The notes under the pieces were generated by a model. That model was not told the origin of the DNA and made no database searches. It worked only from the letters and a program-made list of their open reading frames with translations. A DNA stretch of 64,000 bases from Trichomonas vaginalis G3 (taxonomy: Eukaryota; Parabasalia; Trichomonadida; Trichomonadidae): positions 24,285,411-24,349,410 of the forward strand of contig NC_067203.1 of assembly GCF_026262505.1 (NCBI RefSeq). Reading direction: 5' to 3'. Made by a program: the position numbers and the translations under genes. This document shows, piece by piece, positions 1 to 64,000 of this stretch (position 1 is its first letter; each line of letters begins with the position of its first letter).

Positions 1-47
1 ACACCTAAATTACTTGGGGTTTCCCCCTAAAATAAAATTTTTTACTC

Positions 48-735
48 TTAGAACCACTCGAGGTTCTCCTTACGGTTGTTGAGCTTGTCACCGTCAATGT
101 GTCTGACCCTCGACTTCTTGTCTGGATTTGGAACCCATTGCATTACCGACAAGCCTTCCCATGGAAACTGAACCGTAATTCCGAAGGTTAAGGTTCAAGT
201 GTCCCAAGTTGTTGAGGACTGGGGTAAGAACCTTGCCTGTCGCCTTGTTGCGGATTTTGTATGGGTAGGGTTGGGAAATTTCGTAAGCGTCATCGACAAC
301 AAGGGTTGCCCAAACTTCCTTTTCTTCGTGTTTCTCTTCTTCTTCTTCCTCTTCTTCCTCTTCTTTGATAATACCTTCGGCAATTCTGTGTTCACGAAGT
401 ACGGTGTTGCATGTTCTGTCCTTTCCGAGTACCTTCCAGATGGCGTCTATCTCTTCGAAGAAACGGTAGATGAGTCGGGCAAGGTTTTGGTTCTCTATGT
501 TGTATTGGCGCAAGGTTTCCGCGAAATCGTTCAGGACTTTCTTATTGGAAGCTTGGTTCGTGAGGACTTCGACTTTGAGATTGGTTATCTCTTCCATAAG
601 ACTACTTTGGAGAGTCTTAATGGTGTTTGACAGATGAGCGTTCAATTGGGCAATTTGAATTTGAACTGGGCGCTTTTCTGGCAACCTTGAAAGGACATCT
701 GCCATTGAGTTTGGCTTCGGTGCTTGTTCGGACAT
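48..735 (-). pseudogene. HNH_3 endonuclease-like protein, frameshifted copy
   Basis: Element I copy of the gene at 23922-24608. The coiled-coil half, the poly-Glu stretch and the start of the C-terminal domain are intact. One extra T near 144 shifts the frame just before the HNH-like end, replacing the last residues; that frame stops at 94. The original stop lies at 48-50. Just past it, GGGGTTTCCCC (about 17-27) forms a short hairpin that may help 3' end formation. Confidence 0.75.
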
Positions 736-767
736 CGAAAAAATGAAGTGGTTTGAGAATGGCGGTT

Positions 768-1351
768 TTACTTCAAAAAGCTTGTTATGACAGTTATGTC
801 ATACAACAAGTTTAAAATAATATCTTGTTCTTCTTCTGAACGTTTGTTGTCTCTTCCGATAAAAGTTTGGAACATGAGAACCAAAAAACGTTTTTTGAGG
901 AACCGAAAGAGTTCAGGCAAACGTTCATATTCCGGATATGTTGGGAGCAGTTCGAAACATCTGAGCTGACTTTCGGACAAAATTGGGACAATGTCAACAA
1001 ATTCATCTTTGTCGGACTGCTTGAAGTAAGTCCCTTACATGTAAGTAGCTCTGGTAAAGTCTTCTCATTTCTGCTAACTTTTGGAGTATAGCTTCGTAGT
1101 TTAGAAGTTTTAATTTTAATTGTCTTATTCCACTCTTGACATCTAAACGGTAAACTATCCATGAGGTCAAGAGTAGCTTTGGTAGCTTTAAGTGGAGCTA
1201 TCTGTTCCTTGACCTCTGCAATTTTGGTTGCAATTGTGATTTGAGCTCCTTTAAGTTCGCCGTCTATGTCGTTCTCAACGTCTTCAACGATGGCTTGAAA
1301 CTCTTCATCGGTCCATTCAGATTGGTGTGGGACGAATTTAACTTGCTTCAT
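768..1351 (-). pseudogene. coiled-coil protein, frameshifted copy
   Basis: Element I copy of 24641-25225. Compared with that copy it has an extra A near 1152 and lacks single G bases near 1012 and 1026, so the frame switches three times. The first 60 or so residues and the C-terminal third are still recognisable. Function unknown. Confidence 0.7.
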
Positions 1352-1394
1352 TCAAAAAATGAAAAAAAAATGTTTTTACTCTAAACGTTAAGGT

Positions 1395-1766
1395 TTACAG
1401 TACTGGTTGGATGTCGCCTTCACAGTTATGTAGAACGGCTGACCCGAGAAGTGAAGGAGAGACTGAATTGCCAATTTCATATGGGGTAGGGGGTTTCCTT
1501 GTTTGGTATTTTTATCCAAGGACGTTGTTTAGGAACTTAACAAGAGCTTCTCTTTTGGCGTCCTTTATGCCATCGTAGGCTGTCCCGTCTGGTATTTGAA
1601 TTGGAATTCCAGTCGAAGTCTCGAGCTGAAGTGTAGACCTTCCAGAAATAGTGGTGAACTTGACCTTGGGCTTCATTACCCTGCGCAAGTAGTCTTTTAC
1701 GCAGTCGTTAATTTCAATTAGGTAAATTGCCTCGTCAAATCCTTCTGGCATTCCGAGTCCTTCCAT
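1395..1766 (-). pseudogene. small unknown protein, frameshifted copy
   Basis: Element I copy of 25269-25643. A missing T in the run near 1526 and a missing G near 1425 break the C-terminal third. The start is taken as the ATG at 1766, immediately outside the TTCCGACAG repeat array; longer readings would run into the array. Confidence 0.65.
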
Positions 1767-2034
1767 CCGACAGGAAAATATTTTCCCGACAACTGGAAAA
1801 AATTTTCCGGACAAAGGGAAAAATTTTTCCTTCCGACAGGAAGAACTCTTCCAGTTGTCCGTCCGTAAACCATTCAAATTTTTCGAAAATTGAGAACTTT
1901 TTGGTCGAACTTCAGAAAAAGTTTTTCCTTCCAACAGAAAAAGTTCTTCCTTCCGACAGAAAAAGTTTCCTTCCGACAGAAAAAGTTCTTCCTTCCGACA
2001 GGAAAAATTTTTCCTTCCGACAGGACACAAACGG
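1767..2034. repeat. TTCCGACAG-type tandem repeat array in a divergent intergenic region
   Basis: Degenerate units of about 20 bp built on CTTCCGACAGAAAAAGTT, interspersed with palindromes such as GGAAAAATTTTTCC. The array fills the gap between divergently transcribed genes at 1766 (minus) and 2035 (plus). Its regular composition keeps several frames open on both strands; those readings are artefacts. It differs from the element II array by small indels. It may form part of both promoters (inference). Confidence 0.75.
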
Positions 2035-2649
2035 ATGACTGACGTTCCTCTTCCTGAATGCCTTCCAAAGCCAGAAGAACCGAAAGCTGCAGAACCACAA
2101 CAGTCTCCTCAGCAACCTCATTCCAGCAAGTCCCTCCACCAAATTACTACCAATTTCCATCTCAAGGTTACTACCAATTTCCACCTCAAGGTTACTACCC
2201 ACCACAAGGCTTCCCGAACTACCCTCCTCCTCAGCCTATGCCTTACTTCCCCAACCCTTGGATGTTCCAGCAAGCTCCACCCAGCAATTCCAATCTCAAT
2301 CCAAATCGAAGAGAGACCAAGAGTTCGAAGAAGGTCTGAACCGCTTACGCAAAGATTATGCCACAGCCCCGATGGAAGACGACAGGCTTTTCAGTCTCTT
2401 CCCTCAAATCGACCGATTCGACTCGTACCACAGATTCAGTTCGTGACCGTGACGACTACCTCAAGCAGTCTGAGAGACTCTTCATCCTACAATCATTTAC
2501 AGTTGGAGCTCTCAAGAACATGCGCAATTACGAAGGTCAGACACCAGCTGGAGACCGCAAAAACAGACGTACTCGCAAGAGCCGTCCAGCTCGTCAAAAC
2601 AAAGACTGAGATAGTCGACTTCATTCTTGCAGCTTGCCCATACAAGTAA
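2035..2649 (+). pseudogene. Pro/Tyr/Gln-rich protein, frameshifted copy
   Basis: Element I copy of 25913-26527. Relative to that copy there is a missing G near 2120, a missing C near 2280, an extra T near 2389 and an extra A near 2563. The reading frame changes repeatedly, and a long but meaningless frame spans it. No product of normal sequence is expected. Confidence 0.75.
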
Positions 2650-2678
2650 AAAAAATAAACAATTACGAGTTAAACTTT

Positions 2679-2879
2679 TTATTCTTTCTTTTCTGAGTTG
2701 TTTAGAGCTGGTTTCTCTTGTAGGAACCTTTCGTACTCTTCCATGGTCATGTAATTGCGAATTTTGTACGCAATTCCAGGTTCGTTGTGTTTGAACCTTA
2801 CGTATGTAACGCTTCCATCCTCCTCAGGGAAGTAAGCTGCTAACATCTGACCAAGTTTTCTCGGTGACTCGGAGCTCAT
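2679..2879 (-). CDS. 66-residue unknown protein
   Basis: Short, charged protein, intact in both elements and differing from the 26557-26757 copy by one residue (His for Asn near position 31). Conservation of the frame amid heavily indel-damaged neighbours argues it is a real gene. No family recognised. The ATG is preceded by a TCATTT-poor but AAAGTGACATTTTT-containing leader resembling the promoters of the other genes in this cassette. Confidence 0.7.
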   Translation of the reverse strand: MSSESPRKLGQMLAAYFPEEDGSVTYVRFKHNEPGIAYKIRNYMTMEEYERFLQEKPALNNSEKKE

Positions 2880-2919
2880 AAAAATGTCACTTTTTAAACG
2901 TTAAGTTTTTAGTCTTATT

Positions 2920-3114
2920 TTACCCTTTGTTTACCCTTTGTTTGTCAAGGTAGTATTGGAGTGCAATTTCTCCAAATTCTCTGTGTCGGAGTTCTTCAGC
3001 ATTTCCAAGGTGTACCTGGAGAACTCAAAAGAAGTTGTCAAGAAGATACTGCCATGCTGCTCTTCTGAGTTCGTCGGTATTTTGGAAGTGTTGCACCTTC
3101 GAGTCTTCGGACAT
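2920..3114 (-). pseudogene. 64-residue unknown protein, frameshifted copy
   Basis: Element I copy of 26798-26992. One extra A near 3031 and one missing T near 3003 break the frame in the middle. Upstream of the ATG lies AAAAAGTGTCATTTTTTTC, which contains a TCATTT initiator-like site. Confidence 0.65.
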
Positions 3115-3209
3115 GAAAAAAATGACACTTTTCATGAATTTCCTTAAGACAAAAAAATAAAGTTAGTTTTATTTTTATTTATTTTTTTATTTTGTATGTA
3201 AGAACAGAA

Positions 3210-3821
3210 ATGACAAACATTGAGTTTGAAACAGTTAAAAAGATAGACAATGACACCAAATTGGTTAGAATAGGTGATTTAAACGTAAGATACTCAAAGA
3301 AATACAAACAAATATTCTTTGTCAGACATTATATCTCCATCTGGAAAGAAAACAAAGGACTGGGTTAGAATTGCTTCTAGTCAGAAAATTTTGACAAGAA
3401 ATCCTGAGCTTATGATATCGGTAAGATTCTATGGAACTACAGCATATCTCATCGACAAAAGTCTTATACCAATAGTTTTGTTATGGATTGACCCAGTTGT
3501 TGGATATAACTTCATAACATATGGTTCATTCGATACGGAACGTTGCAGTGAAGGCTTACTTTACATCGTTCAGAAACCGAAGGACTTCAATACAAAGAGA
3601 TATAAGATAGGAAGAACATATAATATAACTCAAAGATATGACAGTACAGTCAATAGAGTCAAGGTTGTGTTCGTTAATGATATGAGAGCTGCAGAAACAG
3701 AACTACTTGAAAAGTTTGAGAAAATGTATGGTGCTCCCATAAAAGGTAAAGAAACGTTTGAAGTAGATGAGATAGATAAAGCTATAAAATTATTGACGAA
3801 GTTGCTGAAAAATACATGTAA
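3210..3821 (+). pseudogene. KilA-N / GIY-YIG (T5orf172) protein, frameshifted copy
   Basis: Element I copy of 27090-27701. An extra A near 3308 shifts the frame in the KilA-N region, and a missing T near 3793 shifts it again near the end. The GIY-YIG-like block (GLLYIV, YKIGRT) between them is intact. Single-base differences from about 3632 to the stop and beyond match the element III gene (53375-53986) rather than the element II copy, suggesting gene conversion. Confidence 0.8.
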
Positions 3822-3860
3822 AGCGTTTATTTTTGGTCTTTTGTGAAAGATAGAAAAAAT

Positions 3861-3988
3861 AACGCTAATTTTTTATAAAATTTGACGAAGTGCAAATCTT
3901 CACTTCGTGTCATAATGTAAAAATAACGCTAATTTTTTATAAAATTTGACGAAGTGCAAATCTTCACTTCGTGTCATAATGTAAAAAT
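3861..3988. repeat. two 64-bp tandem repeats with internal hairpin
   Basis: Two perfect 64-bp units start AACGCTAATTTTTTATAAAA (3861 and 3925); a third, different continuation begins at 3989. Each contains CGAAGTG and CACTTCG separated by a 7-8 base loop, so each unit can fold. The array lies in the roughly 440-bp gap between two convergent genes, together with the 54-bp hairpin array. Element II has three units. Confidence 0.9.
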
Positions 3989-4046
3989 AACGTTTACCAT
4001 GTAAAACGGTTGTGAAAAAAAGAGGTGAGAAAACAGGTGAGAAAAC

Positions 4047-4203
4047 AGCGAGTAGGTAAAAAACCTTAGTCGCCAAAACTCTATGAAAACAGTGAAGAAC
4101 AGCGAGTACGTAAAAAAACGTAGTCGCCAAAACTCTATGAAAACAGTGAAGAACAGCGAGACCGACTTTTTTCGGGGTCGCCAAAACTCTATGAAAACAG
4201 TGA
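4047..4203. repeat. 54-bp repeat array with variable self-complementary cores
   Basis: Three conserved blocks starting CGCCAAAACTCTATGAAAAC (4071, 4125, 4179) alternate with three 18-bp variable blocks. Period is exactly 54 bp: 36 conserved plus 18 variable. Each variable block plus its flanking GCGAG/GTCGC is an inverted repeat with an A- or T-rich loop, and the inner stems differ (TAGGT/ACCTTA, TACGT/ACGTA, CCGA/TCGG). Spacing is CRISPR-like, but the short palindromic cores and eukaryotic context argue for a structured RNA or DNA signal. No genes in 3822-4261. Confidence 0.85.
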
Positions 4204-4261
4204 AAAATAACAGAGTATTTTGACAACTTCAAACAAGCAGAGTAAATGAACTCTTTATTTT

Positions 4262-5137
4262 TCAAGCTTGACTTTTTACAATTTGAACTTTGTTTGCGTA
4301 GATATGAATTCTGAAAGAAGTATGAGGGTCTTGTATGACTTTGTACTTCTCCCATAGTTCATATCTGTCAAACTTACCTGCCATGGACTCTTTCATAAGT
4401 TCCATGAAATCGTCTTCGGACAATCCGGGGAAAAGTACAATGTCAGTAAGTATTCTCTTTACATCCTTACTTAAACTCTTTGCTGTCTGTACACAAATGA
4501 CAACTGAGATGTTAAAGTGTCTGAGCTTCTTAAGAATTCGACACATATCTTGTTCTCTATTCTTAAGCAAAGGATGAGAAGCAAAGTCATCTAAGATAAG
4601 AAGACATCTATGAGGGTAAGTCTTCCAATCGTAAGATTGCAATTTCTTCGAAATGTATTCTATCTCTTTCTGTTTGTTTCTGAAGTGTTTCTTCTCTAAT
4701 ATTCTCTGCATTTCCTCATTTGGGTCTTTGAACTTAGAATTTATATACTCATTTATAGCATTATACTTCAAAACTCTTCTTTGGTACTTCTTTATCCAAT
4801 CTAACAACTCAGAGTCTTTTATACATACTAACTTAGACTTCTTTATAATATCTTTGAACGAATTGACGGTTTGGTCAAATTGACCAGAAGTACTACAAAT
4901 GACAACTAACTCATAGAATGGGTTCTTCTCATCTAGTTCTTGTTGTTGTGCAGCCATTTTAAGATAAGTGAAAGTCTTACCCGACCCAGGTGGTGCAATT
5001 AGACCTGTTATACCATTCTGAGCAAATAAGAACTTGTCATGTATAGGCTTTATCTGAGCATTTTCTAACTTCCTCTTGTTCTTGTTTAAAACATTCTCAA
5101 ATTTCTTGTCAATGTCAGCAAACTTTTTTTCTAACAT
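4262..5137 (-). CDS. A32-type genome-packaging ATPase (element I, intact)
   Basis: A 291-residue FtsK/HerA-superfamily ATPase related to poxvirus A32, expected to pump element DNA into capsids. Walker A is GLIAPPGSGKTF (residues about 45-56) and Walker B is CLLILDDFAS (about 178-187). The frame is open to 5239, but I start at the ATG at 5137 because the longer form would overlap the divergent gene at 5174, and 5137 leaves a 36-bp AT-rich divergent promoter like others in these elements. This copy is intact; the element II copy has lost one base. Confidence 0.88.
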   Translation of the reverse strand: MLEKKFADIDKKFENVLNKNKRKLENAQIKPIHDKFLFAQNGITGLIAPPGSGKTFTYLKMAAQQQELDEKNPFYELVVICSTSGQFDQTVNSFKDIIKKSKLVCIKDSELLDWIKKYQRRVLKYNAINEYINSKFKDPNEEMQRILEKKHFRNKQKEIEYISKKLQSYDWKTYPHRCLLILDDFASHPLLKNREQDMCRILKKLRHFNISVVICVQTAKSLSKDVKRILTDIVLFPGLSEDDFMELMKESMAGKFDRYELWEKYKVIQDPHTSFRIHIYANKVQIVKSQA

Positions 5138-5173
5138 ATTTTTAGAAAAATTAAAATTTTTATCTTTTAGAAA
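5138..5173. promoter_or_regulatory. 36-bp divergent promoter
   Basis: Separates the ATG codons of the ATPase (minus) and the gene at 5174 (plus). It contains TTTTTATCTTTTAGAAA on the plus strand, matching the TTTTATC(T) motif found 8-14 bases before many Maverick ATGs here. The element II equivalent is 29081-29116. Confidence 0.55.
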
Positions 5174-5626
5174 ATGTCTAGCGATTTCGCTATCTATATT
5201 CGAGACAAGCTTTTCGACAGCAAAACATCTGTCGACCATAAAATCTTACATAGTGTAAACAAGAAAGGTGAATTTGTTCTAAAGTTCTGTTTCTGGGAAT
5301 ATGACAAGAACCATAAAACATTAAGCAGAGAAGTCTTAAAATTTGTCAATGACAGACTTGTTGACAGAGATGACGCCTCTTGGAAAGATGAAGTCCAACA
5401 AAACTTCTTAGAATGCAAAGAAGACACATGCGCTGTTCTTGAAGATGAAATAGAAAACAGAATAGAAGAGCTATTAAAGGACAAAGAACTTTTACATAAA
5501 TATAGTTGCGCCAAATTTGACATAACTCCACCAGAAAAGAAGAAGAAAGAAAAGAAAGAAAAGAAAGTAGAAGAAGAGAAGAAAGAACCTGAACCAGTTC
5601 CAGAGAAAAAGAAATTTGACATGTAA
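5174..5626 (+). CDS. unknown 150-residue protein with Lys/Glu-rich tail
   Basis: N-terminal 110 residues look globular with no recognised motif; the tail is a KKKEKK/EEE/PEP low-complexity stretch ending KKKFDM. The element II copy has one extra EKK unit, showing replication slippage in the tail. It is transcribed away from the packaging ATPase and converges on the gene ending at 5643. The ATG at 5174 follows the TTTTTATC motif directly. Frame intact in both copies. Confidence 0.75.
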   Translation: MSSDFAIYIRDKLFDSKTSVDHKILHSVNKKGEFVLKFCFWEYDKNHKTLSREVLKFVNDRLVDRDDASWKDEVQQNFLECKEDTCAVLEDEIENRIEELLKDKELLHKYSCAKFDITPPEKKKKEKKEKKVEEEKKEPEPVPEKKKFDM

Positions 5627-5642
5627 AAATAAAATTTTATTT

Positions 5643-6062
5643 TTAGAACATTTCTGGGTCAATGTCAATGTTCTCTTCCTCTTTAGGAGCAAACACTGGC
5701 TTAGACTCTAAAATCTTTTTACCCAATTTACCTTGAACTTCTACAACTTTAGACTCATAATATTCATAGTCGTCTGCTTTCTTTGGTTCATAAGGTATAA
5801 CAAGTTTGTATGCTTTGCCTTCTTTAAGGTTTGAAAACCTTCTGTCAAAACTTTCTTTGACTGCTAACAAACCTTCTATGTCTAAGTCTTCAAATTTCGC
5901 ACCATTTTTAGTCACAATAGCAAACTTAACTGGTTCGATGTTCCAAACTTTGCTGAATGAAGACTTTTCAAAATGGTAGAAGTAAACATTCAAATATGTG
6001 AATGGGTCTAGTTCTTCTTTAAGTCCTGACATGTACTTGTTTACTGAGATGAATTTTGCCAT
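5643..6062 (-). CDS. unknown 139-residue protein ending IDIDPEMF
   Basis: Intact and identical in length in both elements, located just downstream of the helicase gene on the same strand. The acidic end (EEENIDIDPEMF) resembles the acidic end of the element III gene at 51758 (EEIDPDVI). Acidic tails after a compact domain are common in single-stranded-DNA-binding proteins, and the neighbourhood is replicative, but no such domain is demonstrable here, so that role is a guess. Confidence 0.7.
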   Translation of the reverse strand: MAKFISVNKYMSGLKEELDPFTYLNVYFYHFEKSSFSKVWNIEPVKFAIVTKNGAKFEDLDIEGLLAVKESFDRRFSNLKEGKAYKLVIPYEPKKADDYEYYESKVVEVQGKLGKKILESKPVFAPKEEENIDIDPEMF

Positions 6063-6104
6063 CTTTTTCTATCGGATAAAAAAAATATTTTTTTTAAAAT
6101 TTAC

Positions 6105-7331
6105 TCAGATAAAAATTTTCTTTGTATATACACCATTCTGTACGTCTAAAAGACTTTTGACATTTGCCAAGAATGTTCGTTTAGACGCTGTCATATAACC
6201 ATATTCTTGACAATATTGTTTATACGAATCGTACAATGACCTTTCATCTAAACACTCAAAGTCAGTTTCATCTATGAACAGTTCATATACACTCTTGTTT
6301 GCTTCTAACAATGTTTGTCTCTCTTCGGTATGTGGAATTTGTCTTGGATTGAACTTTGAAATATCTAATGTCATAAAATATGAGAACAAGTGGTTGTAAA
6401 AGTCAGATGTCAAAGTTTCTGCTAAGTCGTCAAAATATTCTGTATCTTGCATATGAGAATCTGACGTTCTGACAACTACATATCTTCTGTCAGAACTTTC
6501 TAACTTCATCGGAACAGCATTGTTTGAAACCATAATGAAGTTTGCAACATTTTCACAAACTCTTTGGTCTTTATATTTCTTTCAACAACTCCAACTTTGT
6601 CTGTTATAAGACTCTTCAAAGCATCTGAGTTTAAAACTTTTGTTGTATCTATACTTTGAAGTTCGTTACATACTATAAGTTTCATATTCTCTATTGAGGA
6701 GTTAAACTTGCCACAGATGTTTTCTAAGTTTGTCATATTCGGTTCGAATAGCCTTCTAACAGTTTGCATAAAATATCTGTAAAGAATGTGTTCTTACCAG
6801 TTCCTTGTTTTCCAATTATAATGAGAGCAGTTTCATTTTTAGCACTTGGATGTTGTAAGATGTTTGCAAACCAACATAAGATATACTCATAGACTCTTTC
6901 GTTTCCATTGCATATAATTTCTTTGACATGGTCTAACCAAGCTTCTATAATATTTTCTTTCCATTCTACTTGTTCGTATTTATATCCAGTGAAGATAGAA
7001 TAGAAGTTTGGAGAAGGTGTATAGAACTTTATACCTCGAACTGAAAAATCTTCAAGTTTGACAATAAGATATCCCAAGCATCTAACATCTTCATGCCAAC
7101 TTGTACGACTTTTATTTTCTTAAGTTTCTGTCTACATTCTTGTTCTGAAACTATTGTTGCTTTAGGTTTGTTAAAGACTACATCCCATTCTTTCATACAT
7201 AACATTCTGGGGCAGAGTCGACATAAATGACTAAACGTTTCAAATTCTCGACTGCTTTGTTATAGTCTAAATGGACACATATTTCTGAATGCTTGGAAGT
7301 CATAAAAATCTGAAACATCTATTCTGTACAT
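6105..7331 (-). pseudogene. SF3 (D5-like) helicase, multiply frameshifted copy
   Basis: Element I copy of 30052-31285. Walker A GKQGTGKNT is present, and the SF3 B/C region (FIMVSNNAVP, DRRY) is readable, but there are at least five breaks: near 6577, 6742, 7056, 7200 and 7268, each a one- or two-base loss relative to element II. The break near 6742 lies between Walker A and Walker B and is not shared with the other copy, which has its own different break 20 bases away. Confidence 0.85.
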
Positions 7332-7360
7332 TTTTATAAAAATAAAAAAAATATTTTTTT

Positions 7361-8157
7361 TTATTCTTGACTTTGTTGTTGCATTTGTTGCATTTGTTGT
7401 TCTTGAGCTATTTGTTGTTGAAGTTGTTCTTGTAATACAATACTTTCACCAGTTGCATCTTCCAATTCGAAACTTTCTGCCGTCATTGACAAATACATAG
7501 GACATAAAAGTTTTACAGGAACAAAGTTTGCGTCAACTAATGTCAACGTTATACTTGCCAAAGTGTTTGAGTTCACTAAGGTTGAAAATTCTGCATTCGA
7601 ATGAACAATAGGCAAACCAGCAGAGAAAGTATTGTTTATACGCATAAGTATCTTTTGGTCATAATAGTTTCTGTCGACATTCGAATAACACTTTGAACCT
7701 AAGTTTGAAACAATATATAAGATTGGTGTGCTTAATGTCAATGGAATAGACATTCCTTGTATGACACCTTTTCCTGTTATAGGAAACTGTTGGTAGTAAA
7801 AACCAGAAATAAGTTTTGTATTATAGCTCATATCGTTTATAGTAAACTCAGTCGGACATCCAAACATAATGAAACCTGCTCTAGTTGCAGCACATGTTAC
7901 ACCCGTACTTAAAGTATTAAATAAGTCAACAAAACCTGTTGGTGGTATATCTGAGTAAGTATCTTCAAAGGAGTATTTTTTACCATTCACAACAATAAAG
8001 TCTTCTGGTGTCAAAAGAGCAAAACAGGCTTTAGTCGTCATTGTGTTTAAGTTAGTTTACAATATCGTCCTTGAGGACTTTGTAAGTTTGTTGTTATAGA
8101 ATTATATGACTCAGGGTTTTTAGTCGTAATAGTATAAACCATTATGTCTTCTGCCAT
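7361..8157 (-). pseudogene. penton-like minor capsid protein, N-terminally frameshifted
   Basis: Element I copy of 31315-32103. A missing G near 8054 separates the first 39 residues from the rest; 226 residues downstream of an internal ATG (8041) remain open. A second difference is an extra MQQ unit in the Gln-rich tail (slippage). Confidence 0.75.
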
Positions 8158-8742
8158 TTACTTAGCAAATAAATTTAATGAAATGTTGTGGTCGTCAAAT
8201 ATTTTTATGACGTCTGGGAAACTATACTTTAAGTTCAACGTTTCACCTCCTTTCATAACGTATATCTTGTCAATGACATTATATGAAACACCACAGCAAC
8301 TAATGTCGGGTTCTATTTCTTTGATGTTTATATCGTCTGCCTCTGTCAAAAGTTTCAATAGTTCTTTCAAAACTTCATGAGGTGCAATGACATATGAGTT
8401 CACTTTTACAGGGTTGTGTTCGACCAAGTTTAACATTATACCTAAAGCTTGACAAATCTTCTCCTGAGTTTGAAGTTTGTCTTTCAGTTGTTGGTAGTCG
8501 TTTCGAATATCTGCAACAGAACTTAAGTCTCTGCTAACTTCAGGATATGTTGGTTGTTCTTTTACAGGAACAATTGTTATACCATCTTCGTCTTCGTATG
8601 GTTTCCCCACTTCAACATCTCTGTCTTTGACATTGACAACAACACTTTGACTGTTTGTTTGAGTTGGTGAATTTAACTTCACATCTGCCACCGCCATTAA
8701 ACCTTTTGAAACACTTACGCTTCTATTTTTCGGAAATGACAT
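8158..8742 (-). CDS. EP(D/E)I.CCG-family protein
   Basis: A 194-residue protein lying between the capsid genes; function unknown. Its C-terminal half contains EPDISCCG followed by beta-strand-like segments ending in LNLKYSF. The element III gene at 60396 has the same arrangement (DPEIECCG, then VEFKYKYS), so this is a conserved Maverick family. The upstream frame runs far beyond, but the ATG at 8742 is 18 bp from the divergent ATG at 8761 and follows a TTTTTATTC motif. The stop abuts the ATG of the minor capsid gene. Confidence 0.75.
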   Translation of the reverse strand: MSFPKNRSVSVSKGLMAVADVKLNSPTQTNSQSVVVNVKDRDVEVGKPYEDEDGITIVPVKEQPTYPEVSRDLSSVADIRNDYQQLKDKLQTQEKICQALGIMLNLVEHNPVKVNSYVIAPHEVLKELLKLLTEADDINIKEIEPDISCCGVSYNVIDKIYVMKGGETLNLKYSFPDVIKIFDDHNISLNLFAK

Positions 8743-8760
8743 TTTACTTAGAATAAAAAG
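8743..8760. promoter_or_regulatory. 18-bp divergent promoter
   Basis: Only 18 bases (TTTACTTAGAATAAAAAG) separate the ATG codons of two divergent genes. Both strands show a TTTTA-type motif followed by an A-rich stretch before ATG. The same sequence occurs at 32690-32707 in element II. Confidence 0.55.
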
Positions 8761-9178
8761 ATGGACGTATTCGAGTATCTCTTCGAATTGAAGCAGAACA
8801 AAGTTTACACACACAAACAATACAAATACATTGACAGAATAGTTCTTTATACAAACAATGGTAAATGTTATAGAATAGCAGTCTTTGCTGAACCAAAATA
8901 TTTTCATAAAGCAAAGAAAGTTGGTATAACTGAAATGGTGAAAGTTCTTGAAGCGACAAAAATATAACAACAAAACTTACAGATATTTCTAAAGGTAAGT
9001 TTATCTACAATATTATGTCAAAACTGGCGTACTGTCAATATTTGACGGAGAGAAGTCAGTTCAAGAACAACTTACTGACCTGCTGCCAAAATCTGCTCGA
9101 TGGAAGCTGTCGTTATGCCAATCTGAGGAGCCCCAGCAGGTTTCATCGAACGAATCTTCAAAAGAGCATCTTCCGTGA
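8761..9178 (+). pseudogene. unknown protein facing the major capsid gene, frameshifted
   Basis: Starts MDVFEYLFELKQNKVYTH; readable for 68 residues, then broken near 8957 and 9013 by single-base losses relative to element II. The 3' half overlaps the 3' end of the major capsid gene on the opposite strand by roughly 100 bp, so the true end is uncertain. Confidence 0.6.
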
Positions 9179-10675
9179 AAAGTGCTATTGGTTTTGTAAA
9201 CTTCTTTGCTCTCAGTTCATCTGGACCGTCTCTGTCACCAGTATATTGTATTTGTACAGTACCAACAGTTGAAATACCACCCATAAAGTCTTCTGAGTCA
9301 GCAAATGGAATGCCAAGCCAAAAGTTTGAACGGTCTCCATTTGTATATTGAGTTTTTTGACCTCCTGTATGAGTCCATACTTTCACATATGGCATAATAG
9401 AACTTTGCATTTCAGGGTTAATGGTTGTTGTGAAGTTGTTGTTAAAGTTCATAGCATCTAATGTCAAGTTGTATGACCTCATATCCTCAACTGTAGAATA
9501 TTCTTCTCTTGGATAATATTTGCCATCTATGTTTATATGATATTTAATACCGGGGTTGTAGAAACAAGAATAGTCATTTATAGTTCGTCTGAACAGTACA
9601 AACATAGTATCTGCATGTTTCATTGCAGTTGTTAAAGCAATATCTGTTCTTGCACCTGGGTCAGCACTTTGGTTTCCAACTTCACCTGCAAAGTCTTTGA
9701 CAGATATTTGGTGTATAGGGAACATAAGTGGAACTGCAATATATTTGGCAGCTAAAGCATTTGAAATATCTGGGTCCAACATATAGACTGCAAGTCTGCT
9801 TTCTATTCTCTTGCATTCAAATTTTTCGCATGTGAACTTAACTGGGTCCCAAGCAGTTCCAGCAGCATTGAAATAATAGTTTACTTCATTGTTGAAGTTT
9901 GAGAAACCAAAGTCTAAGTCAACTTTGTCTTTGCAAAATTCGGCGAATGACGTTTGATTTGTTCCCTTTACGTCTGTAATAGTGAATGGGTCTTGTGTTG
10001 GTGCAATGACTAAGTTATTTTTGCTTGGAGTAAGTTCGATAGAAATTTTTCCTGCCCAGTTTGGCAAGTATCTTAAAAACCTGAAGATGAGGAAAGATGA
10101 CAAAGGAACTCTAAGTTTCAGTTTTACTTTAGTGCAGCAGTTTCTGAACCAGAAAGGTTAACATAAACTCCTGGAACGTTAGGGTCAAGTCTTCTTATTT
10201 TCTCAATATTTGCATACTGGTCTGTTTGTTCTCTAGCTTGTGGTTGTACTGAGTTTCTCAAAGCGAACCATTCATAGTTTGCCCATGTTACTGTTTGAAC
10301 TAAGTCAGAGTTAGAATATATCTTATATCCCATGAAAACTTCTGGAGCATATTGGTATCCGACATAGAAAATTCCATTGCAACCTTTCTTGTCAGACAAC
10401 TTGGCAGAAGGTTTTATTTCAATGTCTTGTTCCACGTATAAGAATGAGTTGTCAATAGAAATAATATGAAACCTGTCGCAAGCAATATCTACTGTTGTTG
10501 AAGAACCTTCTCCAAACTCACCTACGTTTCCATAAGAAACAGCAGTTGTATATTCGTAAGTTCCAGGAACTATTTCTGACCTTCTAATGGCATTGTCGCA
10601 TTCGTTATACCATTCGGAAACATTTCCGTTCATGGCATCCAAAACTGTTGGCGTTATATTCTGAGCGGCGTACAT
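9072..10675 (-). pseudogene. major capsid protein (double jelly-roll), frameshifted
   Basis: Element I copy of the predicted Maverick major capsid. It is broken once, near 10125-10145, where bases are missing compared with element II; the downstream 343 residues and upstream 180 residues are otherwise open. A 44-nt patch at 9939-9982 is unrelated to the corresponding 41 nt of element II although hundreds of bases on both sides match. See the element II entry for family reasoning. Confidence 0.8.
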
Positions 10676-10707
10676 TTCATATGGGTAAAAATATAGAATA
10701 GTTGGAT

Positions 10708-12311
10708 TTATGTGTCATAATAGAACCCACTCGGACCAAGCTTTACTTTCTTCCTGACTGAGTTTTTAACTCTTCTTTTTCCTTCATTGCCACTACTTTC
10801 ACTAGATGAAGTTACTTCTTCACTACTTTCACTTTGTTCTACTCTTCTCTTTGGTGTCGCTTTTGGTAACTTGCCCTCTGCTTCAAGTTGTTGCATCTTT
10901 GCCTCATGTTCACCTAGTATGTTGTAAATTTCCCATGTCCTTTTTGCCTTTGGGCTCTGGTCGCCCATCTCAGGTAACCTATATCCTAGAAAGATTTTGT
11001 CATAGTTTGTATTTGAGTCTTCGCGTATTGTTTGCATGACTCTTTCCTGAGTTTCCGGTTCAAGCTCTTCAAACAGAGCTTGTCCATATGGAATAAGCTC
11101 GTTTCCAAATATATGTTTTTGTAGCCATTCTGGTTTTCTTTCCATGTTACCAATAATATCTTTTGTGAATGGGAAAGCTTTTACCCAATGTTTCAGTCTT
11201 GCGTCATTTATTTCTGTAGTTGGTTTTATTTTGTCAAGGAACATGTTTTTCAATACTAACATTTCATTTGGTACTGTCCATTTGAGTTTTCTTAAATATT
11301 CATCCCTTCTCAGTTCATTGTCTGCAAAGTAAGTTTTTATGACATTTTGTAAACTTTCGTTTGCAAGGTCATGTACAATAGGTTCTCTCTTCTTCTCCCT
11401 AACTTTCTTTCTAAACTCTTCACCAAATATACCATCTCTATGGTTCTGTGTAGTTCTTTGAGATAAATGTTCTAGAACGTCAGGTGTTATATTTCCATCA
11501 GCCATGTTCATTTCATACTGGTCCAAAATATCTGCATGTTTCATATCTTTCAATGGCATTAAAGCCGCGCTGAAAATACCAGCTATATCTGGTTCACCAT
11601 TCACTTCCATTGCGTCTACAACTTCTTGGAATTGTGGTTGTAAGTTTATGAACCACCTATCCGGATTAGCTTTATGACCCCATCTCATTGTAGTTCCATA
11701 GTCTGCAGAAACAAAAGTAGGTTTGTTTCCATATTGGTTAGGTTCTGAATGAACTTTAAACAATGTTTCATTTCTATATGTTTTGTTGAAATTTAACCTT
11801 TTATTTTCACCGAGTTCAGCCAAAGATTGAACGTTATATGGTCGTAAGTAAAAAGGATTGTTGTATTTGCGTACACTTTCTTTCAGTTCTTCCATTCTAT
11901 GCTGAATATTTTCATCTGATGTTGGAGTCTTTTGTATGTCGGCGAACATTTTTCGATATTCTTCTACTATGTCAGCTGAATTTTTCTTAGACTCTTGGAA
12001 AGATTCCATATTCTCCGCATACTCTTGTTGAGGGTCAAGATTTTTCGGCTGTTCCAAATCTTCATCTAGTTCTGTGAAGTTAGTTTCCAAAGGAGGGACT
12101 TGTTCGTTTCCTTCAGGCTCTTCTAGCTGTTGTTGCTGAACTATTTCTTCCATGTCTGGTTGTATCTGAACTTCTTCCTGTGGAGTTTCTTGTACCTCAT
12201 CTGCTGGCATTTCATATATTCCGAGACCGTTTTTAACAAGTTCCCTATTTAAGCCATCCGCATTCATAACCTTTCTTCTTTCGTTCCGTCTCTATTTTTT
12301 ACGCGTTTCAT
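10708..12311 (-). CDS. large acidic virion-associated candidate protein
   Basis: About 530 residues, unknown family. N-terminal third is Gln/Glu-rich, the middle is globular, and the tail is Ser/Glu-rich then basic (RRVKNSVRKKVKLG). Position between the major capsid gene and a long coiled-coil gene suggests a structural or scaffolding role (inference). One missing C near 12270 separates the first 14 codons from the rest, but an internal ATG at 12267 keeps 519 residues open. The corresponding element II gene is broken elsewhere. Confidence 0.7.
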
Positions 12312-12331
12312 GAAGATAGTTGAATTATCAT

Positions 12332-14018
12332 TTATCTCTGACACCAAATATCTCGGAGTAAATTCATCATGTCATTTGGATGATATGCTATTAAATCATA
12401 TCCCTTAGCGAGCTTGTATTTTCCAGGTTTGAAATTATATCCCATTTGGTGCTGAACCATAAAGCTAAATAGGTTCGGGTCAGTATTTCCTTCCTTGAAC
12501 TTTCTAATAGCTTCTTTATATCTGTCACTAAAGTCAAGAGTATCTGGGTAACCATAATTTCCTTAAGCATTTTTAAGAATTCTTGGTTTCCTTGTTCTCT
12601 ACTTCTTTTATGTCCTTGCTCTGTTTGTGGTCAGTGTTTTGAACTGTTGGTTGTGGTGCAGTGTTTTGAACTGTTGGTTGTGGTGCTGGATTTTGAACTG
12701 TTGGTTGTGGTGCAGTGTTTTGAACTGTTGTTGTTGTGTTGTTGTTGTGTTGGTTTTGGTGCATGCCTGTGTCTGTGTCCATGTGACGATGTAAATGTTT
12801 TAGGTAGTCCTGGTGCAGGTGCTTCTCTTGGAGGGTTTGGTGGTATATAAGTTCCACCAGCTGGCACATATGTTCCATCTGCAGCATAATGTCCTACCTG
12901 ACTTTTCGTTTTAAGAAAGCATTTACTAGGTCTGTTTTGGTCTGTTGTAACTCTTTTTCTTGACTTTCCACAACAGTTGCTCTAACGGCGTCATAGGCAC
13001 TTTGAACTGCCTGTCTCGTTGCTGCATCTGTTATTTTCGTCATATTTTGTGCTACTTCTCTTAACTCGTTTGTCGAAACCTTCAGACTTCAGTTTCTTTC
13101 CAGATGAGAAGTCGTTCACTAGTTTCACCTTACTATGAAGAGCTTCGAAGGCGTTCTTAAAGTCAGCATTCATTAAAGCTTCATTTGAACTGTCTTCATC
13201 CGCTTGTATTTTTGTCCTTATTGACCCTATAAGTTGGGCTGCTTTGGCGTTGGCTTGGGCATCTAACCAGTCATTATTAGCTTTTATATATTCTGCGCTT
13301 TTCATTGCCTTTTGCATGGCTGCGTCGTTATTTTTACTTTCTTGTGCTAAGTTTTCATACTGTACGGTTTGGTTTTGCAACTGTAAAAGTTTTTCTGCCT
13401 TTACATTTGCTTCAACTTCTTTTTTATACTCATCGCTATCCATATATGTCTTCAGGGCTTTTTGTTTTATTTCTTCATCTTTCAGTACTTTATATTGAGT
13501 AGTATGGTTTTTCAAATTTATAACATCTTGTTCCATTTTTGCTACTTCTGCTGCTTTTTCTGACACTTTTTTCGCATATTCCTCTGTACTTAGTTCTTTC
13601 AGTTGTTCTTCTTTCTTCTTTTTCTCTACGTTTAACTCATTGAGTTTCTTTGTGTGTCTGTCATATTCTAGTTTTTTTCGTTTTCACTTATTTGTTTCTG
13701 TATGTCTATGTTTGACTTTTTGACATCTGTTATTTGATTTTTGAGTGAACTCAAATTCATTTGACTTTGAGGGTTATAAGCTGTTCCGTCTGCAGCTCCA
13801 CCATAGCCTGCCATTTTCGCTAAAAGTGCCGCTCTTAAACCTCCACTCTGTGCACCAATAACTCGGTTTAAAAGCATAGGGTTGCTTGACATTTGTTGCA
13901 ACATAGTGGGGTCATTCATCATTTGTTGTTGCAACTGTTGTTGTGGTGTCAGTTTTACTATTGGATGTTTCAATGCTCCCTTCCTCTTACGTATATTCTT
14001 ACGTAGCTTACGTGGCAT
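12332..14018 (-). pseudogene. long coiled-coil/Pro-Gln-rich protein, frameshifted
   Basis: Element I copy of 36288-38006. It begins MPRKLRKNIRKRK, is broken near 13672 (missing C in a T-run), near 13071 (extra T), near 12913 and near 12560-12625. The Thr-Val-Gln-Asn/Ala-Pro-Gln-Pro repeat block has one unit fewer than element II. Confidence 0.7.
12632..12733. repeat. 27-bp coding tandem repeat
   Basis: About four copies of a 27-bp unit (GTTTTGAACTGTTGGTTGTG core) encode a 9-residue TVQNTAPQP-type repeat on the minus strand. Element II has about five copies (36593-36721), so copy number changes between otherwise near-identical elements. Confidence 0.85.
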
Positions 14019-14228
14019 TTTAAGTGAAGTAAAAAACGGTTTTTGACAGATGTTTATATGACACTTTTTGTTCAGCACAAAAAACTACTCGGTCAAAGTG
14101 TTGTCAGTTTTGTAAAATAACCGTCCTATCTCATTCTATAAGGGGAAAAGGCTTCTCAAAGTTTACTTCCTTGGAACGCCTGTAACTTTTCCTGTAGCGA
14201 CGATAGACCCTTACTTGTCCGGACAAAG

Positions 14229-14296
14229 TTATACTAAACATCTTCAGGGCTAGAGGGCACGAAGTGCCTGGAGGCCCCACTACCTTTTTTTTTTTT
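14229..14296. repeat. terminal repeat at the right end of element I
   Basis: Reads outward as TATACTAAACATCTTC, then GGGCT, an inner hairpin GGCAC/GTGCC with a three-base loop, AGGCCCCACTACC and 12 T. It is the inverse of 14607-14676 (left end of element II) including the inner 20 bp that a true right end lacks. Confidence 0.85.
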
Positions 14297-14606
14297 AAAA
14301 TAATATGAGTTTATGTGATATTATTTTTCAGAAGATTTCATTCTATATGCCTATGAAAAGTACTCTCAAAACTAACTTTTTCCTAATTATAATTAAATCT
14401 AGAATATTGTATTATGCTTAGTATTATTTCATTTTTCTCATTCAATTTAGAATTTACAAATGTCAAAAAATTGAGAGCTGTCACTTTTGATGAATTTCTG
14501 TTTATTACAATTGAAAACTAACCTTAAATAACATAATTGAATTCTATGTCATATGGGTGTAAGTGCGCCATTAAATCTTGCAATAATTTGTTAAAATCGA
14601 GACTTC
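14297..14606. other. gene-free spacer between elements I and II
   Basis: A 310-bp AT-rich segment with no plausible gene, RNA or repeat that I can see. It is presumably the host sequence into which the elements inserted. It ends with ACTTC, the candidate target duplication of element II. Confidence 0.6.
14602..14606. repeat. candidate target-site duplication of element II (left)
   Basis: ACTTC directly precedes the A-run of the left end; the same five bases follow the T-run of the right end at 39861-39865. Confidence 0.65.
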
Positions 14607-14659
14607 AAAAAAAAAAAAAAGGTAGTGGGGCTTCCAGGCACTTCGTGCCCTCTAGCCCC
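14607..14659. repeat. left terminal inverted repeat of element II
   Basis: 14 A, GGT, then AGTGGGGCTTCCA, a GGCAC-TTC-GTGCC hairpin and CTCTAGCCCC. The outer GGGGCT/AGCCCC arms also pair. It matches the inverse of 39812-39860 except in the hairpin stem. Confidence 0.85.
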
Positions 14660-14700
14660 GAAGATGTTTAGTATAAATGAAGTTTTTATTCGGAAAATTG

Positions 14701-14808
14701 TTAGTCTTCTGGTGTGAATTCGGAGGACTCTTCTTCTTCCTCCATTGCTTCTGGGAAGAAGCCTTCTTCTGGGTCGAAAACATTATATAATGTGTCGCTT
14801 TTCACAAA
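14701..14808 (-). pseudogene. acidic C-terminal gene stub at the left end of element II
   Basis: An open 35-codon stretch with no suitable start, reading YNVFDPEEGFFPEAMEEEE and ending SSEFTPED. The same stub, with a longer acidic run, lies at 41717-41887 in element III. Similarity between the two ends abruptly at TAATGTGT, just upstream of the stub. It looks like the tail of a longer gene truncated at the same place in both elements. Confidence 0.6.
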
Positions 14809-14880
14809 TTATATATGTTTTCATGCTTTGTCACTTTTCTGTCACTTTTCGGGTAAAAACATTTTTATTATTATATATAA

Positions 14881-15699
14881 ATGAATTTTACAAAACCTCC
14901 GTTACCGTTCTTTGGAAATAAGAGTAGATGTAAAGATATTATATTGAGAGAACTTAAGAAACTACCGAATGGTCTAACATTTGTAGATTTGTTCGGTGGA
15001 AGTTTCTATATATCCCATTTATGTCATACCGTATTTCCTGACTCAAAGATTATATGCAATGACTTCGACAACTATATGGACCGTCTCAAACATATTCCAG
15101 ACACAAACAATATATTGAAAGAGTTAAAAGAAAAGATACCTATAGGTAAGATGGAACGTATACCATTAGATAACAAAAATATTGTGAGAGAGGTTTTGAA
15201 AAAAGCAGAATATATAGACTGGGATAGTATATCTGCTAGACTATTATATAGTGGTTCTATAAGAGTTCATGACATTGAAACACTTATGTCAAAAGTTTTA
15301 TATCTTAACTATACAAATGTTTTCAAACAGAACATAGAAAAATATATTGAGGGTATAGAGTTTGTGAGATGTCATTGGACAGAGTTGTATGAAAAATATA
15401 AAGACAAGGAAAATGTTTTCTTTATAGTGGACCCGCCGTTCTATAACACATGGGATTTTCAATACCAAGTAGACTGGACTTTGAGAGACTCTTTAGAAAC
15501 TTTAGACGTTATACATAACCATCCATGCTTTTACTTTACATCCGATAAAAGTGGTTTGGAAACCGTTATGAGATGGTTAGAGGACATACATGACTATGAG
15601 TTTAGATATGACAAGATAGAATATGAGAGAGGTCCTATAAACCGGAGAAAGTGTCATAACAAAGAAATTTTATTAGTAAGTAAATGTGGTTTGAAATAG
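14881..15699 (+). CDS. Dam-type DNA N6-adenine methyltransferase
   Basis: A 272-residue D12-class methyltransferase predicted to transfer a methyl group from S-adenosylmethionine to adenine in DNA. Visible motifs: N-terminal PPLPFFGNKSR (residues 6-16), SAM-binding FVDLFGGSF (34-42) and catalytic DPPFYNT (184-190), a DPPF variant of DPPY. It is absent from the element III part seen here. Maverick-borne adenine methyltransferases have been reported in trichomonads, where 6mA is abundant in DNA. It may mark element or host DNA; the target is not visible. Start ATG follows an AT-rich leader. Confidence 0.9.
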   Translation: MNFTKPPLPFFGNKSRCKDIILRELKKLPNGLTFVDLFGGSFYISHLCHTVFPDSKIICNDFDNYMDRLKHIPDTNNILKELKEKIPIGKMERIPLDNKNIVREVLKKAEYIDWDSISARLLYSGSIRVHDIETLMSKVLYLNYTNVFKQNIEKYIEGIEFVRCHWTELYEKYKDKENVFFIVDPPFYNTWDFQYQVDWTLRDSLETLDVIHNHPCFYFTSDKSGLETVMRWLEDIHDYEFRYDKIEYERGPINRRKCHNKEILLVSKCGLK

Positions 15700-15815
15700 G
15701 ACTACTTGTTTTAGGTTTTTTCCATTGTGTCATTTATTTATTTGACGTGGCAGAAAAGTACAGAGAATATGAAGATGAACCAATGCCTGCAAATGTTCAG
15801 TATATGTACTCGTAA
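15684..15815 (+). CDS. 43-residue single-pass membrane protein
   Basis: Starts MWFEIGLLVLGFFHCVIYLF, one strong transmembrane helix (about residues 4-20), followed by an acidic tail ending VQYMYS. The start overlaps the last 16 bp of the methyltransferase in another frame, and the stop is 22 bp before the next gene. Short, but the hydrophobic profile and tight spacing support it. It could be a virion membrane or exit protein (guess). Confidence 0.6.
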   Translation: MWFEIGLLVLGFFHCVIYLFDVAEKYREYEDEPMPANVQYMYS

Positions 15816-15837
15816 GAGATATTTTATCTAATATTAA

Positions 15838-16188
15838 ATGGACGCACAGAACTTAGCGAATGCACAGCAACCTGGACAACCAAACCCAGAGAATATTCCA
15901 AATGAAGTTAGAATACAAACTGCAATGGCAAACTATGGTCAAGTGCCAACAGATGTACAAATGCAAACTGCCATGTCAAATGACGCTGCGTTAGGTTTGC
16001 CACCATGGTATGCAAATATGAGATGGAAAGAGTTTTATACAAACCCTGAAGTGGGATATAAACAACTTTATGCAGATGACGCGAACACAGGAGTTGACCC
16101 AGAATATGTTTTCTACCAGAGGAGAAACAGAATGTATGAGCTCCAGTTAAAGAATGCTATGGAACTCAACAGGAAACGCAAAGACTAG
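15838..16188 (+). CDS. unknown 116-residue protein with internal repeat
   Basis: Gln/Asn/Pro-rich N-terminus containing two related segments (RIQTAMANYGQVPTDV and QMQTAMSNDA), then an aromatic, charged C-terminal half ending NRKRKD. No family recognised. It is preceded by TTTTATCTAATATTAA, a good example of the Maverick promoter motif. Confidence 0.7.
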   Translation: MDAQNLANAQQPGQPNPENIPNEVRIQTAMANYGQVPTDVQMQTAMSNDAALGLPPWYANMRWKEFYTNPEVGYKQLYADDANTGVDPEYVFYQRRNRMYELQLKNAMELNRKRKD

Positions 16189-16217
16189 GCGGACATTAGA
16201 TTTTTACATATAGTAAA

Positions 16218-16459
16218 ATGGGTTTCTTCAGTAAGTATTGGAAACTTCTTCAGAAGTTGGAAGAGGTATATGGAATGGAATAAAAACCGTCGGAAGAGGA
16301 ATTTGGAACGGTGTCAAAAATATTGGTAAAAGAGTAGGTCAGTTTGTTGGTATTATACCTAAAGACCCTGAACCAGAAGAGCAAGCTCCTGTTATACAAC
16401 AGCCTGAACCTGCACCACAGTCTAGTTGGCAACCAAATCCAACACCTCAACCGTATTAA
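16218..16459 (+). pseudogene. glycine-rich amphipathic protein, probable frameshift near start
   Basis: The only ATG (16218, MGFFSKYWK) is in a frame that stops after about 18 codons, whereas the long frame begins without ATG near 16238 and reads VGRGIWNGIKTVGRGIWNG, then a Pro/Gln-rich tail. One missing base near 16235 explains this. The start MGFFS and repeated G-R-G-I-W-N-G helix resemble the other glycine-rich proteins at 20052 and 63440. Amphipathic Gly-rich helices suggest a membrane-active virion component (inference). Confidence 0.6.
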
Positions 16460-16463
16460 AAAA

Positions 16464-17312
16464 TTATATTTTTACCGTTCGATAGTAGTTGTATATGAAA
16501 CTAAGTTCTAAGTAAAACGCATGGTATAATGGAATTATTCTTTTTCTTCCATCTGTAGTAAACCATACTTGAAAGTCTGAAATACTTCCACTTGGTGGTT
16601 CGTATAACTTTGTAGGTTTTTCGTAAAAGTCATTTGCCAAGCATAAGAAAGAGTTTTGGGCGCCAGAAAATGAAGCATGAACAATAATAGCAGCTGGGTC
16701 GAAAACATTTTCATATGTTCCATTAGGGTTTTCGACTTCATAAAAGTCTGGGTGTACTGGATATGCTGCAGGCTGATTTAACATCCTCATAAATCTATAC
16801 CATGCCAAGTTGTTATATTTTGTAGAAATATAAACGTTTTCTCCAAGGTCTTCTATTCTATTGATTTTAACAGTTGCATTTTTCCTGTCATAAATAATAT
16901 CGAGATGGTATTCTCCTTCGTCAATGTTATACTGTTTTGCATATTCGATATAGATATCGTTTATTTTTTCTTGAAAAGCTTGAAGAGTTGTTTCTAAGTT
17001 TACAAGCAAACTAACTTGTAAAAGTTTTCCCTGTTCAAATTTCTCATACATACGTTTTTCTTTGTTATAGTATCGAACTTCAAAACCGACCGTAAATGGG
17101 AAACCATGTATGGCTTCTGAAATGAACTTCATTCTACGAAAGCCAATAGCTTTTGTGACAGATGGGTCTCTTAGCCATCTTAATGGGTAGTCAAAACGAT
17201 AGCCTTCATGCTTTACGGTCTCTGTCTCAAACTTTTGACCGACATTAGTAAAAAGTTCATCTAATGGTTTAGTTGTAGCAACTCTTGAATTTTCTTTTTC
17301 TATTGGAAGCAT
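16464..17312 (-). CDS. (F/Y).YP..W-family virion-associated candidate
   Basis: A 282-residue protein of unknown function. It shares an N-terminal pattern with element III genes at 46950 and 62336: an aromatic-x-(Y/F)P-x-x-W motif (here DYPLRW near residue 43) followed by a (K)..IGFR-type strand, then a long alpha/beta region. It is divergent from the fibre gene with only 18 bp between ATGs and probably belongs to the virion module (inference). Intact. Confidence 0.65.
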   Translation of the reverse strand: MLPIEKENSRVATTKPLDELFTNVGQKFETETVKHEGYRFDYPLRWLRDPSVTKAIGFRRMKFISEAIHGFPFTVGFEVRYYNKEKRMYEKFEQGKLLQVSLLVNLETTLQAFQEKINDIYIEYAKQYNIDEGEYHLDIIYDRKNATVKINRIEDLGENVYISTKYNNLAWYRFMRMLNQPAAYPVHPDFYEVENPNGTYENVFDPAAIIVHASFSGAQNSFLCLANDFYEKPTKLYEPPSGSISDFQVWFTTDGRKRIIPLYHAFYLELSFIYNYYRTVKI

Positions 17313-17330
17313 ATTTTATCTAGAATAAAA
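17313..17330. promoter_or_regulatory. 18-bp divergent promoter
   Basis: ATTTTATCTAGAATAAAA sits between two ATG codons and is nearly palindromic around TCTAGA, giving TTTTAT(T)CTAGA on each strand. It is the clearest bidirectional example of the motif. Confidence 0.6.
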
Positions 17331-19079
17331 ATGTCGAAAGATATTGCTTCCATGAGAGAAATACAACACAACCGACAACTCATTATGCAAGCTCTAAATA
17401 AGAACACAACAAACTTTTCAAACTATTCTAAGATATCTGAGTCATTGAAAGAAGGAAACTTAAAACTGACATTAAACCCAATGACAGATGAGTTTCTATT
17501 TCAAGACAAGAAGAACAATACTGTCTGTATAAATCCAACAAAAGGAACTTTAAACGAGAAACCTATAAATGAACTTCTTTTGAAAGCAGATGTTGACAAC
17601 AAAGCTGACAAAGAATATGTAGACGATGCAATAGCAAAAGAAGAAGAAAGAGCTAACAATGCTTATGCAACAAAAGAACATACTCATCCTGAACTAGCAG
17701 ACAAAACATATGTTGACAATAAAATGTCAAGTGAAGTGACGAGAGCTGAAAACGAATATTCTAAAAAGACTCATACACATTCTATATCTGAAATAACAGA
17801 CTTAAACGTTAGCCTTGAAAATAAGGTAGATAAGGGACTTATGGCTAGTGTGTTAGTGAAGAAGGCAGATAAGGAATATGTGGATGAAAAAGATAATGAA
17901 ATTATAGAAAGGGTTGAATGGTATCATGGATGGACATCGAAGATTTTAAAAACTAAAGCTGATACAGGATGGGTTTCAGGATGTTTAGACCTTAAAGCAG
18001 ATAAAACTTATGTTAACGATGAGTTAGAGAAGAAAGCAGATAAAACATATGTCAATGAAATATACCAAAGTTTGATAGGAACAACAAAAAATATTGAAAC
18101 TATTGTTGGTGACTTTTCTTTCAATGAAGAAAATAAATATTTTAGATGGCAGTTTGTACATTCCTTAAAAAATGGTATACGGTATAAACTCATTCCGAAA
18201 AATAACAATGAAATGTATGTAAGCTATATAAAGAATGATGGTACACAAGTTAAAGTTCCATTAGACAACAACTGCTACTTAAACTTATATGGAGACGAAC
18301 AAAAGAAATATTTCCGAGTTTATGAAATGGCAGATATGACATTGCCTGACCCAGCTCCAGCACCATATTATTATGACTATGTAGATGACGAAGGAACACT
18401 ACATGCAGATGAACAAAAGCAAACATTATATTTAGATTATTATAGATATAAAAGATATAATGCAATAGAAAAAACGAGAATAGTATATTATTATATAGAT
18501 GACAGAAATAAATATTATAGTCAAGATTTTACCTACCCTGAAAACATAAGATTATATTATAAAAAATATTCTTACACAAACCAGAAGAAACCTGAAATAG
18601 TTGCACTATATTTTAAGTTCAAAAGAGACAATCCTATAATGTCTCATATGTTTGATTTAATGAACCCAGTAGGTTCTATTTATACATCTATGGAAGCAAG
18701 AGGTCCTCAAGTAATGTTTGGTGTTGGTGCATGGGAACAAATAGTCGACAGGTTTTTGTATTGTGCAAACTCTTCAAAGGAAACAGGTGGTTCGAAGAAA
18801 ATTAAAGAAGCAAACCTTCCACCGCACACTCATACAGGAACTACAAACTTTTCTGGCGACCATAGCCACTCATTAAGAGACCACCCATTATACAACTCAG
18901 AATATTATGCTGGCAATGACGTTTTATCTCCAGATTATAACCATTCAGCAAAAAAGACTTTTCGACCAACTGAACCAGGAGGAAATCATGTCCATACTTT
19001 CACAACAAATCCAACAGGCTTGGGTAAAGACTACATGCCACCTTACATGACAGTTTACGCATGGTATAGAATTGCTTAG
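17331..19079 (+). CDS. fibre protein with phage-tail-fibre-like C-terminus
   Basis: A 582-residue protein. The first half has repeated KADK.YVD segments and HTH motifs typical of trimeric phage tail fibres. A Tyr-rich middle (residues about 260-430) may be an insertion. The C-terminal region (about 445-582) begins NPVGSIYTSM, continues FGVGAWEQIVDRFL, TGGSKKIKEANLPPHTHTG and ends YMPPYMTVYAWYRIA. This is the layout of the distal domain of many phage tail fibres and gp10-type collar proteins, with multiple H-x-H pairs that can bind metal in trimers. Likely receptor-binding spike of the virion (inference). Its stop overlaps the integrase stop by 4 bp. Confidence 0.85.
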   Translation: MSKDIASMREIQHNRQLIMQALNKNTTNFSNYSKISESLKEGNLKLTLNPMTDEFLFQDKKNNTVCINPTKGTLNEKPINELLLKADVDNKADKEYVDDAIAKEEERANNAYATKEHTHPELADKTYVDNKMSSEVTRAENEYSKKTHTHSISEITDLNVSLENKVDKGLMASVLVKKADKEYVDEKDNEIIERVEWYHGWTSKILKTKADTGWVSGCLDLKADKTYVNDELEKKADKTYVNEIYQSLIGTTKNIETIVGDFSFNEENKYFRWQFVHSLKNGIRYKLIPKNNNEMYVSYIKNDGTQVKVPLDNNCYLNLYGDEQKKYFRVYEMADMTLPDPAPAPYYYDYVDDEGTLHADEQKQTLYLDYYRYKRYNAIEKTRIVYYYIDDRNKYYSQDFTYPENIRLYYKKYSYTNQKKPEIVALYFKFKRDNPIMSHMFDLMNPVGSIYTSMEARGPQVMFGVGAWEQIVDRFLYCANSSKETGGSKKIKEANLPPHTHTGTTNFSGDHSHSLRDHPLYNSEYYAGNDVLSPDYNHSAKKTFRPTEPGGNHVHTFTTNPTGLGKDYMPPYMTVYAWYRIA

Positions 19080-20035
19080 TCGTCATTTTCAACTTCTTTA
19101 GCATATTCGTCAGGAGTTGTCTTATATTTGTTAGGAACTGTCTTTGAAAGTATACCACCTTGAACTTTGACAAGTTTGAAACGAGGTCTGACAATAGTAG
19201 TTTTATCTTCTGCTTGCAGTCTGTACATTTTGCCATGTTTGCCTAAAACTTCATAATATTCTCTTGTATACTTTCTTCTATTTTTACGAACACGAATGTG
19301 AGTACCTGTCGGGTTCCCATTGTTGTCATAGTCAATAGTATTTTCATATGGGTCGCGTTTAGGTATTTCTATTTTTACTTTGTCACCTTTCTGAAGTTTG
19401 AAGCCCGGCATTCTTTCTTGTTTGTCTCTTTTGACTAAATTATTAAATATATAGTCTTTCTCTAAGTCAGGGTTGTTTTTCATTTCTTCGGGGGAGTGGT
19501 TTCCCAAACCTTTTTGTTTACGGCTATTGTAAATATTTAAAACTTGTCTCATCTTTGCCATGGAGAAGTGTCTATATTTGTCGTCATATGACATTTCATT
19601 TGCTTCACCACCTTGTGGTTGGTTTAAGTCTCTTAACATTTTTATACAACCGTCAATGACACCAAGAGCAGAATGGTTTTGGTCGACAATGAAATATTGG
19701 TTTACATTTTTTGAACGCAGATAGTTTTTTACATCATCTGATTTGAAAGAACTTTCACAGTCAGATGTCAGTTTTGTTGGATGGTATTTGTCAACGAATA
19801 TTGTCAAAGCAGTTTTCACATCTAAAATATTTTTGGACCATAATGGTATGGCTTCACAGTATCTTGTGTTTTGACCGACAAATATTAACCAGTATGGTGG
19901 TCCATCTTCTCTATACCTCGGAATGTTTTCCAAGATATCCATAAACCAAGCATTTGGTGTTGAACTAAAGATTTTTACCATGAGTGCTTTCTTTGTCGCT
20001 TTAGAAACATAGAGGTCCTTGTTTGGATTCGTCAT
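19076..20035 (-). CDS. retroviral-type (rve) integrase
   Basis: A 319-residue Maverick integrase. Catalytic-core residues: D33 (WFMDILEN), D92 (LTSDCESSF) and, where glutamate is usual, D128 (ALGVIDGCIK). The C-terminal half is basic with SH3/chromodomain-like strands. It starts right at the core and lacks roughly 30 residues present in the element III enzyme. The D in place of E, plus GCIK for the usual RFI-R, could weaken activity. Start ATG 20035 is 16 bp from the divergent ATG at 20052. Confidence 0.88.
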   Translation of the reverse strand: MTNPNKDLYVSKATKKALMVKIFSSTPNAWFMDILENIPRYREDGPPYWLIFVGQNTRYCEAIPLWSKNILDVKTALTIFVDKYHPTKLTSDCESSFKSDDVKNYLRSKNVNQYFIVDQNHSALGVIDGCIKMLRDLNQPQGGEANEMSYDDKYRHFSMAKMRQVLNIYNSRKQKGLGNHSPEEMKNNPDLEKDYIFNNLVKRDKQERMPGFKLQKGDKVKIEIPKRDPYENTIDYDNNGNPTGTHIRVRKNRRKYTREYYEVLGKHGKMYRLQAEDKTTIVRPRFKLVKVQGGILSKTVPNKYKTTPDEYAKEVENDD

Positions 20036-20051
20036 TTTTATCCTATAAGAA
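20036..20051. promoter_or_regulatory. 16-bp divergent promoter
   Basis: TTTTATCCTATAAGAA lies between the integrase ATG (minus) and the ATG at 20052 (plus). The shortest class of divergent gap in this window. Confidence 0.5.
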
Positions 20052-20453
20052 ATGGGTTTATTTGGCGCATTAGCAGGAGTTGCATCCAGATTTTTGCCCG
20101 CAGTGGGAACAATAGCCAGAGGTGTATTTGGAGTTGGAAGGAAGATTTTGAGTACATTAGGTATACTTAAAGAGAAAGCACAACCTATTATACAAACTGT
20201 ACAGAAAGGTTGGGATGTAGCACGAGATGCAACAAATCTTATTCCAAATCCTGAAACAAGAGGAAAAGTTCAAGGATGGATGGACAATGTAGGAAGACAA
20301 GCAGGAAACTATTATAACAAAGCAAATGACTACTATAACCAAGCAGGACACTATATGGACCAAGGTGAAAGATTCTTTAACAGAGGATATAACCATGCAC
20401 AACAATGGGTAAACAATAACCAACCTCAACCGCCTCAAACGTGGGGAATGTAA
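20052..20453 (+). CDS. glycine-rich N-terminus / Asn-Tyr-Gln repeat protein
   Basis: 133 residues. The first 45 are Gly/Ala-rich and hydrophobic (MGLFGALAGVASRF, GTIARGVFGVGRKIL), the rest has N-Y-Y-N-K/Q-A-x-x-Y repeats and a Pro/Gln tail. It resembles 63440-63966 of element III in having a short amphipathic Gly/Ala-rich head. Possible minor virion or membrane-penetration protein; no homology established. Confidence 0.65.
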   Translation: MGLFGALAGVASRFLPAVGTIARGVFGVGRKILSTLGILKEKAQPIIQTVQKGWDVARDATNLIPNPETRGKVQGWMDNVGRQAGNYYNKANDYYNQAGHYMDQGERFFNRGYNHAQQWVNNNQPQPPQTWGM

Positions 20454-20472
20454 AGTTTTTTACTGAGATGAA

Positions 20473-20626
20473 ATGAACAATACAGCATTGAGACAAATGG
20501 GTTCAAGATGGATTTGTCGGCTTCCAGCAGTTACAACCACGTGTTTGTCAAGTTCTTCCTATACCTCAGGAAGTTTTAGACCGACTTAAAAAACAACAAC
20601 AACCAGTTGAAAACAAACCAAACTAA
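20473..20626 (+). pseudogene. small broken gene
   Basis: ATG at 20473 opens a 38-codon frame, while a second frame from about 20510 gives a more natural sequence (GFQQLQPRVCQVLPIPQEVL, then a Lys/Gln-rich tail ending NKPN). A single-base indel around 20500-20510 would join them. It has the same TTTTTTACTGAGATGAA leader as the next gene, which supports it having been a real gene. Confidence 0.5.
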
Positions 20627-20645
20627 AATTTTTTACTGAGATGAA

Positions 20646-21230
20646 ATGACCGAAGAAGTTGAAACGGTAGATTTGACACCACAAACAAAAAGTTCAGAAC
20701 CATTGTCAAAACCTGTCAAAGAACTTACAGATGAAGAGAAAAATTCAATAATAGAAAGTGCCAGGTCTGGAAATACAAACCCTAACTACAAAGTCACTTT
20801 TCATAAAAATGGAACGGCAAGTATCTCAAAAAAGAAACAGACTCTCACAAATAAAATATTGAAGTCTGAAGGAGCTTTCGAGACAACAGATGGAAAAGTT
20901 TACTTCACTGACCAACAGTTCATTATAGAACATCTCATTGACTTAGAGTCGAAATATTCTAAACTTTACAACAAACACAAAAAGTTGAAAGGAAAACAAA
21001 AACAAATGGCATATGATATTTATGAAGATGTTGACGACACAACTGTTCCTGCAAGTGAAGTAAAGTCAGAGAAACCGAAAAATGACGAAAAACCGATAGA
21101 AGAAGAAAAACCAAAAACTGAAGATAAACCAAAACCAAAGTTTAGTTTGGAAACTAAACCAAGTCAACCTTCATTAGCTGGTATGGGTTGGCGTCAAAGA
21201 CTTATGGCAGCAGGCGGTTATGTAAAGTAA
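20646..21230 (+). CDS. basic protein with P.Y.V...KNG...KKK module
   Basis: 194 residues. Residues about 35-65 hold IIESARSGNTNPNYKVTF, KNGTASISKKK, a module also present at the N-terminus of element III genes at 46192 and 42504. A Lys/Glu/Pro-rich linker follows and the end is SLAGMGWRQRLMAAGGYVK. Basic, compact module suggests nucleic-acid binding (inference). The leader TTTTTTACTGAGATGAA is duplicated from the gene upstream. Confidence 0.7.
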   Translation: MTEEVETVDLTPQTKSSEPLSKPVKELTDEEKNSIIESARSGNTNPNYKVTFHKNGTASISKKKQTLTNKILKSEGAFETTDGKVYFTDQQFIIEHLIDLESKYSKLYNKHKKLKGKQKQMAYDIYEDVDDTTVPASEVKSEKPKNDEKPIEEEKPKTEDKPKPKFSLETKPSQPSLAGMGWRQRLMAAGGYVK

Positions 21231-21265
21231 AGAAAAAAAAACATATTTTTTTTATTTTTATAAAA

Positions 21266-21451
21266 ATGCCCCCATATAGAATGGATAGAAAGTCTGCTAG
21301 AATAAAAGCAGAGTTACAAAGATATGGTTGGAGAGTTTCGAAGAATTTTAAATATAGGAAGGGAAGACCCATAAAAGTCTATGACAAATTGTCTGGTCTT
21401 CGCTACGAAATGGATTTGGAAACAGCACGTGCAATTATCCAAACAGACTAG
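21266..21451 (+). CDS. 61-residue basic protein, possibly the detached N-terminus of PolB
   Basis: Starts MPPYRMDRKSARIKAELQRY after a TTTTTATAAAA leader and stops 24 bp before the PolB ATG. In the PolB frame the gap reads as charged helix (RLEEERLMDM) continuous in style with the end of this protein, so one indel near 21440 may have split a single gene. If so, the polymerase originally began here. Alternatively it is a separate small protein. Confidence 0.6.
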   Translation: MPPYRMDRKSARIKAELQRYGWRVSKNFKYRKGRPIKVYDKLSGLRYEMDLETARAIIQTD

Positions 21452-21474
21452 AGAGGTTAGAAGAAGAACGTCTT

Positions 21475-23418
21475 ATGGACATGCCTTTCGATGTTAGTGA
21501 ACCTCAAGTTGAAGGACACGACGGCTTTGCCAGATTCTACTGGAAACATGACGAACAATTGCATCCTTTGAGAAGGAAAAAAGGAAAAGGTGAAGACGCA
21601 CATGCTCCCATGGAAAGAACAAGATATGCATATGAGAAGTACCGTGAAGTTAGAAGTCAAATTACTTCTGGTCGAACCTTTACAGTAAACTTTGACGAAG
21701 GAAAGAACAAAGAAGGCTTCATGGGTGTACTTGCTGCCATACAAGATGGAAATAAGAAAGGATACAATCTCAGATTGACCATAACAGATTTGGATGGTCA
21801 CATTTACTATGCACATGGCAATGTCACAACAGCTGCAATGCTTCTTGACGCTTTCAAGACTACAAAGAGAGAACAAATGGTTGACTCCGACTCAGACATT
21901 TTGAATGCAATTGAAGGAATTGCAAGTGTCAAGTTCGAATGGTACCAACCTAACCCTCAAGCAGTCAGACAACATGCTGGATACTTCCCCTTCATAAATA
22001 AGTCTGACATTGACTTGACAAGGTATGGAATTTACAATTCAATTGAAACAATTGTCAATGAACCTTGCATTCTTACATGTCTCAGGAACTCTGGTCTTGT
22101 TACAGAAGAGAAGATGAAGTATCTTGAGTCATGTGTGAAGACAAGGTACATTCTCAGAGGTCAATTGGCAAAAATTGCACCGTTGGCAAATGTCAATATC
22201 CGAGTCAGCATACCTACAGCTAAAGGTTCTTCACATGACGACTATGTTGTTGACAAAGACTTACCATGGTTGAAGATTGTAATTGTCCACAACCACTTCA
22301 TGTTGAACGAAAGTCTTACAAACCCATTGTTCGGAAAAGGCAAGTGCAACATTGTCAGAGCTGTAAACATTCTTTTCGAGAAAGGTTTGTTGGAACCAAT
22401 TCCAGATGACAAGCTGACAGAAACTTTTGTACCAAAAGACGAAACAAACTTTTCATTGTTAGCAAGACCAAAAGTTGTTCCAGACAAAGTTCTAGTACAA
22501 AAGAAGTACACAATTCCACAAGGAGTTGGATTGTTCGGATACCAACCTGAACCAGAAGAACTTCCAATGAGGTTGCAAGAACTTCAAGATGCTATAAACA
22601 AACTTCCATTGAGACATCCAATTGACGTCAAATTGTATTGGAGAGCATCTGAGTTAGGTCAGAAGGTTTTATATGAAACAGGTTGCTTCGACGATGTTTA
22701 TGAGATAACAGGAGAAGTTTCTCAGAAGATAAGAGACTCACTTGAATTTCCACAAACTGGACCAATTGGTTGCGACAAGTTCGACTCAGATGAAAAGATA
22801 TACTATGTCGACCTTAACGCTGCATACATGAGGTTTGTCCAATATATTCCGACTGGAATTCCAAACGAAGATGGTGAGTTCCCGGGAAGGAACTATACAG
22901 TTGGAAAAGTCATACAACAACTGTATGATATTAGGAAAGCTTCAAACCCCAAACTTGCAATGACACTCAAATTGCTTATGAATTCGACATGGGGATATTC
23001 CATTAAGAAACCTCAAGAGATGAAGAGTAAACATTATGAGAAGGTCGACAACTTTGTTGAAAGGTTTTCTCCTTTTGTTTTGAAGTACGAATTCACTCAA
23101 GGGCAAAGTGGCTTAGTAACCACATTAAAACCTATTGTCGAACATTGGTCTTACCCTCAGTTCGCAAAAGCAGTCCTTGACAACTACAACAAATTCTTCT
23201 CCGAAGTCAAATCGAAAGTTGTGGTTTACTATGAGAACATTGACGCACTCATGACGAACGAAGAAGGATACAACAAACTCATTGAAATGGGAATGGTCGG
23301 TGAAAAGATGGGCTGTTTTAAGCTAGATAAGGTATTTTCCGAAGTTCATGTAATATCGAAAAGGAAATATTGGGGCATACTTGAAGACGGCACAGAAATA
23401 AAACATTGCATGAAGTAA
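21475..23418 (+). CDS. divergent family-B DNA polymerase, exonuclease-less
   Basis: 647 residues, related to the element III PolB through its N-terminal half, including a Cys near 197-201 and HFMLNE near 275, an arrangement like the OTU-type protease domain reported fused to some Polinton polymerases. Palm motifs are altered: motif A YYVDLNAAYM (about 442-451), motif B KLLMNSTWGYS (about 498-508), motif C YYENIDAL (about 585-592), where the first catalytic Asp of YxDTDS is Asn. No exonuclease motifs are seen, and motifs A and B are only about 50 residues apart against about 160 in element III. Activity is doubtful. Confidence 0.8.
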   Translation: MDMPFDVSEPQVEGHDGFARFYWKHDEQLHPLRRKKGKGEDAHAPMERTRYAYEKYREVRSQITSGRTFTVNFDEGKNKEGFMGVLAAIQDGNKKGYNLRLTITDLDGHIYYAHGNVTTAAMLLDAFKTTKREQMVDSDSDILNAIEGIASVKFEWYQPNPQAVRQHAGYFPFINKSDIDLTRYGIYNSIETIVNEPCILTCLRNSGLVTEEKMKYLESCVKTRYILRGQLAKIAPLANVNIRVSIPTAKGSSHDDYVVDKDLPWLKIVIVHNHFMLNESLTNPLFGKGKCNIVRAVNILFEKGLLEPIPDDKLTETFVPKDETNFSLLARPKVVPDKVLVQKKYTIPQGVGLFGYQPEPEELPMRLQELQDAINKLPLRHPIDVKLYWRASELGQKVLYETGCFDDVYEITGEVSQKIRDSLEFPQTGPIGCDKFDSDEKIYYVDLNAAYMRFVQYIPTGIPNEDGEFPGRNYTVGKVIQQLYDIRKASNPKLAMTLKLLMNSTWGYSIKKPQEMKSKHYEKVDNFVERFSPFVLKYEFTQGQSGLVTTLKPIVEHWSYPQFAKAVLDNYNKFFSEVKSKVVVYYENIDALMTNEEGYNKLIEMGMVGEKMGCFKLDKVFSEVHVISKRKYWGILEDGTEIKHCMK

Positions 23419-23578
23419 AAACGTTTTTATATTCCTTCCTAGCTAATTTCCGTTTAATTTCATAGTCGCCCTCGGAGTCTTTGAATCGGACAGGTCGAGT
23501 TACACCATTCTTGGTCTCAAACTCATATATAACCTGTTTGTCTGTATTTTCGTCGACTATGGCACGAGACACGAACAT
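23318..23578 (-). CDS. unknown 86-residue protein overlapping the PolB 3' end
   Basis: Reads MFVSRAIVDENTDKQVIYEF and continues charged to residue 55, then a hydrophobic end that is antisense to the last 100 bp of PolB. The ATG at 23578 was chosen over the non-ATG extension. The non-overlapping part looks protein-like; the overlapping end may be spurious. It diverges from the gene at 23609. Confidence 0.5.
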   Translation of the reverse strand: MFVSRAIVDENTDKQVIYEFETKNGVTRPVRFKDSEGDYEIKRKLARKEYKNVFTSCNVLFLCRLQVCPNISFSILHELRKIPYLA

Positions 23579-23608
23579 TGACCAAACGGACAAAAAGTGT
23601 CATTTCGG

Positions 23609-23872
23609 ATGGTCACGCAGCCAATCGCATTCGAGCACTTCGAAGAAGCCTTACGTTCCAAGGGAGAGGGTGTCTGGTGCAAGGCAGAGGTCATGAAACT
23701 CTACGAGCAGTACATCCTCAATGCCTGGGAGGACAAATCGTCCTTGGATTGGCAATTCTACCAACTCCTCTGGGACGACCTCCTACGCAACTGGGATAAC
23801 GAAAGAGTCCAATTCAAAGGTCGGGAACTAATTTTGCAAATTACCCTTAATTTAACATACTTATCCAACTAA
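23609..23872 (+). CDS. unknown 87-residue protein in the G+C-richer cassette
   Basis: Trp-rich, charged sequence (EHFEEALRSKGEGVWCKAEV, then DWQFYQLLWDDLLRNW). Its ATG follows AAAAGTGTCATTTCGG, a TCATTT initiator-like site 3 bases from the start, unlike the TTTTATC leaders of the core genes. Codons are visibly richer in C than in the core genes. No family recognised. Confidence 0.6.
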   Translation: MVTQPIAFEHFEEALRSKGEGVWCKAEVMKLYEQYILNAWEDKSSLDWQFYQLLWDDLLRNWDNERVQFKGRELILQITLNLTYLSN

Positions 23873-23921
23873 ACACCTAAATTTACTTGGGGTTTCCCCC
23901 TAAAATAAAATTTTTTTACTC

Positions 23922-24608
23922 TTAGAACCACTCGAGGTTCTCCTTACGGTTGTTGAGCTTGTCACCGTCAATGTGTCTGACCCTCGACTTCTTGTCTGGA
24001 TTTGGAACCCATTGCATACCGACAAGCCTTCCCATGGAAACTGAACCGTAATTCCGAAGGTTAAGGTTCAAGTGTCCCAAGTTGTTGAGGACTGGGGTAA
24101 GAACCTTGCCTGTCGCCTTGTTGCGGATTTTGTATGGGTAGGGTTGGGAAATTTCGTAAGCGTCATCGACAACAAGGGTTGCCCAAACTTCCTTTTCTTC
24201 GTGTTTCTCTTCTTCTTCTTCCTCTTCTTCCTCTTCTTTGATAATACCTTCGGCAATTCTGTGTTCACGAAGTACGGTGTTGCATGTTCTGTCCTTTCCG
24301 AGTACCTTCCAGATGGCGTCTATCTCTTCGAAGAAACGGTAGATGAGTCGGGCAAGGTTTTGGTTCTCTATGTTGTATTGGCGCAAGGTTTCCGCGAAAT
24401 CGTTCAGGACTTTCTTATTGGAAGCTTGGTTCGTGAGGACTTCGACTTTGAGATTGGTTATCTCTTCCATAAGACTACTTTGGAGAGTCTTAATGGTGTT
24501 TGACAGATGAGCGTTCAATTGGGCAATTTGAATTTGAACTGGGCGCTTTTCTGGCAACCTTGAAAGGACATCTGCCATTGAGTTTGGCTTCGGTGCTTGT
24601 TCGGACAT
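23922..24608 (-). CDS. coiled-coil HNH_3 endonuclease-like protein
   Basis: 228 residues. Residues about 20-110 are helical and coiled-coil-like, followed by a poly-Glu stretch. The C-terminal 75 residues begin PYPYKIRNKATGKVLTPV and end VRHIDGDKLNNRKENLEWF, the signature of HNH_3 homing-type endonucleases (His and Asn residues of the beta-beta-alpha metal site). It may cut DNA at a target site or be a captured homing nuclease domain used for DNA binding. TCATTT initiator at 24614-24619 on the minus strand, five bases before the ATG. Confidence 0.8.
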   Translation of the reverse strand: MSEQAPKPNSMADVLSRLPEKRPVQIQIAQLNAHLSNTIKTLQSSLMEEITNLKVEVLTNQASNKKVLNDFAETLRQYNIENQNLARLIYRFFEEIDAIWKVLGKDRTCNTVLREHRIAEGIIKEEEEEEEEEEKHEEKEVWATLVVDDAYEISQPYPYKIRNKATGKVLTPVLNNLGHLNLNLRNYGSVSMGRLVGMQWVPNPDKKSRVRHIDGDKLNNRKENLEWF

Positions 24609-24613
24609 CGAAA

Positions 24614-24619
24614 AAATGA
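24614..24619 (-). promoter_or_regulatory. TCATTT initiator-like site
   Basis: Minus-strand TCATTT just upstream of the HNH gene ATG (24608). It fits the trichomonad initiator TCAYTW, usually within about 20 bases of the start codon. An equivalent site (25231-25236) precedes the next gene. Confidence 0.5.
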
Positions 24620-24640
24620 AGTGGTTTGAGAATGGCGGTT

Positions 24641-25225
24641 TTACTTCAAAAAGCTTGTTATGACAGTTATGTCATACAACAAGTTTAAAATAATATCTTG
24701 TTCTTCTTCTGAACGTTTGTTGTCTCTTCCGATAAAAGTTTGGAACATGAGAACCAAAAAACGTTTTTTGAGGAACCGAAAGAGTTCAGGCAAACGTTCA
24801 TATTCCGGATATGTTGGGAGCAGTTCGAAACATCTGAGCTGACTTTCGGACAAAATTGGGACAATGTCAACAAATTCATCTTTGGTCGGACTGCTTGAAG
24901 GTAAGTCCCTTACATGTAAGTAGCTCTGGTAAAGTCTTCTCATTTCTGCTAACTTTTGGAGTATAGCTTCGTAGTTTAGAAGTTTTAATTTTAATTGTCT
25001 TATTCCACTCTTGACATCTAAACGGTAACTATCCATGAGGTCAAGAGTAGCTTTGGTAGCTTTAAGTGGAGCTATCTGTTCCTTGACCTCTGCAATTTTG
25101 GTTGCAATTGTGATTTGAGCTCCTTTAAGTTCGCCGTCTATGTCGTTCTCAACGTCTTCAACGATGGCTTGAAACTCTTCATCGGTCCATTCAGATTGGT
25201 GTGGGACGAATTTAACTTGCTTCAT
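24641..25225 (-). CDS. unknown 194-residue coiled-coil protein
   Basis: N-terminal 60 residues are acidic, the middle is amphipathic helix (IAEVKEQIAPLKATKATLDL), and the C-terminus is hydrophobic and leucine-rich (LPELFRFLKKRFLVLMFQTF). No family recognised. The ATG at 25225 follows a TCATTT initiator at 25231-25236. Intact here, broken in element I. Confidence 0.65.
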   Translation of the reverse strand: MKQVKFVPHQSEWTDEEFQAIVEDVENDIDGELKGAQITIATKIAEVKEQIAPLKATKATLDLMDSYRLDVKSGIRQLKLKLLNYEAILQKLAEMRRLYQSYLHVRDLPSSSPTKDEFVDIVPILSESQLRCFELLPTYPEYERLPELFRFLKKRFLVLMFQTFIGRDNKRSEEEQDIILNLLYDITVITSFLK

Positions 25226-25268
25226 TCAAAAAATGAAAAAAAAATGTTTTTACTCTAAACGTTAAGGT

Positions 25269-25643
25269 TTACAGTACTGGTTGGATGTCGCCTTCACAGG
25301 TTATGTAGAACGGCTGACCCGAGAAGTGAAGGAGAGACTGAATTGCCAATTTCATATGGGGTAGGGGGTTCTCCTTGTTTGGTATTTTTATCCAAGGACG
25401 TTTGTTTAGGAACTTAACAAGAGCTTCTCTTTTGGCGTCCTTTATGCCATCGTAGGCTGTCCCGTCTGGTATTTGAATTGGAATTCCAGTCGAAGTCTCG
25501 AGCTGAAGTGTAGACCTTCCAGAAATAGTGGTGAACTTGACCTTGGGCTTCATTACCCTGCGCAAGTAGTCTTTTACGCAGTCGTTAATTTCAATTAGGT
25601 AAATTGCCTCGTCAAATCCTTCTGGCATTCCGAGTCCTTCCAT
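25269..25643 (-). CDS. unknown 124-residue protein
   Basis: Starts MEGLGMPEGFDEAIYLIEIN, with a beta-rich middle and ending CEGDIQPVL. The open frame extends upstream to 25754 but that part is the TTCCGACAG repeat array, so the ATG at 25643 is preferred. Divergent from 25913. No family recognised; intact here and frameshifted in element I. Confidence 0.6.
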   Translation of the reverse strand: MEGLGMPEGFDEAIYLIEINDCVKDYLRRVMKPKVKFTTISGRSTLQLETSTGIPIQIPDGTAYDGIKDAKREALVKFLNKRPWIKIPNKENPLPHMKLAIQSLLHFSGQPFYITCEGDIQPVL

Positions 25644-25912
25644 CCGACAGGAAAATATTTTCCCGACAACTGGAAAAAATTTTCCGGACAAAGGGAAAAA
25701 TTTTTCCTTCCGACAGGAAGAACTCTTCCAGTTGTCCGTCCGTAAACCATTCAAATTTTCGAAAATTGAGAACTTTTTGGTCGAACTTCAGAAAAAGTTT
25801 TTCCTTCCAACAGAAAAAGTTCTTCCTTCCGACAGAAAAAGTTTTTCCTTCCGACAGAAAAAGTTCTTCCTTCCGACAGGAAAAATTTTTCCTTCCGACA
25901 GGACACAAACGG
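25644..25912. repeat. TTCCGACAG-type tandem repeat array
   Basis: Same array as 1767-2034, with CTTCCGACAGAAAAAGTT units and GGAAAAATTTTTCC palindromes, filling a divergent intergenic gap. It keeps long frames open on both strands. Confidence 0.75.
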
Positions 25913-26527
25913 ATGACTGACGTTCCTCTTCCTGAATGCCTTCCAAAGCCAGAAGAACCGAAAGCTGCAGAACCACAACAGTCTCCTCAGCAACCTCAGT
26001 TCCAGCAAGTCCCTCCACCAAATTACTACCAATTTCCATCTCAAGGTTACTACCAATTTCCACCTCAAGGTTACTACCCACCACAAGGCTTCCCGAACTA
26101 CCCTCCTCCTCAGCCTATGCCTTACTTCCCCAACCCTTGGATGTTCCAGCAAGCTCCACCCCAGCAATTCCAATCTCAATCCAAATCGAAGAGAGACCAA
26201 GAGTTCGAAGAAGGTCTGAACCGCTTACGCAAAGATTATGCCACAGCCCCGATGGAAGACGACAGGCTTTCAGTCTCTTCCCTCAAATCGACCGATTCGA
26301 CTCGTACCACAGATTCAGTTCGTGACCGTGACGACTACCTCAAGCAGTCTGAGAGACTCTTCATCCTACAATCATTTACAGTTGGAGCTCTCAAGAACAT
26401 GCGCAATTACGAAGGTCAGACACCAGCTGGAGACCGCAAAACAGACGTACTCGCAAGAGCCGTCCAGCTCGTCAAAACAAAGACTGAGATAGTCGACTTC
26501 ATTCTTGCAGCTTGCCCATACAAGTAA
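25913..26527 (+). CDS. Pro/Tyr/Gln-rich protein
   Basis: 204 residues. Residues 20-90 are low-complexity with repeated NYYQFPSQG/GYYQFPPQG/GYYPPQG units, then a charged linker (SKSKRDQEFEEGLNRLRKDY), a Ser/Thr-Asp stretch, and a helical C-terminus (LARAVQLVKTKTEIVDFIL). Repeats of this kind favour phase separation or multivalent binding. The upstream frame is only the repeat array, so the ATG at 25913 is used. Unknown function. Confidence 0.7.
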   Translation: MTDVPLPECLPKPEEPKAAEPQQSPQQPQFQQVPPPNYYQFPSQGYYQFPPQGYYPPQGFPNYPPPQPMPYFPNPWMFQQAPPQQFQSQSKSKRDQEFEEGLNRLRKDYATAPMEDDRLSVSSLKSTDSTRTTDSVRDRDDYLKQSERLFILQSFTVGALKNMRNYEGQTPAGDRKTDVLARAVQLVKTKTEIVDFILAACPYK

Positions 26528-26556
26528 AAAAAATAAACAATTACGAGTTAAACTTT

Positions 26557-26757
26557 TTATTCTTTCTTTTCTGAGTTGTTTAGAGCTGGTTTCTCTTGTA
26601 GGAACCTTTCGTACTCTTCCATGGTCATGTAATTGCGAATTTTGTACGCAATTCCAGGTTCGTTGTTTTTGAACCTTACGTATGTAACGCTTCCATCCTC
26701 CTCAGGGAAGTAAGCTGCTAACATCTGACCAAGTTTTCTCGGTGACTCGGAGCTCAT
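26557..26757 (-). CDS. 66-residue unknown protein
   Basis: Element II copy of 2679-2879, intact (MSSESPRKLGQMLAAYFPEE start). Acidic/basic mixed, no recognised family. Confidence 0.7.
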   Translation of the reverse strand: MSSESPRKLGQMLAAYFPEEDGSVTYVRFKNNEPGIAYKIRNYMTMEEYERFLQEKPALNNSEKKE

Positions 26758-26797
26758 AAAAATGTCACTTTTTAAACGTTAAGTTTTTAGTCTTATT

Positions 26798-26992
26798 TTA
26801 CCCTTTGTTTACCCTTTGTTTGTCAAGGTAGTATTGGAGTGCAATTTCTCCAAATTCTCTGTGTCGGAGTTCTTCAGCATTTTCCAAGGTGTACCTGGAG
26901 AACTCAAAGAAGTTGTCAAGAAGATACTGCCATGCTGCTCTTCTGAGTTCGTCGGTATTTTGGAAGTGTTGCACCTTCGAGTCTTCGGACAT
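26798..26992 (-). CDS. 64-residue unknown protein
   Basis: Helical, starts MSEDSKVQHFQNTDELRRAA and ends DKQRVNKG; the last codons come from a duplicated ACCCTTTGTTT. Preceded on its strand by AAAAAGTGTCATTTTTTTC, containing a TCATTT initiator ten bases before the ATG. Intact here, frameshifted in element I. It marks the edge of the G+C-richer cassette. Confidence 0.6.
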   Translation of the reverse strand: MSEDSKVQHFQNTDELRRAAWQYLLDNFFEFSRYTLENAEELRHREFGEIALQYYLDKQRVNKG

Positions 26993-27089
26993 GAAAAAAA
27001 TGACACTTTTTCATGAATTTCCTTAAGACAGAAAAAATAAAGTTAGTTTTATTTTTATTTATTTTTTTATTTTGTATGTAAGAACAGAA

Positions 27090-27701
27090 ATGACAAACAT
27101 TGAGTTTGAAACAGTTAAAAAGATAGACAATGACACCAAATTGGTTAGAATAGGTGATTTAAACGTAAGATACTCAAAGAAATACAACAAATATTCTTTG
27201 TCAGACATTATATCTCCATCTGGAAAGAAAACAAAGGACTGGGTTAGAATTGCTTCTAGTCAGAAAATTTTGACAAGAAATCCTGAGCTTATGATATCGG
27301 TAAGATTCTATGGAACTACAGCATATCTCATCGACAAAAGTCTTATACCAATAGTTTTGTTATGGATTGACCCAGTTGTTGGATATAACTTCATAACATA
27401 TGGTTCATTCGATACGGAACGTTGCAGTGAAGGCTTACTTTACATCGTTCAGAAACCGAAGGACTTCAATACAAAGAGATATAAGATAGGAAGAACATAT
27501 AATATAACTCTAAGATATGACTCTACAGTCAATAGAGTCAAGGTTGTGTTCGTTAATGATATGAGAGCTGCTGAAACAGAACTGCTTGAAGTTTTTGAGA
27601 AAATGTATGGTGCTCCCACGAAAGGTAAAGAAACGTTTGAAGTAGATGAGATAGATAAAGCTATAAAATTATTTGACGAAGTTGCTGAAAAATACATGTA
27701 A
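27090..27701 (+). CDS. KilA-N / GIY-YIG (T5orf172) protein
   Basis: 203 residues. The N-terminal part (about 20-105: RYSKKYNKYSLSDIISPSGK, then LIDKSLIPIVLLWIDPVVGY) fits the KilA-N DNA-binding fold. The C-terminal part (about 113-175) has the T5orf172 GIY-YIG hallmarks GLLYIV, YKIGRT and R142. Such fusions are common in large DNA viruses and phages, where they are suspected nucleases or regulators. The ATG at 27090 is preceded by TTGTATGTAAGAACAGAA, a leader shared with element III genes. It converges on the ATPase across the repeat arrays. Confidence 0.85.
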   Translation: MTNIEFETVKKIDNDTKLVRIGDLNVRYSKKYNKYSLSDIISPSGKKTKDWVRIASSQKILTRNPELMISVRFYGTTAYLIDKSLIPIVLLWIDPVVGYNFITYGSFDTERCSEGLLYIVQKPKDFNTKRYKIGRTYNITLRYDSTVNRVKVVFVNDMRAAETELLEVFEKMYGAPTKGKETFEVDEIDKAIKLFDEVAEKYM

Positions 27702-27740
27702 AGCGTTTATTTTTGGTCTTTTATACAAGATAGAAAAAAT

Positions 27741-27932
27741 AACGCTAATTTTTTATAAAATTTGACGAAGTGCAAATCTTCACTTCGTGTCATAATGTAA
27801 AAATAACGCTAATTTTTTATAAAATTTGACGAAGTGCAAATCTTCACTTCGTGTCATAATGTAAAAATAACGCTAATTTTTTATAAAATTTGACGAAGTG
27901 CAAATCTTCACTTCGTGTCATAATGTAAAAAT
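27741..27932. repeat. three 64-bp tandem repeats with internal hairpin
   Basis: Units start at 27741, 27805 and 27869 and are the same as 3861-3988 plus one more copy. Each carries the CGAAGTG/CACTTCG hairpin. No gene lies in 27702-28205. Confidence 0.9.
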
Positions 27933-27990
27933 AACGTTTACCATGTAAAACGGTTGTGAAAAAAAGAGGTGAGAAAACAGGTGAGAAAAC

Positions 27991-28147
27991 AGCGAGTAGG
28001 TAAAAAACCTTAGTCGCCAAAACTCTATGAAAACAGTGAAGAACAGCGAGTACGTAAAAAAACGTAGTCGCCAAAACTCTATGAAAACAGTGAAGAACAG
28101 CGAGACCGACTTTTTTCGGGGTCGCCAAAACTCTATGAAAACAGTGA
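27991..28147. repeat. 54-bp repeat array with variable self-complementary cores
   Basis: Sequence-identical to the element I array: conserved blocks at 28015, 28069 and 28123 alternating with three 18-bp palindromic variable blocks. Confidence 0.85.
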
Positions 28148-28205
28148 AAAATAACAGAGTATTTTGACAACTTCAAACAAGCAGAGTAAATGAACTCTTT
28201 ATTTT

Positions 28206-29080
28206 TCAAGCTTGACTTTTTACAATTTGAACTTTGTTTGCGTAGATATGAATTCTGAAAGAAGTATGAGGGTCTTGTATGACTTTGTACTTCTCCCATA
28301 GTTCATATCTGTCAAACTTACCTGCCATGGACTCTTTCATAAGTTCCATGAAATCGTCTTCGGACAATCCGGGGAAAAGTACAATGTCAGTAAGTATTCT
28401 CTTTACATCCTTACTTAAACTCTTTGCTGTCTGTACACAAATGACAACTGAGATGTTAAAGTGTCTGAGCTTCTTAAGAATTCGACACATGTCTTGTTCT
28501 CTGTTCTTTAACAAAGGATGAGAAGCAAAGTCATCTAAGATAAGAAGACACTATGAGGGTAAGTCTTCCAATCGTAAGATTGCAATTTCTTCGAAATGTA
28601 TTCTATCTCTTTCTGTTTGTTTCTGAAGTGTTTCTTCTCTAATATTCTCTGCATTTCCTCATTTGGGTCTTTGAACTTAGAATTTATATACTCATTTATA
28701 GCATTATACTTCAAAACTCTTCTTTGGTACTTCTTTATCCAATCTAACAACTCAGAGTCTTTTATACATACTAACTTAGACTTCTTTATAATATCTTTGA
28801 ACGAATTGACGGTTTGGTCAAATTGACCAGAAGTACTACAAATGACAACTAACTCATAGAATGGGTTCTTCTCATCTAGTTCTTGTTGTTGTGCAGCCAT
28901 TTTAAGATAAGTGAAAGTCTTACCCGACCCAGGTGGTGCAATTAGACCTGTTATACCATTCTGAGCAAATAAGAACTTGTCATGTATAGGCTTTATCTGA
29001 GCATTTTCTAACTTCCTCTTGTTCTTGTTTAAAACATTCTCAAATTTCTTGTCAATGTCAGCAAACTTTTTTTCTAACAT
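28206..29080 (-). pseudogene. A32-type packaging ATPase, frameshifted copy
   Basis: Element II copy of 4262-5137. One base is missing near 28551 (GACACTATG versus GACATCTATG), which falls directly before Walker B, so the first part reads through Walker A and stops at 28535. The rest continues from 28514. Walker A and all flanking sequence are otherwise normal. A small cluster of substitutions (28490-28514) also distinguishes the copies. Confidence 0.85.
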
Positions 29081-29116
29081 ATTTTTAGAAAAATTAAAAT
29101 TTTTATCTTTTAGAAA

Positions 29117-29578
29117 ATGTCTAGCGATTTCGCTATCTATATTCGAGACAAGCTTTTCGACAGCAAAACATCTGTCGACCATAAAATCTTACATAGTGTA
29201 AACAAGAAAGGTGAATTTGTTCTAAAGTTCTGTTTCTGGGAATATGACAAGAACCATAAAACATTAAGCAGAGAAGTCTTAAAATTTGTCAATGACAGAC
29301 TTGTTGACAGAGATGACGCCTCTTGGAAAGATGAAGTCCAACAAAACTTCTTAGAATGCAAAGAAGACACATGCGCTGTTCTTGAAGATGAAATAGAAAA
29401 CAGAATAGAAGAGCTATTAAAGGACAAAGAACTTTTACATAAATATAGTTGCGCCAAATTTGACATAACTCCACCAGAAAAGAAGAAGAAAGAAAAGAAA
29501 GAAAAGAAAGAAAAGAAAGTAGAAGAAGAGAAGAAAGAACCTGAACCAGTTCCAGAGAAAAAGAAATTTGACATGTAA
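29117..29578 (+). CDS. unknown 153-residue protein with Lys/Glu-rich tail
   Basis: Element II copy of 5174-5626, longer by one EKK unit in the tail; otherwise the same. Intact and divergent from the ATPase with a 36-bp gap. Confidence 0.75.
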   Translation: MSSDFAIYIRDKLFDSKTSVDHKILHSVNKKGEFVLKFCFWEYDKNHKTLSREVLKFVNDRLVDRDDASWKDEVQQNFLECKEDTCAVLEDEIENRIEELLKDKELLHKYSCAKFDITPPEKKKKEKKEKKEKKVEEEKKEPEPVPEKKKFDM

Positions 29579-29594
29579 AAATAAAATTTTATTT

Positions 29595-30014
29595 TTAGAA
29601 CATTTCTGGGTCAATGTCAATGTTCTCTTCCTCTTTAGGAGCAAACACTGGCTTAGACTCTAAAATCTTTTTACCCAATTTACCTTGAACTTCTACAACT
29701 TTAGACTCATAATATTCATAGTCGTCTGCTTTCTTTGGTTCATAAGGTATAACAAGTTTGTATGCTTTGCCTTCTTTAAGGTTTGAAAACCTTCTGTCAA
29801 AACTTTCTTTGACTGCTAACAAACCTTCTATGTCTAAGTCTTCAAATTTCGCACCATTTTTAGTCACAATAGCAAACTTAACTGGTTCGATGTTCCAAAC
29901 TTTGCTGAATGAAGACTTTTCAAAATGGTAGAAGTAAACATTCAAATATGTGAATGGGTCTAGTTCTTCTTTAAGTCCTGACATGTACTTGTTTACTGAG
30001 ATGAATTTTGCCAT
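29595..30014 (-). CDS. unknown 139-residue protein ending IDIDPEMF
   Basis: Element II copy of 5643-6062, intact. Its leader TTTTTTTATCCGATAGAAAAG contains the TTTTATC motif about 12 bases before ATG. Confidence 0.7.
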   Translation of the reverse strand: MAKFISVNKYMSGLKEELDPFTYLNVYFYHFEKSSFSKVWNIEPVKFAIVTKNGAKFEDLDIEGLLAVKESFDRRFSNLKEGKAYKLVIPYEPKKADDYEYYESKVVEVQGKLGKKILESKPVFAPKEEENIDIDPEMF

Positions 30015-30051
30015 CTTTTCTATCGGATAAAAAAAATATTTTTTTTAAAAT

Positions 30052-31285
30052 TTACTCATAAAAATTTTTCTTTGTATATACACCTTTCTGTACGTCTAAA
30101 AGACTTTTGACATTTGCCAAGAATGTTCGTTTAGACGCTGTCATATAACCATATTCTTGACAATATTGTTTATACGAATCGTACAATGACCTTTCATCTA
30201 AACACTCAAAGTCAGTTTCATCTATGAACAGTTCATATACACTCTTGTTTGCTTCTAACAATGTTTGTCTCTCTTCGGTATGTGGAATTTGTCTTGGATT
30301 GAACTTTGAAATATCTAATGTCATAAAATATGAGAACAAGTGGTTGTAAAAGTCAGATGTCAAAGTTTCTGCTAAGTCGTCAAAATATTCTGTATCTTGC
30401 ATATGAGCTTCTGACGTTCTGACAACTACATATCTTCTGTCAGAACTTTCTAACTTCATCGGAACAGCATTGTTTGAAACCATAATGAAGTTTGCAACAT
30501 TTTCACAAACTCTTTGGTCTTTATACTTTCTTTCAACAACTCCAACTTTGTCTGTTATAAGACTCTTCAAAGCATCTGAGTTCAAAACTTTTGTTGTATC
30601 TATACTTTGAAGTTCATTGCAAACTATAAGTTTCATATTCTCTATTGAGGAGTTAAACTTGCCACAGATGTTTTCTAAGTTTGTCATATTCGGATTCGAA
30701 TAGCCCTCTAACAGTTTGCATAATATCTGTAAAGAAAGTATTCTTACCTGTTCCTTGTTTTCCAATTATAATGAGAGCAGTTTCATTTTTAGCACTTGGA
30801 TGTTGTAAGATGTTTGCAAACCAACATAAGATATACTCATAGACTCTTTCGTTTCCATTGCATATAATTTCTTTGACATGGTCTAACCAAGCTTCTATAA
30901 TATTTTCTTTCCATTCTACTTGTTCGTATTTATATCCAGTGAAGATAGAATAGAAGTTTGGAGAAGGTGTATAGAACTTTATACCTCGAACTGAAAAATC
31001 TTCTAACTTTGACAATAAGATATCCCAAGCATCTAACATCTTCATGCCAACTTGTACGACTTTTATTTTCTTAAGTTTCTGTCTACATTCTTGTTCTGAA
31101 ACTATTGTTGCTTTAGGTTTGTTAAAGACTACATCCCATTCTTTCATAACATAACATTCTGGGGCAGAGTCGACATAAATGACTAAACGTTTCAAATTCT
31201 CGACTGCTTTGTTATAGTCTCGAAATGGACACATATTTCTGAATGCTTGGAAGTCATAAAAATCTGAAACATCTATTCTGTACAT
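30052..31285 (-). pseudogene. SF3 (D5-like) helicase, one frameshift
   Basis: About 410 residues. SF3 helicases of the D5 group unwind DNA at viral origins. Walker A GKQGTGKN is at residues 175-182; downstream are the Walker-B-like ENMKLIVCNEL, the motif C-like VSNNAVP and an arginine pair DRRY. A two-base loss near 30721 shifts the frame between Walker A and Walker B; otherwise both halves are open. No N-terminal primase motif is evident. Element III as seen here has no counterpart. Confidence 0.87.
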
Positions 31286-31314
31286 TTTTATAAAAATAAA
31301 AAAAAATATTTTTT

Positions 31315-32103
31315 TTATTCTTGACTTTGTTGTTGCATTTGTTGTTCTTGAGCTATTTGTTGTTGAAGTTGTTCTTGTAATACAATACTTTCACCAGTTG
31401 CATCTTCCAATTCGAAACTTTCTGCCGTCATTGACAAATACATAGGACATAAAAGTTTTACAGGAACAAAGTTTGCGTCAACTAATGTCAACGTTATACT
31501 TGCCAAAGTGTTTGAGTTCACTAAGGTTGAAAATTCTGCATTCGAATGAACAATAGGCAAACCAGCAGAGAAAGTATTGTTTATACGCATAAGTATCTTT
31601 TGGTCATAATAGTTTCTGTCGACATTCGAATAACACTTTGAACCTAAGTTTGAAACAATATATAAGATTGGTGTGCTTAATGTCAATGGAATAGACATTC
31701 CTTGTATGACACCTTTTCCTGTTATAGGAAACTGTTGGTAGTAAAAACCAGAAATAAGTTTTGTATTATAGCTCATATCGTTTATAGTAAACTCAGTCGG
31801 ACATCCAAACATAATGAAACCTGCTCTAGTTGCAGCACATGTTACACCCGTACTTAAAGTATTAAATAAGTCAACAAAACCTGTTGGTGGTATATCTGAG
31901 TAAGTATCTTCAAAGGAGTATTTTTTACCATTCACAACAATAAAGTCTTCTGGTGTCAAAAGAGCAAAACAGGCTTTAGTCGTCATTGTGTTTAAGGTTA
32001 GTTTACAATATCGTCCTTGAGGACTTTGTAAGTTTGTTGTTATAGAATTATATGACTCAGGGTTTTTAGTCGTAATAGTATAAACCATTATATCTTCTGC
32101 CAT
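31315..32103 (-). CDS. penton-like minor capsid protein (single jelly-roll candidate)
   Basis: 262 residues, beta-rich. Its C-terminal strands ASITLTLVDANFVPVKLLCP match the position and pattern of the element III protein at 59423 (FRLVDFQGEPVELKAPVR), which has the strand-D-x-x-G-x-P/V-hydrophobic layout I associate with Polinton minor capsids. The Gln-rich tail varies by slippage. It lies between the helicase and the CCG-family gene. Intact here. Jelly-roll assignment is inferred from pattern, not from structure. Confidence 0.7.
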   Translation of the reverse strand: MAEDIMVYTITTKNPESYNSITTNLQSPQGRYCKLTLNTMTTKACFALLTPEDFIVVNGKKYSFEDTYSDIPPTGFVDLFNTLSTGVTCAATRAGFIMFGCPTEFTINDMSYNTKLISGFYYQQFPITGKGVIQGMSIPLTLSTPILYIVSNLGSKCYSNVDRNYYDQKILMRINNTFSAGLPIVHSNAEFSTLVNSNTLASITLTLVDANFVPVKLLCPMYLSMTAESFELEDATGESIVLQEQLQQQIAQEQQMQQQSQE

Positions 32104-32107
32104 TTAC

Positions 32108-32689
32108 TTAGCAAATAAATTTTAATGAAATGTTGTGGTCGTCAAATATTTTTATAACGTCTGGGAAACTATACTTTAAGTTCAACGTTTCACCTCCTTT
32201 CATAACGTATATCTTGTCAATGACATTATATGAAACACCACAGCAACTAATGTCGGGTTCTATTTCTTTGATGTTTATATCGTCTGCCTCTGTCAAAAGT
32301 TTCAATAGTTCTTTCAAAACTTCATGAGGTGCAATGACATATGAGTTCACTTTTACAGGGTTGTGTTCGACCAAGTTTAACATTATACCTAAAGCTTGAC
32401 AAATCTTCTCCTGAGTTTGAAGTTTGTCTTTCAGTTGTTGGTAGTCGTTTCGAATATCTGCAACAGAACTTAAGTCTCTGCTAACTTCAGGATATGTTGG
32501 TTGTTCTTTTACAGGAACAATTGTTATACCATCTTCGTCTTCGTATGGTTTCCCCACTTCAACATCTCTGTCTTTGACATTGACAACAACACTTTGACTG
32601 TTTGTTTGAGTTGGTGAATTTAACTTCACATCTGCCACCGCCATTAAACCTTTTGAAACACTCACGCTTCTATTTTTCGGAAATGACAT
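32108..32689 (-). CDS. EP(D/E)I.CCG-family protein
   Basis: Element II copy of 8158-8742. An extra T near 32120 changes the last residues (ends ISLKFIC instead of ISLNLFAK); which end is original is unclear. The EPDISCCG motif is intact. Start ATG at 32689 is 18 bp from the divergent ATG at 32708. Confidence 0.72.
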   Translation of the reverse strand: MSFPKNRSVSVSKGLMAVADVKLNSPTQTNSQSVVVNVKDRDVEVGKPYEDEDGITIVPVKEQPTYPEVSRDLSSVADIRNDYQQLKDKLQTQEKICQALGIMLNLVEHNPVKVNSYVIAPHEVLKELLKLLTEADDINIKEIEPDISCCGVSYNVIDKIYVMKGGETLNLKYSFPDVIKIFDDHNISLKFIC

Positions 32690-32707
32690 TTTACTTAGAA
32701 TAAAAAG

Positions 32708-33126
32708 ATGGACGTATTCGAGTATCTCTTCGAATTGAAGCAGAACAAAGTTTACACACACAAACAATACAAATACATTGACAGAATAGTTCTTTATACA
32801 AACAATGGTAAATGTTATAGAATAGCAGTCTTTGCTGAACCAAATATTTTCATAAAGCAAAGAAAGTTGGTATAACTGAAATGGTGAAAGTTCTTGACGT
32901 TGACAAAAATATAACAACAAAACTTACAGATATTTCTAAAGGTAAGTTTATCTTACAATATTATGTCAAAACTGGCGTACTGTCAATATTTGACGGAGAG
33001 AAGTCAGTTCAAGAACAACTTACTGACCTGCTGCCAAAATCTGCTCGATGGAAGCTGTCGTTATGCCAATCTGAGGAGCCCCAGCAGGTTTCATCGAACG
33101 AATCTTCAAAAGAGCATCTTCCGTGA
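32708..33126 (+). pseudogene. unknown protein facing the major capsid gene, frameshifted
   Basis: Same start as 8761 (MDVFEYLFELKQNKVYTH). A missing A near 32844 breaks it after 50 codons; the other frame resumes from 32881 and runs to 33126. The 3' third is antisense to the capsid gene end, so the natural stop is uncertain. The breaks are at different places from those in element I. Confidence 0.6.
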
Positions 33127-34623
33127 AAAGTGCTATTGGTTTTGTAAACTTCTTTGCTCTCAGTTCATCTGGACCGTCTCTGTCACCAGTATATTGTATT
33201 TGTACAGTACCAACAGTTGAAATACCACCCATAAAGTCTTCTGAGTCAGCAAATGGAATGCCAAGCCAAAAGTTTGAACGGTCTCCATTTGTATATTGAG
33301 TTTTTTGACCTCCTGTATGAGTCCATACTTTCACATATGGCATAATAGAACTTTGCATTTCAGGGTTAATGGTTGTTGTGAAGTTGTTGTTAAAGTTCAT
33401 AGCATCTAATGTCAAGTTGTATGACCTCATATCCTCAACTGTAGAATATTCTTCTCTTGGATAATATTTGCCATCTATGTTTATATGATATTTAATACCG
33501 GGGTTGTAGAAACAAGAATAGTCATTTATAGTTCGTCTGAACAGTACAAACATAGTATCTGCATGTTTCATTGCAGTTGTTAAAGCAATATCTGTTCTTG
33601 CACCTGGGTCAGCACTTTGGTTTCCAACTTCACCTGCAAAGTCTTTGACAGATATTTGGTGTATAGGGAACATAAGTGGAACTGCAATATATTTGGCAGC
33701 TAAAGCATTTGAAATATCTGGGTCCAACATATAGACTGCAAGTCTGCTTTCTATTCTCTTGCATTCAAATTTTTCGCATGTGAACTTAACTGGGTCCCAA
33801 GCAGTTCCAGCAGCATTGAAATAATAGTTTACTTCATTGTTGAAGTTTGAGAAACCAAAGTCTAAGTCAACTTTGTCTTTGCAAAAGTCACAGAACTTGG
33901 CTCCACCAGTTCCAGCTACAGTAAGCTGAATGGGTCTTGTGTTGGTGCAATGACTAAGTTATTTTTGCTTGGAGTAAGTTCAATAGAAATTTTTCCTGCC
34001 CAGTTTGGCAAGTATCTTAAAAACCTGAAGATGAGGAAAGATGACAAAGGAACTCTAAGTTTCAGTTTTACTTTAGTGGCAGCAGTTCCATCTGAACCAG
34101 AAAGGTTAACATAAACTCCTGGAACGTTAGGGTCAAGTCTTCTTATTTTCTCAATATTTGCATACTGGTCTGTTTGTTCTCTAGCTTGTGGTTGTACTGA
34201 GTTTCTCAAAGCGAACCATTCATAGTTTGCCCATGTTACTGTTTGAACTAAGTCAGAGTTAGAATATATCTTATATCCCATGAAAACTTCTGGAGCATAT
34301 TGGTATCCGACATAGAAAATTCCATTGCAACCTTTCTTGTCAGACAACTTGGCAGAAGGTTTTATTTCAATGTCTTGTTCCACGTATAAGAATGAGTTGT
34401 CAATAGAAATAATATGAAACCTGTCGCAAGCAATATCTACTGTTGTTGAAGAACCTTCTCCAAACTCACCTACGTTTCCATAAGAAACAGCAGTTGTATA
34501 TTCGTAAGTTCCAGGAACTATTTCTGACCTTCTAATGGCATTGTCGCATTCGTTATACCATTCGGAAACATTTCCGTTCATGGCATCCAAAACTGTTGGC
34601 GTTATATTCTGAGCGGCGTACAT
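33020..34623 (-). pseudogene. major capsid protein (double jelly-roll), one frameshift
   Basis: About 530 residues in two open pieces (33916-34623 and the part below 33910). Reasons for capsid assignment: size, central position in the virion module, and a shared block with the element III gene, LRVPLSSFLIFRFLRYLP / LRIPVRKFLPLEAIRFIP followed by an AGKISIEL/AGNIQLKV strand. Late Thr/Gly/Asn-rich strands fit a second jelly roll. A base is missing near 33926, at the edge of a 41-nt patch (33887-33927) that differs completely from element I. Family recognition is by pattern only. Confidence 0.8.
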
Positions 34624-34655
34624 TTCATATGGGTAAAAATATAGAATAGTTGGAT

Positions 34656-36267
34656 TTATGTGTCATAATAGAACCCACTCGACCAAGCTTTACTTTCTTC
34701 CTGACTGAGTTTTTAACTCTTCTTTTTCCTTCATTGCCACTACTTTCACTAGATGAAGTTACTTCTTCACTATTTTCACTTTGTTCTACTCTTCTCTTCT
34801 TCTTTGGTGTCGCTTTTGGTAACTTGCCCTCTGCTTCAAGTTGTTGCATCTTTGCCTCATGTTCACCTAGTATGTTGTAAATTTCCCATGTCCTTTTTGC
34901 CTTTGGGCTCTGGTCGCCCATCTCAGGTAACCTATATCCTAGAAAGATTTTGTCATAGTTTGTATTTGAGTCTTCGCGTATTGTTTGCATGACTCTTTCC
35001 TGAGTTTCCGGTTCAAGCTCTTCAAACAGAGCTTGTCCATATGGAATAAGCTCGTTTCCAAATATATGTTTTTGTAGCCATTCTGGTTTTCTTTCCATGT
35101 TACCAATAATATCTTTTGTGAATGGGAAAGCTTTTACCCAATGTTTCAGTCTTGCGTCATTTATTTCTGTAGTTGGTTTTATTTTGTCAAGGAACATGTT
35201 TTTCAATACTAACATTTCATTTGGTACTGTCCATTTGAGTTTTCTTAAATATTCATCCCTTCTCAGTTCATTGTCTGCAAAGTAAGTTTTTATGACATTT
35301 TGCAAACTTTCGTTTGCAAGGTCATGTACAATAGGTTCTCTTCCTTCTATCTCCCTAACTTTCTTTCTAAACTCTTCACCAAATATACCATCTTATGGTT
35401 CTGTGTAGTTCTTTGAGATAAATGTTCTAGAACGTCAGGTGTTATATTTCCATCAGCCATGTTCATTTCATACTGGTCCAAAATATCTGCATGTTTCATA
35501 TCTTTCAATGGCATTAAAGCCGCGCTGAAAATACCAGCTATATCTGGTTCACCATTCACTTCCATTGCGTCTACAACTTCTTGGAATTGTGGTTGTAAGT
35601 TTATGAACCACCTATCCGGATTAGCTTTATGACCCCATCTCATTGTAGTTCCATAGTCTGCAGAAACAAAAGTAGGTTTGTTTCCATATTGGTTAGGTTC
35701 TGAATGAACTTTAAACAATGTTTCATTTCTATATGTTTTGTTGAAATTTAACCTTTTATTTTCACCGAGTTCAGCCAAAGATTGAACGTTATATGGTCGT
35801 AAGTAAAAAGGATTGTTGTATTTGCGTACACTTTCTTTCAGTTCTTCCATTCTATGCTGAATATTTTCATCTGATGTTGGAGTCTTTTGTATGTCGGCGA
35901 ACATTTTTCGATATTCTTCTACTATGTCAGCTGAATTTTTCTTAGACTCTTGGAAAGATTCCATATTCTCCGCATACTCTTGTTGAGGGTCAAGATTTTT
36001 CGGCTGTTCCAAATCTTCATCTAGTTCTGTGAAGTTAGTTTCCAAAGGAGGGACTTGTTCGTTTCCTTCAGGCTCTTCTAGCTGTTGTTGCTGAACTATT
36101 TCTTCCATGTCTGGTTGTATCTGAACTTCTTCCTGTGGAGTTTCTTGTACCTCATCTGCTGGCATTTCATATATTCCGAGACCGTTTTTAACAAGTTCCC
36201 TATTTAAGCCATCCGCATTCATAACCCTTTCTTCTTTCGTTCCGTCTCTATTTTTTACGCGTTTCAT
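34656..36267 (-). pseudogene. large acidic virion-associated candidate, frameshifted
   Basis: Element II copy of 10708-12311 with an intact N-terminus (ATG 36267). Breaks occur near 35394 (base lost), around 35340-35350 (small substitution/indel block), and near 34687 (missing G altering the C-terminus). The start is 20 bp downstream of the stop of the upstream gene, suggesting co-transcription or a very short intergenic promoter. Confidence 0.7.
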
Positions 36268-36287
36268 GAAGATAGTTGAATTATCAT

Positions 36288-38006
36288 TTATCTCTGACAC
36301 CAAATATCTCGGAGTAAATTCATCATGTCATTTGGATGATATGCTATTAAATCATATCCCTTAGCGAGCTTGTATTTTCCAGGTTTGAAATTATATCCCA
36401 TTTGGTGCTGAACCATAAAGCTAAATAGGTTCGGGTCAGTATTTCCTTCCTTGAACTTTCTAATAGCTTCTTTATATCTGTCACTAAAGTCAAGAGTATC
36501 TGGGTAACCATAGTCTTCCTTAAGCATTTTTAAGAATTCTTGGTTTCCTTGTTCTCTACTTCTTTTATGTCCTTGCTCTCTGGTTTGTTGTGCAGTGTTT
36601 TGAACTGTTGGTTGTGGTGCAGTGTTTTGAACTGTTGGTTGTGGTGCAGTGTTTTGAACTGTTGGTTGTGGTGCTGGATTTTGAACTGTTGGTTGTGGTG
36701 CAGTGTTTTGAACTGTTGTTGTTTGTTGGTTGTTGTGTTGGTTTTGGTGCATGCCTGTGTCTGTGTCCATGTGACGATGTAAATGTTTTAGGTAGTCCTG
36801 GTGCAGGTGCTTCTCTTGGAGGGTTTGGTGGTATATAAGTTCCACCAGCTGGCACATATGTTCCATCTGCAGCATAATGTCCTACCTGACTTTTCGTTCT
36901 TAAGAAAGCATTTACTAGGTCTGTTTTGGTCTGTTGTAACTCTTTTTCTTGACTTTCCACAACAGTTGCTCTAACGGCGTCATAGGCACTTTGAACTGCC
37001 TGTCTCGTTGCTGCATCTGTTATTTTCGTCATATTTTGTGCTACTTCTCTTAACTCGTTGTCGAAACCTTCAGACTTCAGTTTCTTTCCAGATGAGAAGT
37101 CGTTCACTAGTTTCACCTTACTATGAAGAGCTTCGAAGGCGTTCTTAAAGTCAGCATTCATTAAAGCTTCATTTGAACTGTCTTCATCCGCTTGTATTTT
37201 TGTCCTTATTGACCCTATAAGTTGGGCTGCTTTGGCGTTGGCTTGGGCATCTAACCAGTCATTATTAGCTTTTATATATTCTGCGCTTTTCATTGCCTTT
37301 TGCATGGCTGCGTCGTTATTTTTACTTTCTTGTGCTAAGTTTTCATACTGTACGGTTTGGTTTTGCAACTGTAAAAGTTTTTCTGCCTTTACATTTGCTT
37401 CAACTTCTTTTTTATACTCATCGCTATCCATATATGTCTTCAGGGCTTTTTGTTTTATTTCTTCATCTTTCAGTACTTTATATTGAGTAGTATGGTTTTT
37501 CAAATTTATAACATCTTGTTCCATTTTTGCTACTTCTGCTGCTTTTTCTGACACTTTTTTCGCATATTCCTCTGTACTTAGTTCTTTCAGTTGTTCTTCT
37601 TTCTTCTTTTTCTCTACGTTTAACTCATTGAGTTTCTTTGTGTGTCTGTCATATTCTAGTTTCTTTTCGTTTTCACTTATTTGTTTCTGTATGTCTATGT
37701 TTGACTTTTTGACATCTGTTATTTGATTTTTGAGTGAACTCAAATTCATTTGACTTTGAGGGTTATAAGCTGTTCCGTCTGCAGCTCCACCATAGCCTGC
37801 CATTTTCGCTAAAAGTGCCGCTCTTAAACCTCCACTCTGTGCACCAATAACTCGGTTTAAAAGCATAGGGTTGCTTGACATTTGTTGCAACATAGTGGGG
37901 TCATTCATCATTTGTTGTTGCAACTGTTGTTGTGGTGTCAGTTTTACTATTGGATGTTTCAATGCTCCTTCCTCTTACGTATATTCTTACGTAGCTTACG
38001 TGGCAT
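36288..38006 (-). pseudogene. long coiled-coil/Pro-Gln-rich protein, frameshifted
   Basis: About 570 residues. Begins MPRKLRKNIRKRK (very basic), then a Gln/Met-rich segment, a long coiled coil (residues about 110-330), a Pro/Gly stretch, the 9-residue TVQNTAPQP-type repeats and a globular end (LKMLKEDYGYPDTLDFSDRY). A missing C near 37968 separates the basic start; a second shift lies within the His/Gln-rich segment near 36720-36760. A basic head plus coiled coil suggests a DNA-condensing core or scaffold protein (inference). Confidence 0.65.
36593..36721. repeat. 27-bp coding tandem repeat
   Basis: About five 27-bp units, same as 12632-12733 with one more copy; encodes TVQNTAPQP-type repeats on the minus strand. 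Confidence 0.85.
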
Positions 38007-38235
38007 TTTAAGTGAAGTAAAAAACGGTTTTTGACAGATGTTTATATGACACTTTTTGTTCAGCACAAAAAACTACTCGGTCAAAGTGTTGTCAGTTTTG
38101 TAAAATAACCGTCCTATCTCATTCTATAAGGGGAAAAGGCTTCTCAAAGTTTACTTCCTTGGAACGCCTGTAACTTTTCCTGTAGCGACGATAGACCCTT
38201 ACTTGTCCGGACAAAGTTATACTATTTTGAGTGCT

Positions 38236-38476
38236 CTACAAAAAAGTCAACGGCGACGACTCTCAAAAACCGTTGTGTAAAAAGTTTTACCGTTGGACAA
38301 AAAAGTATATATAGAAAACAAAAAACGTTTATAGTTCATTCAATATTTGAGATGGAACGGTTTGCCAACGGTAACTATTAAATAAAATAAAAAAATAGAG
38401 GGGGTCTCCGTTGGTAAAAACCGTTTATTTTAAACTTTTCTATGAGTAGTCCGAAAAAAACAGTTTATTTTTCATA
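38236..38476. promoter_or_regulatory. CAACGG-rich upstream region
   Basis: Present only in element II. Five CAACGG/CCGTTG hexamers occur at 38248, 38270, 38290, 38366 and 38408, plus AACGGTTT/AAACCGTT variants, all upstream of the gene at 38477. CAACGG fits the YAACKG Myb-type consensus. The start is preceded by TTTTTCATA, an initiator-like TCATA two bases before ATG. Confidence 0.5.
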
Positions 38477-39760
38477 ATGGAAGGAAGAAAAAGTGTCGCA
38501 AACAATTCGTCGACTACCTCTGCAGTTAAAGTTCCTACAACTTATGTCTCACCATTCTCAAAACCCTTACGACCTCCTATAATACCAAAGCAACTTCCTC
38601 ATACAATTCAAGACAATTTGTCCAACAATTTGAGTTCTTCTTCTCAAAACACAACAGATACAGTTGTCCAAACAGCACCAGAACAAGTTTCACATAGTTC
38701 TACAATTCAAGACAATTTGTCCAACAATTTGAGTTCTTCTTCTCAAAACACAACAGATACAGTTGTCCAAACAGCACCAGAACAAGTTTCACATAGTTCT
38801 ACAATTCAAGACAAATTGTCCAACAATTTGAGTTCTTCTTCTTCTCAAAACACAACAGAAACATCTGAAACAGATTTACAACCAGCACCAGAACAAGTTT
38901 CACATAGTTCTACAAGTATGTTAACAAGAGCACAATTTCAAGATTTAATTTCTCTTGAACAATATTCGAGTAACGAAACACAAACCGACGACTGTAACCT
39001 CTCGCTACCCGAATCCATTCAAAGAAAATACGCCATGAAAAGACTGAAATTGTTGTATAAACTTCTTAACAATTGGGGGGTCGAAGACAACACAGATTAT
39101 AGTGAAATGTTTAACAAAGTCATAGAATCTGTTAAACCAATTGAAAACGACATAAAAAATCCCGGTGTTCTTGTAGACCTTTTCGCCTCAAAATTACCAG
39201 TTACAACCAATCTAATAGCAACACAAGCTATAGAGCAATTTATTTTATGTTTTCCCAAGCAATATAGACAACACCTGAGGGAAACAAGAATAGGAAAATT
39301 TCAATTGGTGTATCCTACAACATACAACTATTACGAAGAAGCAAATGAATATGGAGAACTCTCATTCCATTTCACACTTTCAGTTCCTGAGGGAGAAGAA
39401 AAAGCAATCTATCATGTACAATCTCTTGCAGGATGTGAAGGAAAACCTCACATAATAACTACTGTTGCAATTGACAAACCTGCAAGAGTCGAAGACGATG
39501 TTTTGTTCGCGTCCATTGCTGGTTTTGGCATGGGAGAACCAATTCCAATTTCCCATTTCACAGAATACTCAGCACAACATTTTCAAAATGTAGAATTCGT
39601 GTTCTACGACCATCAAAAGTTCCTGCTAACAAAACCAAAGAAACAATTTGTCTCAATATTTGTTGCTGGTCATGTGGCTGACAAAGAGCCATCAGATACT
39701 GACTATGAAGAAGAGGAGGAGGAAGAAGAAAACGATAGCGATGTCGTTCTTATCGAATAA
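38477..39760 (+). CDS. unknown 427-residue protein with 33-residue tandem repeats
   Basis: N-terminus is Ser/Thr/Asn/Gln-rich and contains three 33-residue repeats (99 bp in DNA, at 38603, 38702 and 38801) starting TIQDNLSNNLSSSSQNTT; the third is diverged. Residues about 185-400 are globular (SIQRKYAMKRLKLLYKLLNN onward) with no recognised motif, and the end is a run of Glu/Asp followed by VVLIE. It lies against the right terminal repeat. Element I lost this gene through its end rearrangement. Confidence 0.75.
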   Translation: MEGRKSVANNSSTTSAVKVPTTYVSPFSKPLRPPIIPKQLPHTIQDNLSNNLSSSSQNTTDTVVQTAPEQVSHSSTIQDNLSNNLSSSSQNTTDTVVQTAPEQVSHSSTIQDKLSNNLSSSSSQNTTETSETDLQPAPEQVSHSSTSMLTRAQFQDLISLEQYSSNETQTDDCNLSLPESIQRKYAMKRLKLLYKLLNNWGVEDNTDYSEMFNKVIESVKPIENDIKNPGVLVDLFASKLPVTTNLIATQAIEQFILCFPKQYRQHLRETRIGKFQLVYPTTYNYYEEANEYGELSFHFTLSVPEGEEKAIYHVQSLAGCEGKPHIITTVAIDKPARVEDDVLFASIAGFGMGEPIPISHFTEYSAQHFQNVEFVFYDHQKFLLTKPKKQFVSIFVAGHVADKEPSDTDYEEEEEEEENDSDVVLIE

Positions 39761-39811
39761 AAACTTTAATTTCTTACTATATAATTTTTTAGTTCTCCTC
39801 TAGGTTTTTTA

Positions 39812-39860
39812 GGGGCTAGAAGGGGCGCAGCCCCTGGAAGCCCCACTACCTTTTTTTTTT
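39812..39860. repeat. right terminal inverted repeat of element II
   Basis: GGGGCTAGAA, a GGGGC/GCCCC stem (three-base loop), TGGAAGCCCCACTACC and 10 T. Pairing partner of the left end. The stem sequence differs from the left end but pairing is kept. Confidence 0.85.
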
Positions 39861-39865
39861 ACTTC
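39861..39865. repeat. candidate target-site duplication of element II (right)
   Basis: ACTTC immediately after the terminal T-run, matching 14602-14606. Confidence 0.65.
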
Positions 39866-40208
39866 CATTTATAAATTTATATAAAACATCCATAAATCAA
39901 AATAAAATAATTTTCATGAATGTAAAAAGTACTGAAATTTTAAATACTTGAAAACGGTATAAATATTTTTTATATATTGAGGCTTCAATCTCTAAACTTC
40001 TCTAAAAAATACATCAAACATTTATTAAATTCATTACTTAAATTTCTTCTCAAATAAAAAAATAACTGATTGAAAATTCTTCATTATAGTCTTGCTTTTG
40101 AATAGTTTACGAAAATGAACACATGTTCTTTACCATTATATTATATGATAATTCCATTTTCCACATATTGAATGCAAAAGCAACGATAGTTCTTACAGTG
40201 CTATATTT
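39866..40208. other. gene-free flank upstream of the GT61 gene
   Basis: AT-rich sequence with no convincing gene or repeat. Presumed chromosomal DNA between elements II and III, holding the promoter of the glycosyltransferase gene. Confidence 0.5.
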
Positions 40209-40214
40209 TCATTA
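40209..40214 (+). promoter_or_regulatory. TCATTA initiator
   Basis: TCATTA abuts the ATG at 40215 and fits the trichomonad initiator TCAYTW. It supports the start codon and a host-type promoter for this gene. Confidence 0.55.
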
Positions 40215-41441
40215 ATGAGCGCTCAGCGTTTATTAATGATACAAGAAGTTATTTTCATCTTAGTATGCTACTTCATGAATAAAGGAAGTGATTTTTTCTT
40301 ACAAATGTCACTTAACCAAATGGTGAGGTATCCTTATCTTAATGAAATTAAGAATACAAAGCTAATCAGATATATTCCAAGTCAGTTCATTATCTCAGAG
40401 TCTATTATTATACATAAAAATGACTATGGAGGTGCCCAACTCAGGAAAAATGGCGCTTGGGAAAGTAAAGAAGAAAACTACCCCAATCAACCACTAATTT
40501 TACCACACTACTTCGATATTTTTAATTGTACAATGGCGTTGCTGCGTAATGTATATATAAATCATGCTTCGGCAATTGTTACTAACGATTATTTTATCAT
40601 TCCCGATGAAAATGATTGGTTTGTTGCTACAAAGAAACCAGGAGAAGGAAAAGTTATAGCATCATATGATAAAGCAATTGCCGTTGGGAGAGACTCAGAT
40701 AGATATGGACATTGGATTCTAGACTATATGGGACCTTTATTATTACTTCCTATTGATGTGATTTTGACACATAAAATCTTAAACATTCCAAATATTCCAA
40801 TTGCTCATGAAATGCTTGATTTCTTAGGGGTACCAAAAGAAAATCGGATATTTAGGATGAAAAAGTATGAGTTAATACATTGCAACTCGGTTTATTTCCC
40901 TTATAGACCATTAGTCAATGCAGACTATATTGGATATCCTATTCAATTAATTCGAGATTTTGTGCATAAGCACTTAAATCTCTCACAAATAAATCAAACA
41001 AAGTATGCTTTCTACCAAAGACAAGCAACAAGAAAGATTATAAATTTTGACCAAATGGTGAGTACAGCAAAATCAAGCTTTCCTGAATATAATTGGGAAT
41101 GCTTACAGGATAGGCAAAGTTTAATTGAATGTGGCAAAATCTGGGCAGCAATAAAACTTATGATCTCAGGAAATGGCTCTCACTTGTTTAGATGTGTATG
41201 TTTAAAGAAAGGATGCGTTGTTGTTGAAATATTAGGTGCCTACAATGATTTGTCGTGCATGGGAGCTCTTTATTCTTGTGGAGTTCATGTCATTTCAATC
41301 AAAAATCCTTCAATTTCTTATTCAATGTGGTGGGGTGGCTCCAGTTATAATGCTGAAATAGACAAAATCATGAAGTCAATTAGGTATTTAAAGCCTTATC
41401 TCGATGGGAAAGAATTCCCCAAAGATTCTCTAAGATTTTAG
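40215..41441 (+). CDS. GT61/DUF563-family glycosyltransferase (probable cellular gene)
   Basis: 408 residues. A hydrophobic N-terminal segment (LLMIQEVIFILVCYF) could be a signal anchor, placing the enzyme in the Golgi or ER lumen. Family signs: GRDSDRYGHWILDYMGPLLL (residues about 157-176) and the C-terminal MISGNGSHLFRCVCLKKGC with VVVEI following, typical of GT61 (EOGT/xylosyltransferase-like) proteins. The acceptor is unknown. It lies between two Maverick ends and is the only gene here that looks cellular. Intact, with a TCATTA initiator. Confidence 0.8.
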   Translation: MSAQRLLMIQEVIFILVCYFMNKGSDFFLQMSLNQMVRYPYLNEIKNTKLIRYIPSQFIISESIIIHKNDYGGAQLRKNGAWESKEENYPNQPLILPHYFDIFNCTMALLRNVYINHASAIVTNDYFIIPDENDWFVATKKPGEGKVIASYDKAIAVGRDSDRYGHWILDYMGPLLLLPIDVILTHKILNIPNIPIAHEMLDFLGVPKENRIFRMKKYELIHCNSVYFPYRPLVNADYIGYPIQLIRDFVHKHLNLSQINQTKYAFYQRQATRKIINFDQMVSTAKSSFPEYNWECLQDRQSLIECGKIWAAIKLMISGNGSHLFRCVCLKKGCVVVEILGAYNDLSCMGALYSCGVHVISIKNPSISYSMWWGGSSYNAEIDKIMKSIRYLKPYLDGKEFPKDSLRF

Positions 41442-41636
41442 TTGTATGTTAATTATTTATATCTTTTACTTTGATTCTAACAAATAATATAAATACTAAT
41501 AAATAATCACTTTGTTGTTTTGCTTATTTTATCATTTAATAAGACCTCTTTTGTGTGAAAATGAGAAATAAAATCTGATACGAATCAATTTGAAATCCGA
41601 AGTCTAGATTGGTGATTTTCAATCAGATAAGGTCAG

Positions 41637-41680
41637 GTAAGTGGGGCTTCCAGGCGCGTTGCGCCCTCTAGCCCCGAAGA
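41637..41680. repeat. left terminal repeat of element III
   Basis: AGTGGGGCTTCCA, stem GGCGC-GTT-GCGCC, CTCTAGCCCC, then GAAGATGTTTAGTATAAATG shared with element II. Unlike the other ends it is preceded by GGTCAGGTA rather than an A-run, so the exact boundary is uncertain. Confidence 0.75.
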
Positions 41681-41716
41681 TGTTTAGTATAAATGAAGTT
41701 TTTATTCGGAAAATTG

Positions 41717-41887
41717 TTAGTCTTCTGGTGTGAATTCGGAGGACTCTTCTTGGATAGAGTCTTGTATTTCCTCCTCCTCTTCTTCCTCCTCCATTGCTTC
41801 TGGGAAGAAGCCTTCTTCTGGGTCGAAAACATTATATAATGTGTAATTGAATGACACATTATATCTTTCTTTGAGTTCGCTAGTTAG
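41717..41887 (-). pseudogene. acidic C-terminal gene stub at the left end of element III
   Basis: A 56-codon open stretch without a start, reading ELKERYNVSFNYTLYNVFDP, then an acidic run and SSEFTPED. Homologous to 14701-14808 but with 11 more acidic codons. The upstream frame closes at 41888, just before a 49-bp palindrome. Confidence 0.6.
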
Positions 41888-41894
41888 TTAGTAT

Positions 41895-41943
41895 ACAAGT
41901 CTTGGGTATGGTGGCACTGCGTTCCACCTTACCCAATACTTGT
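41895..41943. repeat. 49-bp imperfect palindrome
   Basis: ACAAGT-C-TTGGGTA-T-GGTGG pairs with CCACC-T-TACCCAA-T-ACTTGT around a 9-base loop: 18 paired positions and two mismatches. It sits beside the truncation point of the acidic gene stub in element III. No copy seen elsewhere in the window. Confidence 0.8.
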
Positions 41944-42078
41944 GAATTTGACACTTTACAAAACCGTTAACGTATATTTTACAACATGAACGCAAAAACT
42001 AACTTAACCTTAAATATTTACAAAGCCGCCAACAATTTCACCTCACTATCGTTCTCACTAACAACTTCACTAATGTTC

Positions 42079-42363
42079 TCATAAATTTTCCTCAATATCT
42101 TCATCATCAGTGTTAACCCTATTGTAGTCATACTTGAAGCCATAAACTTTCTCTAACTTCTTAACGTACAATTTACATAACTTACCTTCGTCATCGTATG
42201 GTTTAATGATATAACTATTTCTATCTTTATAAACAGTCAATGAAAAGTCAACTGGTCTCGGATGTATTTGAAAGAACATGTTATGCTCAGGAAGGAAGAA
42301 TAAATGTTTAAATGTATGTTTGTTATATGTTTTGATTTGTATGAGTTGCTTTTGTTCTGTCAT
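42079..42363 (-). CDS. unknown 94-residue protein
   Basis: Starts MTEQKQLIQIKTYNKHTFKH and ends in an acidic DDEDIEENL. It follows a long AT-rich leader. The open frame extends upstream but that part reads as low-complexity; ATG at 42363 chosen. First complete element III gene after the terminal region. No family recognised. Confidence 0.6.
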   Translation of the reverse strand: MTEQKQLIQIKTYNKHTFKHLFFLPEHNMFFQIHPRPVDFSLTVYKDRNSYIIKPYDDEGKLCKLYVKKLEKVYGFKYDYNRVNTDDEDIEENL

Positions 42364-42478
42364 TACATCCAAATAAAATAAAAATAATTTTAAAAAATAA
42401 AATAAAAAATAAATGATATCACCACCCTCACACGTATGAAAACATAGCACAAAAATAAATTTAGGTGAAGTGGTGAGA

Positions 42479-42508
42479 TCTAACCCGATTTCTAACCTCA
42501 TTTCTACC
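42479..42508. repeat. 12-bp-phased TCTAAC iterons (site 1)
   Basis: TCTAAC at 42479 and 42491 and TCTACC at 42503, each 12 bp apart. It overlaps the 3' end of the gene at 42504. The inverse of this sequence with flanks recurs at 63959-64000. Confidence 0.75.
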
Positions 42509-42746
42509 CTGTTGAATTCATTGCTTTCTCCAACTCTTCTAACTTCTTCTTAAGTTCAGCAATGTTGTCCTCATGAAGTTTAATCTTTCTCAAAATTCCT
42601 TCTTTATCTAATGGTTGCTTTATCTTTCTAAACTGAACTCTACCATCCTTCATAGTATGAATGTAAAAACCTTCTGGAATAGTTCCTGATTTAATGTATT
42701 CTACCAAAAACTTTTGTTTCATTGCTTCAGTGACTTTAGTCGTCAT
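42504..42746 (-). CDS. 80-residue protein of the P.GFYIH...KDG..QF family
   Basis: Residues about 10-45 read FLVEYIKSGTIPEGFYIH, KDGRVQFRKIKQPL, matching modules in the genes at 20646 and 46192. The C-terminus is a coiled coil (LHEDNIAELKKKLEELEKAM). ATG at 42746 was chosen over a non-ATG extension. The mariner inserted 25 bp upstream of its start and may affect its promoter. Confidence 0.65.
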   Translation of the reverse strand: MTTKVTEAMKQKFLVEYIKSGTIPEGFYIHTMKDGRVQFRKIKQPLDKEGILRKIKLHEDNIAELKKKLEELEKAMNSTG

Positions 42747-42770
42747 TTCAATCAAATAAAAATTTTAATA

Positions 42771-44074
42771 TAGGGTGTCCAAAGGTGCGTTTAGCACAGC
42801 GCTCTATATGAGACTATTAAAGGAGATATATGCTGATTATAAATATATAATAAAAAATATGAATATATGTATATGATGAGTATGTTGTATTTTGGCGCCA
42901 TGCCGGGATATAAAATGAATTTTGAGACAAGAGGCGGTTTCGCGGGAAATTTTGGCGGGATTTTTTTCATTTTTTTAATGAATCATAAAGAAAACATCCT
43001 CGCTCTTGCAAAAAAATGCAAAGACTGTAAAAAAATCTACGAGACATTGGTAAAATGCTTCGGTATGGATGCTCCTAGCTATTCCACTGTAACGTATCAT
43101 GTTAGGATGTATTACTTCATGAACAAAAAGGCGCCCATCATAAAAATTGACAAAAAATCGCCGGATCAAAGAAAAATCAAAGCAATTCTTCAAGCGCTAG
43201 ATGAAGACCCAAGAGCATCACTCAGAAGGATAGAGGAGATGACAAAGATACCACGTACAACAGTCAGTTATTATCTGCACAATTATTTGAACTACAAACT
43301 AGCGTATACACGTTGGGTTCCGCACAACCTTAATTCAGTTCAAAAAAAATCTAGTGTCCAATCTTCGAAAGAGCTCCTCTCTATATTGGGTGCGTATCAA
43401 TCCAAGAAGTTTCGCTTTTTAGTAACAGGGGACGAGTCTTGGTTTCAATATGCAACAGAAGCCAAAATCATGTGGATCCCGAAGGATGAAAATCTGCAAA
43501 CATTCCCGAAGAAAAAAATTGACACACCAATGATGATGTTGTCGGTTTTTTGGGGCGTGAATGGCATCATCGCAATTGATATTCTTCAAAAACCTAATAC
43601 GATGAATGCTCAGTATCTAATTGACAATGTTCTTACTCAAATTATCAATTCTGATGGGTTTGAGAAATCCAAACAACAAAAACAAAAGTTTGCAATTCAT
43701 TTTGATAATTCAAGAGTTCACAAAAGTCATAAGGTAATGAATTACTTGGTGGAAAACAATGTCAAAGTTGTTCCAAACCCAATTTATTCACCTGATATTG
43801 CACCCTCTGACTTTTATTTATTCGGCACGCTAAAAAAGAGAGCTGAAGGACGCGAATTCGCGAGTCCAGATGATCTTGAAAATTTTGTAAGAGAGCAATT
43901 TGAGCAATTTTCTCATGATGATTTAAAGCGTGTCTTTCAAGCCTGGATCGATCGCTGCGAACGCGTGATTGAATCCAATGGTGATTATATTTAAATAAAC
44001 TTTATATATATGTAACTTGTTTATTTCTATTCGCAGTATTCAGGTTTGTGCTAAACACACCTTTGGACACCCTA
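42771..44074 (+). mobile_element. mariner transposon (Tvmar1-like)
   Basis: The 1304-bp element has inverted ends TAGGGTGTCCAAAGGTG.GTTTAGCAC (28 bp, one mismatch) and is flanked by TA duplications (42769-42770 and 44075-44076). It carries one transposase gene. Size, ends and transposase match what I recall of the trichomonad mariner family Tvmar1. It landed in the intergenic gap between two element III genes and breaks neither. The intact frame and near-perfect ends suggest recent insertion. Confidence 0.93.
42978..43994 (+). CDS. mariner transposase (DD34D)
   Basis: A 338-residue Tc1/mariner transposase that cuts and pastes the surrounding 1304-bp element at TA sites. The catalytic triad is visible: D in VTGDESWFQ, D in IHFDNSRVH, and D in YSPDIAPSDFYLFG, with 34 residues between the last two (DD34D). 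The N-terminal helix-turn-helix region contains the RASLRRIEEMTKIPRTTVSYYL segment. I chose the ATG at 42978; the frame is open from 42867, but that upstream stretch is low-complexity and not typical of the family. The frame is intact and could be active. Confidence 0.92.
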   Translation: MNHKENILALAKKCKDCKKIYETLVKCFGMDAPSYSTVTYHVRMYYFMNKKAPIIKIDKKSPDQRKIKAILQALDEDPRASLRRIEEMTKIPRTTVSYYLHNYLNYKLAYTRWVPHNLNSVQKKSSVQSSKELLSILGAYQSKKFRFLVTGDESWFQYATEAKIMWIPKDENLQTFPKKKIDTPMMMLSVFWGVNGIIAIDILQKPNTMNAQYLIDNVLTQIINSDGFEKSKQQKQKFAIHFDNSRVHKSHKVMNYLVENNVKVVPNPIYSPDIAPSDFYLFGTLKKRAEGREFASPDDLENFVREQFEQFSHDDLKRVFQAWIDRCERVIESNGDYI

Positions 44075-44100
44075 TATTAAATAAAAATAACGTTATTTTT

Positions 44101-44559
44101 TCAGTAAGGAAACGCAGGAGTTTTACGATTTATTTGTGGTGTAGGTTCTGGTTTAAATGTTGGAGTCGGTTTTGGAGTTGACTTTTGAACAGGAGTTTGT
44201 AATTCCATAGGTTCAGGAGTCATTGAAGGTGTTGTTTGTGAAGGCGTTGGTTTTGGCGATGGTGTCGGAGTTTGTTTAACTTCAGCTACTTCAGTATTAT
44301 TTACAACATTTGCTTTATTTCTTTTCAACATCATTACTGCTCCTGCTGTAGCTAGCAAACCTAGTGGGAGACCATATCTTATATAAGGACTTGACCAAAT
44401 GCTATTTTTGACAGGAGCTGGTGGAACACCTAACCTTGGTGAGACTGCTCTTTGCCATTGTGCAGCTCGTAAGAAATATTCAATAGGTGCTCCATAATCG
44501 TTTGGTAAAGTTTGTTTCATAGATGGTGAAGGTTCACGAGAGCTTGATGAAGAACTCAT
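44101..44559 (-). CDS. single-pass membrane protein with Pro/Thr-rich tail
   Basis: 152 residues: Ser-rich start, a segment APIEYFLRAAQWQRAV, a transmembrane helix (YGLPLGLLATAGAVMML, about residues 63-79), a short basic stop-transfer (KRNK), then about 65 residues of Pro/Thr/Ser/Lys. The arrangement suggests an anchored surface or virion membrane protein. It is next to the major capsid gene on the same strand. Confidence 0.7.
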   Translation of the reverse strand: MSSSSSSREPSPSMKQTLPNDYGAPIEYFLRAAQWQRAVSPRLGVPPAPVKNSIWSSPYIRYGLPLGLLATAGAVMMLKRNKANVVNNTEVAEVKQTPTPSPKPTPSQTTPSMTPEPMELQTPVQKSTPKPTPTFKPEPTPQINRKTPAFPY

Positions 44560-44589
44560 TTATAAGCTTTAAAAATAAACGTTCATCCT

Positions 44590-46165
44590 TTATTCCTCAC
44601 TGTCGTCAGTTGCTAAGTTATAGTCGTCAAGTCTTATTATTGGTATGCCTGACTGTCTTACTTGTATTGCAAAGCAACAATCCCTCATAAATCCAATAAG
44701 TGGCTTTGGTACGTTTTCAGTTGCTAGTTCAATAGGTCCTTTAACAGACAATTTGTATGTTATTGGAGCAGTAGATGTTTGACCTTGCTGGAAGCAAAAG
44801 TCCACTTCAGTTGGAAAACCACATAAGAAATGTGTGTTGTCATAGCTATCCCATTTATGTTCCACACTACCATCATCCACCAATGACCTCATAACATCTT
44901 CATTAAATTCAATCATATCATTGTTTGTATTGCAAGCGTTCGCAACCATTTCATAAAATACAGGTCCATATGATTTTTCAGGTTCTGCAGGCATATTTCC
45001 ATAAGCTCCCATGGAAAGCTGAAGATATTTAAACTTAGGGTTCTCAAAATTAACATAATAGTTGTCTTTCTTTCTAAATAGTGCCCAAATACTTTTAACA
45101 TTAATAGGCGTATAAGCTGCTGTAAATGTTGCACTTGAACTATCTGTATTCTTTGAGAATGAACCGTCCATAGGAATCCAATCCATAACTTTAACAGGAA
45201 AACATAAAGCCTCGTTTGTATAATGTTCTACAAGTTCTGTATAAATGTTAGGGTCTAAAGAGAATGACTTTGGATGAATGAAACATTCATTAAAATCCAT
45301 CTTTGTTCGAAATAGTTGCTGGGTTACAGTTGTAATAGTAACTGTTCCACTAGCTTCTATTGCCTTCGTTATCATAGTGAATGGTTCATTCCATGGAACA
45401 AATTTATTTGTCGGTGGATTTGAATCTGAAGCAAATGCAACTTTAAGAGTTGGATTGAAAGCAATGATATCATTTACAGATATAGATGTGCATTGTAATG
45501 CGTCGCTACTGAACTTTACTTTAAGCTGAATGTTACCAGCAAATGCAGGAATAAATCTTATAGCTTCTAATGGTAAAAACTTTCTAACAGGAATTCTTAA
45601 ACGAAGCTTAAAATCAAATGATTTTCCTGCTGTAATTGGACCACTAACAATTTGTCCTGTTCTGCATGTTCCCGAATGACTCCATACATCTTCATGTCGA
45701 GTCTTTGAGAAAACATCTACTTTCTTTATTTGTTCGGTAGTTTGTGAGTTTGAAGTTATATATGCTTCTTCTCTTGCGTTGTCTTGAGAATATACGATAC
45801 GACCATTTGCAAGGATTTGATATCCAGCAACTGCATAGAAAGCGTCATCGAAACCAATCCAAAATCCTGGTGGGTTTGTTTTATTGGAACCTGAACCAAT
45901 TTCTTTATCTGCAATAAATTGACCTTCCATTTTATACGTAATGAATGTATTGTAAAGGTCCAACATATTTTCACCAGGAGGTGAGAGATTGAATGTTACC
46001 CATGTGTTATCTTTAGCAGTTCCAGGTTGTGATGGAATCTTTGCGTCAGAATATTTTCTATTAGTGTCACCAATTTGAACTGCATTGTCTATGATATCGA
46101 AATATGAGCGAATCTGATGAATATGCTCTGCTGGAGTAAATTCGTTTAACTGTTAGTTCTGCATG
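44590..46165 (-). pseudogene. major capsid protein (double jelly-roll), early stop codon
   Basis: About 524 codons. It has the same block as elements I/II (LRIPVRKFLPLEAIRFIP, then AGNIQLKV) and a similar order of strands; ends AIQVRQSGIPIIRLDDYN and an acidic tail. The only upstream ATG is at 46165, but its fourth codon is TAA (46154-46156); after it the frame is open through the whole protein. The first internal ATG (45966) would lose about 65 residues of the first jelly roll. Confidence 0.78.
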
Positions 46166-46191
46166 TATTTACTTCAGATAAAAATATCTAT

Positions 46192-46620
46192 TTACTTCAT
46201 TATTCTCACTCTTCTTCTTGGCATTCGTGGTGGAAGTTGTTTCTTGACATTTTCAATGAACTGTACATTCTCTTTTGTCTCAACTTCTTTCACTGGTGGG
46301 TCAGGGTTCTTTGACTCGGTTTGCTTTTCAATGAAATTCACGAACTTTGCAATAAGCTCTTGGTTCGTTATTGAAAGAACATCTGGCTTCTTTTCTTCTT
46401 GTTCTATTGACTTTTCAGTTTGAATAGAAGGTTTTATATGGGCTTCACCCTCGGTGCCATGCACCTTAATGTTGTCGCTCTCTGCATTCGCTAATGGAAC
46501 CTTTCTTTTTCTTACGTATATTTTACCATCTTTACTCTGACTTACATAATAGAAAGGATGTTGTATTCCTCTTGCGTCATTTAATATAATAGACTCTCGC
46601 TCTGATTTTGACAAGCTCAT
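46192..46620 (-). CDS. basic protein with P.YYV...KDG...RKRK module
   Basis: 142 residues. Residues 8-45 hold IILNDARGIQHPFYYVSQ and KDGKIYVRKRKVPL, matching 20646 and 42504. A double-hairpin element (46438-46465) is inserted in frame and encodes KVHGTEGEAH near residues 52-61. The tail is coiled-coil then basic (PPRMPRRRVRIMK). Probable nucleic-acid binding (inference). Confidence 0.7.
   Translation of the reverse strand: MSLSKSERESIILNDARGIQHPFYYVSQSKDGKIYVRKRKVPLANAESDNIKVHGTEGEAHIKPSIQTEKSIEQEEKKPDVLSITNQELIAKFVNFIEKQTESKNPDPPVKEVETKENVQFIENVKKQLPPRMPRRRVRIMK
46438..46465 (-). repeat. double-hairpin element, copy in gene 46192-46620
   Basis: On the minus strand: stem GGTGC-ATG-GCACC, then GA, then GGGT-GAA-GCCC and ATG-like end CAT. 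In frame with the gene. Confidence 0.75.
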
Positions 46621-46665
46621 TTTACATCGGTTAAAGTTTTAATTTTGTTTTTTATCTGCAGTCAA

Positions 46666-46925
46666 ATGACTCAGACAAGTCCTACGGACAAGACCCAAGG
46701 GGTCATAGATGTTGAAGCATTGAAGAAAGAAATTCGCGAGCAAATTTTATCCGAACTGAAGGAACAAAAACAAGAACAAAAGCCAGAGAGACCAAAGAGA
46801 AAACTTAGTGAAAAACAACTTGCTGCATTAGCTGCTGGAAGACAAAGAACCCACGTTTGCTGGCGAAGAAAGCTAGAGAAGAAGCTGAAGCAAAAGCTAA
46901 AGAAGCTGAAGTGAAGAAAGAGTAA
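46666..46925 (+). pseudogene. small Lys/Glu/Ala-rich protein, C-terminal frameshift
   Basis: ATG 46666 (MTQTSPTDKTQGVIDVEALK). Charged helix to about residue 60, then a one-base indel near 46847 separates it from a frame rich in Ala/Lys/Glu that ends KKE at 46925. The uninterrupted frame instead gives an Arg/Leu/Lys-rich end. Function unknown. Confidence 0.6.
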
Positions 46926-46949
46926 ATGGTTTATTTTTATTGGAACTAA

Positions 46950-47807
46950 ATGTATAGACAAATACCTTTATCTGTTGCGTTCAGTAGTGAAAACCCTGAC
47001 GTCAAAATAAAGGGGAACAGAGTAACGTTTAAGTTTCCAACAGACTGGATTGTGAACATAAATGAAGAAAAATATATTGGCATAACAAATATGTATATAA
47101 CACGTGCATTTAGGAAAGTTGACTTTATACTTCAAGTCGAGATAGAAAATGACGAACAGTCTTTAAGCGCCCAAAACATTCACATATACAAATACTTTAA
47201 AGACGATACAACATTGTTGCAATGTATGATTTCATTTAATGAAATGTTCGAGAAAAAGTTTAACATTGAAGTACAAACTTTACAGCCTTTACGTGAGTTT
47301 CTTGCACAACTGAAAGAAGAAGGTAGTCAGCCACAACTTATAGACTTTCATTATGAATTTAATGAAAATGAAGATGGAACTCATGACTGTCAGTTTGTTG
47401 TATTCTCACCATTCAATGAAGTCGCTAAAAAGAAAGAAAATCCATTACGTATAAGATTTCAAATCTCTGAACCAAGTGATGATTTCAAGAATGTTTTCAA
47501 TTATGATGCAATGCTTCCGAGGAAAAATGAATTTTCAAAGATTGTAACACCTGGCATTTGGGATAGAAAGCAAGCTATATTATATTCAAACTTAAGTAAG
47601 GGCGTTGAAAATGAGTTCATTGGTCATACAAGAACTTCACCACTTCCTAACCCTAAATACTATAAATTAACTGGCTTCAATCGTGAGTTTTGGATAGACA
47701 TGTTCTCCACTCATGACCATAACTGCCCAGTGTTCTTACCTCCAGACCATAAGGACTGTCTCTACATTGAAGCACAACTCTTAAACTCTACCATCGCAGT
47801 ATTGTAA
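46950..47807 (+). CDS. (F/Y).(Y/F)P..W-family virion-associated candidate
   Basis: 285 residues. N-terminal FKFPTDWIVNINEEKYIGIT matches the equivalent positions of 16464 and 62336. The middle is alternating beta and alpha, and the end reads CLYIEAQLLNSTIAVL, resembling the C-terminal strand CLYIESKIANVTGI of the minor capsid at 59423. It may be a capsid-associated jelly-roll or spike-base protein (inference). Convergent with PolB; the gap contains a double-hairpin element. Confidence 0.6.
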   Translation: MYRQIPLSVAFSSENPDVKIKGNRVTFKFPTDWIVNINEEKYIGITNMYITRAFRKVDFILQVEIENDEQSLSAQNIHIYKYFKDDTTLLQCMISFNEMFEKKFNIEVQTLQPLREFLAQLKEEGSQPQLIDFHYEFNENEDGTHDCQFVVFSPFNEVAKKKENPLRIRFQISEPSDDFKNVFNYDAMLPRKNEFSKIVTPGIWDRKQAILYSNLSKGVENEFIGHTRTSPLPNPKYYKLTGFNREFWIDMFSTHDHNCPVFLPPDHKDCLYIEAQLLNSTIAVL

Positions 47808-47814
47808 ATGACCA

Positions 47815-47842
47815 CATGGGCTTCGCCCTTGCCGCTAGCGGC
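47815..47842 (-). repeat. double-hairpin element, intergenic copy
   Basis: On the minus strand: GCCGC-TA-GCGGC, AA, GGGC-GAA-GCCC, CATG. It lies between the convergent stops of 46950 and PolB. It differs in stem sequence from the other three copies but pairs perfectly. Confidence 0.75.
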
Positions 47843-47888
47843 TTATTTTTATCATGAATGGTCTCACTGCTGACAAAAATAAATGACC

Positions 47889-50800
47889 TCAGAACTTCAA
47901 CTTACGAATAAAGCTTGTTTTAGTCGTTATTGAGAAGTTAAACTTTTCAGCAAAGCAAGGACTAGAAGACTTACATAAGTCAAATCCAATCTCTTGACCG
48001 TCATAAAGTGCTTTATATAACTGCATAACACTGAACTCAGAGTCTTTGTCAAATTTTCCTTGCGGAACCATTAAACCTTTATCTTCATCATAGAAACACT
48101 GAACAGAGTCAGGAAACATTTCATTAGCGGTTAAAGCAATAACATCTTGCTTCACGCCTTTCATTCTGCAGTGAAATGCAACTTCATTTAAATCGTTAGT
48201 GAGTAAGTCTATGTAGGTCTTCTTTCCACAAAATATTGACTTGTATGCTAAACTTTGTTTTCCAGGTGTTATTTCTGCGAAGTCGCTATGAAATTGACCT
48301 AATGTTTTACCAATAAGTTCTCTACCGTATCTCTTCTTAAATTCATGAGCTAAACGTGGTATGTCTTCATTGTAAATGTGCATCGAATCTGTATCCTGAT
48401 AAAATGCTTTTAATCCTAAGTCTTCAATCGTGCAAAACACTTCATTCATAATACGTTTTGACATTGATAGAATATTTACACCAAGTGGGCAAAAGTTAAA
48501 GTGTCTGCAAATGCTTTTCGTTAGCTTGAAAATAGTTTTATCTGAACCATCCAAACCTTCGAACTTCACTATATGGTTGTAATTTCTTATAGCATATCTT
48601 ATAGCATCTTTGTCATCTACTATGGTTATTTTTGACTCAATAGGAGATAAAATGGTTTTGCCATAAATACTGTTCAGAATGAGCTTTATAATTTCTTGTA
48701 ATGGGTTTTCTTCTTTCTTATACTTTAACCTTAACTCAAACAACTTCTTTACTTCATCTCTTATTCTAATATCTCTGTTTCCATCGTAATAGTATCCTTG
48801 CAACACTTCACATTTGACACCTTGATATTTTATGAGGTCTTGTAATGTTATATGGTCAACATACATTAAACAGCAAGTGTTTGAACTTCTGGGAACGTTA
48901 AGTTCTGGATTTAGTTCAGGGTCACAAACTATTAAAGGAAAGTGTCTATGTATTCCAATCTCTGTTATCTTAATGAGAACAAAGAAGCCAGACATAAACT
49001 TTTCACCAATGGGTTCCTTTTGGTCGTCATCGAATAAATGTCTCATGAGATACTCTGTGCTTAACATCTCATCCTTCAATACTTTTGGAATTCCTTCTAA
49101 AGTATAAAGTCTTGCTATAGCTGATGGATATAATGAAACAGCGTCGAAGTCAGCAATGAGTTTCTTTTTGCTCTTTTGTTTAATGTTATCTGACAACATA
49201 CATCTTCCACCTTGAATGCATCTCGAAATAAATTCTCTTGGTTTATTTGAGAGGTCATAAAGATTTCCATTCGGGAAGTACACTCTGTTCTCAAACAATT
49301 TGTTAGCAATAGAACAAATACTAACGTAGTCATAAACGTTTAAATCAAACTCTTTCAATAAGTCATTGCGGAACTTTACAAAACCTTCTCTTAAAATTCT
49401 TACATCTTGTTTGCAGTAAAACGTGCTATATTTTTCTAAGTCGAAGTGGTTCTCATCTATTCTGCAACCTTTGATGGAATCTATGTTCTTCATAAATGTA
49501 TCTGCATCCTTGACAAACTTACATGCTTCAGAAATGACACCAGTTCTGTTGTCATTTGCTAACAAAACACTGCTGTAGTAGTTATATGGAAATACTTCTT
49601 TCGGTCCTGTTTGTAAGTTAAACATAGCAGGAAATAGTTTAAGCTTCTTATTTATAACACTGTAAGAGTCTTTTATAATAATTGCCCGTCCTTTATATAA
49701 ACCAGTTATTTGCATTGTTCGTGAACCTTTAATGATGGGAGTTCCTTTCACTTCTGTCATGTGTCTTAAGATGAAGTTTATGTCATAGCTGAGGTTATGG
49801 AAATATATTAAACTCTTGTCAGGAAGTCGTTCCAAAAATTCTGTTGCACAGTTCTGACCCCAAATGCTTTCACTCACTGAACCATCTTCACTGTCGTAAC
49901 ATATGTTAAAAGCTTTATGAAAGCCATCGGTACTACACTCAAAGTCAGCAAAGAAAACGTGCTCAGGAATGAACTTGCACTTATTTTTATTTACTTCTTT
50001 TGACTCGGCTTTCTTCTTCAGTTGTACACAATACTTTGGAGCATATGTCAAATCTTTAAATGGTGCAAGGTTCTGTTTATATAAGTCAGTAGTATATGTG
50101 AAAAGTTCTCCATAAGAAATAGGTTCGAAATATTTGCACTCCCACAATGTTTTCATAACATCCCATAGCGGTGTAGTTCTATCATAACGAACTACATATT
50201 TGTTCTCTCTCTTTGTATATATTTTCATCTGTTTCTCAATGTTCATTCCACCACACTCCTTCAAGATTTCTTTGTAATTTCTGACGAAGTATGTTGTCAT
50301 TGGAAGTCTTTCGTTTAGCATGTAGTGGTCTTCAACAAGAAGTAGGTCAATAGTTCGAACAGTTTCACATTCTTTTGGTATGTATCTCTTTATTTCATTA
50401 TATCTTGAGTCATTGAAGTAACCAATGGTAACATTAAATGCTATACCTGTTGCGTCAGAAATTTCTTGTACTTTACTTTGAGGAAAGTCTCTAACACGAA
50501 TGACTTCTCTCATGTGGTCAATAGTTTCTTCATTTACTCCAGCCTGAATGCAAGCATAAACGAAACAATTGTCTTCTGTCATAAGTGTTGCAGTTCTTTT
50601 GTTCAGTTCATTGAAGATTTGGTAGCGTTCAAGATTTATAGGTAATGTGCAAAGATACTTCCAGAACTGACCGCTTCTCTTCTTATAAAACTTCTTTTCA
50701 CCATTATCTTTCCAAAAGCTTTCTATAAGTGCTGGGTTTCCTGTTTGCTTAAGAGCTTCCAAAATGGCTTTCTGGTCATTTGTCAGTGTGCTTTCATCTC

Positions 50801-51107
50801 TATATGGTCTCTTTTTTGGTTTGCCTTTCTTTACATCTGACATCGTTAAGCCTTCATATTCTGTTAAATCATACATCTTTATTTCAGTAAGATTCTTTAT
50901 GTTTGTCAAGAAGAAGTCATAGTGCATTTCAACAATACCTGCGGCATTTGCTTCTATCTCTGATATAAAGTTCTCCTTCAAGAGCTGATGTAGTAATGTT
51001 CCAATATTATTGAGGTTTAACGTAGAACATTCATACTTTCCACCAAGTTTATAACATACCATCCATCTCTGTTGTGAGTTTATTTTAATCTTCTCTAAGA
51101 GTCTCAT
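47889..51107 (-). CDS. protein-primed family-B DNA polymerase
   Basis: 1072 residues, the replicative enzyme of element III. From N to C: an OTU-like region (EDNCFVYACIQAG near 180, DHYMLNERL near 263); 3'-5' exonuclease motifs FFADFECST (near 386), HNLSYDINFIL and YCKQDV; palm motif A DFDAVSLYPS (near 652), motif B LILNSIYGKT (near 812), motif C YQDTDSMHIY (near 905). All catalytic residues are present, and the A-to-B distance leaves room for the TPR inserts of protein-primed polymerases. The start overlaps the upstream gene by 4 bp. Intact. Confidence 0.95.
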   Translation of the reverse strand: MRLLEKIKINSQQRWMVCYKLGGKYECSTLNLNNIGTLLHQLLKENFISEIEANAAGIVEMHYDFFLTNIKNLTEIKMYDLTEYEGLTMSDVKKGKPKKRPYRDESTLTNDQKAILEALKQTGNPALIESFWKDNGEKKFYKKRSGQFWKYLCTLPINLERYQIFNELNKRTATLMTEDNCFVYACIQAGVNEETIDHMREVIRVRDFPQSKVQEISDATGIAFNVTIGYFNDSRYNEIKRYIPKECETVRTIDLLLVEDHYMLNERLPMTTYFVRNYKEILKECGGMNIEKQMKIYTKRENKYVVRYDRTTPLWDVMKTLWECKYFEPISYGELFTYTTDLYKQNLAPFKDLTYAPKYCVQLKKKAESKEVNKNKCKFIPEHVFFADFECSTDGFHKAFNICYDSEDGSVSESIWGQNCATEFLERLPDKSLIYFHNLSYDINFILRHMTEVKGTPIIKGSRTMQITGLYKGRAIIIKDSYSVINKKLKLFPAMFNLQTGPKEVFPYNYYSSVLLANDNRTGVISEACKFVKDADTFMKNIDSIKGCRIDENHFDLEKYSTFYCKQDVRILREGFVKFRNDLLKEFDLNVYDYVSICSIANKLFENRVYFPNGNLYDLSNKPREFISRCIQGGRCMLSDNIKQKSKKKLIADFDAVSLYPSAIARLYTLEGIPKVLKDEMLSTEYLMRHLFDDDQKEPIGEKFMSGFFVLIKITEIGIHRHFPLIVCDPELNPELNVPRSSNTCCLMYVDHITLQDLIKYQGVKCEVLQGYYYDGNRDIRIRDEVKKLFELRLKYKKEENPLQEIIKLILNSIYGKTILSPIESKITIVDDKDAIRYAIRNYNHIVKFEGLDGSDKTIFKLTKSICRHFNFCPLGVNILSMSKRIMNEVFCTIEDLGLKAFYQDTDSMHIYNEDIPRLAHEFKKRYGRELIGKTLGQFHSDFAEITPGKQSLAYKSIFCGKKTYIDLLTNDLNEVAFHCRMKGVKQDVIALTANEMFPDSVQCFYDEDKGLMVPQGKFDKDSEFSVMQLYKALYDGQEIGFDLCKSSSPCFAEKFNFSITTKTSFIRKLKF

Positions 51108-51667
51108 GAAAACCTTACCGAAATGTTTGTGTAATATTCTCTGTTTGGTTCATCTAAAGCTTCGATGTTAAAGTCAATGAGTCTATTGCCTGACTTCACA
51201 TTTCTCTTCCTATTCTCTTCATCTTTCTTTAACCATCTCTCACCTTCTTTTGGTTTGTCGTCAATGGAACGAATGACATCGTTAGCTTTGCGAACTTGTT
51301 CTATAGCACTTTTAAACATCTCTCTTCTCTGTTGTTTCAGTGTGTCGTCTCTTCTTCTTGTTTCACCAACGTTTGCATTTGTTATGTCAAACATTTCTCT
51401 TCTTACTTCATGAGGTACTGAACGTCTATGATATAAGTCAATAGCAACGTCATTTAAAGGAAAAGTTCTTGCATGGACTTCGTCCTCGCCGCGTTGCGGC
51501 TTTATGAACTCATGAATTCTATCATAACTTATTGCACCATTATAGTCATTGAGGATGTCAGCGAGTGCTTTTTTGTTTGTCGCGTAATGTTTTGCAACAT
51601 CTATGTTAGCTTCTGTAAGAAGTTGTTTTATTTCCGAGTGTTCTAACTTAGACAACTTCCGATACAT
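51104..51667 (-). CDS. unknown protein co-transcribed with PolB
   Basis: 187 residues, charged and largely helical (RREMFDITNANVGETRRRDD, then LKQQRREMFKSAIEQVRKAN). Its stop overlaps the PolB ATG by 4 bp, implying linked expression; a role in priming or as a polymerase partner is possible but nothing in the sequence proves it. A double-hairpin element (51472-51500) is inserted in frame and encodes KPQRGEDEVHA near residues 56-66. Confidence 0.7.
   Translation of the reverse strand: MYRKLSKLEHSEIKQLLTEANIDVAKHYATNKKALADILNDYNGAISYDRIHEFIKPQRGEDEVHARTFPLNDVAIDLYHRRSVPHEVRREMFDITNANVGETRRRDDTLKQQRREMFKSAIEQVRKANDVIRSIDDKPKEGERWLKKDEENRKRNVKSGNRLIDFNIEALDEPNREYYTNISVRFS
51472..51500 (-). repeat. 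double-hairpin element, copy in gene 51104-51667
   Basis: On the minus strand: GCCGC-AAC-GCGGC, GA, GGAC-GAA-GTCC, ATG. In frame with the gene in the same phase as the copies at 46438 and 63325. Confidence 0.75.
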
Positions 51668-51757
51668 CTTTAGTAGGAAATAAAAAAATATTTTTTGAAA
51701 AAATTAGATTAGATTTTTTTAAGTTATTTTTCAAAATAATTTAATATTTTTATTTTA

Positions 51758-52231
51758 ATGAAACACATGCAAGATTGCAAGTTCTTTTCATACAATGCTC
51801 TCGCTACTGTCATCAAGAATGAGTTCAATGGTGCTTCAAACGTTAATGTTATCTTTAACAAGAAGTTTGTGAAAGAATCTAAGTTTGGTCAGTATGTCAG
51901 ACCATTAGCTATTGTCATTGACCGCAAACGTTATACTTCACAAGAGTTAGCAGTAGTTTTGAAACAAAAGGGTTTCTTCGTGAATGTCAAAGATACTCAT
52001 TATACTGTCATAAAGAACTCTAACATTGACTTCTTCAGTATTGCTTTAAATCTTTCGGAACAGAAAGAATATAAGAAGGGTGAAACAAATGTGAAATATT
52101 ATCCTTCATCTCTGAAGACAATAACGAACAAAGATGTTATACAGAAATTCTTACCAAAGGTTGAAGAAGCTTCAATTGACATTGACGAAGGAAGTGAAAT
52201 GGTTGAAGAAATTGACCCTGACGTTATTTGA
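51758..52231 (+). CDS. unknown 157-residue protein with acidic end
   Basis: Starts MKHMQDCKFFSYNALATVIK; beta-rich, Lys/Val-rich middle (RPLAIVIDRKRYTSQELAVV) and acidic tail EEASIDIDEGSEMVEEIDPD. The acidic end resembles that of 5643/29595, so it may be the element III counterpart in replication (weak inference). Located next to PolB. Confidence 0.65.
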   Translation: MKHMQDCKFFSYNALATVIKNEFNGASNVNVIFNKKFVKESKFGQYVRPLAIVIDRKRYTSQELAVVLKQKGFFVNVKDTHYTVIKNSNIDFFSIALNLSEQKEYKKGETNVKYYPSSLKTITNKDVIQKFLPKVEEASIDIDEGSEMVEEIDPDVI

Positions 52232-52249
52232 ACAAAAATATATTTTTGG

Positions 52250-52405
52250 TTAGTCTTCATATCGATATTTTACAACAATTCCCCAATGTATAAACTTTTC
52301 ATACGCTTTTTCATAAGCTTTATATACCTTCAGAAATTTTGCATAATCTTTTACATGTTGTTCGTTCTCTTCTTCTGTCATGAGTTCCGAATATTCTAAA
52401 TTCAT
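52250..52405 (-). CDS. 51-residue unknown protein
   Basis: Reads MNLEYSELMTEEENEQHVKD, then a Tyr/Lys-rich helix (YKAYEKAYEKFIHWG) ending VVKYRYED. ATG and stop are clear, it fills the gap between two other genes and is preceded by TTTTATCTCATATGAAAG, the usual leader motif. Too short for family assignment. Confidence 0.6.
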   Translation of the reverse strand: MNLEYSELMTEEENEQHVKDYAKFLKVYKAYEKAYEKFIHWGIVVKYRYED

Positions 52406-52458
52406 GTTCTTTCATATGAGATAAAATTTTATAAAAAATAAAATTAGCTTAGATTTTT

Positions 52459-53286
52459 TTATTCTTCCTCTTTGAAGTTATCGAAATATTCTGTTATTTT
52501 TTCCTTCAGTAATGGTAAGTCTTCTTTGAAGGTAAGAATTGTACAACCTTTAATATCATAGTGTGTTTGAGGAAGAGTACTTTTGACAATTTCCTTTATT
52601 TGCTCATTCGGTGTCATTGAAATCGGTAAGTTTTCACGATAGAACCAGTTTCTGTCAGATTTATATATTTTAGCGAGGTCATAAAAGCTCTTGTTGTTTC
52701 TTCTCACTAAATGCAACATAACCATATCTCTATCTTCTTCTTTCTCCATCTCTTCAGCGTAAATCATATACTTATAGCTTTTTTCCTTTCCTTTTGGTAC
52801 TGAACGTGGTATTCTTTTCTGTATGCTTTTGTCTTTGGATTCAATGACTTCATCTTTTGCTTGAAGTTTCTTTTCCATCTCTCCACGTTCTGCTTTATAT
52901 AGTTCATCTAACATCATGAAAATATAACAAGCATAACGAGGTGAAGCCCACATTGCTACAGCGTTTACTAAAAGTCTATGAACATAATAACCTTTCAAAC
53001 CAGGTGCCAAATTCTTGCGATTTTCGTACGGAATCTCTTCTCTCGGTTTTCCGAGGGAAGCAATCATATGAGGAAATTCTTCTAAAAGTTCTTTTGTCTG
53101 TTGGTTTTCAAACCAATGATATGCTTGCTTTGTAGAACGAAGAGCATTCATTATACTTTGCATTTGGTACATGTCATCTTTGACTGAACGAATGAGACGT
53201 AACTGTTTGTTATACTGTATGTATTCGTATTCTTCATTTATAGCTTCATGGACTATAACTGTTGTTGTGTTCTCTGATGTTGTCAT
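52459..53286 (-). CDS. KilA-N domain protein with DUF3627-like C-terminus
   Basis: 275 residues. The KilA-N region (about 20-125) includes RSTKQAYHWFENQQTKELLE and GYYVHRLLVNAVAMWASPRYA, the family's W-(A/I)-S-P-x-(F/Y)-A signature. A charged linker (EKKLQAKDEVIESKDKSIQK) leads to a C-terminal domain with MVMLHLVRRNNKSFYDL, as in viral KilA-N/DUF3627 proteins. Probably a DNA-binding regulator. ATG 53286 is preceded by the TTGTATGTAAAGACAGTA leader also used by the adjacent gene. Confidence 0.82.
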   Translation of the reverse strand: MTTSENTTTVIVHEAINEEYEYIQYNKQLRLIRSVKDDMYQMQSIMNALRSTKQAYHWFENQQTKELLEEFPHMIASLGKPREEIPYENRKNLAPGLKGYYVHRLLVNAVAMWASPRYACYIFMMLDELYKAERGEMEKKLQAKDEVIESKDKSIQKRIPRSVPKGKEKSYKYMIYAEEMEKEEDRDMVMLHLVRRNNKSFYDLAKIYKSDRNWFYRENLPISMTPNEQIKEIVKSTLPQTHYDIKGCTILTFKEDLPLLKEKITEYFDNFKEEE

Positions 53287-53374
53287 TACTGTCTTTACAT
53301 ACAAAATAAAAAAATAAATAAAAATAAAATTAGCGTTATTTTCTGACTTTCACAAAAGACCAAAAATAAACGCT

Positions 53375-53986
53375 TTACATGTATTTTTCAGCAACTTCGT
53401 CAAATAATTTTATAGCTTTATCTATCTCATCTACTTCAAACGTTTCTTTACCTTTCATGGGAGCACCATACATTTTCTCAAACTTTTCAAGTAGTTCTGT
53501 TTCTGCAGCTCTCATATCATTAACGAACACAACCTTGACTCTATTGACTGTACTGTCATATCTTTGAGTTATATTATATGTTCTTCCTATCTTATATCTC
53601 TTTGTATTGAAGTCCTTCGGTTTCTGAACGATGTAAAGTAAGCCTTCACTGCAACGTTCCGTATCGAATGAACCATAAGTTATGAAGTTATATCCAACAA
53701 CTGGGTCTAACCATAACAAAACTATTGGTATAAGACTTTTGTCTATAAGATATGCTCTTGTTCCATGAAATGCTACTGATATCATAAGCTCAGGATTTCT
53801 TGTCAAAATTTTCTGAGTTGAAGCATTTCTAACCCAGTCGTTTGTTTTCTTTCCAGATGGTGTTATAATGTCTGACAAAGAATATTTGTTGTATTTCTTT
53901 GAGTATCTTACGTTTAAATCACCTATTCTAACCACTTTGGTGTCATTGTCTATCTTTCTAACTGTTTCAAACTCAATGTTTGACAT
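53375..53986 (-). CDS. KilA-N / GIY-YIG (T5orf172) protein
   Basis: 203 residues, homologous along its length to 27090-27701 (motifs GLLYIV, YKIGRT). Substitutions are concentrated in the first 100 residues; the last half is nearly identical to the element I copy. Intact. The 3' flank (GCGTTTATTTTTGGTCTTTT, then AATAACGCTAATTTT) is also shared with elements I/II, but here it leads straight into the KilA-N gene instead of the repeat arrays. Confidence 0.85.
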   Translation of the reverse strand: MSNIEFETVRKIDNDTKVVRIGDLNVRYSKKYNKYSLSDIITPSGKKTNDWVRNASTQKILTRNPELMISVAFHGTRAYLIDKSLIPIVLLWLDPVVGYNFITYGSFDTERCSEGLLYIVQKPKDFNTKRYKIGRTYNITQRYDSTVNRVKVVFVNDMRAAETELLEKFEKMYGAPMKGKETFEVDEIDKAIKLFDEVAEKYM

Positions 53987-54052
53987 TACTGTCTTTACAT
54001 ACAAGATAAAAATTTTTCTTAGAAAAAATAATGTTTATGTTAGCATGTTAGA

Positions 54053-54082
54053 TCTAACACGTTTTCTAACCACTTTTCTAAC
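54053..54082. repeat. 12-bp-phased TCTAAC iterons (site 2)
   Basis: TCTAAC at 54053, 54065 and 54077, exactly 12 bp apart, with an inverted GTTAGA immediately before (GTTAGATCTAAC palindrome at 54047-54058). It lies beyond the 3' end of the gene at 54098. Confidence 0.85.
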
Positions 54083-54097
54083 ATCGAAGAAAACTAT

Positions 54098-55039
54098 TTA
54101 CAAGCGTTTTACATGGTATATGTTGCGATGGTTCATGACTTTAAACAGTTTTGTAGCTTCTATTTCTTCACGAAGGATATCAAAAATTTTAACTATGCCG
54201 AAGGTTTCTTTATATTTCTTCTTGACATCAGATAATAGGAAATCGTCAGCAGTTGGATAGTTTTTGTTCAGAAATGCTAACATGTCCATTTTATCTTCTG
54301 CTGGTTTCTCTACTTCTTTCTTTAAGTCAGCATAGTCGTTTCTCATACGTTCTATCTCTTTGACGGAGTAGTTATATTTCCTCATTGCTGCTTTACATTT
54401 TGAACATTGCGGATTCATTTTTGCGTTATACATTGAAATTTGACCTGCTAGAACAACTAAGGCGTCAATGGTTTTCTTTAACTCAAAAGTTGTTGGTTTT
54501 ATTTGTCCATTCCATATTTTACATCTTTTATCTTTATCTCTTATCTGCCATACACATTCAGCAACTAATGAAACAAAGTTGTCGTATGTCTTAAACTCCC
54601 CAGATTTATATATGTCAGAGATGTTCTTATATACCATGTCGCAATCTTTGTCCATAACTTTATGGTTGCAATGATATCCTAGAAACTCATAGTTTACTTT
54701 ACGTATGAACTTCTTTATTTCTACTGAGTCAGTTGGTTTCACTTCTATTTCATCGAATTCATGAATAGTGAGCTTTTGTTGTTGGATTTCAGGCAATTTG
54801 GGTAAATGGTCAATAATATCCTGCATGTCATAAAGATACTGTTCATTTGTTTCATCTTTCGCACTACAGTCTAAATTACTTGTTAAAAGTTCTTGCTTAA
54901 TTCTTTGTATTTCTGTCTCAAAAGTATATGAAGAAGGAATGAAGCTTTTCATCTCTACTAACATAGATGTTGGATTCATAACTAAAGAGTTTGGTGAAGT
55001 TGTTGTTTGAAGTGTTGTAGAACCTATTGTTGAAATCAT
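54098..55039 (-). CDS. unknown 313-residue protein with Cys pairs
   Basis: N-terminal Ser/Thr-rich segment, a helical middle, possible metal-binding cysteines (CNHKVMDKDC near 125 and CSKCKAAM near 213) and a C-terminal segment LSDVKKKYKETFGIVKIFDI that could be winged-helix-like. The gene is bracketed by inverted iteron sites 2 and 3, and its leader is TTGTATGTAAAGATATG-like, as for the KilA-N genes. Perhaps a regulatory DNA-binding protein; not recognised. Confidence 0.65.
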   Translation of the reverse strand: MISTIGSTTLQTTTSPNSLVMNPTSMLVEMKSFIPSSYTFETEIQRIKQELLTSNLDCSAKDETNEQYLYDMQDIIDHLPKLPEIQQQKLTIHEFDEIEVKPTDSVEIKKFIRKVNYEFLGYHCNHKVMDKDCDMVYKNISDIYKSGEFKTYDNFVSLVAECVWQIRDKDKRCKIWNGQIKPTTFELKKTIDALVVLAGQISMYNAKMNPQCSKCKAAMRKYNYSVKEIERMRNDYADLKKEVEKPAEDKMDMLAFLNKNYPTADDFLLSDVKKKYKETFGIVKIFDILREEIEATKLFKVMNHRNIYHVKRL

Positions 55040-55143
55040 ATCTTTACATACAAGATAAAAATTTTTCTTAGAAAAAAATTAGCGTTATTTTTCTTTCATA
55101 AGGAAATGTCAAAAATTCATGATTTTCGAGAGTTTTAGACCAT

Positions 55144-55187
55144 GTTAGAAAAGTGGTTAGAAAACGTGTTAGATCTAACATTCTAAC
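55144..55187. repeat. 12-bp-phased iterons, inverted (site 3)
   Basis: GTTAGA at 55144, 55156 and 55168 (12-bp steps), then TCTAAC at 55174 and 55182. Inverse of site 2; the two flank the gene 54098-55039. Confidence 0.85.
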
Positions 55188-55276
55188 ATAAATAAAGTTT
55201 ATGTTAAAATAAATGGTACCATTAATGATATCATGACTGTTCTCGTTCATGTCTGATTTACATCTAATGAAAAAGT

Positions 55277-56358
55277 TTAGAAGAATTTTCTTATTCTTTC
55301 TGGCTTATTTTTGTCTTTCCAGTACTCCCGCTCTAATGGTCCCAGATGTGTTGGCTTTGACTCTCTCAAGTTCTTAGATGGTATAACATCTTCAACGCCT
55401 CCTTCATATCTTACTTTATAAGTGTCATCGTTTATGTTATAGTTAAGTATTTCAATAACCACTCCTCGCTTTGCTTCGTCAATGGTTTCAGCAAGTTTGC
55501 CATTACTACTTTCGACTAATTTATGACGAGGATAAAACGCAATAGAGTCGTCAGCAGCTTTTATAAGATATCCATTACCTTGCGTAGAGTCTACGATATA
55601 ATAATTTCGACTTAACCTTAAACGTTTCTTTGTCAACGGTTTGTCGTCAAGAACTACACGAACTTTTGTACCAGGAATGAGGGTAAATTGTGTTGAATTT
55701 CTGATATTTTGTGTTTGGCTTCGTTTCTTTTGTATATACTTTTCTTCTTGTTGTTGTGTCATTGAATTTGGTGTATGTCCTGTTGTAGAATTTGTTGAGG
55801 AATTATATACTTCGAGAAAATGTTTCATTGTTTCTTCGGTAAAGTCTCGCTCTTGATTTAAATCTCTGAGCGTTCTTATGAAGCGATTAATGATACCTAT
55901 TTATGGTTATGGTCTTCAGTAGTGTAGTGAGTTATGTTATGCTTAATGAGAAATTCTGTGATTTCGTTGCTGAGGTATGCACTGTCTTGGTCTGATGTTA
56001 AAGTACTTGGGTTATGTTCTGCTACAAACTTTTGTAAAACTCTTAACACTTCACGAGTTCCTTTATTTCTCATTATATACGCAAAAGCTTTGCGAGTGTT
56101 AACATTTATGAAGATGAGGAATGGTTTATGTCCTCCTTTTCTGCTTTGAATGAGAGTGTCAAATTGGTATGCGTCTGGAGTGTTGGAGTAAATTGGTAAA
56201 AAGTAGTCGTAAGGGTTTATTTTTGTTTGATGTACAACATTTTTGTCAAAGAACTTTTTAACTTCAGCTCTGTTAGTAAATCCCCAACTCTTTGCAGCTT
56301 CATTGAACTTCTTAAATGACCTCCATGGATGTTGTTCGAATACTTCTTTCAAGCTCAT
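55277..56358 (-). pseudogene. rve integrase, single frameshift
   Basis: Two open pieces. The first (55897-56358) has an N-terminal subdomain, D67 (AYQFDTLIQ) and D123 (LTSDQDSAYLS). The frame is lost at an A-run near 55897, where one A appears missing. The second piece continues into RFIRTLRD and a basic C-terminus with SH3/Tudor-like strands (GTKVRVVLDDKPL, KVRYEGGVEDVIPS). At the position of the catalytic Glu, the DNA encodes Asn (IINRF). The gene is therefore doubly suspect. Confidence 0.85.
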
Positions 56359-56398
56359 TTATGTAAAAATAAAGATTTTATTCTAGGCTCAAGCGAGT

Positions 56399-59300
56399 TC
56401 ATTGAACGCGGTACCATGCGAATATAGTCACAAATGGTGGCATATAATCTACCCGAGCCTGTTGGATTTGTTGTGAAAGTGTGTGAATGATTTCCTGCGG
56501 TTCCACAGAAAATACCTGCGCTTGAATCTACTGGGTCACTTGAAATATCATATCTATGCATTCCCTGTCTATCCGAACCTGCTGCAAGATTTGTATAACC
56601 TCTTTTTGTTATTGAATGTGAATGACTACCTGTTGTGTTTGTAGTTCCTGTATGAGTGTGCGGTGGAAGGTTTGCTTCTTTAATTTTCTTCGAACCACCT
56701 GTTTGCTTTGAAGAGTTCGCACAATAGAGGAATTTATCTACAATCTGTTCCCACGTACCAAAACCTAAAACACTTGCCGGATTTGTTGAGTTCATTGACG
56801 TATAAATAGAGCCTATAGGATATATGGTTTCAAGAATCTGGGCCTTCATTGTTAGAAGTTCATGTTTAACGTTTATAGTTTTATTGCCTTCTACAATATT
56901 TATATTGTTTGTTATTAAACCATTAGGAAAAGTAGGAGGATAAATTCTTTGTTCTTGTACAGTTGCACCGTCTCTTCCTGTTTTTGTTACTATTTCGATG
57001 CATGCCTTAATTTCTTTAATCTTGATTGTTTGAAATTCTTCATGCACGTGCTCTTTATCGGCTTTTCCATTAAGCGCAGCATTTACTTCCGACTTCTTTG
57101 CATAATTTTCATCTACATAAGTTTTGTCGGCTTTCTTATCTAACATTGCTGGTAGTTCATGTGCTTCAAAGTTTCTGGCATGACCTTCAATATTCCTGCA
57201 ACTGTTATCTAAATTGTTTAGTGTATCTTTTACGCTTGTACTTGGATTCTCTAAAGGTGCACTTGAACCAAGGGTATAGTTCAATATTATGTCGTCTGCT
57301 CTAACAGTAGTGAAGGATTTATGTGTATGGTTCTTGTCGGCTTTACTGTCTAATGTAGCTTGAAGTTCATTTATATCGGAGATGTTGTGTTTATGAGATT
57401 TCAAAACTTTGTTCGTTGCTTCAAGTTCAACTTTGTCAGCTTTACTTTTAATAGCATCTTCAAACGTTATTTTTGACTTAACTCTCAAAGTAAATCTTGG
57501 TTCAACTAATACACCGTTAACATTGAAAGTAGAGGCATAAATTTCACCGGTATAACCAAATGCTTCTGGTGCTTTAGCTACATCATACTGTACAGTACAG
57601 CTTATGTCATAACCTTTAGCACGAATGTATTTATATCTTCTTTCATTAACATTTTTTGTCTTCGCTTCATCACTTCGTGTTAAATATCCATGGTAGTTCG
57701 TTATAATCTGTTCGTCTGAAGTTATATAATGAACGTGGTTCTTGACTTTATCACTCAGAGCTAAAAGCTCATTTTTGTTTGCTTTTTCGGCTAATTTCTC
57801 ATTAACATCATTCACTTCTAATTCAACTCTTCCGCCAGAACTCTTATTATCATTAATCTTTTTCATTAATTCGGTAATTACGTCATAAAGACTATATTCT
57901 GTTTTCGGTTTTGTAAATAATGAGTCAAAATTTCTTTTCATCATTACATCGCTGACATTAATGATATCACCAATTCCTTTTTCATTTATTCTCTTCATTA
58001 ATTCTGCAATAATGACGAATATATAATCTGTTAATTTATTCTCTTCATCGAGGGTTATAGAATGTTTTGAAATTGAATCATTAACTCCTCTAAATAAATC
58101 AATAACTTCAGGATACACGTTTTTAATGTCTCGAATAACCCGACCAGTATCCTGTTGTTCATGTTCTTCGTTCCCGTCGTTACGTGGTTTTATATCTCTA
58201 ACCATCATCAACGCAGCCATAACCGGAGGGTTTGTTGCTATCTGTTCGAAAATCCGTCCGTTATGTACGGTATATCTAAATAATTTCTTTGTGTTTGTTA
58301 AAACATTTGAAACAAGTCTTTTAAAACCATCTACAAAATTTCCTGTTTCACCTAATGTTCTTGCAGCATTTACAAGCTCACCCATTCCCGCTTTTGACCC
58401 CAAAAACGTCCATATTGCATTTATTTCACTCTGTATAGTTGTCCATTCAGCGAAACTAACACCCGCATTCGCTAAGCTGAAAATGAAATTCAGTGGATCG
58501 AACTTAATTCCACCTTCTTTTTCAATTTCAACGAACTCACTAACATGAGATTTTAAATATTCTTTCGTTAAAATTGTTTTCCCCGATGTTATGTCATTAA
58601 CGAAACTATCACCGTCAAAAGTTAACGAATTCAATTTCGTCGTTGATGCTTTTATTTCATACACCGCTTTATCGATAGTTTTTGGCTCACCTTCTTTAGA
58701 AGCATATGAAACATTAATGAATGAATTATATGTATTCATGAATGAATTAAAATCAATGATTTTCATTAATGACGCCTTTAATGATTCATTTACTGTCGAA
58801 TCCCTTAAAGTAATTAATGAACTGTCATTTATGAAAGGTACACTGCAAACCGTCGAGTTTGGATCAAATGCTATAGTTGGTGCAGGAATATTAATGATAT
58901 AAGTCATTAAATCATTAAGTGACGTAAATAATGTTGTCGTTTTTGATTTAATTTCTTTAGCATCTGTTATATATGGTAATTTTATTTCTGTAGTTTCTGA
59001 ATTAAAGATATTCGCTAAAATGTTTTGTAAACTGTTTTGAACAGCTGTGTAAACCGTTGAATCCGGAACTCTTACGATTTCACCATCCTTAATAAAAGGC
59101 ATTGTACATGGCGTAGTGCTTGGGTCAAATCTTTCGGGATTATAATTCAACATATATTCTAACGCTTCATGAACAGACTTATATACTGTTGTGTCGTTCT
59201 TCATGACAACTTCACCATTTACAATGAATGGCATAGTGCATGGAGTTAAAATGGGGTCAAACTTTTCATAGTCCTTCCATGTTATGTATTTCTCGGTATT

Positions 59301-59405
59301 TCCATCACTGATAACAATATATTTGTCAGTAAGTGTGAGAGAGTATTGACCAAAATATAAACGTTTAGCTCTGTCAGCTTCATACGCATATGCAGCTATA
59401 CTCAT
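56399..59405 (-). pseudogene. long fibre protein with phage-tail-fibre-like C-terminus, late frameshift
   Basis: About 1000 residues. The N-terminus has repeated modules of the type FDP..TPCTMPFI..GE(I/V)V with a following D.TVY..V segment (three to four copies in residues 45-250). A helical middle is followed by KADK/HTH fibre repeats (about 540-830), then YPIGSIYTSM (about 862), TGGSKKIKEANLPPHTHTG and a His-rich loop. The conserved ending MPPFVTIFAWYR is present but in another frame, after a one-base shift near 56450. Likely virion spike. Divergent from the minor capsid gene with only 17 bp between ATGs. Confidence 0.83.
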
Positions 59406-59422
59406 ATTTTAATGAGAATAAA
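59406..59422. promoter_or_regulatory. 17-bp divergent promoter
   Basis: ATTTTAATGAGAATAAA separates the fibre ATG (minus) from the minor capsid ATG (plus), so two virion genes share one very short control region. Confidence 0.5.
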
Positions 59423-60199
59423 ATGTTGTTCTATTTGCAAAGTACAGACCCAAACGAATACGGGACAGTAAAACTACAAACAAACTTAGGTCTACAGAAT
59501 GAGCCACTTGCATTCAGAATGGTTGACTTTAATACTATTGCTTCATTCGTTATAACTGACGAAACAGATTTCATGGAGCTTGAAATAGATGGAAAGAAGC
59601 ACGAAATAAGATTTCACAATAATGTAGAATATAAGATGGAAACATTAGCTGGAGTGTTAAATGCTCTCATAAATACTACAATAAACAAGGATAACGGAGA
59701 AAACTTAATGAATGTTAAACTTATTGCAGGAGTTTTGAAGTTCAGTTATGCGAAAGAGTTTAAGATACCAAGAATGAGTCATAGAGTACAACTTCTTTTG
59801 GGAGCATACCATATGACATTTCCTTTGAAAAGTGTTGACAAAACGATTGAGATGAAATCTGTTCCATACGTATGTTATGGCAATTGTTTGTACATTGAGT
59901 CAAAAATAGCTAATGTCACAGGTATTTCAGGAGTTAATAGTAAAGGTTCAGTAGAATATAAATCCTTCTGTTATGAAGTAAATTCAATGTTCATTCCAAA
60001 CGTTCCTGTCATAGCAACTCATTTAGGTAAATGGGTTCGCATTAGTCCTCATAATTTGAAAGACATGCAATTCAGACTTGTTGACTTTCAAGGAGAGCCT
60101 GTAGAACTGAAGGCACCAGTGCGAATGACTGTTGAAGTTGACTTTTTAGAAAATATTAAATGCAACAGCTTACAAGAGAACTCAGAGCTAAAAATATAA
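59423..60199 (+). CDS. penton-like minor capsid protein
   Basis: 258 residues, beta-rich. Starts MLFYLQSTDPNEYGTVKLQT; ends with the diagnostic strands KDMQFRLVDFQGEPVELKAP then VRMTVEVDF, matching the layout of Polinton minor capsid (penton, single jelly-roll) proteins, and aligning with 31315 of element II. ATG at 59423 gives the 17-bp gap to the fibre gene. Intact. Assignment by pattern. Confidence 0.75.
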   Translation: MLFYLQSTDPNEYGTVKLQTNLGLQNEPLAFRMVDFNTIASFVITDETDFMELEIDGKKHEIRFHNNVEYKMETLAGVLNALINTTINKDNGENLMNVKLIAGVLKFSYAKEFKIPRMSHRVQLLLGAYHMTFPLKSVDKTIEMKSVPYVCYGNCLYIESKIANVTGISGVNSKGSVEYKSFCYEVNSMFIPNVPVIATHLGKWVRISPHNLKDMQFRLVDFQGEPVELKAPVRMTVEVDFLENIKCNSLQENSELKI

Positions 60200-60399
60200 A
60201 GTATGAATGTTATGTATTAGGTCATGAACTTTGGTTGTTGCTGTTTGATGAAACAAATGAGTTAGTTATGTCAGTCAAGAGAACAGAAAAATATTGTGTT
60301 AGTGAAAACTGCACCAAGTCAATAAGATTAGGTTTGCATTATGAAGATGAGTTCGATACTGTTGAAGAAGTTTTGGATAGATATTACAAATTGCTTTAA
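60160..60399 (+). CDS. unknown 79-residue protein
   Basis: Starts MQQLTRELRAKNIKYECYVL within the last 40 bp of the minor capsid gene and ends overlapping the convergent gene by 4 bp. Mixed alpha/beta with Cys at about 17, 46 and 51. Its position beside the CCG-family gene parallels the gene at 8761/32708, with which it shares only vague similarity. Confidence 0.6.
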   Translation: MQQLTRELRAKNIKYECYVLGHELWLLLFDETNELVMSVKRTEKYCVSENCTKSIRLGLHYEDEFDTVEEVLDRYYKLL

Positions 60400-60896
60400 T
60401 TTACTAAAACATATTTCAAACAAAGCTTATAGTAAGTAGATAGTTTTGTATACTCGTTCGAATATTTATACTTAAACTCAACTCCTGGAGTACCTGGTGT
60501 TTCAATGATGCGGATGTTACCTATTTTCATGAATATTGGAGTTTGACCACAGCATTCGATTTCAGGGTCGAGATAGTCAATGACACATTGCTTTCCTGTT
60601 ATTCGTGATATAACATTTTCAAGGTCCTCCTTTGTTAGAATTATTTGGTTCTTACTTATAAGATTTGTCAAAAGCTTCTTATCGTCTTTGAGTAAAATTG
60701 TTTGGTATAACTGAAGAAGGTAATGGTCTACGTTATCTGAAGGATTTGTTTGAACATTTGTGTAAGGGTTGTCGTTGGCTTCTCTTGAAAGAACTTGGTC
60801 CAGTGGTGGATACTCTAACTTAACATCTGATGTAGCGTTAGCGTTTGAAGTTGTGTTTAAATTCACCGACTTAAGATCTGGTTCTTTTTCTTTCAA
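60396..60896 (-). CDS. EP(D/E)I.CCG-family protein (no ATG found)
   Basis: 166 codons. The C-terminal half (LDPEIECCGQTPIFMK, then VEFKYKYS) is homologous to 8158/32108. The open frame begins after a stop at about 60903 and contains no ATG near its start, only TTG at 60896. Either the start codon is mutated or a small indel hides it; the first residues are therefore uncertain. Confidence 0.65.
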   Translation of the reverse strand: MKEKEPDLKSVNLNTTSNANATSDVKLEYPPLDQVLSREANDNPYTNVQTNPSDNVDHYLLQLYQTILLKDDKKLLTNLISKNQIILTKEDLENVISRITGKQCVIDYLDPEIECCGQTPIFMKIGNIRIIETPGTPGVEFKYKYSNEYTKLSTYYKLCLKYVLVN

Positions 60897-60917
60897 ACAC
60901 CCGAACTATAGTTCTTT

Positions 60918-61469
60918 ATGACAATATTGTTTGTCGTTCGTGAGTCAACATTTGATGTTGGTTCAATTGGAACATTAACGGCACCAGCTAAGATGGATTT
61001 GCTTCTCATTTCATATAGAATAAAAACCTTTTATATGTATGAAATGAACAATATACTCGACAAGGGTTTGAATGTAAAGCTAACGAATGAAAATATTGTT
61101 GAATTCACTGAGACAGGAGCTGTGTATAAAGATGTAGAACTACTGAACAAAAGAGCAAAGGGAAGAAGCAGGAATATGAACAAAGGGTGGAAGCCTATAA
61201 AAATTTATGTCAATGATGGCTCAGGAGGTTCAAACATAAAGTATGCAGAAAGTTATAGAGTTTATGCTCTCAAAGGTGAAAAGCCTTCATTTAAGAACAG
61301 CTATTCTAACGCATATCCTCAAAAGCTAACGGATGGGGAAGTGGATGATATGAATGACAGCAAAAATATTAACAGAAATGGCGACAGAGATGCATGGAAT
61401 TTGTTTACCATCAGTCAATTGAAGGTTAACTTTAAAACAATGTTGGTCGTTCCCATGGAATATTTTTGA
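60918..61469 (+). CDS. unknown 183-residue protein
   Basis: Starts MTILFVVRESTFDVGSIGTL; basic middle (NKRAKGRSRNMNKGWKPIKI) and Asn/Asp-rich loops. Gene end overlaps the packaging ATPase 3' end by 38 bp on the other strand. Beta-rich, located in the virion module; possibly another structural protein. No family recognised. Confidence 0.65.
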   Translation: MTILFVVRESTFDVGSIGTLTAPAKMDLLLISYRIKTFYMYEMNNILDKGLNVKLTNENIVEFTETGAVYKDVELLNKRAKGRSRNMNKGWKPIKIYVNDGSGGSNIKYAESYRVYALKGEKPSFKNSYSNAYPQKLTDGEVDDMNDSKNINRNGDRDAWNLFTISQLKVNFKTMLVVPMEYF

Positions 61470-62319
61470 CTTTAATGGTATTAGTCATGATATGAATCTC
61501 AAGGTATGAACGAGGAGAGATGAGAGACTTATATGCTTCCCAAATTTCTTCAAAAGGTAATGTTATACCTGACTGTTTCCAAATGAGTTCAATATCATAG
61601 CGTGAGAAACCTTGAAAGATAACGAAGTCAGTTATGAGACGTTTTATGTTTAAAGCAAGGAAACGCCATGTTTGCATAAGTATTGCTACAGTTAAATGGT
61701 AATGTCTGACTTTAGTTATGATGTTAGCTAATGGTGAGTCAGGCTTTGACACTAAACCTTTTCCGGCGAAGTCGTCACAAACGAGCAGAGTGTTTGAAGG
61801 ATACTTTTTGAAGGGGTATTTTGAAAGTTTTGATAGAATGTAGTTTGTCAGTCGTTTCATATCGTAAACTCCTGAGTACTGACGTAAGTGGTGTTTGTCA
61901 ATAATTCTTTCCATCTCTTCTGAAGTCTTTTGCATTCCTGACTGTATGAACTCTACAATAGCATAATATTTTCTCTTACGTCGAATGTAACGTTGAAGAA
62001 ATTCAATGAGTTCGCTATCTGGAACTTTAACGACAGATGCTTGAACTTTACTCATGAATGTTTTCGCTGTTGAATCCATAGAGTCTGAAGTTGCTGATAT
62101 AATGATTTGGTCATAGTAAGAGTCGTTTCCTAAACGCTCTGTTATGAGTATATGACGAATGAGGTTAAATGTCTTACCTGAACCCATCTTTCCACAATAG
62201 AAATACACACCATTTGAACAGAATTCATAATCTTTGCTGAAAGGAAGAATAAGAGAAGAGTTAAGTTTGTCTGTAGTTTCATTCATGTCTTCATCTACGT
62301 CATGTATTAAATGCTTCAT
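61432..62319 (-). CDS. A32-type genome-packaging ATPase (element III)
   Basis: 295 residues. Walker A YCGKMGSGKTF (41-51), Walker B NTLLVCDDFAGKG (176-188), and a downstream TVAILMQTWRFL sensor-like strand. Same fold and order as 4262 but strongly diverged, showing the two Maverick lineages are old. Divergent from 62336 with 16 bp between ATGs. Intact. Confidence 0.9.
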   Translation of the reverse strand: MKHLIHDVDEDMNETTDKLNSSLILPFSKDYEFCSNGVYFYCGKMGSGKTFNLIRHILITERLGNDSYYDQIIISATSDSMDSTAKTFMSKVQASVVKVPDSELIEFLQRYIRRKRKYYAIVEFIQSGMQKTSEEMERIIDKHHLRQYSGVYDMKRLTNYILSKLSKYPFKKYPSNTLLVCDDFAGKGLVSKPDSPLANIITKVRHYHLTVAILMQTWRFLALNIKRLITDFVIFQGFSRYDIELIWKQSGITLPFEEIWEAYKSLISPRSYLEIHIMTNTIKVKNIPWERPTLF

Positions 62320-62335
62320 TTTATCTCCATTAAAA
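62320..62335. promoter_or_regulatory. 16-bp divergent promoter
   Basis: TTTATCTCCATTAAAA between the ATPase ATG (minus) and the ATG at 62336 (plus); contains the TTTATCT motif. Confidence 0.5.
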
Positions 62336-63214
62336 ATGCAAGTCAGAAATATTCAGAACATAGCACCGAGTCTAACTGACAAGAGTATAAAGATATACTA
62401 TGAACACGTTATGATGAAACCAACCAAAATTCAAGAAAGTCAGTATACTTATGAATATCCAAGACACTGGGTAGAGTATGTAGGAGGTGAGAAAGCTATT
62501 GAAATAAGACAAGTTAGAAGTATTCCAGCAGGAAGGACAATATTATTGAAGAACTTTAATGTTTTGAGATATAATGATGAAACAAAGAAGCAAGATAGTT
62601 TCCCTGTTGCTGTGTATGTGAACTTAGATACAGGAGATGACATGAAAGTTTTTAACACAAAGCTTCAAATGGTATTGAAAGAACAACTTATGCAGAAGGA
62701 CACCCATTACCTTCAGAAGTTACCATAGCATATAATTTTGAAACAAATGCAATAGATTTTAAAATCGCCTCTGCAAAGAAGTCAGGTTTTACATTTAATG
62801 AAGCAGATGTATATTCGAATGAAAACTTCAAAGCTATTGCATGGTTAGATAATGACGATTGCTTTAAGAAAATATTTAAATTCAGTGACTCAAAGATGTC
62901 AATAGATGACCTTCGTGGAATGTTACCATCGACGTTTACAGTTGAAGGCTCAGCAGGATTGCTTACAAGATTGTCAATTGGTGGTTTGGTCTCGTGAGAA
63001 CATTGTTATAAAATCCAGTATAAGTGAATTTGCTGAAGAATCTATATTATGTCTTTCAAACTACATGTATTCGCCACCGAAGCATTATAGTATAACAAAC
63101 TTTGTCAGTAAGTTTAACATAAGACTTGTCGAACCTTCTTCAATGAAAGATGTTGTGCTACCTAAAGATGGAAAGGATGGACTCATTATTGAGATGATTT
63201 TAATTGCATATTAA
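62336..63214 (+). pseudogene. (Y).YP..W-family virion-associated candidate, two frameshifts
   Basis: About 290 codons. N-terminal YTYEYPRHWVEYVGGEKAIE matches 46950 and 16464. Frame shifts occur near 62690 and near 62988; the three pieces are otherwise open and read in order. The end (LIIEMILIAY) is followed at once by the next ATG (TAAATG). Element III thus has two members of this family. Confidence 0.65.
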
Positions 63215-63439
63215 ATGAGCTTGTTCTTAAAGGTCGTTCATGATGAAATAACTGTTGTAGAAGATGTTAGCAATTGTTCAGACATTTTGAAGCGAATAGA
63301 TGAGATAAGAAAGAAGTTAGATAGACCGCAAAGCGGTGAGGGTGAAGCCCGTGAGAATGTTTATGTTTCATTGACTTTCTCCAGTAACGAGAACTTTTAT
63401 GAGATAATATTGAAGAGAGATGATTTTAATATGGTGTAA
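63215..63439 (+). CDS. 74-residue protein carrying a double-hairpin insert
   Basis: Starts MSLFLKVVHDEITVVEDVSN; a helix IDEIRKKLDR is followed by the in-frame double-hairpin peptide RPQSGEGEARE (residues about 36-46) and then a short beta-rich end. ATG overlaps the upstream stop context TAAATG. Function unknown. Confidence 0.65.
   Translation: MSLFLKVVHDEITVVEDVSNCSDILKRIDEIRKKLDRPQSGEGEARENVYVSLTFSSNENFYEIILKRDDFNMV
63325..63353 (+). repeat. double-hairpin element, copy in gene 63215-63439
   Basis: ACCGC-AAA-GCGGT, GA, GGGT-GAA-GCCC, GTG. On the coding strand and in the same reading phase as the copies at 46438 and 51472. Confidence 0.75.
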
Positions 63440-63966
63440 ATGGTAGCTTGGGCAGCTTTAGGCGCAATGGGAACAAAAGCATTAGCATTTGGAGCAAAAG
63501 CACTTGGAGCTTATGACGCAGTAAATAAAATGAGTGGAGGAAGGGTTTCGAAGACATTAGATGCAAATAAAGGAAGATTGGAGGCTGGGTTGCAAAGAAG
63601 TTAAGATTAAATAAAATAGGGCTCATAAATAAAGCATCCAATTTGGTTGCGACTGAGTCAGAAAATGCTTTAGGAAAGGACGATGAGTTTGCAAAACACG
63701 CAAAAGACTTTAATGACCAGATGAAAGGTGAAACAATGCATTTAAATAGAGTCGATGGAACTAAAGAAAATGTTTCTTCTCCACCAGCGGTTTATCCATA
63801 CGGACCTTATGGAATGTATGGAAACCCTTATGAACGACCATTTGACCCATTGACTGGTGGAAGTAATTGGTATCATTATGGACGAAGAAGAAAGACAGTC
63901 AAGTTGGAGACAGACGTGAAGAAAGCAACTAAAAAGAAACCAAGGAAGAGAGTTATAAAGCAATGA
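63440..63966 (+). pseudogene. Gly/Ala-rich amphipathic and basic-tailed protein, one frameshift
   Basis: Head MVAWAALGAMGTKALAFGAK is a Gly/Ala-rich hydrophobic helix; a one-base shift near 63590 separates it from the second part, which has a Pro/Tyr/Gly block (PYGPYGMYGNPYERPFDP) and a strongly basic end (KKATKKKPRKRVIKQ). Similar in plan to 20052. A membrane-active head plus basic tail recalls adenovirus-like core/penetration proteins, but this is only an analogy. Confidence 0.6.
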
Positions 63967-64000
63967 ATTCAACAGGTAGAAATGAGGTTAGAAATCGGGT
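63959..64000. repeat. 12-bp-phased iterons, inverted (site 4) and inner terminal repeat
   Basis: GGTAGA at 63975, GTTAGA at 63987, and GT at 63999 where the next would start. The 42 bp are the inverse of 42483-42525 with one missing G. Probably the inner part of the right terminal region of element III. Confidence 0.75.

Follow-up and report, generated by a model that had tools for sequence, protein, structure and literature searches.

Short double-hairpin insertions in Maverick genes and spacers of Trichomonas vaginalis, a probable family of tiny mobile elements

Hairpin copies and their host genes

The window, a stretch of 64,000 nucleotides from the nuclear genome of Trichomonas vaginalis G3, carries five short double hairpins, all within 46-64 kb, the region called element III in an earlier note on this DNA. 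Copy 1 (46440-46465, minus strand, 26 bp; GGTGC-atg-GCACC ga GGGT-gaa-GCCC) lies in a gene for a 142-aa protein (46192-46620, minus) whose single Pfam match, FAS_N, is under its cut-off. Copy 3 (51475-51500, minus, 26 bp; GCCGC-aac-GCGGC ga GGAC-gaa-GTCC) lies in the N-terminal frame (51104-51667, minus) of the Maverick type-B DNA polymerase; 10 of the 13 relatives of this frame are named organellar and viral DNA polymerase type B, partial, and the polymerase frame at 47889-51107 matches PF03175. Copy 4 (63325-63350, plus, 26 bp; ACCGC-aaa-GCGGT ga GGGT-gaa-GCCC) is located in a 74-aa gene (63215-63439, plus) without a Pfam family. Copy 2 (47818-47842, minus, 25 bp; GCCGC-ta-GCGGC aa GGGC-gaa-GCCC) falls between two reading frames that converge on it with their 3' ends, the intergenic position that the earlier note had given it. 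These four had been listed there and all are present, as double hairpins slightly shorter than first described. The inventory had overlooked a fifth copy (46679-46704, plus; GTCC-tac-GGAC aa GACCC-aag-GGGTC), which shows the 13-2-11 plan when read on the minus strand and lies near the start of a short ORF on the plus strand, whose first part, with the ATG at 46666, spans 46666-46700. The inserted unit is 27 bp for copy 1 (46440-46466), copy 3 (51475-51501) and the fifth copy (46678-46704).

A scan of both strands of the window for a paired GGNN-GAA-NNCC with an upstream 5-bp stem recovered the four copies and one weak match at 44420, whose first stem has only three G/C; across 100 first-order Markov sequences, full matches averaged 0.12 and never exceeded 1. 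A second scan, of the plus strand, found four double hairpins, where 20 second-order Markov sequences averaged 0.4 with a maximum of 2. It added the fifth copy and missed the copy at 46440, because the T.G pair of the latter reads C.A on the plus strand. Together with the reversed-pattern controls applied to the whole genome (below), these controls rule out chance palindromes.

Copies 1 and 3 encode KVHGTEGEAH and KPQRGEDEVH, in place of which an empty relative has a single Asn in each case, and copy 4 encodes RPQSGEGEAR. The common phase proposed for the genic copies holds for these three, in which GAA is read as Glu, but not for the fifth copy, which is genic, in the opposite orientation and in another phase (SPTDKTQGV, near the start of its ORF). 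Genic inserts are usually multiples of three (27, 33 or 63 bp) and mostly interrupt an Asn AAT codon; the usual phase yields a hydrophilic K-P-x-x-G-E-G-E-A-H peptide. In-frame insertion in unrelated protein genes is a trait shared with Rickettsia palindromic elements (RPEs).

Anatomy, copy number and alternative alleles

The basic unit of 25-26 bp consists of a first hairpin (5-bp stem, loop of 2-3 bases), a 2-base linker and a second hairpin (4-bp stem, 3-base loop, mostly GAA). The usual insert is 27 bp long, one A accompanying the 26-bp double hairpin; this extra A is either a 1-bp target duplication or a terminal A of the element. In a longer form of about 62 nt, two further hairpins are nested within loop 1, and measured inserts range from 24 to 63 bp. 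The target is mostly A-rich AA^AT (the caret marks the insertion point), CATAA^ATG is recurrent, and the flanks are otherwise intact. Inserts of 24 bp in loci L068 and L069, of 29 bp in L069 and of 33 bp in L031 depart from AA^AT; the target in L036 is ambiguous, as its two partner loci differ.

Fixed patterns were counted in the genome with reversed patterns as controls. The pattern GCCGC-N3-GCGGC-N2-GGNN-GAA-NNCC has 770 matches against 0, the long module 223 against 0 and GGGYGAAGCCC 1535 against 166, far in excess of the controls, as the earlier note had expected of a genome scan. The window and the loci listed sit on contigs of 20-40 Mb rather than on mitochondrial DNA, and in the samples read the hairpins are located in Mavericks.

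Stem changes on both sides with pairing kept, which the earlier note had remarked on, were confirmed over ten distinct units from seven kinds of site: six of the nine pairs have changed on both sides (shuffled mean, 1.8 double-changed pairs), and 90 of 90 cells are paired against 27.8-40.0% in slid structures, a percentage that is partly circular because the units had been picked as hairpins. Decay is common, 17 of the 18 units read at the site of the fifth copy having at least one non-Watson-Crick pair. A strand comparison gave 8 G.T against 2 A.C, a non-significant difference biased by the Y of the fetch pattern. Nine loci searched against Rfam 15 gave no match at E up to 1, and ARAGORN detects no tRNA in the tRNA-like letters of L043 and L051.

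The many near-identical, chromosome-assembled Maverick copies include filled and empty alleles of one site, so that target rule, duplication and turnover become directly measurable. The earlier note had reasoned that a peptide shared by all orthologues would speak against insertion; relatives lacking it exist for all three host genes, at both the DNA and the protein level. Empty sites were counted by a DNA search tolerating 2-3 mismatches. The polymerase site of copy 3 has 62 empty copies in the genome (control 0), and alignment with loci L053-L056 delimits an exact 27-bp insert; L053 is 98.0% and 98.3% identical to the window across the two 300-bp flanks. The gene with copy 4 has 155 empty sites (control 0; aligned with L057-L059), recognised through protein P0153; in the window the bases adjacent on the left also deviate from the empty site, and the left junction is not clean. 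For the fifth copy, 15 empty sites were counted (control 0; aligned empty loci L014 and L060-L062), and of the 29 fetched loci 5 have 0 bp at the site, 17 hold 27 bp and 7 hold 26 bp, the last group being out of frame. A single empty site was found for copy 1 (L121, ATTA^ATATAAAACC), and the peptide is missing from proteins P0096 and P0102. The loci compared hold no clean empty allele at copy 2's own position; elsewhere in that spacer some loci carry a 25-bp insert that others lack (AAAAATAA^ATGACC).

The window also carries empty targets of its own. A second polymerase insertion site is empty at 51374-51382 (minus; ACAAATGCA) and, at the protein level, filled in P0123 and P0127 (FDITKPHDGAGVAHANVG). 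The site of a 63-bp nested element is empty at 58827-58828 (minus; CATAA^ATGACAG), the element being present in L031, L038, L042 and L048. A probe placed outside the hairpins gave 14 clean-indel rows among 14 loci (window included), of which 5 are hairpin inserts. Distant relatives without the peptides (P0131, and P0105-P0120, whose alignment is loose there because the replacement region is of low complexity) point to insertions that were probably gained rather than lost. Either state of a site, filled or empty, can also pass between Maverick copies by recombination.

The 26-mer of copy 3 occurs identically in two unrelated genes, at the polymerase site and in the copy-4 gene (L082, L086), which is what mobility would predict. 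Among 20 loci hand-picked from the 100 matches listed, the polymerase site accounts for 18 and the copy-4 gene for 2; since most copies of a unit share one site, independent insertions must be far fewer than copies. Twenty fetched loci of the long form represent six contexts, one of which accounts for 11 loci.

Exact matches to the unit or the module were absent from the viral contigs searched, as were matches to the 32-nt module from the bacterial and archaeal genomes searched; the polymerase N-terminus has no relative in the viral contigs. Among eukaryotes the hairpin search covered the T. vaginalis genome.

Explanations for the insertions

The copies very probably belong to one family of tiny mobile elements, non-autonomous and consisting solely of GC-rich hairpins, that ride in Mavericks. 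The palindromic mobile element tolerated in proteins that the earlier note had envisaged is thereby supported by empty sites, genome counts and the 26-mer shared by two unrelated genes. The unit would enter at A-rich AA^AT sites, usually adding one A; genic inserts out of frame would be removed by selection, and multiples of three in a tolerated phase would remain.

How the units spread can be proposed tentatively. The spreading form may be a folded single strand, either DNA that Maverick replication has displaced or RNA that is copied back; it would be captured where AAT sites are nicked or broken, perhaps by a nuclease encoded in the Maverick. One candidate for such a target-cutting nuclease, linked to the hairpins by co-residence alone, is a nearby protein (53375-54004, minus) with a T5orf172 domain (PF10544, E 3e-08), which we take to be GIY-YIG-like. 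The hydrogenosomes of T. vaginalis are not known to contain DNA. It is conceivable, with similar reserve, that a virus-like transposon is here parasitised by a minimal nucleic acid, a gene-less folded strand of 26-62 nt. Such a strand would be copied and inserted via Maverick replication, spread through the Mavericks of a nucleus without any source of organelle DNA, nest in its own loop to give cloverleaf-like forms and repeatedly add short peptides to viral proteins, the DNA polymerase included.

Movement of the hairpins as single-stranded DNA by a Y1 HUH transposase beside an A-rich guide, in the manner of REPINs and RAYTs, would suit the paired hairpins, the absent or minimal target duplication and the preferred flank. 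It is nevertheless improbable, as a profile search of the T. vaginalis genome for Y1_Tnp (PF01797, RAYT-type) gave no match whereas the same search was positive in 5 of 14 control genomes.

There is a slight chance that no mobile unit is involved and that the polymerase made quasi-palindromes in place by local template switching, or transferred them from one Maverick to another where short flanks are alike. Tandem duplications occur nearby, and the two homes of the 26-mer agree at 8 of the 10 nearest bases on the left (AGTTYATRAA); on the right the agreement is 3-4 of 10, and farther out it is irregular, 1-6 per 10. However, in-place events cannot explain why one 32-nt module recurs in six contexts and one 26-mer in two genes, and most other targets have little in common beyond A-rich letters beside the insert.

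A comparably slim prospect is that the intergenic copies are termination or poly(A) signals. Mimivirus and the virophages follow a hairpin rule for transcript ends, and copy 2 does lie between the 3' ends of convergent frames. The other copies are inside open reading frames, however, and one hairpin of the copy-2 spacer is present or absent between Maverick copies; exaptation of some intergenic copies as transcript-end signals is possible.

Finally, it is hardly credible that Mavericks add K-P-x-x-G-E-G-E-A-H to several proteins as a functional tag (a linker or protease site): a similar peptide does appear in one phase at six of the seven genic sites compared, but copy 2 is intergenic, the fifth copy is genic yet in another phase and orientation, spacers carry inserts of 25 and 27 bp, empty alleles are many and the stems are kept by double changes.

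Comparison with known hairpin elements

The hairpins invite comparison with several systems. The earlier note likened them to RPEs, which is fair as a concept; their anatomy is nearer to that of fungal mitochondrial double-hairpin elements (DHEs). The latter, described by Paquin and colleagues in 2000 from Allomyces mitochondrial DNA, are reportedly pairs of GC-rich hairpins with sporadic but precise presence or absence in AT-rich DNA. Adjacent GC-rich hairpin pairs with short loops and a linker are found here too, and so is precise presence or absence among close relatives, copy 2's own position excepted. In contrast to DHEs, the Trichomonas hairpins are in nuclear DNA, within virus-like transposons and often in frame in proteins. 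RPEs are bacterial and of about 100-150 bp, whereas the Trichomonas inserts measure 24-63 bp and are double or nested hairpins. The likeness lies in palindromic repeats in frame within unrelated proteins; RPE-bearing proteins are named in PMC2635572.

The GC clusters of yeast mitochondria (GC42; PMC4478555) are likewise short, GC-rich and palindromic, and short direct repeats mark their target; their stems are less changed than their loops, and clusters merge and shuffle. They differ in being mitochondrial, mostly intergenic and flanked by AG or ACT, whereas the Trichomonas target is nuclear and mostly AAT. Short palindromic repeats of Volvox also occur in the nucleus, where the authors judge them inert organelle transfers (PMC2670323); the nuclear copies of Trichomonas, in contrast, have precise presence/absence alleles. 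The REPINs of bacteria are non-autonomous hairpin pairs as well (PMC3116915). By contrast, REPs are extragenic by name, and their Y1 transposase was not found in T. vaginalis. Compared with MITEs, the Trichomonas units are hairpins with a target duplication of 0-1 bp.

A search on T. vaginalis Mavericks or polintons with hairpins or palindromes, in literature outside subscription journals and preprints, returned no such elements among the matches listed (titles and abstract openings), and the available part of PMC12695648 does not treat them. In the literature searched, the precedents are organelle and bacterial hairpins, and none was found reported for T. vaginalis Mavericks. Hairpin elements of this kind have so far been organelle or bacterial curiosities; those described here suggest that an element of about 26 bp can parasitise a eukaryotic virus-like transposon, and that the proteins of such a transposon, its polymerase among them, accept repeated in-frame insertions. 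By analogy, the hairpins would work like the double-hairpin elements of fungal mitochondria, and their tolerance within proteins would resemble that of the Rickettsia palindromic elements.

Hairpin units and their filled and empty sites

All four double-hairpin copies that an earlier note had claimed for the third element of the window, a Maverick, are present, above chance expectation. Three are on the minus strand, in a 142-aa ORF (copy 1, 46440-46465), an intergenic spacer (copy 2, 47818-47842) and the DNA polymerase N-terminus (copy 3, 51475-51500), and one on the plus strand in a 74-aa gene (copy 4, 63325-63350). In one orientation the unit comprises a 5-bp stem with a 2-3 base loop, a 2-base linker and a 4-bp stem with a 3-base loop (13-2-11). 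A fifth copy (46679-46704), with stems unlike those of the other four, follows this plan on the minus strand. These GC-rich hairpins very probably constitute a tiny non-autonomous mobile-element family. The suggestion of such an element tolerated within proteins is borne out by precise filled and empty sites and by dispersal, most genic inserts being in frame.

Instead of relatives sharing the peptide at the same place, empty sites exist for all three host genes. The copy 3 polymerase site has 62 empty copies in the genome (≤2 mismatches; control, 0), and a single exact 27-bp gap separates four fetched loci (L053-L056) from the window. In L053 the flanks are 98.0% and 98.3% identical to the window over 300 bp per side; the right flank is 75-76% identical in L054-L056, a drop that we attribute to tandem repetition of a 69-bp unit. 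The copy 3 peptide is present in 7 of 13 related proteins and absent from 5, the remaining one being too short to span the site; P0131, a distant polymerase relative, lacks it. A second polymerase site, empty in the window, is filled in P0123 and P0127 by a different insert of 9 residues. For copy 1 there is one empty copy (L121); the peptide is absent from P0096, P0102 and 16 matches listed at 60-68% identity, and partly present in P0093, P0098 and P0099. Copy 4 has 155 empty copies (≤3 mismatches), of which 100 were itemised. Relative to the window, 27 bp are missing in L057-L059, with a left junction in the window that is not clean, since adjacent bases also differ; L082 has a clean junction within this gene. 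The fifth copy has 15 empty copies in the genome, four of them aligned, and among the fetched loci its site is empty (0 bp) in 5, carries 27 bp in 17 and has an out-of-frame 26 bp in 7. No clean empty allele was found for copy 2's own position among the loci compared; elsewhere in that spacer, 25-bp and 27-bp inserts are each present or absent between loci. Further inserts are of 63 bp at 58827 (empty in the window), 33 bp at 58151 and 29 bp in L036. In the 58150 region, hairpin-derived peptides differ between copies at one place (L009, L031), and L031 has an additional 33-bp double hairpin slightly downstream.

A less biased sample was drawn with a hairpin-free 151-bp probe, the first 14 of 40 listed places being fetched, the window among them. 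It gave 14 clean indel rows, each of at least 24 bp, of which 9 were not hairpin inserts and 5 were: 24 bp in L068, 29 bp in L069, the module described below in L076, and one L069 insert counted against two partners (24 and 27 bp).

At the DNA level the empty targets read CATAA|ATGC, ATTA|ATAT, ATGA|ATGA, GACA|ATAG, CATAA|ATGA, AATAA|ATGA and AATA|ATGA, with exceptions in L068, both L069 inserts and the L031 33-bp insert, and an ambiguous target in L036. Usually one A is added at insertion (none for the 25-bp spacer insert), and at 4/12 tabulated sites the left flank of the element contains CATAAA. Leaving aside the 26-bp forms at the fifth-copy site, genic inserts measure 27, 27, 27, 27, 33 and 63 bp, and spacer or unassigned ones 24, 24 (or 27 when compared with its other partner), 25, 27, 29 and 29 bp, a contrast in multiples of three that rests on small numbers. 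The unit is read in one common phase at 6/7 genic sites compared. A left flank CAT(A/T)AA and a right flank starting AT occur together at 4/12 tabulated sites (polymerase, 58827, L113, copy 1); to judge from their bases, such flanks could pair, closing the double hairpin into a cloverleaf.

Dispersal, nesting and pairing

Insertion is precise, with minimal duplication, and the units disperse and nest. Of 20 loci hand-picked from 100 listed matches to the copy 3 26-mer, the polymerase site accounts for 18 and the copy 4 gene for two (L082, L086); at the protein level, P0149, from the copy 4 gene, has the same peptide as the copy 3 unit. Immediately left of the unit the two contexts agree at 8 of 10 bases (AGTTYATRAA), which speaks for hairpins having arisen in place or by short-homology transfer between Mavericks, an explanation that we consider very improbable. 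Agreement is 3-4 of 10 bases on the right and irregular beyond (1-6 per 10 bases up to 60); being confined to the neighbourhood of the insert, it indicates unrelated host genes with a similar target stretch.

Dispersal extends to a nested form of ~62 nt, with two hairpins in loop 1 (its inner module is 32 nt), found in one context at 11 of 20 fetched loci and in five others at the remainder. Eight module loci were folded, the L115 element being incomplete as cut. Three versions of stem 1 (GCCGC/GCGGC, GTCGC/GCGAC and ACCGC/GCGGT) enclose one identical inner module and differ from each other on both sides of the stem; in L113 (GACGC/GCGGC) there is a mismatch, and pairing is poor in L104.

Ten distinct units from seven kinds of site, several rows being sister sequences, were paired in 90/90 cells, a result partly built in because the units had been selected as hairpins. 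Both-sided changes occur in 6/9 pairs, covariation is 0.499 vs 0.174 when shuffled, and sliding the structure lowers the paired fraction to 27.8-40.0% of cells. Pairs also decay within individual sites (two rows of the spacer table, being false matches, were left out). G.T outnumbers A.C on the 13-2-11 strand by 8 to 2, a difference that is not significant and is biased by the Y in the fetch pattern.

The genome scan earlier proposed as a refuting test, run here with fixed patterns, gave matches far above reversed-pattern controls in the 180.9-Mb assembly: 1535 vs 166 for GGGYGAAGCCC, 14 vs 0 for GCCGC-N3-GCGGC-N2-GGGYGAAGCCC, 770 vs 0 for GCCGC-N3-GCGGC-N2-GGNNGAANNCC (98 of the 100 listed matches being the copy 3 unit) and 223 vs 0 for the nested module (≤3 mismatches). 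These are copies, not insertion events, which they outnumber because most travel on duplicated Mavericks.

Maverick hosts and possible mechanism

The hairpin region of the window codes for the Maverick/Polinton gene set: a type-B viral DNA polymerase (PF03175), KilA-N, an A32-like ATPase (Pfam), a T5orf172 protein and an rve integrase core. The first 30 GGGYGAAGCCC genome matches include 29 loci that match the window's Maverick sequence, three partially; the exception, L046, lacks the first hairpin. Four module loci (L117-L120) were extended. L117 and L118 encode another type-B polymerase (PF03175; L118 slightly below cut-off) with no tblastx match to that of the window, L119 KilA-N and a VapE/DUF5906 protein, and L120 an integrase; at least two Maverick lineages therefore carry hairpins. 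No hairpin copy outside Mavericks was found among the loci sampled for host context.

Several other features were observed. The diverged second polymerase gene of L117-L118 has two hairpin-derived peptides, and one of its sites holds the short form in L117 and the long nested form in L118. The window's Maverick polymerase is split into overlapping ORFs (47889-51107 and 51104-51667, minus strand), many database relatives are labelled partial, and an N-terminal unit of 69 bp (23 residues) varies in tandem copy number (around 51300-51440, L054-L056). Phage-tail repeats and the C-terminal (baseplate) domain of phage Gp10 occur in a 1016-aa protein (56355-59405, minus strand), which thereby resembles a tail-fibre protein within the Maverick. 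A DDE transposase gene (DDE_3, Transposase_1; 42867-43994, plus strand) adjoins the element. Maverick copies differ by up to 120 bp in AAAATAAAATAA microsatellites (L023, L028, L037, L052). The intergenic-hairpin loci L043 and L051 have letters like a tRNA T-arm; ARAGORN found no tRNA there.

The spreading form may be a folded single strand, which would fit the kept pairing and nesting. Type-B polymerases such as that of the window are protein-primed and strand-displacing. Y1_Tnp was not found in the genome; the T5orf172 protein is, by co-residence only, a candidate enzyme.

Relation to known elements

No report of such elements for Trichomonas or Mavericks appeared among the open-access papers listed, in agreement with the earlier note, whose author knew of none described in Mavericks. 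Among known kinds, double-hairpin elements of fungal mitochondria and the GC clusters of yeast (PMC4478555) come closest. Similar palindromes in Volvox also reach the nucleus, where they were considered inert (PMC2670323). The in-frame habit within proteins is common to the Trichomonas hairpins and Rickettsia palindromic elements.
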